Shown here: piece after piece, positions 1-64,000 of the stretch
Layout of the letters: every line of letters starts with the position of its first letter
Numbering within the stretch: position 1 is the stretch's first letter
NCBI GenBank assembly: GCA_009869945.1
Contig: WIXG01000228.1
Coordinates: forward strand, 62,001-126,000
Reading direction: 5' to 3'
Origin: Mesaphorura yosii
Taxonomy: Eukaryota; Arthropoda; Collembola; Poduromorpha; Tullbergiidae
DNA length: 64,000 bases
The notes under the pieces: model-generated
The model's input: only the letters and a program-made list of their open reading frames with translations
What the model was told of the DNA's origin: nothing
Database searches by the model: none
Program-made: the position numbers and the translations under genes

Positions 1-3000
1 ATCTTCGAAACCAAACGCAAACCAAGTGCATTCTGTAACGTGTTATTTCGGAGATTCTCAAATCGATGCGATTGGAATTTGTACACAAGCCTCCACGACG
101 ACGCAGACCTTTGATTTCATACGAAACAATAACCTTACTGTTCTTAACCTTAATAGTGGCGCGAGTACGGCTAAGACTACGTATTTACGATAGCTGTACT
201 CTCGTCGTAGACTAGACAAGAAGAGCTTTGAGTGTCATTCAACCGAGTCTAATCATAAAGTTGTCTCCTATGCATTACTTACACGTGTATTTAAGACTTT
301 TACTTTGTAGCTTTCACTTTTACCATCACATTCTCGACCACAGTTACGATCAACTTTCAGTTACATGCGTGTATTTCTCTCGAGTACTCAAAATACCAAG
401 TTTTTATTTATATTTTACAATGTGCCGTCTTTCTTCTCATTTTACCACAACATTTTCAACTACAATTTCCCATTTCGAGTCATTAGCGCTAAGTACTTAG
501 AAGTAGGAAAAAATGCGTAAAATCCAAAAATCACCTTTGATACTAATACCAGTTTAGCAAACGAGAAAGGCGATGGCGAGAAGAAGGCGTAAAATATGCT
601 AAATTATTGTAACACGAAAGACTTCACACAACATTGAAGGAAAGGTAATAATTAGTGTTAAGGTCTCTATTTAGTGTGGTCCAGTACGTTTAACTTCATC
701 ATTCATCATCATCAGCCGACAAGAACGTGCATCATCATTACTCATGAGTGATTCATTCATTCGCGAAATTCGACAACACAAACCCAAAAATGGAAACAAT
801 TTAGATTGTGATGTTTGAACTGAACAATATGTAACAGAATTTAATTTATGTAACTAAGACGTAGGCTAGGCTAAGCTAGACTAAGATAAAGTGGTACGTC
901 GATCATGCTTTTGTGTGCTCGTATTTCTAGTATTCCAAGTTTTATAAACGAGAAGACCGAAAAAGCTTTTATTTATAACAAAACCGAAAAATCAACAAAA
1001 AAATCAATTCTAGTGTAAAGATCTTACTACAATTAGCATTAGAGATTTGCGTTTTGATTCCATGATGAGAAGGAACTCGAATCCTATCGAAATGAAAGTA
1101 ATAATTCAGTTTCCTTTCGCTCGTTCTTTAAAGAATAACCACGAGACAATGAATTCAATCAAATGCTTGAAGGTACGTAAAAGGTATTAGTGTTTAGTAG
1201 CAATGCTTTAAACTTACGCATTCTAGAATATGAGTCGCTACGTTAAGAGTTCATTCCCGTCACATCGCGTCATAGATCACGAGCATTGCATGGAGAGACT
1301 GCCCCGAGCCTGTCCCAAGTCCTAAACTCAGGTGACTAAATGGAGCTGCAGCGGCAGCTCAGAGAGTGTGTCTGGAGTCCGAGTGTACATTCCCAAGCCC
1401 CTACAGTCCCCAGACTCATGCGAATTCTGCCCCGACTGGACTCCAGGGCACGCACGTGCTCCTGCTGCCTCCATACCCAGTCCGCCTTTATCTCTCCACT
1501 CCCAAGTCCAACCACCAATATCTCAAACGCCTCTCCACAAATGCGATCGATCTCCCTCCTAACAAATGAATCTTCTGAAGATTTCTAAAACCAAGTGTCT
1601 TGATGACTTAGTTACGAGTACCGTGCTAGGCTAGGATAAGCGTGTTGATAGCGTTTCGTAGCTATAGGATTGTAAGAGTAGCGAGCATTATCCTAGCACG
1701 AGAGTCTTACGTATTATGCTAACAAAATTTACTCTTGCAACAACATTACCTTAAAGTCTTGCCTGTTTCGAAAATAAGAAACCGAAATCTAATTGCCATA
1801 AATATACATCAGTAGTCGTAGCAAACCTGCACTGCGGCGGGCGACTGCTCCTGATCACGGGACAGAGCCCGGCTCGCCGATTCAAGTATTAACTTAGCGT
1901 CTGCCGTTGGCATTAGCGTAGCACTATTTCGATAGGGGGAAAAATAGCTGCTAGGCGTTAGACTTCTGCTAATGAATGTGCATGTGATTGTATGAATGGT
2001 CCAATGTTAAATTGAGGTGGTCTTTAACGAGATGTAAGCGATCTGTGCTAATATCATAACTTCTCAGGAGCGATCAAGCTTGTCGCGGGCGCGTGCCCAC
2101 GAAAACGCATGGAAATTAAGCAGTTTCGAACTCAACTATTGAAAATTGATCTTGTCGTGAATTCTATTACATTATAAATCATTCTAAGTTCCTCTTGACG
2201 TGTCATACAGAAAATTTGAATTGCAAATGCAAGAAACCGGCTTAACAATAATCTTTGCTTCAAAACGTGGAAACGGAAAGATTTGAATTTATATTTAGAT
2301 TATTGTTGTTGTCATTTGTTGGACTCATGGAATATATTTATTTACATTGACAAATTCTCGAAAGCCCAGCATAAATTTATACGCCACTGCGCCCACAAAA
2401 GACGACAATAGATGTGCCATTTGTTGAGTTTCGCGTTTCTCTAGCGTACGCCCGTTGTTCCCAACCTTGAACGAGATTGTCCACACGCTGACCTTGTCGC
2501 AATTGACGGCGATAATTCTGCACGCTTAATTCTCTTGCATTCACCCACAGAAACAATAATGCTCCGTTCTACATGCTTCTAAGAGGTTATTAAAGTATTT
2601 AGTAGAAACGTATGTGTGATATTACAAGCACTAACCGAAAACTGGATTTTTGAAATGACCTTTACCTGATGAAATGAAATACTTGTATTTAGTTTTAGTT
2701 TTACCCTCACAGTTGCCCAATTTCACTTTCCTTGCTGTCTCCCACAAACCCATCACATGAAATATGCAATTTTCATAACTAATGCACATCTTTGCCTTTC
2801 ACTTTGCCCCAAATTAAGCGTAAAATGATCCTCGCACTTTGCCCTTGCAGTACTTTACAACTTTTAGTTATTCGTCACTTTAAATGATTTTATGATTTTC
2901 CATTTATCAACCTGCACTGAGTGAATGAGACATGATCACGAAATAATTCTTGCTTAGATTGAATTTTAATGGTTAGTCGTAAGTTGCGTCTTGTGCGTTA

Positions 3001-4116
3001 GGCTCTGATCGTTATTCTGTAGTTACGTGCAAGCACTCGTCTTATCAATATTTGTCTGTAGTTTAGTTTAAGGTTTTAAGAAGTACTTCTGTTATGTAAT
3101 GCTATTACATAGGTTACGATAATTCTCTTGATTTTTGAAACTGATAATGGTAAAAACATGAAACGAATTCAGGCTGACTTGTGTGTTCTCTTGCGTAAGA
3201 TGGATTATTAATAATGAGCAAATATTATAAATATTGTATAAATAAAAGTACACAAAAATCATTGTTATACATTTCCGTGTTTTTACGGCGAATTTTGGCA
3301 TTTATTTGGAGCATTATTCCCTGAACTGCTTTCACCGCCCAGCTGATAGAAGTAAATTCATCATATGACCAATGAATACGCTCGACCTACATCAAAGTAC
3401 ATTTATTCATCGTCAAGCCTCAATTATACACTGGAACATGGAACAAGCTAGCCATACGTAGGAGGAAGACGTCTGCGTTGTAAATTCTTTCACTATTCAA
3501 CTAATTAATGAACGAGAGGTGAAAATGATAAATACATTCGTCATCTGCACTCGCACTCTGCCACACGCCTGCGTGTTTACACAAAAACGTCCACTTCCAG
3601 CTCCTGATGGAATGTTAACACAACACCGCACCGGTGGGCGTGCAATTTCCCTTACAATTACGAATTACTGCAGCTTTCACTCAATGATTAGGTTCCTTTA
3701 GCACATAAAATAAATATCATTACAGGCTAACGGCTGCTATTTTACATTCTAATTAATTATTGATTGTTCTCTACCATTACCATGACCGTAATTAATTAAT
3801 TAGTGCGTGAAAGGTTTGAGTTCAGTTGATGCAGATGTTGATTTGAGTCTTTGTCATGTAATGATTCTCCATGCAACTGCTCCATTTAGAAAACTAGACG
3901 TCAGTTACGTCGTGTTGTAATTTAATAATTTAATGGTTTCTAATTTCATCTAGTAAGCTACATGCTTATAATATTTCATTTTGTATAATTCGTAGTGTGA
4001 CAGTTGGCTAGCTAAAATAGGAGTTAATAATCTTATTTAATAATTAAGTTGCGATAGATTAATTGAATACGTTCACGCCTATTTTGATTCTAGCATGAAA
4101 GGGTAGCGGGCTGAGT
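1..4116. other. gene-poor left flank
   Basis: AT-rich sequence in which no open frame resembles a known protein and composition is mostly non-coding. It may include the 3' untranslated part of a gene left of the window, but nothing proves that. Two points stand out: a run of TAGGC/TAAGC units at 861-889 with a shorter relative at 1625-1640, and a GC-richer, C-rich island at about 1290-1600 that is listed separately. The 3' end of the NECAP transcript (minus strand) probably reaches into 3.9-4.1 kb. Confidence 0.5.
1331..1561 (+). other. C-rich island, possible terminal exon
   Basis: A stretch markedly richer in C and G than its surroundings, open in more than one frame. If the AG at 1329-1331 or nearby serves as a splice acceptor, the plus strand reads about 75 codons rich in Ser, Pro and Cys to a TAA at about 1560. 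There is no in-frame ATG near the left end, so this could only be a terminal coding exon of a gene to the left. The polypyrimidine tract before the AG is poor, no protein family is recognised, and a 3' untranslated region or a mobile-element remnant is equally possible. Confidence 0.2.
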
Positions 4117-4812
4117 TTAAAACTGAACCCAGTCTGTGTTCGCAGAAGATTCCGACGGTTTACTAGGCTGAGTTGACGTCGGAGGAGCAGCAAATGGGTT
4201 CGCATTCGACGCAGTACCTGTCGGAGTCGGAGCTTTCACACCGCCAGGAGGAGGTGGCAGAATTCCAATTGCACCGCTTGTTGTTGGTAACTTGTTTCGT
4301 GGTTTCGAAGACGTCTCTCCGTCTTTCTTTGCAATTTTCATGTTGATTTTTATTGTTTCTCCTTCCTTAAACCCGAGGTCGACGGTCTGCTTAGGTTCCT
4401 CTTTCTCTTTCTCTATCGCTTCTTCCTTCTTTAGCCACTTGAAGAAATCTTGCAGCGCCACATTCAGATCAAAGCTATCAGACCGATCAGCAAATCCCAC
4501 GCCCACAAACGCGTTTCTTCCGTTGTCGTCTTGGATGCGGAGGACGAAATACCGACTTGAGTCACTGACTGCCTCGACAGCAACTCCGGGATATGCCTCG
4601 ATGGGACACTGCGCAAAAAGCGCACCAGATGTCTTGTCCTCCAACTTGATATAGCAAGAATTACCTTTGGAGACTAATCTCATCCGCCCCGTCCAGTCAG
4701 GAGTTTGCAAATTCCAGTCGTTAGCGCGATATCCTCGGTTGGTGGCACGCGGAGGAATTTTATACACGAATACTTCTGACTTTACCAATAAAATACTTTC
4801 GTAGTCTGTCAT
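4117..4812 (-). CDS. NECAP: NECAP, clathrin adaptor-associated protein
   Basis: Single-exon gene for a 231-residue adaptin-ear-binding coat-associated protein, which regulates AP-2 at clathrin-coated endocytic sites in the cytoplasm. Residues 1 to about 130 form the conserved NECAP PH-like (PHear) domain: it opens [20 protein letters not shown] and later has [20 protein letters not shown]. The basic/acidic stretch that follows leads into a Pro-rich tail containing an NPF motif (residues 205-207), the kind bound by EH domains. The protein ends exactly in WVQF (228-231), the WxxF signal that binds the AP-2 alpha ear. The ATG at 4812 starts the conserved N-terminus directly. The coding region is uninterrupted, unlike every other protein gene here. 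It diverges from NDUFC2, with 995 bases between the two start codons. Confidence 0.96.
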
Positions 4813-5807
4813 TGTTGATGCCTTGTGTTGAAATGGAATGAGTGACGAGTTCTTTCTTGCTTGGTAATGCTTAAGATTGAGTAGAGATTAAGACCTAAGA
4901 ATACGAAAAGGTAGAGAATTCAGATTAAATCTCTCCCACTCCACTTGGGCATTGAATATCTCAATCCAAGTCGTCCTTACCTTCAGTACATTTGTCTTGT
5001 CAAAGCTTTGTTTAAAATTTGACGAAAATTATTCGTATCAGCGCAAGAAACACGAGTGAATGAGATCGCAGTTGGAAAGACTTCAGCAATTCTTCTAAAC
5101 GCTCAGCCCTTTTGTTACATAATCCAATGACCAAGAATGTGTTAGCAGATCCCACGGAGTTCCTTCAAATCAAGACAGAAGTCAACCAGCACTAGAAAAA
5201 TCCACTAGTCAACGATCCGAAGGTCAAATCAACTGCGTATCCTAACTTACCTTATTTGTCCAAGCAAATACAATCAAGACAGCTCTTCACCAAATGAATC
5301 ACAGACTGAACCAGCTTGAAATTCATCAATCGACGCAAACAATCTGTTAATAATGAACAGTGAACGAATAATGCCCCAATTAAGTTTTGTGTGTTGCTCA
5401 GCAGAAGTGACAGCAAGTCGAGATTGTCAAATTCGTATTTTGTGGCTCACACCTCAGCACTTTTTAACCCCCACATACACGTTCCACGTTGTGCGTGCTA
5501 ACTCGGCACAGTACAGTGTACACTGTAATTCGGTAGCTTTCGGAATTTGGCCGAGTCATGAGCATGAGAGTTCAAACACGCTCTAATTTCCCATCTCTCG
5601 TGCATTCGTCTCCAACAGAAACAATGTAAAATTATTCAAAAATCAAGATCTTATCGATATATTACAAAAGTTATTCTAGCTACTTAAGTTCAGAATAAAA
5701 ATAGTTAAGGTTTAGGATACGTACAGAATAGATTAAGTTCAAAATTAATTTAAGCTCATACTAAGCCTAAGTAAGAATAGATTGCATTTACTTTACGATC
5801 AAACGCA
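4813..5807. promoter_or_regulatory. NECAP/NDUFC2 divergent intergenic region
   Basis: These 995 bases separate the start codons of two divergent housekeeping-type genes and must hold both 5' untranslated regions and promoters. I see no TATA box in a convincing position and no coding sequence. A GT-rich/AC-rich stretch near 5470-5530 contains repeated CACGTTCC/ACGTTGTGC-like words, but no specific factor site is claimed. A 5' untranslated exon and intron for either gene cannot be excluded. Confidence 0.5.
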
Positions 5808-6381
5808 ATGTCGGAGATAACAAACGACGGGTTAAAGCTGGATCCTTACTGCGAAATGTTCATAAGGGGTGACCCCTCACTTCGCTCGATGTCTGCGCTG
5901 AGTAAAGTCGGGTTCCCGGCTGGGTGCTGTATCCTCGGGTGGACCGGGGTACTCTTTCACAATATGAGGAGCAATCGTCCTTTGTACGCAGGTAAAGCAG
6001 ATCCTCAACGCCACAAAATATCCCAGACTGTGACCTGCTTTGACCTGATCTGACGCTTGTTTGTTTTGTGTGCTTGGTTGTTCTTTTAGGAGCTCATCGA
6101 TACGGAATTTCTACTATTGTGGCTCTGGCTATTGGCTATCTCGGGAACAGATTTCGATACGCGTATATGTCTGAAAAAGATTTCCAATACTACCATTACA
6201 TGACGCTGCACCCGGAAGATTTTCAGCCACAAGGTTAGATCAACTTTTTATTTCCCCCTGTTTTGCGCTAAAAGGACTCACTTCGTGTTTGCTCAGTCAG
6301 GAAATAGCACAAATTTTGCTTATTTTTGCAGAAAGAGTCAAGTATAAGAATTACCTGACCACCTGGGTGCCATGGCGCTGA
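5808..6381 (+). CDS. NDUFC2: NADH dehydrogenase 1 subunit C2 (complex I)
   Basis: Three coding exons, 5808-5991, 6090-6233 and 6332-6381, joined in phase 1 at both introns (GGTAAAG and GGTTAGA donors, TTTTAG and TTGCAG acceptors), give 125 residues. The product is the accessory subunit B14.5b of mitochondrial complex I, in the inner membrane. The diagnostic feature is the C-terminal motif MTLHPEDF, the counterpart of MKLHPEDF in vertebrate NDUFC2, followed by a short charged end with WVPWR before the stop. Two hydrophobic segments precede it, roughly residues 33-50 and 67-80 (ISTIVALAIGYLG). The introns are 98 bases each. NECAP lies divergent upstream, and the deacetylase gene converges downstream. 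Confidence 0.93.
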
Positions 6382-6660
6382 GGGTCGACTGCCCACGCCC
6401 ACGATTCTGCACTTCAGATTGTGTAGTTAACACATAGGAAGAGAAAATAACTTTTTCGTGCAAGTAGTTAAAATTGATGAAGACTCGGCAAAGACGTCGG
6501 ATGGTGTTTCCTTACCCGCAAAATTAAGCTTGACTCTGGAAGATTGTTCGCACCAGTTCTCCTTATTTACTAGTCGAATAGTAGTAATTATTAACTTTCA
6601 CATAGATCCGATGGGTCTTGTGCTGTTAATCTGACTTAATAATTGTTAGCATTTTTTCGC

Positions 6661-6666
6661 AATAAA
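6661..6666 (+). terminator. poly(A) signal for NDUFC2
   Basis: AATAAA lies 280 bases after the NDUFC2 stop codon on the sense strand. Its use is inferred from position only. Confidence 0.5.
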
Positions 6667-6950
6667 TTAATTGCTCTAATGACTGAATGCAATGGCAATA
6701 CTTTTCTGTTTAGATCAAGACCAATTTTTATTTTTATTCAAGAAACTAAATTAATGCAAGAACTGAGTTAGCATTATTTCACCATCATGTTATTACTCTA
6801 AAGAATTGGCAATTTACCATCCAAGCATTTCTGTACCAAGTACAAATTATAAAATTACAATCAGTTCAAGAGAAAGCGTGCCCCTTAAAATATTCTTAAG
6901 CTAAAATCGGTTTCTGGAAGTTAACGTTGCTTTTAAAATATTGGCGACAA

Positions 6951-6956
6951 TTTATT
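6951..6956 (-). terminator. poly(A) signal for the deacetylase-like gene
   Basis: TTTATT on the plus strand (AATAAA on the gene's strand) is 68 bases beyond the stop codon at 7024. Its use is inferred from position. Confidence 0.55.
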
Positions 6957-7023
6957 CAAACTTATCTACCACTTTAAGGCTAAAATTAAGTACGCAATAC
7001 GCTAGAGTAATTACGCCGTGAAA

Positions 7024-10000
7024 CTACTTCCTATTCTGCTTATTGTAAATCTCGTCATCCTCACGCCCGTCCCCGTTGAAGTCTCCGATCCACGGGTACT
7101 GATCCGGGCACTCGGTGCAGGTCGTCATGTACCTGGTCGACGTTACCTGGCCCTTCACTTTGAAGTTTAGCTGGCATTTGTTGGGTAGATTGCATGGCTG
7201 GGACGGAATCACGCGCTTCTTGCAGTCCCATGGCTCGAATGTGTTCAGCTGCTCTGCCGGCCTAGGCTCAGTGATCCAGAGCAAAGATTGCGTGGCGGTA
7301 ACAAACCAAATGTTGGGCCTGAACAAAAGGACATTGACTTAATTTCCAAGTAGTGCTCTCTGACTTCTTTCTGCTTTAGATTTAAATATTCCTTACTGGC
7401 CCCGAACCCAGTCCAAGAACTTGAGCAAGCCCTTCTCCAAGTCTGCGCTCTGGAACCACGTCGTGTGGAAGGGCATCATGTACGGAGCACGGTTGTGGTT
7501 GTAATGTCTTCTGAAGTCTTCTTGGAGCCATTCAAGGACCTGGAAAAGAAATTAATACAACATAGTTAAATTAAATTATTCAAACCGGGCTTTTGACCTT
7601 TTCATATTTTGCATGCTGTTTGCTACAGTATCTTATTAGCATTTGGTCTGACCTGGTCGGCATCGTGGTTGAAGAGAACGCACTGGTCCATGTACGGGCA
7701 GTGACCACCTTCAAACGACTCGACGTAGTGCGAGTTCAGTGGCAGCTCCCATACACCTGGAGAAGGGCATGTATTATTGCGTGGTACTCATTAGCATATT
7801 GCATTAATTCTGAGGATGATGATAATTACGAACCTGGGAAGCTTCGGGTTGGGCAAGTTCCGACTTTGCATTCGTGAGAAATTTTGTAGTCCAGAGTGTA
7901 CGGCCAGATTGGGACCTTGATTGGAGGAACGCCGACGGAACTGTCCCACACAAAGTTGAAATCTTGCAGCACCTGCCAATGCAAACAATATCAGGCTCGT
8001 GCTGCCATTTTACACCAACAAATGAAAAACGAGCTGGCCATATCTTCACGAACCTCGTACTGAGCATTTTTTCCCGGTGTCAAGTACGGCGCTCTCATTC
8101 CAATGATATCCTCGCTGCTGATGTTTGCAAATTTTCCGAGGATTTCTCTGATTCCAACCATTTCTTGCGCCCAAGTGTCGTAGCCCTCTCGCTGCAGACC
8201 TTTCTGTGTCGTGATTGTCTCTGTCGCGATTTCATGGCCTTCATAATGCAGCCGCTGAATCTGTTCGTAGTCAGAGTACTCGTGCGAGATGAAAAACGTG
8301 CCACGGATCGGACAACCGTTAGGGTTGGTTCGGTTGGGAGCGAATATCTTCTGGTACTTTTCGTAGTTGTTGATGTTGACGGCTCCGTCGAATGTCAACA
8401 GGATCATTTGCGGCGTCTGAAAGAATAAAGGCCATCAAATGGCGTCAGGCGTGGTGCGAAGTAACAAAGAACAATGCATATGGCACTGGCACACATTTGC
8501 ATGGGTTCATCTTTCAAGTCATCGCAGTAAACGCAGCAACAATGCGTCGATGCCTGAGATCAATATTGTCAAAGCCAGACGAAAATGAAAGTAAATTCTG
8601 TTCAACCTACTCTGCTGCCATACAATGCTATTTATGACAAGACTTCACTTGTGCACTCTAAAAATACTCTGAGACTGAGACAAAGAAAGGAGACTGGCCT
8701 ACAAAGTTAACAAGGGAAAGGACATTTCCTTCTGTTCTGCTCCACTTTAAAGCGTGCACAGAGTATGACAGATTTTTCCGACTGTCAATCATTCTCCATG
8801 CGCCTGTTGCTCTTCTGCTGCCAGGTAGCCAATTTAGAAAGCGAAAATGAGAGTAATAAAATCAGCGCAATCGCGATCTACCTTTGAGGGATCAATGCCG
8901 CCCGGAATCAGAGTTCCATCCTTCGAGCAGAAGCACTGCGGCAGATCGCAGTTGGCTGGGTCGCATTTCACAGCCAAATCAATCGGCGCTTCAGTGATGG
9001 GTGCAGGAGCTGGAAAATGTAGAACAGAGCACATTTAAAGAAAAACCGTGGATTCGGCCTCTGCCTGCGAGATGCGTAGCATTAATGAACGCCAAGTCAT
9101 TTGCTTTTGCATGCTCGTTTGCGTACTTGTTGCAATGGGTCCACAGCGAGCTTCATTCTTGAAGGTACAAAACTTGCTAATATCATCAAAGTAGAGATTC
9201 GAAGGACATCTGGACTCGTACGGATGACCATCCACGCACTAAAAATAGAACGAGAGGTTGCAACATTCTTTTCGCATGCATTCACGCTTCTTGCACTTTT
9301 ACGTACCTGATAGAAACGCCTGCAGGTAGCTGGGTCAGCAAAATTTCCTGATGGTTCGGGACATTCAAACAGCTCTTTCTCCTCCCCTGCAGCTGTAACG
9401 AGAAATCAAATGTCATGCTCATCTTCATTTACGTATGCTGCGCGTGCAAAAGTAAGCGTCCTGTCGGCGTCTTGAAGCATCGAACGGACCGACGCGTCTC
9501 AAAAGGTTGATGTAAAATCATTGCAAGCCTGCCCGAGCCGTATGCGTATTTTCAGAAATTTGTCGTCCGTCCTTGTTCTGCATTTAAATTTGCATGTCTC
9601 ATGCCATCAGCGAACGCGTTTGACCTCAGATTTTGATGCGAAAGGGCCAGTCACAGGCCCAGAGTTCTCACGGATTCGTGTCAAGGGCCGACCGGTGGAC
9701 TTGAGTTGGTAGGAATAGGAAGGCTCGTTAATTGGAACTCGAGCACGGTTTTAACATTCGAGTTCTCACAAATTAGGTAAATTAACGGCAGTCATAAAAC
9801 AAAATAGTGGCAGCCAATATCATAGCAGCGCCAGTGCGAGTTATCCCAGTGTTTCTGTGCTTAATTTCTTTGCTATCTTGACGACCAACGACTTTGACTA
9901 CTTTGACATAACGATGACGAGTTCGTCTACCAACTGCTATGCCACTCGATTGCTGCAGTTCCCAGCGAAGAATTGAGGCTTGGCCATCGTTTTTCTGTGG

Positions 10001-10460
10001 TACGACTTAATTATGCAATAATCTTCCTTACTCAATTGACTTGGTTCGCACATTTTCAAGTATTGTCCTGAGAATTTTGCATCGTATCGCTCTAATCGCA
10101 ATATTTACATTTACTGGCTGCACGATATGCATCACAGCCACAGCGTCGTCAGGCACAGCGAATACGCCACTGCGAGTTGACTGTGGTGCCTCGATTACGT
10201 TGTAATAAATACTTTCACATTATGTAAATGCGACCGACGCTGCGATGTTAAATGTTACAATTCTGTTCCTACCCCTTAAATAGGAAACATGGTTTCCTGA
10301 ACCATTCTCCCATGCATAAATTACGATGAGAGTCAGTCAATTTATAAGTTTGCCGTTCTTTTCCGTCGTCCGTCTCGTTCCGCTTTGGCTTTGGCTTACC
10401 TTGTATGAGACCAATTGAGGCGACGATGCCCACAACAAGGAACTGGATCGAGTGCCGCAT
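7024..10460 (-). CDS. chitin deacetylase-like protein, CBM14 + CE4 fold
   Basis: Nine coding exons: 10400-10460, 9307-9392, 9127-9238, 8882-9009, 8054-8416, 7834-7972, 7653-7756, 7397-7539 and 7024-7318. They join in frame to 476 residues. Residues 1-20 are a signal peptide, 27-82 a six-Cys chitin-binding peritrophin (CBM14) domain, and about 129-370 the polysaccharide-deacetylase fold, so it is a secreted protein of cuticle or lining matrices. It lacks an LDL-receptor A domain, which fits the CDA3/CDA4-type arthropod groups rather than serpentine/vermiform. Active-site reading: TFDG at 136-139 keeps the first Asp but has Gly for the second; the HxxxH motif is replaced in HEIATETITT (189-198); RAPY (236-239), VWD (Asp 259) and MPFH (His 355) remain. 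Catalysis is therefore doubtful. Intron 1 is 1 kb, the rest are mostly about 80 bases. The start is the ATG that directly opens the signal peptide. Confidence 0.94.
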
Positions 10461-12241
10461 GATGACAACCAATCGCTTGAACTGGACTGGAGTCGATTGA
10501 CGAGATGCTGCCTCGAATTCTAACTGCACCAACAACAAACAAGCGAATAAGTATTGTGCATTACTTGGGAATTGAGATTGAAGGAGAGCACCAAATGCCA
10601 AACAGCCGAATGCAATGCAACAATGTAAGATTACGAATTATTCCGTAACAGGTTAGATAACTTTACTTTAAAGATGTCCCTTCCCTCTGTGATGGACTCG
10701 TCAAAAGTCGTCAAGATGCCAAAAATGTGAAATTGTCACAATCACATCGGCCAAGAAGCCAGTCAATCGGTGCTCATCGCACCAGTCAAGAAACCGGTCA
10801 GTCGACAAACTATTGTATAACAAATGCTGACTGCAAAATTGACTTACCAATTACGCGCAGCGTTGACTTGTTCAGTTCAAAGATCTAATCACACAAAAAC
10901 ACGGACGACAATTAAAAATATTCCTATTATTGTTGTCTTAACATGGACGGACGGAGATGATGAGACGGCAGGCAATCATCGGCTATTGTATTGCTGTCTA
11001 TCACGTTCAACGGTCGAGGAAAGACTGACTTGAGACACTCGAAGCAATCTTCAGGCCGCTGTGGCGTTGTACAAAGACGAAATTGCATTTGTATAGAGTC
11101 GAGTAGGATTTCGAAGCGTTGCTTCGTCGCTTGTCTCAAATTTCTCAAGACGCTAGCTCTTTTGCTTTAACTCTGCAGGCCACGCCACGCAGCAAAGAAA
11201 GGCAAGTGACAACAGAATGAATGAATGCATTTGTCTTGTTGTACGCTATCATCGAGCAATGCATCATGCAAAGCAGTGCATAGCAGAATTCGTGGAGTTA
11301 TTTATTAGTTGGTTGTGATTTATGCATCTTTACGTGTCTGCACGGTTGGAATTGGAATGACAAAATGCAAATCCTTCTTAAATATTAAATTTCCCAGAGC
11401 CAGGGTCCAACACCCACACAGTTTGGCTGTTTGGAGGTAGAAATGCAAGCTGGACTTCTTCTAGACAGGAACGGACGCTTTCCTCCTTCATAAAGTTGTG
11501 CATCAGAGAGAAAAGTGCGTGCACATTTGCAAATGAAATTTGGTTCCGCTGTAAGTCGCGAACAGAATGTGAAAGAATGCGAACGGAGTAAAATTGGTCA
11601 CGGAATAACAATACAAGCAATTATTGCCATTGTTTGAAGAGAGACTTGCTCCAGGCTCTGCATTCTTATCTTCGAGAATCCAATCGGCTTGGTTTTTGCA
11701 TGGGTTTGTGATTCCAGTCAAGATGCTCCCAGAAAGGTTAGGCTCCGCTTCTACTCAAATTAAAATTAATCTGCTGGATTCTGAAATCGTTTATCATATT
11801 CAAAGCTTTTTAAAAACAATTACTCCAAACTCGTTAGTACATTGCTTTTATAAAATGGTGTTTATTAAGCATGGGTGGTGACTGTTTTCTTCAAAATACA
11901 AGTAGACATTTCTGACTGAGTGCAAAGCAACACGACAGCATACAATTTGAATCGTACTGAACATTGAACGCAAATTGGCGATTTCCTACGACGAGCACCA
12001 GAAATGAATCGGACGTTATGTCAAAGAGCTGGAATTGTAGAATTTGCTTCGCCTCTGGCTACTTGGAGTGAACGTTCCTGCAATAAACCATAAACCAAAT
12101 ATGCAATCGCCGTTTATTAGTTTATTGATCGTTGAAAGGATTACACAAGAACATGCGGTGACGAGTGGCTACTAATACTTAGCTTAAGTAGCGAAAATAA
12201 ACGTAAACTATAGAGGGGAAGCGGCGAGTCTGATAGAATCT
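10461..12241. other. intergenic, deacetylase to MTUS-like gene
   Basis: Upstream sequence of the deacetylase gene and the 3' flank of the MTUS-like gene. Open frames on both strands around 11.38-11.88 kb overlap each other and belong to no family I recognise with confidence. A weak transposase-like phrase at about 11.38-11.62 kb is discussed under findings. A 5' untranslated exon of the deacetylase may lie here. Confidence 0.5.
12113..12126 (-). terminator. paired poly(A) signals for the MTUS-like gene
   Basis: Two TTTATT words (12113-12118 and 12121-12126), AATAAA on the gene's strand, lie 116-129 bases beyond the stop codon at 12242. Their use is inferred from position. Confidence 0.55.
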
Positions 12242-13475
12242 TTAATCTGGCAAGGAAGCAAGCCAACCTTCACCTTCGGAGGTCTCGGACATGACGATCG
12301 AGTGGTCGGACGTCTGGAGCATTTCAATCTTGTAGGAGAGTTGTTCGTTATTGAGATGAAGCTTGTCATTTTCATTAGCTATTTGGTGCATGGACGTCTC
12401 CATCTCGGTGAATTTTTCCAGGATGCTATTTTTATCTGTCTTGTTCTTCTCAACCTGCGCCTCCAAATCTTCAACCCTTGCGTGCAGAACTTTGTTTTGT
12501 TCGTAAGCAAAATTTAGTTCATCATTTTTAGTCTGAAGGTCCAGCAATTCCTTCCTCATATCTTTAAGGTCTTGATTTTTCAACTGAAGCACGACCTCCA
12601 GTGACTCAATTTCTTTGCGGAGGATGTTATCTGGGATCTAAACAAAGACACCAAATTATTAGCAACGAAGTTCTATTAAACTGTGCCCTTGTTCTTAATT
12701 CGCATACATTCTTAGTTTGCTGCTCTAGCTTCTCTTCATGCTTGCGCTTCAGTGTGTCAATTTTCGACCTGTACACGTTTTCCAATTGGTCGATTTGGAG
12801 TTGGCGGTTACGGGCAATCTCCTGCAGCTGCAATTCTTGACCTTCTTTTACTAAAATAGAAAGAGAGTTGGTCAAAATGGGCGCACGTGGAACTTCGTTG
12901 GAAAACAAATCATCTCTACTTACATGCATCCAGCCGTTGATTCAGGCTCCGAGTTTCTTCGTCATGCTTTTCGATGATTGTACGAATTTCTTCCCTGTGG
13001 CATTCACGCTCTCGTTCTAGTTCAAGTATAAGCCCTTCCAGCCGATTTTCTAGCTCTGAAACTGAAACAAGCACAGAAGGTCACAGCTTTTAAAGTATTT
13101 GCCAATAGCAAGCTAAATTTTATGATATTTTCCTCACTTTTCCCATCTCTCGAAGTAATCTCACGGTTTAGGAGAAGCTTCACTTTGTCGATCTCAAATC
13201 TCTGATTCTGCTGCAATTCCTTCACCTCTTGGACATGTGCTTCTTTCACTGTAAACCATACAAACGCAAGACGGCTATATTATTTTGAACATACAATGCT
13301 TTCTATCATTCAATCAAATCAATCTTACGTGTGCTAATCTGGGCCTCCCACTTGGATTTCGTATCGTTCAGTTCTGACTCGTGGCGACTTGCTAAGGAAG
13401 ACAATTCTTCGGCATGGCATTGGCGCTCTCGCTCGATATCGGCCAGCGTATTTCGAAGTAGTTCTTCATTTTTAG
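12242..13475 (-). CDS. common 3' coiled-coil exons of the MTUS-like gene
   Basis: Five exons shared by every predicted isoform: 13329-13475, 13138-13248, 12924-13061, 12708-12850 and 12242-12637, with introns of 62-80 bases except the first. Exon 13329-13475 begins with two bases of a split codon (acceptor TTGCAG before CTAAAAATGAA), so it needs an upstream exon ending in phase 1. Heptad-type Leu/Glu/Lys spacing is visible throughout, for example SELENRLEGLILELERERE and EIARNRQLQIDQLENVYRSK. The protein ends SEGEGWLASLPD. Splice sites: donors GTAAG, GTGAGG, GTAAGT and GTATGC, each paired with a TTTAG- or TTCAG-like acceptor. Confidence 0.88.
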
Positions 13476-16400
13476 CTGCAATTGACAAGACAAAAGAGAG
13501 ACAATCATCAGATTTGCTGCAATTGACATGATAAAGGAAGCGATTCAAAAAATACAAGCATCAGTGCATCAGCATCAGCTTTTTGCAATAAATTAAAACT
13601 ATGCTGAACTTGAGAAACGCAGTTTAAAGAAATCGTGTGCGACTGCCTGTTCCTCCCAAAATTGGTATTCCTAAGAAGTCATCACCTGCCTAATTCTTAA
13701 GTTCACAGTCGGCCGTGGAGAACTTTAATTCTGTGTTCGCTTAGGGAGCAGTCGAGAATGTGTTCGGTACGTTACGTGCTCTTTTTAACTTTGCTGCACA
13801 GCCAGAACAGAACTCATAACGTCCCTGAAGTATTTTGACTTTCGTCGCTCGCGTGGGATTTTAACAAGAATACATTAACTATTGGAATTTTCGCATATGA
13901 TTTTCGGATGCCCATAACAAAAATTGCAAGTTGCGATGATACATTTAACTATTTCCTTATACGATGCCTTGTTTACGATTTTTACATCAACTTTTGGCCA
14001 TTTAAACGCTTAACCGTCACCATCACCAAACCTTTAACTTTACGCATGTCGTCGCCGTTTGTCTGCCTGCAACGAAGCGCATCATCTGCCAAAATTAATT
14101 AACTACAATACACCGCTAAGCACGGTTAGGCGAGAGTGATGTCATTTACCATCAGACTTGTTATCAGAGTCAGTGCTATTGGGTAAGGGAATGTGCTCGG
14201 AATCGTCCGAGTAACAAAAGGTTCCGCTGTCGTCGAGCGATATGGAGTTGGCGTGAGATGAAGCTACGGAAGAACTAGATGAACCCAACGAAGACGACCC
14301 CTCGGGTTGACTAGTCGGCGAGGTGTACGAATACTCGGGCCTGGCAGTTACCGTCCTCGTCTTAGTACTAATTTCCTTACATAACCGATCACGGTATTCA
14401 ATCACTGTTTTGTTTTCCCCGTCACCACCACCAACGTTATCACTGGAGGGCGGAGGGGCCTTCAACCCTTCACGGACTTCATGATTCGGCCGTCTCTCTT
14501 CTTGATCTTCACAGGAGTTTGTATTATCACCGGAACCATCAAGTCGCCCTGAAACTTCTTCCGATCGATTGTCAGTCAAGAGTGATTTAATGTTGATAAG
14601 ACGGAAGTCTTGCTCGGCAGGAACGTCCAGGCTTGGCTCTCTCGTAGCAATGCCGCTGCTTGTCGCCACGAGTTGATCCGGTGAAACATAATCCAGGTCA
14701 AACACTTCCAGAATTTGGCTTGACCCATCATATGGCTTGCTTACATCGGGGCTTTTCTTCCATTCTTCGAGATCTTTCCCAAATACGCTCTTATAGTACC
14801 TCATTGGCTCATCATCAATATCATTGTTCAAGATAGATGCAGAATTTGACGTAATCGCGCTTAAATGCTGCAGAGACGCCGTGGCTCGAGCCCTTTCTTC
14901 CAGGTATTCAGTTTTCGTGATGGATACAGAGTAAGTCTTCTTAAGCGCAGACTTCGACGACTTCGGATTCAGCGTTTGTCTTGTCTTGGATCGGATAAGC
15001 TGAGGCAGCCATGATCGGCTGGTTGCCAGATTCCCCTGTGAAACGGCTCCAGCACCTTGAAGAACGGATTTGCTGCTTCTTTTCTTTGACGCCCCACAAC
15101 CCGGGAAATGTATCGACATAGGCATTCTGATAACAAACTTAACAGCGGTTACCTGATCTAACTAAAATTGAATAACTAAGGAATACTAAATGAAAATAGG
15201 ACAGTTTCACCTAATCACAACACGATAATGGATACAAAACTGAGAATGTTCAACGCTACTAACAAATTGTGAAACTTCCACCGAAAGTTGATTCACTCAG
15301 CTTCTCAGACTAACTTGCACTTGTAAATATCCCAAAGATAACACGTTGTTTTCGGACTCTTAATCGGAGAATATTCAAGCTTATATCCGAGTTGAAGATA
15401 CTGGCGAAATAGGCGAAAGGTGGTCGTGCTTACAGTAAACTCTCCACTTCACTATCACTAGTTAACTGGCAAACTTTTTGGAGGTTGTGCTGGGAACGAC
15501 AACTTCACTACGGAAATATCTTTCCATGATAATTTACGCAAATTAGCACTCTGAGACGCGGCAAGCGTCGAGCTTCGATGTTAAGCGTTACGACTACGAG
15601 TATCGTGTGACAAGTGCGAAGTTCTCATTTGAGAGATGAGGCGAAAATGAGAATGAAAACCCAAATAGAAAAACACTGACTGGCTGGCTCGGGACAGAGA
15701 GACAGCACAGAAGATGCTGGCTTGACTATTCATTGTACAGACACACAGCGCAATAGCAACAATAATAATCGGCATCAAATACAGCGACCGTCTGCAGAGT
15801 ACAACAATAAATGCATAGTTTAGAGAGCAGAAAGTGGGTACACGCACTGTTAAAGTTAAAGAGCTTAATAAGTAATTGCAATTGCAGCTCATACTTTGTA
15901 CTGGTATTTTATTGCGAGGAACTGCAGCTCATCGCCATCAGCGTATCGTATCGTTCGCGTACGTGCAGGATAATGGGAAAATCGTGCAAAATGCGAATAC
16001 AAAATGCAAAAGATGCCTGCCAATTTTTTGTCTATGTGTTTGCGTCTTGCAGGTTCTTATCTAACGAGCATCATCGTCAGGAACACATTTCATCGTCCAT
16101 CCGTCCGCCGAGATTCCGCTCGAGGAAGAATGAAATGGATACACAGTTTGAAATAAAAATAATTCACTAATGCAAGGTGCAATGACCATTTCTGTATACA
16201 AACGGACTACGGACGCATGCTTTCATGACACATTCTCGCCGTTTCTACGCATACGCATGTTCGGAGGGCGGACAGAACAACGGACCCACATTCTGGCTGC
16301 TGGCTCATAAATATTTACGGCAGGTAGTTGGCACACTCGAGAACAATGAGTGCAGCTAAATTCAAATTTTACATTTGTCCACCGTCTCAGATGCACAATG

Positions 16401-19400
16401 GAAACTACATTCACACAACGACATTCTTGACATCACAATTTGGGAGGTTTGTAATTTGTGCAGTGTAAAGTTGGGCATGACAATCGCAGCACATTGCACA
16501 GGTGGGATTGTTTTTATGGCTCTTCTGCACCATTTTGTCCCACTCGCATCATATCCACACCTTTGCCTTGACCGACCAAATCTCATTCTCATTCATAAAC
16601 GAACTCGGCACTCGTCCCAGGCGTAATTATAATTTGCGACTGCACTGCGAGTGCACTGCCAAATTTAACCAGGCAATAATTCAAGTGCGGACACGACAGT
16701 AAACAGAATGCTAATGCGAATGGATCCACGTACTTGATTTATGGGCTCTTAATAATCGGTCGGTCGGTCGATGATGATATAAATGGACATGCAGAGATTA
16801 ACTCTCAAAGTCAATTCAAATGCGGTTGGGATTCACAACTTGTGAACCTTGAATTTCAGAGAACGAATTTGTGAAACAAAAGTAAAGCTTGGTTCATTAT
16901 GCATTGAGAGGCGAGAGAGGAGAAGAGGCTATAAATAGGCATCCATTAGTTTATATTGAAATTGACAGCAGGGTTGATTGCCTACAATGCAATATTGGAG
17001 TACTGAATTACCGAAGCCACAAACACAAGAAGATGTAATTTGCATCGCTGTTTTTGCTTCCGGCTTTCATTCTCTTTCCTTTCCTTTCCCGTACGTGCGT
17101 GCAGCGCAGCAATTCGATGACAAATATGCATCATGGCACGAAGATTAAGAAACACAAACTTGAGGTCTTAAGTCTGAAGCGGCCAGGCTGAAGACGCGAA
17201 AGACGAAGATGAAGATGAGTGATGAGAGTACGTGAGCGATTCATATTCTCATCGGTTTGCGATTGGTACGAGTATCATCTGTCCAATGAATGTGGAATGT
17301 TATCACATCCCAGAATCAGTAGTGTAGAACAGGCGAACAAGGCAAAATACAAAATGCTAATTCCATCCAAATGCCAAAATATTGCGAAGATTAGCCCAAC
17401 CTTTACATTGCATTGTCTGTTCAAATTCAGAATTGCCTCACCTGCCTCGCGAATTGCGATGCGATGGCTGGCGGACAATTAAATCTAGGTTTATTTGTTC
17501 TGAAATGGGAATAAATTCACGAATTCGCAAGAATGAAATCCTTACATTTCATTGTCTGCGGAGTAAATGAAGATGACGAGTACGAAGACGAGGACGAATT
17601 AAGTCAAGTTGGGGAAAACAGGTTTTAAAGATCACGACATGACCAACTAAAAACTACTTTGTGTGTTTCTTAATCAATAATCATCATCATCAGCTCTCAG
17701 ATTGCATTGTGCAGTTCTCAGCGGCAGCAAATCAAGTGGCAGCAACTTCATGGGCAAAGCATGCACAAAGCTTGTTGCTTGGTGCGAACCTCACATGTAT
17801 TTAGTCTCCTTCGTCAAGAGCAAGACCTGTTTCAAAACTTCTGCACTCTAATCTGCAAAGTGACTGTGCGTGCACTCAATGGGAAATTGGATTTTGCACT
17901 GCACAGCAGCGTTTGGCCAGGGTAGCCAGAATTGTGTGATCAATCAAGTCGAAAACTAGTTCAATAACTACAGACTGCGATAATCTGCCCGCAAATGCTG
18001 AATAAAATTAGAAATGCCTTTACATGATGAAAGAATTCTTGTTACTTGTTTATCCGGCCATAAACCATGCAGTAATTGCCTTGTTTCAAGTTTCATGATG
18101 GTAATTATCTATAAAAGTTGTGTTTTGTCGATATTTAAATTTGAAAGGCCTGGCTCATGACGTGGTTGTGAGTGGGAGAATTTTCATTTGAATTCTGTGA
18201 CAGGAATTCAAAAGGAATCCAAAACCTGCAGCAAATTCCAATGTGACAGAATGACCATGAGTACGGCAATCCAATCACTTGATCGGTGAGGCCTGTGACA
18301 TTTCGAAGAGGAATGAGCAAATGGCAAATAAACTTGAATGAACTGACATCAAGTGGGCAAACACTTCAAGCTTAACAAGCACTTCAGAGCATTAAATGCG
18401 CCTTTGTCTCATGCTGGTCATTAATTAGAGATTTGGTTCCTGACACCCTGTGAATATTTTTAGCATTGACAGCAAAAGGAAAAATACCAGAATAAAGTTG
18501 GGTGTTGACCCAAATTTTTCACTGAGCACAGAAATCATGAGAAAACAAGCAAGCATCAAATATGCACTGTCAACGTAACCTCGCATAAATGTGACTAGTG
18601 AAATTGTGATAATAAGAAGCAGATTAAGCCTAATAATAAAATGAAAAGTATTTTCAAGTGGTCGGGCCATGCCTAAGCAGCAATAAATCGTTGACTCGCG
18701 CTTGCCCATTCCACATTCACACTGCGAACGAATTATGACGATTGACATGAAAAATGAGTTAAGAGATTAGGAAAGAGAAATCATGTTTACACCCTTGAAG
18801 AATTAGTGAGCTCATTTGTCGCAGCTCCGAGTCAAAAATTGTACCTTGGCCATGCATTAATGGACAGATAGTCAATGAAAATCTCATCAGAGTCCCTCCA
18901 CAAATGCAAATGCAGGCGAGAAAGAGCAAGGAACATAAACAAGTATAAATGGAACAAATTAAATAAATATCATTCATTACAATTCAATCCCGTTACACGA
19001 GCCTCAGTTCGGCATTGGCTTTGTTCTGCAGAGAACGCAACAAAGAAAGTGGCACAGCACGCGTGCATACGAAATGAAGAACGAATTGGAGCATTGTCTC
19101 GCAGCATTTTCCCATTTCAAAAACGACCGACAATGAATTAATAATAATTGTAAATATTGACACGGGACTTCGCATTGCGGCGCAGCACGGCGCAGAGAAT
19201 ATTTCTTGAGAACAGACAGCAATTTCAGTGACAAATGCAGACAAATGCAGCTATGCCAGTAATTGTTGCGAGTGTTTTCTAAAGGATTTCCTAATTTTAG
19301 GCTGCAGGAAATTGCATCGTGTTAATTGGTTCAAATTGGGCAATGGCGAGTACAAACTGCAAGCAGAAATTTCACGAGTCATGGTCGCGGTCGTGACGCC

Positions 19401-22400
19401 CGACCGGTCGGCACTACGGTTGTAGTCAGATTAGACTACACATACAATACAAAGAATTAATCCGTCCCAGTTTCAGCATTTCAGCTTTCAGCACCATTAT
19501 TCATTCGCCCTATTACACGTTCATTAATTATTTCGCTCTGATTCGAGTTGTGAGCTGCGCTGCGAACAGATTCGGCTCTCAGTGCCAGATTCCATGTTTG
19601 CCTTTCCCAAGTCAAGCAGAGCCATTGGAAAGCATGAAATTGAGGAGCAAATATTTGCACTTGACCACATGTTATTTAACGTGGTCGTGGTGTGGTGGGC
19701 AGTTAAGTCTCAATTTACGAGTTGTGCCACGGACTGCATTTCCTCTCTTCGAATTTAAAACGCATTGTTATGTGCTGCATTACGAGTGGCCAGGCTAGCA
19801 AATTGAAGTCCGTGAGTTCAATTTAGAAAGCCGATAAAAATAGCGACACAACAACAGTCACTTTATAGCGGAGCGTGGAAAAATTTCAATCTCAACTTAT
19901 GCGAGTACAAAAATTCAAGATTATGTTACCGATATTTTAACAAAACACATGTCGGGCCGGCCACCGCAAAGCCACCCCACAAAGCCATTTGTGTTCGTAT
20001 CACACTACAAATCATAACGGAACAGTTATGTTAAATCGAAAGGCATGGCATGGCACGGCATTCGTATCTCCACGATCTCATTGCGACGAATCTTACGGAG
20101 CTGCGCTACGCTGCAATTCGTGATTGTGGTGTTTGTCTTTCAATGAATAACAGAATGAGATCTTTAATAGGTATATGTGACAGGTGCGACATGATGAGAT
20201 GTGAACGCAGGTGGGCAGATACGAACAAGAAGGTGTTAATAAGTATGAACCCATTTATTACTTGTAGGTCACCGGCGTCATAACGTAACCCGTAATTACG
20301 CCTGTTGCAGAACCCAACAATTGAAAGAAGCAAGAAAGCCGAAACAAGGACCTATATAAGTATTTGTGTCTCGGCGTGCCCCTAACTTGCACACATCTCA
20401 AAGCTTATATTCAATCGCTCCACAATATTGACACAATTCTTAGATTATTTAGTCTCGATTGTCAAGTGAGTTTTGTGTAACATCACATATAACACAAAAG
20501 TATGTGAGCAAATAAGACAATGAACCATTAAAATATGCAGAAGTAACAATCTTTGAACAGCTCAAATTAGCTCCACTTCATGGCAGTTGGTGCATCAAAA
20601 TGCTTCCTTTTACTTATTCAGTTACGCTCGTTTAATCAACAAAGCCTGACAAAACTGACTTTCCATCAAAAGCACTCTGAACCTGCATTAGCAAATGTGA
20701 CCATAAATTAATACTTAAAGGCATTTCTTCTGTCAGAGTGAGATGAACCATTAACAACAACAAAAATGTCTGGTTTTGAGAGCAAAAGTGGCTGAAACGG
20801 AATCACTTTCTTCAATTTGTTTCCGCAACCAAAGCATGAAAAGGTATTTTTAAACCATGTTGATCATTATGGTCAAATTCTAACCACAATTCACAAATAT
20901 GCAAAGTACCACGGCAAATGAATGGTAATCAAAAAAAATTTCCCTAATGGCACACACAGCCATACAGCGTTGATGTTCAGCACTCGGCTACACAGTCCAA
21001 CATCTCAACAGCAGATGTCATGTATCTGTGATTGTTCGTTAACGTACTTTCTGCTTCAACTCGTCCTTCAACAGGTGCAGGATCATCATATTTGGTGTTT
21101 CAACCTAAAGTCTCTCGCCTATCGTTTCGCATGTTTGCAAAAAGAAGAAATGATTTCTAGTTTGTACTGACAGTTCATTCATACAATTTGCTATGTCAAT
21201 GTTATTTCGACCGAGTAAAGTAGCCTGTATTATACAGCAAAGGCAACAAGAACCGGAAGAAGTCCAGTTATAAAAATGCATTAAAGGTAATTGGATCAGA
21301 ATGCATGAAAAGTGCTGGCATAAAACCAGTTTTATAACAATGAAACATTTTGCGCATGGTTTCCGTCCTTTTTGTGCTTGAATTTCTTGACTTGACTTTA
21401 TCAAATTGCACAAGAATGTGCTATCATAAATAGCGAATAGCAAATTAACTCTTAATATCACATGATCTTAATGTACTCTGCCAAAGCACGCCTTAATGAG
21501 AAAGGTTTAAGTTTCTGTGTGCTTGACAAGCTAGCGAGTGATATGAATCATGAAAATGTTCTGCGTAATACGAAATGAGAAAAAAAAATTATTCTTCCTC
21601 TTTTTCACACCTGAAATGATGCGCTTTTCGTTACTACTTAACTGTAACAGTAATTTCACAACTTAAAAGGCTTATGATTTTTGCCGAATTCGGATGCATA
21701 CGAAAAGTGGAGAAAATCATAACGAAAATAATACTTTTCTAATTTGTTGGACCGAAACATTGACGATGGCTACTCCACGACGAATTTAAATTTCCTCCGT
21801 GTACCTTCTCCGTATTGAACGCTCGTCAATCTGTCATTTTTAAGATTGATGATAGATTTTATGCCACATGACGGATGGGAGGAAACGCGCAGCACAGCAC
21901 ATGAAATATTACTCTAGCATAATCCCCATTTGTACTCACAAAAACTAAACTCAAGTCGGCGCATTTAATTAGTGAACGGAAGTGCACAGATAAAAAATGT
22001 CGAGAAATGTCACTACATTCCAGGCTTGAATCTGATGATCACAGATACAAAACTTATGAATGAAACACAGCGAGTCTTAAGCTGGATAAGATTGAGGTTG
22101 GGCTTCATTTTTGGCTCATCTTTCCTATGTCTATTTTTGTTGTCGTTAAACAAATTTATTGTTTCTGGCCCACGAGTCAAGTGCATATGTCGGTGTCGCC
22201 GTTCTTGAGAGACAAATCATTCTCTGCGCTTTGTAAGGGAAATACATCGAGAAGTTATTGAGTTTAGTTCCAGAGCATCGGAGCAAGTAATTTTCCAGGT
22301 TACGCGCCTGCCCTCCATCAATTTTAAGCGTACGTGCCCAGCGAAAACCTAAGTTTATCGGACTTCGGGATTTGGAACGCTCCATAAACATAAACAATCA

Positions 22401-25400
22401 AATTAGAATCACAGAGCACGACTGGAATGGCACCATGAAACTTGCCTTATGGCATTACGTTTTGAAATTTATATAAAACAGTCGGCACGATGTGCTCTTT
22501 CTCTTGGAAACGAACTAATCATAATCACGGCTTTATTATCACCCTTGTCATGATCCCTGCGATGTGCACCAAGCTTACTGTTTTCTTTGTATGGCTTCAG
22601 CGCTGAATGACCACAGAGTAAAGGCGGCGCACGAAATCCTCTTAAATAGTGTCATATATCAATTTCTCCGATTTACCATTTCCTTCAGACAGACAGTCGC
22701 CTGCGCCTTCGCCATCGTGATCTTGAACATCTTCCTCGCCATGGTCATCATGGCCAAAACTATCATCGTCGTCGTATTCCGGATCGCCATTTGTGTTGTC
22801 GTACGTATTTGTGCTGTCGTCGGAGTCAGAGTAAAGTTCGTACTCACGAAAGTACGATGAACCGAATGGAGAGGCACCGTCGTCATCGAGACTGTTTTTA
22901 AACAGCTTCTTCTCAAAGTACACTGGACTGGTCCTGACTTTGACACAGGACTTTGGTGTTGTATTTGTGTCATTGTCATTCGCGAGTTTCTGCTGTTCGC
23001 CCGGGTCCTTCATGTCATTATCCACCGCCGAGGCGGGCAAGGGCAGCTGCTCAAATTCGATAATAGACACTTCCTTGGCAACTTCCACATCGTCTTCGTT
23101 CAGAACCAGGAAGTCGTTTGCACTCGAAACGCGCGAAATCTTGTGCACATGCACTTGCAACCGTTTTCCCTCTGTACAGTCACCACCGATGCCTTTCTTT
23201 ATACTTTTTCCTATCAGATGTATATTGCTATTATGTACAGCAACTGCTTTAGACAAACTGGGACCCATTTACAAACTGGGCCACCTAAGAATAAAACGAT
23301 AAAATGTGCTCTCCTGACTTTACTCTTAATCTACATTTCATAAAGATAAAATTTGGAATCTTCGGGTAAAATTTTTAACAAAAATTTAAAAAACACACGC
23401 CAGCACTGCACAACACAGCAGCGAAGTCACAAGATTAAGATCATAATCACGTTTGATCACAGCAATTCCACTCTCAAGGAAAGGAGGATTCAGCATCTAG
23501 TCTTAATCAATTATCATATTTGGCAGTACGTCGTCATGAAGAATGCGTGTGGCGTGTGGTCGTCCGTCCCATCATATCGTCCCGACTCTAATTTAGGCAT
23601 GTTTGTGTGTAGGCTTCACTTTTTGTGGCTCATTACTTGATTATCATAATTTCTGAGTTAATTTTTTTTGCGATCGTCTCAAACGATGCCAACAAAAGAA
23701 AAATCAGCACAAAACACAAGTAGGATTGTGATTACACGACGTACAAGTTTCAGGTTGCCAGTCCCACACTTTGAAATCTGATCTGTGTTTTAGAGAAGGC
23801 AAAATTGCAACAATGCTCACTTCTCCCAAGAATGGCGCGTCACGACGTGCATGATGGTCAGGATCACAGTCGCCATAAGTCAAACTTCACTTCCTTCTGG
23901 CTTTAATTACGACTCCGATGCGACTGGCGGACTTTAATTGTCGTGTTATGTAATTGTACCCCACTACAGACGGCCGATGTGCGACTGGGTGTAAAGTGTA
24001 AAGCACCGACGCAAACCAAAATTGGACATTTTGAGACGGGGAAGTTATGCACAATTGAAAATCACTGCCGTACGTCACGATCTTTACTAACTGCCATTAA
24101 ATTTAGCGAATCCTCCTCGACTGGAGGCTATCCGTCGTGCAGTGTTCGAGCGATCCTGGCTCGTGGCTCCCTGACTTGTGACTACCACGGTGACTTTAAC
24201 TCATTTAACTCGCGAAGACGCGACTGCTTGGACGCTTTGTCTAGCAGTCGCACGCTTCGCTTCGCACGTTTTTAAAGTAATGATAACAAAATGCATGGTT
24301 CTTTAAAATTTCTACTGCACTGCTGCAGGTAAATTCTCAATGCCATAAAGGTGAGTAGTACAAAGGCAATAGAATCAGATAATTTTAATATTATTAGCAT
24401 ACACATCCGTCCTTTATTGCTGCACGAGGCTGCCACAGTCTTATTTAGGAATCTCTTTAATGTTATTTGCATAATACTTGTTCTTGTACTCTGCCCAATT
24501 TCACATTTTCAAAGTATTCACAATCATCGCTTTGCTCCGTTGTCGCTCGCATCCTCAACACTTAACATTTGTACATAGTTGTGCGTTCGTAAAAGCAAAG
24601 CAATGGCAGCTTGAATTGAATGTGATAAAATTGTATGACACGGCTGACACGATGCGTCTACGCATTTTCAGCTCCTCGCATGTCATATTTAACTATTGTG
24701 GCAACACATTTGAGCCCTCGACTCGACGACTCTCCAAAAGTTAAGTGTTTAGTTAAATGAAAATAAAAGCGCAATCGCAATGCTCGTGTACTCGAATTTA
24801 GGCAATCGGTAATGAAACGATGAATTATGTGCCTCCCAATTTCGAATTTGTAATTACTATCGCCGTGCCTCGCCTGTGTCATGCAAGCAGTAATTGAAAG
24901 AGCAAATTCTACCAAATGAAACTGAAATGAATGGGTTCAATGCTAAAAAAGTCGTAAACCATTTTTGCTATTGCTGTGTCCGCGGCATCGAAAGAGGCGA
25001 CAGATAGTGTTTGAAGATGATCAAAATCGAAGGTCTGTCAATATTTGGCAAATGCGCCTGCGCATTCGCATTCGCGGTGAAGATACAAAGTTATCTGTGA
25101 TTACGAACTTAGCTTCATGAGGCATGACTCGCAAGCTACACGACCACGAATTCTGACATTGACACGCTTGCTGTATATAGTAATTTTAGTTTGACTTCAC
25201 TGCTCAGCTCGCCCGACTCCTGGACAACGAAGCCCATTGTCAGGTGTCGGTATGGCTGCATCCTGCATCTTTTGACTCCAAAGTTCAAATTCAAACCGCA
25301 AACGTTTTGCTGTTTCACAGTTTCACGTACCATTAACAGATTCGACATTCGAGTGTTCAATCTCTCCGTAAATCTCTTTCATTGTATTGCATCATAAATA

Positions 25401-28400
25401 CACAGTCGACTGATTATTTAAGGATTACTTTCAGATGCAGCGGTGCGCTGAGTAAACAAACCACGCATGCTTACGCACGTAGGCGCGTGGCGGAAGATGC
25501 GTGGCCGCGCCACAAGGCTGTAGTTGCAGATGACAATCAAGTAGTAACGTGACATATTTCATCTAATTTTATCCCCCGACAAAGAAGACAAAGAAGTTCA
25601 AAGGAGTGCCAATACAAACCTGCTCTTTCTCGCCGGATCCGGTCCAGAATCATCAAATAATGAGCATTATTATTCCCAGTGTTTGCACTCACGGTGGGGC
25701 TGTTGCCTGAGTTTGAACTCGGTGCACTCGCACCTGCACTGCTAAAGTGCACTGAACTGGGAGCAGGAAAGTCCATCTTAGTCCACTAAAACATTCGACT
25801 TACACTTGATAAAATTGTCCTTGCACCTCACTTGGACTTTAATCAAAAAATCCTTTGTTAGGTAATCCCGATGGCATTCAAGTCGCGAGTCTCCATCACG
25901 ATGCGTGAACTTGACAAACTGAAATTAGGACTTTGACTGGATTGACTTGGAGTTATTTTACAGTTTCTCCCAAACGTTCTCCAGCCCGACATCAGTTCGA
26001 CGCATGTTAACTCGAGTACGGGTTTAAAGAATGCTGTTCGTGCCGGAGCATAACTGGAAGCCAAGAAACCCACACAGGTATTTTGTATTTATGGCAGGCA
26101 TGCAGGCAGGATTTTATCGTGAAATCAGACTACGCAACAGGTAAACAAGCATAAAAACAATGGGCGCAACAGAACCACGGAATAATAAGAGCACCTGATT
26201 GAATTCTAATGAGAACGTAATCAAATATGCCGAAATGAAGTGCATGTACGTGACGAGCTAAATTTGGTGGTCTTTAATTTTGTGCTGTGCTACGCACAAA
26301 CCAGACATGGCAAGGCCAGAAACGGTCTGAGTTCATCCCCAACAATGGAATTCAATGCGAAGAACAGGCGAATCCAAAGAATAGGGTTGTCGAGATTTCG
26401 GCGAGCTTGTAAGCGAAAACGTTTAGCCTTGACACATCAACGGAACATCGATGCGGAATTATTTCTGGTGAAGAATGAATATAGAATACAACCCAGCTGA
26501 ATTTTAATTAATGAGACACTAAAGATGATCGTTATAAATGCAGCACAGCTTGAAATGCATTCCTCACTCACTCGCTCACGCCTTGGTTCTTCGCGTAATT
26601 GAATGACAAATTGATTACGGCCACAAATTATCATTGCACACCATAAAAAGTGAATCTGAATGCGAATGCAACAAATTACTGGTTACAATACACGTTTACC
26701 AATAAAAAAAAAGCAGTGGTACGCATACGCGTACGTGCGACTGTGAAACAAAGGCGATTTGACAGGGAGGCTGGTCAATTTAAAAGAAAAAGCCTCCACC
26801 TGTCATCTCTTTACATAAGCAATCATCATTCTCTTACATCAATGAAATGACTGCGCACGTTCCCAAAATTCAGAGGTTACAAACCAAATTGACCAAGTCA
26901 AGTCAGCTGCAGCAACAATTCATCAACAATAATATTTCATTGCACCGACTTTAATAGCAATAGCAATAGTCTTTCTAATGAGAGGGTCAGTTTGCGACTG
27001 GTGAGTGAAAGAGAAAGGAACACACTTCGCGGGCTTGTACACATTTTGCAAATTCATGTTACATGATGGGCAGTCAAATTAGTCGTCGTTTTAATTTGTT
27101 GTCACGTTCTTTGTATTGTCTACTCGCGTAACCTTCAATTTCTTGTTCTCGCGATGCAAGACGCATGAAAATGAGCGGCGTAACGAGCGTAAATGCATCT
27201 CGACACGTCATTTTTCTCATTTCAGGAATTCCTTGCAAATTACCCGTGCAAAAGAAAGTCGGAGTCGGCTGTTATAAGGTTTTGTTCAGCTAGTAAGCAA
27301 TTTCACGAGTAATTATGCAGCGAAATGAGCGAATTTCTAATTCCCCCTACTTTGGGAGTAACTCTGGTCATTTTCATAAAGCTTAAATTGCAAAGCAATC
27401 AAGAGCTCAAGCAGGATGAGAAAATGAGTGCTTAACTCCACTTGAACTGGAGTAAATTAAAATGGCATTCAGATAACGAGCGTCGCTTACCTCTCGTCGT
27501 TTTTGAACGTGTTGTCATGCCACCATTGGCTGTCGTCACGACTCCGCCGTTCTTGAGAGCGTCGGCGGACTGACTCGCCGCCGATCCATTGTTGTTGTTG
27601 TGCAGGTTGCTCGTACTGCTGAGGTGATTGTTGCTGCTGCTACTGGTCATCTTTGTCCCGTTGCTAATCTTACTACTTGGTTGATTGTTCTCATTCTGAC
27701 TAATGCTCGTGGGAGTTGTCGCCGCCGTTAAATTATTGCGTCTACGCGTTGCGGCTGCGGCTGGAACGTGAAAAGTAGAGGTTTGATTGTTCTGGTTTCT
27801 CGCTGGAATCACTGAAACCAAACAACAAGGTGAACGGTCAAGATTTCGTGAGGGTACCGCTGAACAATGCATGACACTTTGGTCTGACTTGAATTCTATT
27901 AATTGGATTCAGAAATGTGTCTTCCGCGACCATGGACTGTGAAACAATTCTCTAAACACTTCTCACATTTCCCGTTCTCAGACAACAGAGAGACTTAAAA
28001 TTTAGCGAGACGCTTTTGACACCCGCACAAGCAAAGTAAGAATCATGAATACAGAAAGACAAAAATCTATGTTCCACTTCACTCAAGCAAATTAACGCGT
28101 CTGACCTGGCTTGTTTGGGTAACAGTACTACAATACTCGTAAGAATTCGCTCAGTTAGCAGTGATGAGTTGGTAATTTACGTGTTACTTGGAACTGAAAC
28201 AGGAGCAGACTGCGGCGTGCGGAGATGATCGTAAAGCGAATTGAGAAAGATGAGTGAATGACATGAACAATAAATATAATTGGCGTTATGCTGCAGTTGG
28301 CTGGCATTTCGTCGGCATGCGTAATGTGTACGTCCATTGAGACCTCACAAATTACGCGTACGCGTCTTTTGTCATCGCAATTTGTAGTGAGAGCAGAAAC

Positions 28401-31400
28401 CGAGAGACTGAGTAGCGAGCTCTCAAGACTTGCGAGTGCATGTGCATCACACTTCATTGGACATGTGCAGCGAGAAAGAGTAAACAAAAACGTGCAATTT
28501 CGTAATTTAGTAATATTTGGTACTCTCACGAACGTACGTGTTCGTATTGCTCTCACATTTTGTCTTCAGATGGCAAAAAATATTGTAAGATTTCTTGTGT
28601 AAACGGCGAATTCGGAATAACTTCCAATTCTAATCATGTACGGTTTAAGTTAATTCGAGTAAACAAGCAGTCGAAATCGTCAGTTTTGCTCTTCATCTCT
28701 AAAATCAATATTTTCCATATCGCCACACCACAACTCATCGTTCAATGCAATCGCCCAGTGTTTCACATTCTTTAAGATAGCGACACACATTTCATGAGTC
28801 AAAATGCATGCTTTACTACAGAAAAGAACTGTCAGATGACTAAATTTAAGAAATTCTAGATAAATTCTGTGCTAACCTGGTGCAATCGCAGTTGTACTAT
28901 TGGAACGTTGAGTTTTTTGGAGCCGAGTCAATCTGCTCGCAGCACCTGTCGAACTGTCATCTTTGTGAGAGTTCGCCCGTTGGTTAAGCTGTTGCCGGGT
29001 CGACTGTCGAGTGCCGCCACCACCCAGCTCATCTATGATGGACGATTGGATCTTCGTTGAGGAAACAATCACAGACGCCGGTTGCTGACTTTGCTGGATT
29101 GTCAGCGACGAGGCGGACGAGGACGATGACGAGCAAGGTTTCGGGTTCGGGGCGAGAATGTGACTCTTCCGCGCGCTAGGCTTACTGAGACTGCTGATGC
29201 TGAAGGACCGTCCGTCTCGTTTCGTACCAGCGCTGCTGGCCCGGGACACGTTTGTGTTGGTGGCCGACGTTGCGGTTGGAATGGCTGAATTGGGGCGACT
29301 GCTCCCATTGCTGACATTTGCTGCATTGTTGGCTTGCACTCGGAGCGCGTTCCTCTGCGTTACGGACGCCGTCGAAACACGGTGGTGTTGAGTTTGTCGC
29401 GGCGTCGACTTTTGTGTTTTGGGAGGTACGATGTGACCTGGAACGGTTGGACACATTGTGGCGAGACGAGTCTGCAACAGAACAAAAATCACAAGTCATT
29501 AGAACATCGAATCCCACATTTCCTGCTACTTCTGATCGTCATTCTAATATCAGTCTTATTTACAATTGCCAATCAATTTTTGTGACTTACAAAACCAAAT
29601 CTTGACGGCAGCTTTGACATTTTGTGTGGGTCGCCTTTAAGTCAACTTTATTTACTTGTGATTGAATGGAAATATTTTAATAAGCAAGTGCACGAATTCT
29701 AGAAATTTTGGTCAATGATATTTCAACGCACTGCTCTTATTAACTAGAATGAACCCTACCAAAATAATCTCTATTTTGCCCTGCGTTTACATAATAAATT
29801 GCAGCAAACAACGCTCCTAGCTACCAAATTATGAAATGGTGAAGAAATTCACACGCAAGATCAACAACACTTCGGTCGGATTCTGGATCGAGAATACGGT
29901 TTTCAGCTTCATTTCAGACATGTTTTATACAGTTTGCGAGTTAATATTAGAAAATAAAAACGAATATGAGATGACGTACAACTGCACCGTAATGCAATGC
30001 ATTGAATGCGTGCTTTCAAAACAGTCAATTAAACTGGGTTTTACGAATCAGAAAGAGTCAGGGCAAAGGTGCAGTTGGTAATGCGTACCTAATTTAAGAC
30101 CTGTCAGCCTGAGAAAGAAAAGTCAAGTCATGGCATGAGTCTGAGATGATAAATATGAATACGTAATGAAAATAACAAAGGCGATACGAAATACGAAAAA
30201 GTCGTAAAATCCCGCAGATCATAAAAATAAAATATTTTAGCGCCCTTCACCAAGATTGGAAAATGAGCGAGAGGATCTTTGGAACAACAATGGATCAAGA
30301 GGGAAATAGTTACATAGCTTCCATATTTGGACAACTGAAAAACCCCTCGTCTGCCTCTCGCATTATGAATGCTCCACTCATGTGCTTATTGCCTGTTATT
30401 TTTGTTCACTTCACGGGCACGAAATCAAATCAGAACCACCCTAAGGAGTTCAAGGAAGACTTGCTGCTGTGCAAATTCTGAATGCAATGCAGCACGACTG
30501 AATTTGCGAAAATCCTGTTTGCAAATTTCATTAGTAAATGACGATGGGGAACATTTACCATACAAATTTACAATCACACCTTGAGCTGAAAAGAGCAACA
30601 GGAACATAAAATGAGCATTACTCGCTGAAAATGAAGAGAATCTAATTAGAAATGATGGCTCAAGAGCTGTACATCAGCGAAACGAGGGTTTGACGAGTCT
30701 TCAAGATTCAAAGATGAGTAACTAAAATGCGTATTTCGGATCGAGAATAAACGTCATCGAATGGAGGAAACTAAAAGATTGCATTGAGATTTCAATTCCA
30801 AAGTTGCAAATGAGGTATCGAAGCGAAACTAATTCAAAAGTACAAGGAAATGCTGCTCGTTAAAAGTGAGTAAAGATTGACAGCAATTTGTACGTCTTCA
30901 AATTTGGGCATTTCATTTAGCCGATTCGTTCATTGCCGAATATTTTATAGATTTCATTTAATGAGGCTTGAAGTAAGCCAATTTACGTGCAAATGAGAAA
31001 TTCGGTCGTAAAGTCTAAAGTTCTCGCATTTCCGTCCAAGTGTCATTGCGTGAAAATTGCAGTTAGATGCAGAGATTCACAGCATAAACGTACTGAGCAG
31101 TACAGCAGGAATTCCGACGAGTTGCTCATTTGCCACAAAGACCAGAAGTATGTAATGAGCACGACCTGCACCGGCATGCCATATCAGACAGACAGGCAAT
31201 GCCCGCAATGCAATGCGATGGTTTACTTTACTTTGGATCTTTGGAACATGCGTTTAACAAATCCAACATTGTTTTCGAATGTTTGTTTTACGAATCCTAA
31301 AATAAAAACGAAATGAATTTCTGGTCTGCTCCCCAAAGATAACTTTCAATTATCCTCATAAACTTTTCTGACTGACACTCACTTTATGCACGCATGCATC

Positions 31401-34400
31401 AGGAAGAAAAGGCACGCACGGCTTCCGAGTGCGTGCACCCTCGGTCGCAAAAGTCAAAGGTGAATTACCTTGTGAAGCAGACACGATTTAGAAATGCTTG
31501 CGTTCGTCCCCACCGTGACCATGACCATTTTTACTCTGTAATTGAATTTTAGCAGGTACTTTGGGTGACACAAATCACAATTTCCAATTTCTTTATGCCC
31601 ATTAAGAATAAAAGAGTTTTAAGGTATCACAGCCTGAATACTCACTCTACTGCAAAAACCGAAGCGTTCACAATGCGAGTGCCTGTCCAGAAGCGAAATG
31701 GGAAATGTGAATCGGGCTGATTCGACTAAACAACTGAGCATATTTGAGCTATCTTTCCGTGAAAGATGAAAAGATGAGAAAGAGGTTTTTCACTTCGATA
31801 TACTAACCCAACGCCACGATAATAGTAGCACGCTTGGCTGCTGCTGCTTCTGCGACACCGCTCCTGCTTCCTATCTTTCGTTTTTCTTGAAGCCAGAGTA
31901 ATGCAGACACCAATGACCGGCACTCTCCGGAGAGTTATTCTCCGGAAAGCATGAAGAGTCGGAGCGAAATCGGCGTCGCTCTCCACGGAGCGGATGGGAG
32001 AGTTCGACTTGGTCGGAGGGCTCAAAATGGAGCGAATCGGAGAGTTCGGACTGGTCTGAAGGCTAGGACTGGAGCGCCGAAGCCAGAGCGGAGCGTAATG
32101 TTGAAACGCCGATCATTGCCAGGCACCCTGGCTGAACTGTCATCGCAGAACCCGCAGTTGCTCTTTCTGGTTATTCTCGGTTTGCCTCATTCACTACGAA
32201 TATTTCGACATGCTTATCAGAATTAGATTAAAACCAATTACAATAAGGTGCATAATCTTTCGAACTTCCGCAGCCAACAAACGCGGCGGCGGCAAATGGC
32301 GGACCAAGCAAATTGCAATTATGCTGACAAACTGTGCAAATTCCGAAATATTTGTGAGGTATTAAAGAAATCGCGAGTCAGTTTTTGATATAAACTTCTC
32401 TGCTTACAAGCGATCTTATGCACATAAGAAAGTGGAAAGAGCAATTCTTTGATCCTAACGAGATGTGAAACAGCAAGTGTGTTTTCATTTCACGAAACAA
32501 TGACAAACCATAACATTTTGTGAAATAAGCACTATTACAGCCAAGCCAATGCATTCGGGATTACGATTTGCACTTTACAAGTAAAATCTCAATGAGCATG
32601 TGGAATGGAGAGTAAATATCAAAACACAGAAATTCCAAATCTCCAAATGTCTGTCTGTATTTTTTTGAATAAGGCATTAGACGCATATTAACGCGGCGAG
32701 GCGTAACGAGATGTCTGCTACAATTTGGCAAAATATCAATTAATATAGAGCCTACAGCAGTAACTGTGGGTATGAATACGCAATGATTAGGTGCTACAAA
32801 AGCATTATGCAATGGCAATGTCTTCTAGAAGACCCTCAGAACAGTCAAAGGAGGCGAGTGAGGCAGAGTTCAAGATATTAAACGAGATAATTTCCGCGTT
32901 TGTCTAAAAATTAGACTCACCATCTACAAAAATTCAGATTGTCCAAACAATTTGCGATTCCGTTTAATAGCCTTTTAAACGCCAAGCAGTCACTTTTCAC
33001 TTCCTGATTGCAAGCAGAAGCCAAACGCAGAGAAATGAGAACGAATTAGTCGATGGCTGGCCAGACACAAACTGGGCAATGGCAATGGAATGCGAGCAGG
33101 TTTCAAACCACTCGAATTGCCATCTGACACACATACAGACGAAAGCACTTAATACAGTACAGCGCACAGATTAATTGAAGCCTAATAAACGTCAATTACC
33201 AATTAGGAGAGCGGGTGCGAGGAACAAGTGAGATAAAAACCTTCTCATTAATGACAACATGTGCGGCGTAAGGAACTCAACGCAGCCTGACTCAACTTTG
33301 TGTGGTTTGCTTAAAAGAGGAACAATGTATATTTTGCACACAGTTTGTACTCAGACACTGTGCTCAGTGCGTGAGCCCGCAATCTCAGTGTTTGCACTAA
33401 TTAGCGAAACTAAGTACGAGCCTCATTTTTGCATCCATTCGCACTCATTGACATTTGACGAGCACCAACCAAATGAAAAATGATGCTCTTTGCTTTTGTC
33501 ATTGCATTCGTAGAAAAGTGCACCTTCTGCTGCTCAAAGATGAAAGGTTAATCGGAAATTACGAAAAGACGATGATGTTTTACAGAAAGGCCAATAACTC
33601 CGCAGTGTACACCAGCGCAGTGCCAGGCAGATGCCAATTCGTAATACAATTGGAAGGTTTCACAGAATTCAGAATGAAGTGCACAAATTACTTTTGGTAA
33701 TCCAAGCCATTAAGAAGCAGAGCAAGCAAGAAATTTAGTACGAGTATTAGCCCAATATGTCGAGAGTCAAGATAAATGGCTTTCATTCTCTCCGCAGTAT
33801 TCGCACTCTATTTTTAAACATTTTCATAAAATGAGGAAGCACCAGGCGGACGGACGCTACTCGCAAGGTTTCTTAACCCAATTCCAGACAGTTTGCAAAA
33901 TATTTGCTAAAAATAAAACTTGCATCACTTGCATGCATGGTCGGCTGACCTGCTATGCTCCGCGTTATTTGCCGTTTCCCTATTTACGACGTGACGACCA
34001 AAGTTTACAAACAACGAAATTTGGCAAACTGACGAATGCGAGTGCGAAGATTGAAGGATAGCCTTGAGAGACTCAAAACTTTGAACGTGGAGTAAAATAT
34101 CCGTCGTCGTCCGGTCCCACACTTCAACCATGCTTGATTTACATATCAAGATGTCATCACATACAAGTCTCCATTAATTCTTGTCTTCATCTCTTGTAAA
34201 CCTTAAATTAATTACGCTAATTACGGAGATTACAAACTACTACTTCAAGTGTCTTTGTCTTTGTATTGTGCATATTTGAGCAGATTCCCAGGCACAACAG
34301 CATGAAATTTGAAATCCAGTTCCTGGGAACCAAGTCCAGTTTTTGCATCTCACCAAGATAAATTCTTTAAGAATGTGTGAATGTGAGGAACGATCACTCT

Positions 34401-37400
34401 CAGGCCCAATTTTTCTTCTTTCTTCGCAAAGAATTCAGCATTCAGAATTTTTTGATTTAAATATCAATCCATCATCATTCCCAAGCAATAATAAACGTTG
34501 CCTACGCATTTTGCTGGCATATGTCCGTGTGGAAGGAATCGGCACCAATTTGATTTCTTCATTAGCGAACAAGTTTTCGCGGAGCTGTACACTGCAATTA
34601 CCTGATTCTATAATGTACTCCATCACTCAGCGTGTAATTATTTAATCAGTAGCCGAACCAAAGGATTTTGCTCTTTGTCAACCGCCATTACGCATACACA
34701 ACACGACGCGGCTGCAATTTACTTAAAAAGAAATCCATATGAGAATAAATGAGAAATGCGTCGGCAATCGGCATTAATCCACATTAACATTAAGCATTTA
34801 TCTTCTCGAACCGGCAAGCAAAAAGTAGCCAGCCGGTAATGCAACCTGTTCTGTCCCTGTACAATTATGTAAATAAACGTTTTTCTCCTTTTGTTCTGAT
34901 GAGAAATATTTTAATTGTGTAGGGATTTCAAAATCTGCAACTGCGGCTGATTTATGGCCAATTTTACTTTATTATTTGAAAATTGATATTTGTATTAAGT
35001 TGTAAATGGATTTTTCATACGTCGCGTGCTCTGAAAGGCGAAAACTTCGAGATTTCAGTTTCTATTGAAGAGGAGACGACTTATAATTTCATAGGGCGAG
35101 TAAATTTTTTAAGGTTATTATGCAAATTGCCCTTTGCTCTCAGCCCAGGTCCGTGAGACAATTGTTGACGTGTAGAGTAGAAGACTTGATTATACGTCCA
35201 TAATATCTACTCTTTAATTGGAAGGAGGATTTTTGTGTCCTGTGATCTCGAAAACGGTGATAGATACGGAAGAAATTGCTAGGAGGCTGGAACTTTCATA
35301 TAAATTCGGTGGAAGCTATCCCTTGAGAATTTTAGCTTCTTAGTTTTTGTTGGTCCTTCCGGTTCGGCTACCTTTAATATTATGCGAATCTGCCTTGCAA
35401 CCGTACGTGGCCGGCTACCGCCTCCTCGAAAGCCTCCCACCCTTCTCCAATGAGGCTGCGCCCTGTCAACACCTTGCCCTTCCTTACCTTCCACATCCTT
35501 AATCAGTCACGGCTCTCCTTATCCTGTAGCGACACCTGCCGCGTTGTATTGCTCCCTACGCAAGCGCTGACCGCCTTCTGCCCAACTACCACTTTCACCT
35601 CTCTCTCCATACACCCACCTTACCTCGCTAACTCGGTCACCACTTGCTAATAATGATAAATTTTCATTGCTTCCTCCCCGGGCTGAAGCACTCATTACGG
35701 AAGGAACCCGGACACCTCAACCCAATCCCTGCAACCGTAGCTGTTGCACTCTGCCCTCTCAGCTCCTCTTCTCCACAGTTATGCTTAACGCACTACCCGA
35801 TACCCCCGCTCGCGAGCTCGTACCGTTGCCATCACCACCCGACGTAACTCTCCCCCACCTCCTCCTAGACACCCTACCCGACTATCCAAGCCCTTGTCGG
35901 TCCCGTTGCCGCAATCATTGCGGAATGTAATTTACTAATATTCATAACTAAACAAAATTCTGTTAACGATTTCATGACGTCCTGTTGCGTTTCGTGCACG
36001 ATTTCCGTGATTTTACAAAATTTAAAAATTTTGCAAATAAAGAGAATTGCTCACATTGAGCTGAAATCTGCAGGTAACAAAGCTCTGAACGGTGTGATAA
36101 AGTCTGGGGTGTTTCCTGCTTCATTCTCACGATTTTGCCAAAAGTTGAAAATTTGCAAATATAGAATGTGTGCTAAAATTGTCCTGACATTTTTAGCTAA
36201 CGAAATTCTGAACGGTCTAGTAAAGTTTGGTGCGCCTACTGCTCCATTTTCACGATTTTGCAAAAAATTGAAAATTTGCAATCTCTTAGTAGCTAAAAAC
36301 ACTCGACGGAGAGGCTGATCTCGAATGTGAAATCGGTTTCACTTACCCCTCGCCGTTTTCGAGATTATAGGGAACAAACAAACTGCCTTCAATTAAGAGT
36401 TAGATTATTGACCGCTTTGATCTCTGCTCAATACATTAAATTGGTCAGGTTTCCCAGTACCAAGAAGATTACGCGAATAGCGACGCGGATTTGATGAGTG
36501 TTTTGTCGGTTGTTTACAAGCAACTATATTTGCATAATCTTTAAATTGAGAAGAATTAACAGCTTGGAAGGGAATTTTTATTTCATTACGCTCTCTCGCA
36601 ACAATGCAGTCCACCCGGTTTTGAATCTGAATCTTTCGCTGGATCCTGCTCATGCTCATGGCTTGAATAAACAAAAGAATTCCTACCTGATTTAATTCAT
36701 CTTGTTCCCTTTTAACATTCCGCAATGGCTGTACTGCAAATTTTTATTAGAGCGGCTGAGAACAAAGAATTTTCGCCGGTAGAACTGTCTAATCAGATTA
36801 TTTATGAACCAAGTTGTATTTTTATATCTCGCAACTTGATCATCTCGTCCAAGTATCCCGAAATGCATCCGAATACAGTATGCAGGACGTAACTGAAGAA
36901 ATTTCAATTCAAAGCATGTTTCTTCCCAATAGTTTGTCATTTTTGCAGGATCTTTCATTAAAATGGACCCAAGAAAACGTCCCGAGTTGCAAAACCAGAT
37001 TTTGCGAGCGAATAATTAATCTCTGACATTTTATTGTCACTTGCCTTGGCTCTGTACACAAAGGCTATACAATTGCATGGTTCTAAAAATGACGACGATG
37101 CTCATGTTGATGTTGAAATTTGAGTAGTCATTGCCATTTGTTGGATTTAATTAAATCACGATAATCGTGTGATTGTAAAAGGCATTGACATTGACATTCC
37201 AATACACGACGCGACGCGGGAGCAGCAACGCAAGGAAGATGAGCTGGTACATAAATCTTGTCCTCGACTCCCATTGTTTCATGAAAATAAATTCTCACGT
37301 ATAGATGCGCCATAAGCTGGGTTACAATCTCATAAAATTCTCACGAATCTCGATTGAATTGCATAAATTTAAATAAGTAACACGTAAAGCTCACTGCGCT

Positions 37401-40400
37401 GCGCAGCTGTCGAATTGACAGAATTCGCCACGAGTGAGTAAAAAAGCACCGCAGAGCGCCTCGACGTGGATTTATTGATTTGTGCTCCGTCAAAACCGCT
37501 TTCGGGCAAACACGGTTCCATTAAGCACCGGCCCTCACATCAAATTTCCTGCCAAACTTCCTTCAACTTTTGGACTATTTATAAACTGACTTCGTTAACA
37601 TGATCTACGCTGTGGTGACGAGTGACCGACATTGGCTTGAAGCATAAATCAATAAAAAACGCATTAAATTCATCTGGAAGTTCTGTCATTTCGTGCGTCG
37701 CTGGAAATTTGTACTTTAGTAATTTCCTGTAAGCTCAGTCTTGATTCTTGTTTAATGCACTGCAAGCTTTTGATGATGCCTTTCATGCTTTCATGCAGTT
37801 CCGATTGTGAGTTATGAATGGCGAAAGTTTCTCCTCCGCTTTGTTGTGATTAGGTAAATCACGAGGCATAAATAAATCATGATCACCAACCATCGTCTTT
37901 TCGCTTTGTCTACCTGAAGTCTGACTCTCACTTTGAAGGCGCGCGGCATCGACATGCGACATTTTCGCAATACTTCAGATTCAGAGCAAAGATGATTGAT
38001 CAACTGGCTCCTAAACTCTGGCAATGCACAAGTCTGAGTTGACTTCCGTTACAATTTACAATATACGTCAACCAATTCTCAAGTGTTTATCCACGTTTTG
38101 AGCCGCACGTTTTAGGGTGGTCGGACCCAACATCATCATAATAGCACACTTGAGCTGACGCTGACAGGTGGTTCTGACGAGACACTGCGGCGCAGTGGCA
38201 GCAGCAGCAAAAGCAGAGGCGAACAGCCACCAAACTCGAATTTGAAATTAATTTATTACAATGCCGCATACATCATTCAACTGGAAACTTGCACATGTAC
38301 TCGCTCTTGCTCCAAAGATAATTAAGAACTTAAGCTACTTACTTGGCCTGTCTGTCCTGCCTTCTGTCATTTCCCTGCGTTGGGACATGGGCCAAAATAT
38401 TAGTTGATAATGCAATTGTGGAGTACAAGTGCTACGATTTAATCGCGAGGAAGATTACAGTTCATATTTTCCAAGCAATAATTAATAACAGCGCGGTGAA
38501 GCAGCAGAGGTTACGTGCTCGTACTCGTAAAAGGGAAAGATAAACTTGTTCTTACACGCCTCACTTTTAGCTGTCATCATAAAATAATAATTCCACGTGA
38601 GATAAACCTCGCACATTTGCCATTTGCGCCCAGTAAATTTTGCCAACGGGTCTCGGCCTCATGCGCACCTTTCGCGCTACTCCGTGGTATTAATTAACCT
38701 TAATTAGCTTAATTATTATTGCAGTCACACAGTCACACGGCGCGTGAAGCGATGGTCATTCATGCGACCGTTGGAAATTCATAAACCTAAACTTTCTGTC
38801 TCGGCCAGAAATTGTAGCAAAAATTTCTATGGATGAAAAATCAAGTTACCTGTTTGGCTGCAACCACCGTGCGATAATTTGTCATTTTCTCCGAACCAGT
38901 ATGCAAACTCCACAGAATTTCAGGTGTAAAACAAAAGTCCACTTTAATCACAATCACAATTCATAAGCAGAGGAATGTAGACAGTTGAAATGTGAGGCAC
39001 ACTAAACAAGCAAGAATATTTGTATGTCCCATAAATCAATATTTTATGCAATCTCGTGCTGTCAGAAAGACTTACGACACGCCGTTTGAGCTCGAATTTG
39101 AGACCGAGTCGTTCAGTTCGTTTTAAATACAGCTCACAGTGAATCTCATTAGAGTAAAATGCGTAATGAGATTTGGGTTTGACGTGCGAGCAAAGCAGAG
39201 AGCGAAGCACAAATAAGAAATGAATCTGAGCTGCTTTTTAGCACGTTATTACTATGAATAATCAACGCGAGTCCAACAATGCGCGTAAAGTATGAATGGA
39301 GCACCGTTTAAGAATTGCGAGTTTGCGTTCGCGTTCACCATAAAACCACAATCTACAATAATAAAATAATGATAAACTTGTGTACACTGTGAAATCTTTG
39401 TAAACAGCTCGGCCTGGGCTTCACGAGCTAGCGTTCACTTGCACTGTCAAGCCACGAAATTGCATTAAAACTAGAACACATGAAACAAGTTTTATTACAC
39501 TTTTCATCTTTCCCTTTGAATCACTCGACGAACGTGCTTCATTTTCCCATTTGCCTGGCTCAAAGCGTGAATGTGACGTTGCTGTTGCTGTATTGCTCGC
39601 AATTGAACAGCATGAAGTACTCAATTTTAATAGTCTCGGACATGCCACGCAGCGCAGCTCAGCAAAGAGCAAGAGCATGAACAAGTGAGTTACACGCTGT
39701 TAAAAGATAAAAGATGAAGTATGGTCGTCAAATTGGCTGGCAAATACGAAGGAATCTCTTAAGAATTCGTACGTACACTTTTTACTTTCTCGTGATGAGT
39801 TTGTCCTTCAAACCAAGACAAATAGCAGCTTCGTCGCTGCACTACTGCACAGCACAGCAGATGAAATGATGAGACTGATGATAATGACTGAATACGAATG
39901 CGAACACAAACTTGAACGAGCAGCTGATGCTGAGTCAAGTGCGTATCATCACAAGTACGTGCTGACAATAATCCTGCTACCTTGAAGCCTGGCGTGGCCG
40001 GGATGAAATGCAAATAAAAACAATTAGTAACTCAATATTGCGCTACTGAAAGAGATGATGGGGCTCTACAATGCTGTTATAGCTATTTAGGGGCCAGATA
40101 ATGATAAATTCTTATGTTCGATAACCCATGAATTCGCGGACACTTCAATTTTGGATCGACCTTTCATTACGATGCTGCGAAATAGTGATAAGAACTGACA
40201 TTGGCCAAAATATTGCCAATAATAACCATCGACAAGAATTACACGGGCACAGGTGTAGAGCCAGACGTAAAATGTGCGGTTATTTTCCATGCACCATGCT
40301 AGAACGTAGTAATCCGTACACCACCTCTTTTCCAGTCTTAATTTAAAATTTCAAGTTGCAATTCCACCGCACACATTTTGGCGTATTGCACTTCGGGCAT

Positions 40401-43400
40401 GCGTAATTAAAAATAGTGTATTCAGATTTAAAATACGCAAATCGTAAATACGAGTTCACTTCGCGTACGTTTCGGGCCTCATTTGCACGCTTTTCAATGC
40501 AGGGGACTGCAGAGGATGGCCTGGTCTGGCCGTTAATGGTCGTTAATTTCCAGGTTCCATTGATTTACTTTGACAAGGAGAATTCAGCACAGATTTAGAG
40601 CAAAAAGCCATTCGGGTAGACAGCAAGACCCCTTTGGTTGTACGTGAATTCCAGTCACCGCCATTGGGCCAGCGACCAAGACCCTTCTAAATCTGTCTAA
40701 ACCAAAATTGAAGTGTGCTAAAACACATTGACATTGAAGTTCAAGGAAATAATAGAAAGCATCATACAAATGATTTGCGTGCGGTCCGCGGACGCAAAGC
40801 AACTTGCGGCTTTGAACCAGATCTTCACTCTTCGCTCCTATGATGGCGATCACAATTTTGCACGCTTTACACTTGCAAGTAGTGAACGATGAATTTTAAT
40901 ATGTTAAGCTTAACTGGTGGAGTCAGCGATGTTCGGTAAATATGGGCCAGCAAATTATTGTGATTATGCAAGCTGAAATGATGACTCCTCAATTCAAGCA
41001 TTCAAAGCATGTGGACCTGAATTTTCAAACTCCTTTTTCGTCGAGTCAAAGCAAAGCAAGTGTTCAAACTTTATCTTGTGTGGTACAAGAATTTTGATTG
41101 ACTTGAAAATAAAGGCACGAGACCGGCCGTCCACGACGATTTTGATCATATTTGTACAGCGGACTGCGTAAAGCTGTAATTAAAATCAGGCATGAATACG
41201 CACGTCGTCGTGGTACGCAGCGTTCACTGTGCACATGCAAATGTAGCACAATTCAGGACAAAAGGTGCTTATTTGCTGGCGTGAAACGCGCGTACGTGCT
41301 GCACGAATGACGAGCATTTCTCCTTACACGGAAAACCACATTATTTAGAAATGCATCGTCTTCATCGCCTCACAGGCGATTAAATTGCAAAGTGTGCAAA
41401 GGTGGCTAGCAAAGCAGTACAAGATCTAATCGGTCAACACCTTTCCATCCGCCTTGCTTGTTGTGTGCGTTCAGAACTGCACCCGAGCGCGTGTCGTGTC
41501 GTGAAAGGCGTACAGAATTGTGTAATTTGATTACAAGTACAATGGAAATTATGGCTGTGATTACAGCCGAGTGAATTGAGTCATTTGTTCGACATGTACG
41601 AGCTTTGCTCGTAGTAAACGTTAGGTTTTCCGGGCATGGCACGGGCTCAGGAAGAGGAACTCGGTCAAGTATATAAAAAGTAAAGCACATTACACGCAGA
41701 ATGCAACTTGGTTCAGGTGATGCGATTTGATACTGACATGAAGGAAACTTTATGACAGGTGGAAGCAGGAGAGGAACGGAAAAGGAAACAATCAGAAAGC
41801 AATTATCGCAACGAAAGCCATATTACAAGCCATAAAATTGGCACCAAAGTTCGCTTGCCACAATCCAACGCCTTTGTTTCCAATTTGTAATGGGCACGAG
41901 TTGTGCGCAATTTATGGACGCGAATCGTGTGCTTGCTTGTCGCGTTGCACGATGCTCATGTTTAAAAAAATGGAGACACGTAATTCCTGCTTTCCTGCAA
42001 TTGTTATCGTGCAAAATTTTGCAAAAAAATATAGAACGAGGCTCTACTGAGAATCGAACTCAGATCGCAGGATTCAAAGTCCTGAGTGCTAACCATTACA
42101 CCATAGAGCCGTTCCTGGAGAAGACGAGCAATTTTCTTAAAGTTAACAGCAGCTGAACATTAAGCTCATGCAAAAGTTAAGAAGAATTGCAATAATAAAA
42201 ATAATAAGTAATAAAAACGTGCAAGCATGCATATAGTGCAGTCGGGCTAAAGAAAGTGTTGATGCTGCAGTTTTATAGCCTCGGTTGTGACTGACAGTGA
42301 CACCGGCTGTCATTATCGCTTGGCCTCTGACTTATTTACAACCTCGGCTCGGGTCACACTGCCACTGTCTTGGCTTGACTTACTCAATTCAGCATTGATG
42401 CATTGTATTGCGATTGCAACGACGAGCTTAAGCTAAGCCAACTTGTTCTTGGGAATTTAATTGAATCGAAGCTACAGCGATTCATGTCGTCTAATTTCAT
42501 TGCAAATTTCCAACCAAGGTTCTATGGTGTAATGGTTAGCACTCAGGACTTTGAATCCTGCGATCTGAGTTCGATTCTCAGTAGAACCTGTGTCCTACAT
42601 TTTTGCAAGATTTGCATCGCACTCGCTTGGAGAGGGAATAATTTTTTCAAATGCTCTATTGAAAACTGCGTATTGACTGACACGGTTTGCTCATCCAGAA
42701 TGACCAAATTTGGGCGAGTAAAACAGGAATCTAGCAGCAGATATGTGCATTCTTAATTGATCTGGTGATAAGAGAAAAAATTCAGTCCTTTTAAGAATTT
42801 TATGATATAAAATATGCGAAATTATAGCCTTGTTTCTTACATATTTCAGGTTCTCTCAAGTTAAATGCATTAAATGTGACTTTTGGTTATCAATCCAATT
42901 TGCAGATCACATTTCGAAGAAAGGTTCAGATCGAATAGCGAATACTAATCAAATTGTGATTACTTGACGGAAATAAAGGCAGAATAATTACTACAAGCAA
43001 ATAGCTATAAGAAACAAAACACTCCATGCAATGCAGCGTTCACAAATGCTGTCCTACGGTTCGTTAGTTTCGCATTGTTGCTTGCTCGAATTGAGTTTGC
43101 GCAGAATCTTAATATTTCCTATTTTATCTTTTTCTGAACGCCGAGACCGAATCGCGGCCATAACAAGCTCTGAACTTCCGTTAGTAAAATTTGCGCAATC
43201 TTCTGGCATAAGTTTTTCGTTTTGTACATGGTTCAGGGGACAAAGCGGAAGTGAGAGAAATCTGTCTGAAATATTAAGAAGCAGGGTTTAATGAATTTGT
43301 GAATTGTTCCTTCAAGCGAGCACTTTTATGACTGTGAATAATTACCGAAAAGCAGAAATTCATAAATTCATGTGAGCCAGTGCAGTCACAAATGCAATTG

Positions 43401-46400
43401 TTGCATGTGCTGCGCCTTTGCAGAATTTTCACATGAACGCTTTGTCATAATCAGAACTGGCACATTTGTGCCGCAGCTCACTTCAAAATCGTCACCGTGC
43501 ATTCTTGCCTAGTTTGCTCGACGGCCCCCTCGTGCATTAGAGTGAGAGTTCACCTAATCCCGGCTTAAAAACAATTGACACTCGCGGCATAAATAAATAC
43601 AAAATGACTGCGGCAGCGCGGTTGCGGTGCAATTTCTATTTCTATATTTTAATAACTCTTTTACTCGACTCCTTGACTTTCTACTGCAGTGTGGCAAGCA
43701 GGTTGAGGTGACAAATTATTAGAGTGAAACCAAACACATATTATTTATCAAAAGAGAGAACAGGTTAATGGTTTTCTACCGCTGCGCTACGGCTTTTGAC
43801 AGCGAGACATTCAGTTAGCATTGAATGCATGCACGCAGTGCCATTGCTGCTTCGAGTCTCAGAACTGACTTCGAGCAGCTCAAGGCAAGTAATTATGAAA
43901 AGTTGCTGATGGCTGATAAATGCCATTAGCACATCATATCAAATCGTAAATTTGTGGCCGTTCCATTTACGAGCAGTAGCAGCTTCTTATGTCAAAGCAT
44001 CTTCGCAATCGCAATCGAGATTCAAAGACTGACCACGAAAGATGTGATTTTTATCAACGTCCACCCAAATTCTAATCAGAATTCTTTTGCATAACTCTTT
44101 AGCTATGAGAATACATGGGTTAAGCGAAGGCTCGCATTGTCATCCTGTCAATTGTCACAGCGAAACTACCGCTGCCGCTGCCGCTGCTGCTGCTTATGAT
44201 TAAAAAACGAGTGATTTCGTCACGCAATTGTGGTTCAACTGTCCTTGACTTTTACAGGAAAAACACCGCCGTTGCTGTCGTTGTCTGCCTTGCTGCCTTG
44301 CACTGCAGCATAAGCTTTTAACTTTAAGCTCTTGTTTGTTTCATCAATAACAATGACAAGAGTTTGCCTTATTTCTGAAGCAGAAATGGTGCAGCATTGA
44401 ATACGGCAGGCAGACATGGCAGTTTGGTGTTGCCATATGTTGCGTGTGGCATCAAATTATTTATAAAATTGCCGAAACTCTTTTGTAATTCATGCCGAAT
44501 CACATGAACTTCAGGCTGGACTGGTGACTGCTTTCACGTGTGAGAAGCGGTGCGTTACGCGTTGCATGGCGGCATTAACCATTTTAATCCATATCGATCT
44601 CAAATCAAGAGAACCCTGCTTCTTTTTGCATTCACCATTCATGCGACGAAGCAATAAAGCAGAGCCAAAAGTAAAGGGGTTCCCGAAGCTTTGTAAAATG
44701 CGAAATCCAGCACGGCATGCCAGTTTAGTTTGAGTCGATCGTGAATCCTTCTGATGCGCTACGAAAATGCGGGCATTGAAAATGGCTGTGAGCATTAAGT
44801 AACCCACTTCGTGACGTGCACCTGGGAAATTATTAACAACAGATTTCCTTTGCCTGGCAGATGCATTCAATGTCTCCGTCTCGCTTTGCCACGCTGTGCA
44901 GAGTGCAATTTCAATCACGATGCCATGTGCGCAATTCCTACGCAATTATTCACGTTTTTGTCTCAGCGCTGCGTTTCTGATTTGTGTCTCACTAATTAAC
45001 GATCGCTGTCTTGTGTATTTTGACGTATACGCCTCGCTTAGGCTTCAATGCATTTCATTGACGACGTAGGCCACCGTAACGCTAGAAATCGAAGTCGATG
45101 AAGTAAAATTAGTTATTCGTTTGAAAATAGAATCAAACTGAGCCTGCCGGACAGCGTCTTCCTTTCATTCCACATTTTGTTATTGAGTTATGATGCATTT
45201 TCCCAATATTTACGGGTATAACACGGGCAGGCTCATCATACTCATCAATCATCAAGACTGCGTTATGTTCTGCCTCTACCGTGAACATTTTCATGCAATG
45301 CCGCGTGGAGATAAAATAATTAAGCGAACGGTGTAAGAAGAGACAGGAATTATGGGCTGTCAGTTTCAGACGGATAGTATTGATTTTCTCGTCAGATAAA
45401 CTATTTTTATTACCGCTGTAGCAGCTGCGTAACTCGCAATCAGCGTCAAATCGTCAATCGCGTACAGTACAGGAGTCAAAAAATCCTTGTCGGTTGTTGT
45501 ACATTATTTTAGGCAATCGATTCTCGAATGCGAATAATGAGGCCAGTCACTTGATACGTCTCTTGCAATGCTTTGCTTTTCCGTGACTGCGATAGCGATT
45601 ATGTGATTACCGTCCGAGAGGTTCGCAATTTGCCCTAAAACTAAAACGAAATGGGACGATATGAATGTCGGCCGCTTTGAGTTTTGCCGACTGCGTGCGA
45701 AGTGCGAAATCGCAAATCTGCGCTTGCATGCTTGTTATTGTTTTGTTAATAGGATTGCGTTTCTTGCAAGCCGTGCTTATTGGTCAGTTAGCGAGTAACA
45801 AGTGTGAAGAATTCGATTTATTTGAAAATTGTCAGCTGACGCAATTCGTAAATCGTACGTAATCAAAAGCTGTACAATTCATGGTGGCAATGCAGTGCTT
45901 AAATTGTCCTTCAGGGCCTAAAGCATATCGTAATTTGTGTACCAGAGATTTCAATCCCAATAGAAACTGAAACAGTAGAAATTATGCCAACATTCGAGAA
46001 ATTGAGAGCTCGAATTCGCGAATCTTTCGAAATCTTTGCCAGGGGTTTAGGTTTGGTTTTCCCTCTGTAGTTTCCTAATTTCCCGTCCCACCACAACAAT
46101 AGGAGTGCGTACTTTGCGTACCATAGGAGGCCAAGTTTTCAACGGTACCCATTTTATGTTTCGCCATCTTCATCCACCCATGAATGAGCAATAAATAATA
46201 GAATTGCAATTAACTGTAACAGCAACAAACATTTGAGTGGTGCACAACACAGGGGTCTAGATTGCCGGAGAAAAGAAATTGCATTCTCTTTGTGGCAGTG
46301 GTAAATTGGGTAAGTTTTGACTTGGCAATTGTGCAATTGTATAGTTGTGCGCTGAAGAATGACGATCTCACTGGCGCAGTCAGTTATCATTTTAATTACC

Positions 46401-46702
46401 CAAAGCAGAGAGAAACGAGATTGTTTTACCTTCTTGACGTTGTGCCCACCACCGCCGTCGCTGCCAATGCCAGCAGCACCTTGAGATCGACTGAGATTCG
46501 AGACGACGCTGACGCTGTCGCTGTGAGCGCTTCCACTCCGCGAGCTGCTCACGCTGACGCTGCTGACTCCTTTCTGCATTGTTGCGAATACTGGAATAAT
46601 GGACGAGGGCGCTGAGGATGTGAACTCCACGAGTCGTGGGTCGCTGTTGCGCTCCAGCACAGTTTCGAGTTCGACTTCTTCGTTCGTAGGCGACAATGAC
46701 AT
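12242..46702 (-). CDS. MTUS/ATIP-like microtubule-associated coiled-coil protein (longest supported form)
   Basis: Minimum long form: exons 46430-46702, 28877-29471, 27491-27811, 13329-13475, 13138-13248, 12924-13061, 12708-12850 and 12242-12637, joined in frame to 707 residues. The N-terminal two-thirds is Ser/Thr/Asn-rich and presumably disordered; the last 311 codons are almost continuous coiled coil. The final exon (132 codons) follows the layout of the MTUS1/ATIP C-terminus: a leading LRKEIESLEVVLQLKNQDL segment, like the LKSVLEMKN segment of vertebrate MTUS1, and near the end NENDKLHLNNEQLSYKIEML, like its terminal MENEELLWKL helix. From family knowledge this suggests a microtubule-binding protein. 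Two SxIP-type EB1-binding motifs, SIIP and SAIP, occur in the upstream exons. The assignment rests on remembered similarity of coiled coils, which can mislead. Alternative first exons are listed separately. Confidence 0.72.
14150..15125 (-). CDS. alternative first coding exon d (MPMSIHF...)
   Basis: An ATG at 15125 opens 325 codons plus one base, ending at a GGTAAATGA donor in phase 1, exactly what exon 13329-13475 requires. The joined isoform has 636 residues. The encoded segment is hydrophilic, with a basic N-terminal part (KKRSSKS, KSSKSALKK), a middle segment with FGKDLEEWKK, and a Ser-rich acidic end. I recognise no domain. With only about 0.7 kb to the common exons, it could be the first exon of the most proximal promoter. 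It might also be an exon of a longer form, but no acceptor in phase is evident before the ATG. Confidence 0.8.
15126..22676. other. intron, nothing recognised
   Basis: Intronic for the upstream isoforms of the MTUS-like gene and also the promoter side of first exon d. AT-rich with many short low-complexity words (AAATGC, GCGAAT). No exon, RNA gene or transposon protein is recognised. A short CGGTCGGTCGGTCG run lies near 16757-16771. Confidence 0.5.
22677..23268 (-). CDS. alternative first coding exon c (MGPSLSK...)
   Basis: An ATG at 23268 opens 197 codons plus one base and ends at a GGTAAAT donor in phase 1, matching the common acceptor at 13475; the joined isoform has 508 residues. The N-terminal third is basic (GKSIKKGIGG), the C-terminal third very acidic: Asp/Glu-rich runs such as YDDDDSFGHDDHGEEDVQD, with several SDSDDS-type sites typical of casein kinase 2 targets. 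No catalytic or fold motif is visible. Reading on past the donor gives only a few codons to a stop, which supports use of the splice site. Confidence 0.75.
23269..25619. other. intron and promoter side of first exon c
   Basis: No coding feature recognised. The tracts 23880-24270 and 25180-25390 are open in one or more frames but show no family resemblance and have no plausible splice boundaries. Confidence 0.45.
25620..25776 (-). CDS. alternative first coding exon b (MDFPAPS...)
   Basis: A short first exon: an ATG at 25776, 52 codons plus one base, then a GGTTTGT donor in phase 1 that fits the acceptor at 13475. The joined isoform has 363 residues and is nearly all coiled coil. The exon encodes a Ser/Ala/Asn-rich leader followed by LMILDRIRRERA, whose amphipathic charge pattern continues into the coiled coil. 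The short length makes chance more likely than for the other first exons, but the phase match and the clean ATG support it. Confidence 0.62.
25777..27490. other. intron, nothing recognised
   Basis: Sequence between first exon b and the 27.5 kb exon. No coding or RNA feature recognised. Confidence 0.45.
27491..27811 (-). CDS. internal exon of the MTUS-like gene (Asn/Ser-rich)
   Basis: A phase 1-in, phase 1-out exon (321 bases, 107 codons): acceptor TTTCAG before TGATTCC, donor GGTAAGC. It joins exon 28877-29471 to the common exon without changing frame and could be skipped without changing frame. It encodes VIPARNQNN, a stretch of basic residues (ATRRRNN), long Asn/Ser/Thr runs and a basic end (MTTRSKTTRG). 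No domain recognised; the composition suggests a disordered linker. It could also carry microtubule-contacting basic patches, which is inference. Confidence 0.75.
28877..29471 (-). CDS. internal exon of the MTUS-like gene (Ser/Thr-rich, SxIP motif)
   Basis: A 595-base exon, phase 0 in and phase 1 out, with acceptor GTTGCAG and donor GGTTAGC. It fits between the phase-0 donor at 46430 and the phase-2-base acceptor at 27811. It encodes about 198 residues rich in Ser, Gln, Thr and Arg: TRLATMCPTVPGHIVPP at the start, NSAIPTATS in the middle, a polyserine tract of six, and basic clusters (KPSARKSH). SAIP matches the SxIP signal for EB1-type plus-end proteins. An internal ATG at 29456 could start yet another isoform if the exon is used as a first exon. 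Confidence 0.75.
29472..31803. other. intron, nothing recognised
   Basis: Intron of the long isoform. An open frame at 30.99-31.32 kb (plus strand, Cys-containing) was examined but has no family resemblance. No RNA gene seen. Confidence 0.45.
31804..32055 (-). CDS. candidate cassette exon with SPIRS repeat
   Basis: Between acceptor CCTTCAG (at 32056-32057) and donor TTAGTATAT (at 31802-31803) lie 252 bases, exactly 84 open codons in phase 0-0. That is the phase needed for insertion between exon 46430-46702 and exon 28877-29471. The first 30 residues are an imperfect repeat of about 15 residues carrying NSPIRS twice; the rest is basic (SRKTKDRKQER). The underlying DNA repeat is visible at about 31975-32075. 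The donor is only moderate, and a stronger-looking GTTAGT four bases earlier would break the phase, so this exon is a proposal. Confidence 0.4.
32056..35244. other. intron, nothing recognised
   Basis: Part of the long 5' intron of the MTUS-like gene. Open frames near 33.2-34.1 and 34.3-34.6 kb lack family resemblance and splice support. Confidence 0.45.
35245..36365. mobile_element. inverted-repeat-bounded insertion, possible non-autonomous transposon
   Basis: The 16-base word ATCTCGAAAACGGTGA at 35245-35260 recurs inverted at 36350-36365 with one mismatch. Between them lie about 550 bases (35.38-35.93 kb) that are unusually C-rich and purine-poor on the plus strand, unlike the AT-rich intron around, then a tandem repeat of about 123 bases. 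The only sizeable frames are short and interrupted, so no transposase is encoded. No clear target-site duplication was found at the outer edges, and the true ends may lie outside the inverted words. Class unknown. Confidence 0.45.
35949..36295. repeat. about 2.8 copies of a 123-base tandem repeat
   Basis: Copies start near 35949, 36075 and 36198. The second and third are clearly related (both TCTGAACGGT..., then TTCACGATTTTGC, then TTGAAAATTTGCAA); the first is more diverged, and the third stops after about 98 bases. Spacing between copies two and three is 123 bases. The array lies inside the inverted-repeat-bounded segment. Confidence 0.7.
36366..42038. other. intron, nothing recognised
   Basis: Continuation of the long intron. 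Two neighbouring minus-strand open frames at 36.4-36.96 kb could not be assigned to any family and have no clear splice sites. The rest is AT-rich non-coding sequence. Confidence 0.45.
42039..42110 (-). tRNA. tRNA-Gln (TTG)
   Basis: A 72-base tRNA with all four arms. The acceptor stem GGCTCTA pairs with TAGAGCC, with discriminator T. The anticodon arm is CAGGA-CTTTGAA-TCCTG, giving anticodon TTG (reads CAA, glutamine), and the T arm carries the B-box GTTCGATTC. The D arm contains TGGTGTAATGGTTAGCA (A-box region). There is no intron. On its strand a run of seven T (42023-42029) serves as the RNA polymerase III terminator. It lies in the large intron of the MTUS-like gene, on the same strand as that gene. 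Confidence 0.97.
42111..42517. promoter_or_regulatory. spacer between head-to-head tRNA-Gln genes
   Basis: These 407 bases separate the 5' ends of two divergent tRNA-Gln genes. Nothing else is recognised in it. Confidence 0.6.
42518..42589 (+). tRNA. tRNA-Gln (TTG), second copy
   Basis: A 72-base tRNA nearly identical to its neighbour: the acceptor stem is GGTTCTA/TAGAACC, so a C-G pair at position 3-70 in the first copy is a T-A pair here and pairing is kept. The anticodon arm, anticodon TTG, D arm and T arm are the same. A T5 terminator is at 42600-42604. It is on the strand opposite to the host gene. Confidence 0.97.
42590..46429. other. intron, nothing recognised
   Basis: First part of the long intron after exon 46430-46702. 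A short CCGCTG/GCTGCT run is at 44170-44194. No exon or transposon protein recognised. Confidence 0.45.
46430..46702 (-). CDS. distal first coding exon a (MSLSPTN...)
   Basis: An ATG at 46702 opens 91 codons ending at an AAGGTAAAAC donor in phase 0, matching the phase-0 acceptor at 29471 (or the candidate cassette at 32055). The segment is acidic at first (NEEVELETVLE), contains SSIIPVF, which fits the SxIP EB1-binding pattern, and then a long Ser/Val/Gly-rich tract ending GHNVKK. No other domain is seen. Its intron to 29471 is about 17 kb, so the transcription unit covers at least 34.5 kb. Confidence 0.72.
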
Positions 46703-49536
46703 ACTTGCACAGACAAAATAGTAAAACACTAATGAGTATTGTTGTGATTCGAAACCCAAGCTTAATTACTCTAATGAACGGAAGCAATCGGAAACTAGCA
46801 TTTGTATCATCACGAAATGCCTCAAGATTCACGTTCACGATAAGCGATTGACTGTTTGTACTCTTTTCTTCCCGATTACAATCACAGTTGGATGGAATTC
46901 CTTTCCTGTTACTCCCTTGGCCTGAATCAAATTGCAATTTGCAATGTGCAATGCGAATTTACAACCCTTTCAATGAAAGACGCGTTCGATTTCCGTTTCC
47001 AGTTAAACACAACCAAAGTCTGAAAGATTCGGTGCACACTAAAAATAGAGTATGTTGAGATCTTTGAAATTTCACGACTGCTGTTTTCTTCTTCCCAAAA
47101 CGAAAATTGAAGAAAAAGTAACTTGTTTTCTCTGTTTGACTTTCTTTCTAATTAATTACGTATTCGGCCTACGTATTTCTCATAATTAGCAATATACAAA
47201 GCTGGAGTAAGCAATTGAGCTGTCTCAGCACTCGACTTGACTTTTATGAAGCTTCTTGCAATGTCAGTGATGTTGTCCTTGCTTACAAATGAGTTCTGAC
47301 TTGACGTTTATTCATTCGCGTATCGCGCTCGGTCGCTCGCCGTCGCAGGAAGAAATGCGGAGAAAATCAATATTTCTCCGAAGGAACCGAATGCAGAGGT
47401 TTTCGCACAAGCACAGCTCGGCACGGAATTGTTTCGCACAGCACAGCACAGCACAAGCGCTCGCTGCTACACGTCCATGAACGTTCCCTCCGTCATCACT
47501 CGCTCCAGCTTCCAGCGGGAGAAAGTACATGCACGTAACTTGCTTTCATTTCATCGCTTTCTATTCGCAGTGGAGGCATTCCCTTTCCGTATTTGGAAAG
47601 TTTAAGAATGGCAAGACTGAACCGGAAACTCACACAACACGCGGGGCGCTCAGAGTTGCATGTCACGGCAGTGTTATGAATCACCGATGTGGCGGCGTTG
47701 CCGCACAGATTTCACTATTTCACTGCTTCACCGGATGAGTCATCCTCGCGCACCCGCATCAATCACCAATCTTTCGCCGACACCTTGTATTACTTGATGA
47801 AAGTCGAAGTCGAAGACGCTGAATCGGATCAGTCTTCTTCCATGATTTCCTTTCAATCTTGACGATGCAGCAAATTGTAATTAAATTTGACAGGACAGGG
47901 CAGGAGTAAACTTGGCGATTGGCGCACACATAACACAAAACAACAGCGGCGCAGAGTAAACAACAGCACTGCGATTAAAAAAGCATTTTCTTGATGCAAC
48001 AGTTTCTGAAGTCCGCACGCTATTTATGTAATTAACACGTAATGCAAACCAAATCAGTGAATCAGCATCGGTGGTCCAGATAACGTAAACTCTGGTTCTG
48101 GCTTGGCAGTGACTTCAACGCGGCTTGGCGGGCGGGGGTTCTCTTGTGCGTCTTCTTAAGAACAATAAAGCTCGAGGACAGTTGACCTTTGACAGAAAGA
48201 GACCACTGCGCTTTTGTGGTGCACTTGACAGGCAGAATTTTTCTTTTCTGTATCTGCTCAACGTCCAGGTAAAATTATTGTTAACGCGCGATGCGCGCTG
48301 TTATCTCACTGGCCTGGCTAGTGCAGAGATTGCAGGTGAGCACAGGAAAGAATTACAGTCGACTGATGCATGTGAAGTTTTCTCAGTGCATGCAAGAGCA
48401 ATCGCAATCTGCGTAAATTGTAAAATGTAAACTCAAATGCAGACTAAAAAATCTGAAAAGTCTCACGGAGGTACTGCCATTATCGTTACGTATTATTGAG
48501 ACATAAAGGAATTACGCTAGGCTAGGCTAAGCTGCTGCTGCTGTATTCTGATACGCATCGTGCAACAATAATAACAAGAACAATGTTTGCATGATTTTGA
48601 AGCCCTTTCTGTACAAAACCGTAGCAATGCACTGCCAGTAATAAGAAAATCTCGCCACAGAGCGTTTTGCGTTTGTACTGTAAATAAGTATTATTATTAG
48701 AGAATGGCTGAGGATAAAGTACGAAATACAGAGTAAAAAATCACAATAATGGCCTAAAATCTTGCATTACTGTCGTTGGAGTCTTCATACCGTGCCACGC
48801 CGTGCTTTGACGTGCTACCTCGCGAATAATCACAAAGTCGAGCACAGAGCACTGTAAATTTAGATTCATGCTTTGCGGATTTGTACATTGTTCATTGTTG
48901 GAAGTAGAGAATATTCCTGTACAACTTAAAAGCAGGGCTTCAGGCTTAATAACATTTCAAAAACGGGGTCCAACTCACATCTTTCCTCGTCGAGAATAGT
49001 TTAGTGGAACAAAAATACGCACCACACTGACGAGACTCACTTGCGTCTGTGTCGTGTCCACGCTACGGCCACGGTTGAGGAGATTCTCATTCAACGTTTA
49101 AATGCTCGACTTTGGTACTTGCATATTGCATTGCATTCTTCGTAAGAAACCAGCAAAATACATGCCATGCCGTTCGTCGTTCGCGATCAAGAAAAGCAAG
49201 ACAATAAACGTCATGAGCTTGCTTGAAATTTCTTTACGAATAAATACACATCATTTCCAGTCGGAGAAATTACAAACTTAACGAACCAGGATGAATTTAT
49301 TCAGCAAATGAGTGGTTGTCATTTAATATTATGTCGGCGTTTAAGAGTATACAACGAGCACCTACTAAAAGTCGGCTTAATCAAGCGAGTTTATAATCCT
49401 AACTAAAATATGCGAATCCATAAGCACGGCTGAAGACGTGATAAAAAGTTTGCCGGTGAACCGACAACGAACATTAAAATACAGAAGTAGGATATAGGAA
49501 AGTACAAAAATAGTCGTCGTTTGCCGTATCTCCTTC
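46703..49536. other. upstream region of MTUS-like gene / 3' flank of Tudor gene
   Basis: Likely contains the distal promoter and 5' untranslated sequence of the MTUS-like gene and the 3' end of the Tudor transcript. A CACAG/CAGCA run lies at 47438-47458. At 48516-48534 a TAGGCTAGGCTAAGCT word repeats exactly the one at 862-877. No coding exon recognised. Confidence 0.5.
49296..49301 (-). terminator. poly(A) signal for the Tudor-domain gene
   Basis: TTTATT (AATAAA on the gene's strand) lies 236 bases beyond the stop at 49537. Inferred from position. Confidence 0.4.
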
Positions 49537-51194
49537 CTATTGCACAAAATACCGCTTCCGGGGTTCATCCTTGATCCAGAAGTTCGACATCGGGTCCATA
49601 ACTTCATGCGTCTTGGGGTTATAGAGTTCGATATTCACCAAAACGCGACCAATCAGATCTCTCGAGACCTTGAGCACCTTGCCGAAGAATCTTATTCGGT
49701 TATTTGCTGCGAATCTTCCAAATGCGTCCCACTCCCTGTCGTTCCACTCGAAGAAGAAACTTTTGCCGGCGCCGTCTAAATCAAGAGAATGAACACATTA
49801 CCATTCAAGTTACAGTTGTAAGATGATCAGCATTCAGCTGAGTCTACTCAGCTAATTAGCTCAACTTGGTCATGTTCTGAGATACCTGTACGAGTCCAAT
49901 ACGCCACGATCACCTGAGCTGGCGCAAGGAGGGCGTACTCGGGTGGAAGGTAGTGGACGTGGCAGGCCTTGACGGACTGCACGTGTCCTCTGTCGAGGAA
50001 CACGATTGGCACGGTTCTTACAGGTTTCTGATTGCTCGGAGGGTTTGTGAAGGCGCGTAAGTACTTTCTTTCCAACAGCCTGCCACGCTCGAATCCATGC
50101 CGTGTTCTCACACAGAAGTAGCTTCCATCCTTCAGGCAGTGGCAGCGGCCTGTGTTTTTGAGCCAGTAATTCTCGTAGTACTGGCTGATGTCGAACTTGG
50201 CCAGTGGCCACGCCCTATCGCTGAGGTAGGGGATGATGTGCATCAGTCCAGCAGTCCCGGGGTCATAGCCAACAACCACAAAGTCAAGCATATTGCCCAC
50301 TTGGGGGTACACGACCGGCTCTCCAGGTGTTCCAAAATTCACTCCTTCAAGAGCGATCGGTGTCAACGACGTGAATGCAAGTAAACGATTGCGCATTGAA
50401 TTACTCTCGTCTTTCCGGTACCTGGACCTTGTGGGCTCTCTCATCAGTTTCTTCATGCAGTCTTTGATAACGTGAACAAAGTCGCGTCCGGGAAACCTCG
50501 AACTCTCCATGCGGACATCACCAACTAGCTGGCCACTTGCATCCTTTGTGCACTTAATATCGAGTGTGATGGTAGAATTGTGCAAATAGAGTCCATTCAG
50601 GAACAAATAGCGGAATTGTGTGTCCATCTTCCATTCTGCCAGTTCTTCAAAGGTGATCTGGATGACTTGTCGAGGAGGTCTTGCAAAGTCGTCGAGCATG
50701 TGGAACAAAAGTCGGAAGTCCACATTCATGACCGTGCCAAGATCGACGCAGTAGCATTTAATGAGGTGTGATTTCTTGACGCCGAACGTCTCCAGGATCT
50801 GCACACGTTGATACATCAAGCCAGGGAATTCGTGCTGCATTTGGCGACTTAGCGGAAACACTTGAGCGATGACACATCTTCCAGCTACGATTTCGGAGGG
50901 CCGCAACACATAAAATGGAGATCGTATGAAATACAGCGCCTCGTACACGTTGTTCATGGCTTGGAAGAGAGCCTGGTATCGCCGCTGGATCTTCTCGTCC
51001 GAACGAATGAGTTGGATCGATTCGATGGGGTAATCAAAGTTCTGCATGAAGGGTTCAAGGATGCCATTTATACGGCAGTGCCAAACTTGGAACCGGTCGC
51101 CCGTGCGCAATTCCCACTCGGGGATGAAGTGAGCCTTCTCCTTGGCTTGGAATCGAGCCACCTTCATAGCATCAGTATCCCTGGGATCCCCCAT
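49537..51194 (-). CDS. Tudor-domain protein (TDRD-type)
   Basis: Two coding exons, 49886-51194 and 49537-49775, joined in phase 1 (donor GGTATCTC, acceptor TTTAG), encode 515 residues. Two Tudor-like units are visible. The first is about residues 103-177: IVAGRCVIAQVF, then LMYQRVQILE, then CYCVDLGTV, then the FARPPRQ end. The second is about 355-430: YFCVRTRHG, FERGRLLE, VFLDRGHV, YLPPEYALL. Tudor proteins of this type usually bind methylated Piwi-family proteins or spliceosomal proteins, in germ granules or the cytoplasm; that role is family inference. In both units the DYGN aromatic signature is altered (DLGT, DRGH), so methyl-arginine binding is uncertain. I cannot assign an ortholog. The ATG at 51194 lies 17 bases inside an exon whose acceptor is at about 51212, so an upstream untranslated exon is likely. 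Confidence 0.78.
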
Positions 51195-52195
51195 CTTGAA
51201 TGGTGATGACTCTATGAAAATAAAATTCAGCCAAACTGAGCAAATTAATTCGATTTGATGCCCCTTTCACGATATTTACCAGCAATCATTCCTCAAATCG
51301 GAAGTTTTTTACTCGCCGATAGCAGCATGAGCTGCAACAGGTTTCTTCAACGGTCCTTGCGATTCCATGGTTGCCCAACTTCACACGCCCTGTAGATTTT
51401 AACGATTTTAGCCTTAGCGTGACAGGTATTGACGAATTCTAAGGCGCAAATTGTCCCTTGCAAGCTCCAGTCGATTTAATTAGATGTACCTCTTATCAAT
51501 CAACTGATCTGTGTTGATGTTCTTAGTTTATGGTATTCATTTAGTCGGAGATGGGCGAGTCTTTCGCTAACTTTCGTAACAGCGAAAATTAAATTGTCAC
51601 TCGGAAGTCAGAATTACGACATTTGCTTCCTTTGCATTTGAAACTTCCTATCGTACTACTGCCAACAAGAGCGTGGTGGTTGGCGTTCATAATATTTCCC
51701 TGTAAATGATAAAAGAGGCCCTTTTCGAGTCCTCTTTCAGTCTATTAGGTATTGTTACCTGGCCGCATGGAGAGCTGTGTGAGAGGGGTGATTGGAGATA
51801 ATTCTTGTCTTGGTTCGAACTTTCAAATGAGGGCGCTTACCACGCCGACTTTCCATAGCTATGCAGCTCTTTTGTGGTTCACAATCGTATCAATCCTTGA
51901 AGTAAGAAGAGCAATACTTAAGTCATTGATATACATTATCACGATTATTTATCCTGAACGATAAAGGTAAGCCGACTCTCTCATAAACAGAAAGTGTTCC
52001 ATCAGCATATCGGAGGGTCGAATGATAAGGCTTCGGTTTGGTAATAAGCCCACCTAGAAATTAGACTTGCTACTTGCATACTTTGACTTTGCCGTTGTCT
52101 TCTTTGTCTCGCAGAGTAACTGTTATAAGTTACAACTAATTGTGATTGAGTTGGAAGAGAATAATAAAAAGAGCTTCATCTCCCTGAATCGGAAA
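51195..52195. promoter_or_regulatory. divergent Tudor/LIN54 control region
   Basis: About 1 kb between divergent start codons. It contains a LIN54 5' untranslated exon ending at 51966 (donor AAAGGTAAGC) and an intron to the acceptor GCAG at 52111-52114, and part of the Tudor gene's 5' untranslated region. Three words match the CHR-type element TTYGAA on either strand: 51637-51642 (TTTGAA), 51814-51819 (TTCGAA) and 51822-51827 (TTCAAA). A short start-to-stop frame at about 51.31-51.37 kb (minus) is not joined in phase to the Tudor gene. Confidence 0.6.
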
Positions 52196-55170
52196 ATGAT
52201 GGATGGCAATGTTCTTGCCGTAGGTGAGCAGGAGACCCACGAGTACCAGGTAGTCACTTACTCGGACGGGTTCGATGGGGAGCAGTTGACTCAGGTGATT
52301 GACCAACAACAGGAGTACGCCGAGACCCAGCAGTACCACATCAAAGGAGTCGAAGGACAGCAGGACTTTCACCACCAGGAGACGCAGCAAGTCTACGTGG
52401 AGGGGCAAGAGTACCATGAGCAGGAGATGCAGGAGTACGTCGAAGGTCAGGAGCAAGTGTACCAACAGCACGTTGAGGAGTACCAGCACATTGAGGGACG
52501 GGAGTTCGTCGAGGGACAGGAACAAGAGTACCAGATTCACGTGGAGGATTGGCAAGCGTACGTCGTCACATCGGATGGGCAAGGTTATCAAGAGGACCAA
52601 GAAACTCAGGTGTACGAGGGGCAAGAGGCCGTTGAATTCTATCAAGATGGGGGCCAAGACGGCCAGCAGCAGCAAGGGACTCAGATCCTCGACGAGAACG
52701 CGATTCATGAGCTCATCGCCTTCCACTCTGTCGACGCGGATGGAAGCGTTATCGAGAATGCTGGTGGGGTGGAAGGAGTTCAGGAGGAGACAGCTGCTGC
52801 TGCTGTAGATGAGAAGCACGTTGACCGGGTCGTGGAGCACAGTGACCACGAGCACTACGTCGAAAACGCAGAGTCGACTGAGGAGGAGCAGGAAAACGCA
52901 GCACTAGCAGAGTTTACGACCAACTCCAATTCGAGTGCGTTGCAGATTCAAGAGGCCATCTTTAACCCAAACACAGGCACGCTGGAACCCATCACATCTG
53001 CTTCGACGATCCACTCCAACACGTTCACGGCTGCCAAGGCGAAGGTTGGACTCGGTGAGACGAGAAATTTGCGGCGAACGGCTCCTGTGAAGATTCAGAA
53101 GAAGGGGGGAGTACAAAATAGCCATGTGAGTCCAATTTCTGAGTAGTCGGTGATTGGTTGAAGTAGTTCACTCCAATTTCTCCTAACTCCAACTTCAATT
53201 TCAGGTAAAGTTCACGGTGGCTGGCGAGGGTGGACAGCAAATTAAGTCGCTGCAGGGATTGCTTCAAGTTGGTGGGAACACGATCACTCTGAGTGGGGAG
53301 TCGGGAAAGGTAAAAGAAGCGTCCAACTTATGAATAGAACAATTAATCATTACTGAATTCTGCAGCAGCAGGGTATTGTCGTCGCCCTATCATCCACCCC
53401 TGGGCAGAATCGTCTCCTAACGATTGCCGGAACGAGTCCAGCGAAAATCCTTCGTGCGCCCGCGCCCGTCCCAGACCAGCAGCAGGTGTCGAGCAGCAGC
53501 GCCAAACCGAGATACATGCTGAAGCAGGGCAACCTTCTCACTCCGATCTCGGCGGCGGTGGGGCAAAGTTTCGGAGCGACCAAGATTTATCAAATGCAGG
53601 GCAGTAGTGGAACGAATCAGGTACAGATCGACATTCTGCCTTTTAATGGCTGTTAGTTCCTTAAATATATTGTGAATCATGCATCTGAATTAAAGGTCCC
53701 GTACGTTCGCGTTGTGTCGAACAAGCCAGTTCCTACGAATAAGATCCCCATTGCACCGTCGAGACCGAAAACCGTGGCTCCAAGACCTCAGCCTGACGGG
53801 CAGACAATTGTCTCACTTCCTTCGGGGACTTTGGACATTCAAGGCTCTCGCATGGGAAACTTTGTCGTGCTGCCCAGCAATTACGTGGTGAGATTCTTAA
53901 AGGGAGTGAGGTGCTGAGACAAACGTTCTAAAACCTTTTATCTATTCACCATATGAAGAGCCAGCCAAACAGCATCCCCGTCCCCATCCGACCAGCCGAC
54001 TTCTCCACCTCAACGTCTTCCTACAACGGCGTGCTGGATAGCAGCAGCTTCTCATTGCTCGGTGGCTTCGAGCAAAATCTCGGCTCCCAATCGTCTGGAA
54101 ACTACGAATACTTCCGCTCCCTTCTCGAACCAAACGGAATTCGCCCGCGGAAGCCGTGCAACTGCACCAAATCTCAATGCCTGAAGCTGTACTGTGACTG
54201 TTTCGCGAACGGCGAGTTCTGTCATCTCTGCAACTGTACGAACTGTTTAAACAATCTGAACTACGAAGAGGAGCGGCAGAAAGTACGAAGTCTTTATTAA
54301 TGGGTACATGACTTAACTCAACTACTCAACCATTTTAATATGCTCGCAGGCAATAAAACTGACGCTGGAGCGGAATCCGGCTGCATTCAGGCCAAAGATC
54401 GGGAAGAGTCTGCAGACTGGCGAGGCGCACGAGCGGAAGCATAGCAAAGGCTGCAACTGCCGAAGATCGGGCTGCGTGAAGAACTACTGCGAATGCTACG
54501 AGGCCAAGATTTTCTGCTCGTCCATCTGCAAATGCAATGGCTGCAAGAACTGCATTGAGAACATCCCATCTGGGTTTCAAAACAATGTTGGGATGGATCG
54601 GCACTTCGGTGAGATGGGAATGGGTGTGGGTCAGTGAGTACTGCGCAAATATATATATCCAATATGGGAATGTGACTTGCAGCCGGAGCGACTGGTTCCA
54701 GAACCTCACACAGGCCTACCCTCGACGAATTAGCTGAGGCGGCTGGTACTGTTCGTGTCCAACAGCAGACACAAGATCGGAAAGCGCAAGACGTTTCTCC
54801 GCAGAACAATTTGGGGAACATGATCCCGCCTGTAATTTTGAGGTATGGAGATGTATTTGACTTGTTTAAGATTCGTGTACCGATCATAGATCATATCTAA
54901 TATCACTTCAATATCGTCGACTAAAATATCATAGCGTCACCGTGTCATTTTCATAAAGTAAATCTGACGTCTCTATTCTATCATAGGGCTGGTACGATCT
55001 CTAACGAAGTAATCACATCAGCTGTTGAGCTCCTTCTTGCGAAGGCCGAGACCGGGCAGAAGCAGAATCTCGGGGAGAGCGAGCTCGAGAGACGTGTGCT
55101 CGAGGAGTACAGCGAGTGTTTGGCGTGCATCGTAGAGCTCGGCACGACCGTCGGCAGCCACCACGAGTGA
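52196..55170 (+). CDS. LIN54: LIN54 / Mip120, DREAM-complex DNA-binding subunit
   Basis: Eight coding exons: 52196-53125, 53205-53309, 53366-53620, 53696-53887, 53959-54282, 54350-54608, 54683-54842 and 54987-55170. They join to 802 residues. The protein has two tesmin/TSO1 CXC domains, about residues 557-595 ([18 protein letters not shown]...) and 633-670 ([20 protein letters not shown]...), joined by the conserved NPAAFRPKI linker. The Tyr in KLYC (572) and KNYC (648) correspond to those that enter the minor groove at CHR sites. The C-terminal exon encodes the helical [11 protein letters not shown]...[13 protein letters not shown] region. Residues about 30-190 are Gln/Glu/Tyr/Val-rich repeats. 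It acts in the nucleus in the DREAM/MuvB complex, controlling cell-cycle and developmental genes. The start is the first of two adjacent ATGs, after a 5' intron; the second ATG at 52199 is equally possible. Confidence 0.96.
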
Positions 55171-55232
55171 TGATATACTGTAAATTAAGGTGAAAGAACA
55201 CAAGTAATTTGTTTATTTGATGGAGTAAATTC

Positions 55233-55238
55233 AATAAA
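55233..55238 (+). terminator. poly(A) signal for LIN54
   Basis: AATAAA, 63 bases after the LIN54 stop codon. Inferred from position. Confidence 0.6.
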
Positions 55239-55313
55239 TTAAATGTGATTCAAAATTACGAGATAAGGCGATTCAACATGTGAGTACACATAAAACAGAA
55301 GCGTATCAGCAAA

Positions 55314-55319
55314 TTTATT
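55314..55319 (-). terminator. poly(A) signal for Mad
   Basis: TTTATT (AATAAA on the Mad strand), 381 bases beyond the stop at 55700. Inferred from position. Confidence 0.45.
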
Positions 55320-55699
55320 CAGTTCTAGCCTTAGCCTATGGACAGACCATCGTTTACAGTTTAAGCATTTCATTTAAAACAAGAACTTATGTAAGTCTAC
55401 GTAGAGACGACAATTTTGAAGCCTCTTTCTCTATTCAAACGGCAAATTGCATTTGATCGCAGCTGAAGAAGCTTATTCTAAGTTATTGCATTTGACAGAC
55501 TTTTCAAGAAGCGTTTAGGAAGGCCTAACAAGTATTTCGTAATCTCTTTCATCTCATGGGTCTATATAATTAAAACAGAATCTCAAAATCCGCCTCGGAC
55601 GACAAAAGGAACTAGCAGCTGCAACAAACAGGCCTTGCAATATTTAATTTGGCTAAGGAAGTTGCAAAGCAAGACGTTTGGTTTGGCGGCGATTGCAGT

Positions 55700-63336
<7,637 letters not shown>

Positions 63337-64000
63337 TTAATTTATGCCACCGGCAACTTCCGCCATGACCTCGAGGCAATCGTTGAACGTGATGTCAAGT
63401 TCCATTTGTGCTTCGTCGATGAATGCTTCGGAGAAACCTTCCGAATAATCTGAATTCTCGGAATACGAGAATTCTTCCACTTCCGAAACTCCACTTGTTG
63501 ATACTTCCATTCCCGACTCTCCTCCTCTTGACTCTTCCACTCCAGCGTCGAGAATGGAAGAATACGGAAGTGGGACCGCTGAGTGGACGGGGTCACTCCC
63601 GACGCTGGATTCGATGGGTGACTGCTGCACGGGCGGAATTCCTCTGGACAACTACAAATTAAGGGCTCATAATTTCAATTTTTCCGGTGCACGAAATTAC
63701 ATCGATGTATTGGAATTGGTCAAAAAGTGCAACCAATTCGTCCAATCTTCTCTCCTGGAGATAGCCAGCCTGTAGCTTCCGTATATGGCGCAGCCGATGC
63801 AACAGACACACGAGGCTTTTTCGTTTCCAGTAACAAACAGAAAATTGAGTATTTCATTCTGAATTAAAATGTACAAATTAGGTGTGGTTAAAGAAAAGGC
63901 CACCGCTCTCATTGCAAGTTCGCAATTTTTTGCACTCACGCGACATGTTTCACAGTACACGATTGGCTTCTTTTTTGGGCGTCCAATGAAATAACTGCTA
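63337..64000 (-). CDS. 3' part of an unrecognised gene (runs off the window)
   Basis: Two exons are supported: 63940 to beyond 64000, ending at a strong GTGAGT donor in phase 0, and 63337-63651, starting at the TTTGTAG acceptor in phase 0 and reading 104 codons to a TAA. The upstream part encodes GRPKKKPIVYCETCR, which combines an AT-hook-like GRPKKKP with a CxxC pair, suggesting a DNA- or metal-binding segment. The last exon is Ser/Glu-rich and acidic (VEEFSYSENSDYSEGFSEAF), ending in DITFNDCLEVMAEVAGGIN. No family is recognised; an acidic tail after a basic nucleic-acid-binding part would suit a transcription regulator, but that is a guess. Confidence 0.5.

What the first reader, a model, noticed from the sequence alone, without database searches (positions are those of the whole stretch)
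13329..46702. One coiled-coil tail served by at least four alternative first exons spread over about 31 kb
The exon at 13329-13475 needs an upstream exon ending in phase 1. Four separate upstream exons (14150-15125, 22677-23268, 25620-25776 and the chain 46430-46702 / 28877-29471 / 27491-27811) all end in that phase at GT donors, and all four starts are in-frame ATGs. The predicted proteins share the same 311-codon coiled coil but carry unrelated N-termini: acidic, basic/Ser-rich, very short, or Ser/Asn-rich with SxIP motifs. Vertebrate MTUS1 is known to make isoforms from alternative promoters; an arthropod counterpart with this architecture is, to my knowledge, little described.
Basis: partly seen in the sequence, partly recalled or inferred. 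Interest (0 to 1): 0.72.

Follow-up and report, generated by a model that had tools for sequence, protein, structure and literature searches.

The report
Arthropod MTUS1-like gene, alternative starts
An arthropod gene possibly related to the human microtubule gene MTUS1 appears to attach several different front ends to one shared rod-like tail, much as the human gene does; it looks like a new member of a known kind and still needs RNA evidence.

Summary
The exons are at the stated coordinates, open and phase-compatible: 4 of 4 donors feeding the exon at 13475 are in phase 1, and 311 codons are shared. Support is uneven. E1 (325 codons) and E2 (197 codons) are much longer than chance gives; E3 (52 codons) is at chance level. 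E4b and E4c have strong splice sites, but the 17-kb E4a-E4b join rests on phase alone. A minus-strand exon scan ranks pieces of E1, E4a-c and the five coil exons as its nine best candidates; no other strong exon appears. E2 cannot be an internal coding exon: a stop codon directly precedes its ATG. Coil, E1, E2 and E4b each match only this locus in the genome. The last coil exon resembles the human ATIP1 coil (sequence recalled) well above shuffles, but genome-wide E-values are weak, 0.35 and 3.4. Best reading: a probable MTUS-family gene with at least three alternative N-termini, the layout known from mammals. Promoters and splicing are inferred; no RNA was available.

The parts
14150..15125 (-). 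E1: alternative first coding exon, 325 codons, Ser-rich N-terminus (basic start, acidic remainder), phase-1 donor
   Evidence: 0 of 200 simulations reach 300 codons; only match in own genome
22677..23268 (-). E2: alternative first coding exon, 197 codons, strongly acidic, phase-1 donor; TAA directly before ATG
   Evidence: 2 of 200 simulations reach 197 codons; only match in own genome
25620..25776 (-). E3: possible short alternative first exon, 52 codons; unproven, at chance level
46430..46702 (-). E4a: distal first coding exon, 91 codons, phase-0 donor, holds SIIP motif
   Evidence: link to E4b by phase only
28877..29471 (-). E4b: internal exon of the long isoform (or a start at its ATG 29456), phase-0 acceptor, phase-1 donor, holds SAIP motif
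   Evidence: acceptor in top 0.04% of AG sites; the scan preferred another phase-1 donor, 28946
27491..27811 (-). E4c: internal exon of the long isoform, phase-1 acceptor and donor
   Evidence: (donor in top 0.14% of GT sites)
13329..13475 (-). c1: common acceptor exon, first exon of the shared coiled coil
13138..13248 (-). c2: shared coil exon
12924..13061 (-). c3: shared coil exon
12708..12850 (-). c4: shared coil exon
12242..12637 (-). c5 with 3' end A: last coil exon, stop at 12242, AATAAA at 12126 and 12118; region matching recalled human ATIP1
12016..12077 (-). 3' end B: alternative last coding exon joined from donor 12274, ends TFTPSSQRRSKFYNSSSLT-stop; AATAAA at 11866
   Evidence: (acceptor in top 0.48%, donor in top 1.68%)

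Best explanation
This is a single-copy arthropod gene, probably of the MTUS (ATIP) family, spanning about 35 kb on the minus strand. Five closely packed 3' exons encode a shared coiled coil whose last 100 residues correspond to the C-terminal coil of MTUS1. At least three alternative coding starts (E1, E2 and the E4 chain) are spliced through phase-1 donors to the common acceptor at 13475. Transcription probably starts separately upstream of E1, near E2 and upstream of E4a, so each isoform carries a different N-terminus on the same dimerising coil. The inferred mechanism is that the coil mediates dimerisation while the N-terminus sets location: the E4 form, basic and with two SxIP motifs, would bind microtubules or EB1, and the acidic forms would act elsewhere. 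An alternative last intron or intronic polyadenylation gives two C-terminal ends. Shown: frames, phases, E1 and E2 lengths beyond chance, one matching locus in the genome, coil similarity above shuffles. Inferred: promoters, splice joins, disorder, dimerisation, protein functions.
For: Phases and open frames. E1 and E2 lengths far above chance. Codon scores favour the claimed frame in 10 of 11 pieces. The exon scan ranks pieces of this gene as its nine best minus-strand candidates, 55.3 down to 9.8, against a plus-strand maximum of 16.0. One matching locus in the genome for the coil, E1, E2 and E4b (E3, E4a and E4c not searched). Arthropod origin from 66 Chitin_bind_4 matches. Recalled human ATIP1: whole coil 177 against 100.6 +/- 11.7, 0 of 1000 shuffles; last exon ungapped 24 of 99 identical, score 108 against 40.2 +/- 6.8, maximum 86 in 500 register-preserving shuffles, 55 for the reversed query. 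The 267-residue ATIP1 coil gives one match at E <= 10 in the genome, this exon, and a reversed control does not find this exon. Heptad periodicity: 10 of 2000 shuffles reach it. Human MTUS1 has the same layout.
Against: No RNA, cap or protein data. E3 is at chance level. HMMER with bias correction gives E = 24 for the coil against ATIP1. Genome-wide E-values are 0.35 and 3.4, no better than the chance matches of the reversed control (0.87 and 1.45), and another place scored marginally higher (17.4 against 17.1 bits). c1, c2 and c3 each score below the three best plus-strand controls, and the scan's site thresholds were set low enough to admit the gene's weakest sites. No TATA-like site and no clear excess of Inr-like sites upstream of the ATGs. 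The first 30 codons of E1 score as neutral. The confidence was lowered from 0.7 in the draft to 0.62 after the E-values of the reversed control were set beside those of the real query.
Confidence: 0.62

Rival explanations
1. Alternative exons on a common leader: transcription starts only near 47 kb and the exons are chosen by splicing rather than by separate promoters.
For: Acceptor 16 nt upstream of the E2 ATG. E1 has an in-frame phase-0 acceptor at 15035 that fits the phase-0 donor of E4a, and its first 30 codons look non-coding.
Against: E2 is directly preceded by an in-frame TAA, so it can only be a first coding exon, fed at most by a non-coding leader. No acceptor scoring above 2 lies within 150 nt upstream of the E1 ATG.
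Confidence: 0.2
2. E1 and/or E2 are separate single-exon genes nested in the large intron: both frames stop soon after the donor.
For: Counting the codon split by the donor, the stop is the third codon past E1 and the twelfth past E2. An AATAAA lies at 22537, 105 nt past the E2 stop, and an ATTAAA at 13729, about 410 nt past the E1 stop.
Against: Both end at a usable donor in the phase of the common acceptor. There is no AATAAA between E1 and the exon at 13475 (one search list).
Confidence: 0.12
3. A coiled-coil gene of another family; the MTUS1 likeness is general coiled-coil similarity. (This rival concerns the family name and can hold together with alternative starts.)
For: phmmer after bias correction E = 24. 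Genome-wide E-values no better than those of a reversed control. Pfam gives only a weak TolA-trimerisation match far below its cut-off. No PDB match at E <= 10.
Against: Gapless 99-residue match well above register-preserving shuffles; this exon is the one locus returned by the longer query and is not returned by the reversed one.
Confidence: 0.3

Closest known systems
Vertebrate MTUS1 (ATIP1, ATIP3, ATIP4)
   Same: A shared C-terminal part with coiled coils (395 residues in PMC3566609, 396 in PMC8147298; passages seen) joined to alternative N-termini by alternative splicing and alternative promoters (also PMC2706840, outline and section 5). The C-terminal coil is alignable without gaps to recalled ATIP1.
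   Different: The shared part is 302-311 residues and divergent (24 of 99 identical in the best stretch). N-termini were not compared with those of vertebrates. Promoters are untested here.
MTUS2 / TIP150 and Xenopus ICIS
   Same: TIP150 is listed as recruiting MCAK to plus ends, with ICIS as Xenopus counterpart, and SxIP as an EB1-binding motif (PMC3513837, passages); the E4 isoform carries two SxIP motifs.
   Different: No sequence comparison with MTUS2 or ICIS was made here. EB1 binding is inferred from four-residue motifs only.

Membership tests
MTUS1/MTUS2 (ATIP) family | C-terminal coiled coil homologous to MTUS1 | tested here: inconclusive
   For. Against: phmmer E = 24; second of three matches, E 0.35; reversed control reaches E 0.87 and 1.45 elsewhere. 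The human sequence was recalled (436 aa).
MTUS1/MTUS2 (ATIP) family | Several N-termini on one shared C-terminal coil | tested here: inconclusive
   Met by sequence: E1, E2 and the E4 chain all reach 13475 in phase 1. No transcript shows the joins.
MTUS1/MTUS2 (ATIP) family | Alternative promoters | not testable with these tools
   No cap or RNA data; CpG, TATA-like and Inr-like sites uninformative.
MTUS1/MTUS2 (ATIP) family | Microtubule or EB1 binding | not testable with these tools
   Only motifs: two SxIP in E4, reached in 1.2% of 5000 composition shuffles.
MTUS1/MTUS2 (ATIP) family | N-terminal homology to ATIP3, ATIP1 or ATIP4 | not tested
   No separate comparison with vertebrate N-termini was made; Pfam finds no family in the E1, E2 and E4 N-termini (E3 not scanned).

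The most novel reading that the evidence does not exclude
The alternative-start, shared-coil layout of MTUS1 predates the split of arthropods and vertebrates (or arose twice), with at least four starts and two 3' ends giving a combinatorial set of microtubule adaptors in an arthropod.
Probability: 0.25. Interest if true: 0.5.

Novelty: new member of a known kind. Interest (0 to 1): 0.35.

Why it matters
If confirmed, MTUS1-type isoform diversity would be open to study in an arthropod with a small (93-Mb) genome, and one could ask whether exchange of N-termini on a constant coil is the ancestral way this family is deployed. For annotation, it warns that a long-intron gene in a compact genome may hide several unrelated-looking N-terminal exons that belong together.

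Tried and rejected
The first codon model collapsed to 5 training ORFs (1771 codons) and was discarded; under it 82% of null ORFs had a summed score at least as high as E1's. One search replaced it (37 ORFs, 9958 codons). E3 as an established exon: rejected as unproven; a piece of it ranks tenth in the exon scan, at the level of the plus-strand controls. Relatives in viral contigs: 4 pattern matches, none confirmed. Solved structures: none for the coil at E <= 10; a fragment of the recalled human coil gave three weak matches, E 0.2 to 1.9, to KIF3B and REST corepressor 1. Haplotig or paralog comparison for dN/dS: not possible, because the coil, E1, E2 and E4b match only this locus. Promoter signals: nothing distinctive. 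Literature: in searches for MTUS1 with Drosophila and ortholog (9 papers), with invertebrate (6), with Caenorhabditis (7), and for 'microtubule-associated tumor suppressor' with Drosophila and homolog (10), no listed title or abstract start describes an arthropod MTUS1 gene; only one of these papers was opened, at a passage (PMC5839585), and the entry there is the human protein. One search was too broad to use, and one search found 0 papers. A structure prediction of E1 was still unfinished and contributes nothing.

Full report
Setting. The window is part of contig C228 of a 93-Mb, 1127-contig genome. The genome holds 66 matches to the cuticle family Chitin_bind_4, so it is taken to be an arthropod. 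The species was not identified.

Observation. The exon coordinates were reproduced. The acceptor at 13475 needs one base from upstream, and the donors at 14150 (E1), 22677 (E2), 25620 (E3) and 27491 (E4c) each supply one. The joined frames are open to the stop at 12242 and share 311 codons. E4a to E4b is a phase-0 join across 16,958 nt, E4b to E4c a phase-1 join across 1,065 nt, and E4c to c1 spans 14,015 nt; the coil introns are 70-80 nt.

Is it more than chance? Of the listed stop-to-stop ORFs overlapping 13476-49000, four have at least 190 codons (339, 208, 207 and 203: those of E1, E2, E4b and E4a), all on the minus strand. In 200 simulated strands, first-exon-like frames with a phase-1 donor reached 300 codons in 0 and 197 codons in 2, but frames of at least 52 codons occurred 1.9 times per strand on average. 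E3 is therefore not supported by length, and it has a better donor inside it at 25734. E4b (193 codons from its own ATG) and E4c (127) would also pass as first exons in that listing. Codon scores favour the claimed frame in 10 of 11 pieces; the training set was small (37 ORFs, picked by length rather than by known genes), the scores are modest, and E4b and E4c are near-ties.

A scan for exons with both splice sites (list cut at 18 per strand) returned as its nine best minus-strand candidates E1 (from 15035), E4b (to a donor at 28946), c5 (to 12274), E4c, E4a (from 46590), c4, c2, c3 and c1, scoring 55.3 down to 9.8; the next are 9.1 (a piece of E3) and 9.0. The plus-strand control gives 16.0, 13.4, 10.9 and lower, so the large exons and, barely, c4 stand above it, while c1, c2 and c3 do not on their own. 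The site thresholds were chosen low enough to admit the gene's weakest sites. E2 is absent from that scan because it cannot be an internal coding exon: TAA directly precedes its ATG. The splice-site matrices and promoter motifs were general ones recalled from memory, not trained on this species.

Start or splice choice? E2 has a good acceptor 16 nt before its ATG; E1 and E3 have none scoring above 2 within 150 nt, and E4a has one of 2.03 at 68 nt. E1 has an in-frame phase-0 acceptor at 15035 that could be fed by E4a, and its first 30 codons score neutrally. Thus, if translated, E2 has its own start, E1 probably does, and whether each has its own promoter cannot be decided from sequence. CpG, TATA-like and Inr-like features were uninformative.

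Copy number. The coil exons, E1, E2 and E4b each match only this locus in the genome; E3, E4a and E4c were not searched.

Family. Pfam and PDB gave nothing useful. Human ATIP1, recalled and 436 residues long, aligns with the whole coil at 177 against 100.6 +/- 11.7 in register-preserving shuffles (0 of 1000 reach it). The last coil exon aligns without a gap over 99 residues, 24 identical, score 108 against 40.2 +/- 6.8 with maximum 86 in 500 shuffles, and 55 for the reversed query. In the whole genome the 159-residue C-terminal query ranks this exon second of three matches (17.1 against 17.4 bits, E 0.35); the 267-residue coil query returns this exon alone at E <= 10 (E 3.4; 12 candidates scored). 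The reversed control does not return it, but returns two other places with E 0.87 and 1.45, so the E-values themselves do not exceed chance; what speaks for the match is that two real queries lead to this exon and that it is gapless. phmmer with bias correction gives E = 24, while blastp of the pair gives 3e-6. I judge membership of the MTUS family likely but not proven, and lowered the overall confidence from 0.7 (draft) to 0.62 on setting the control's E-values beside those of the query.

Comparison. Human MTUS1 makes ATIP1, ATIP3 and ATIP4, identical in the last 395-396 residues, by alternative splicing and alternative promoters (PMC3566609 and PMC8147298, passages; PMC2706840, outline and section 5). 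The layout here is the same in kind. TIP150 is listed as recruiting MCAK to plus ends and SxIP as an EB1-binding motif (PMC3513837, passages). The E4 N-terminus has two SxIP motifs, which 1.2% of 5000 shuffles equal or exceed; the E1, E2 and E3 N-termini have none.

Addition. Donor 12274 joins acceptor 12077 in frame and replaces the last nine residues (EGWLASLPD) by nineteen (TFTPSSQRRSKFYNSSSLT); each end has AATAAA downstream (12126 and 12118; 11866). So 302 residues are common to all predicted products.

Verdict. The architecture is well supported at the level of sequence for E1, E2 and the E4b/E4c exons, weaker for the E4a link, unproven for E3, and of a known kind.

Noticed in passing
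window 12016-12077 and 12242-12280: Alternative 3' end of the coil gene (spliced last exon or intronic polyadenylation), each with AATAAA downstream.
   Followed up: yes
   Followed up: partly
window 49848-51266: Long minus-strand ORF (472 codons) with a weak Tudor-domain match (E 5.9e-6, no single stretch passing on its own), upstream of the coil gene.
   Followed up: partly
window 53932-54637: Two CXC (Tesmin/TSO1-like) domains in adjacent plus-strand frames, resembling a lin-54-type protein (name recalled).
   Followed up: no
window 58556-59219: Minus-strand MH1 domain split over two frames, a SMAD-type gene (name recalled).
   Followed up: no
window 4117-4887: DUF1681 protein (E 6.6e-64), a NECAP-type protein (name recalled).
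   Followed up: no
window 7991-8434: Polysaccharide-deacetylase-like exon (E 1.6e-4, just under Pfam's cut-off), possibly a chitin deacetylase.
   Followed up: no
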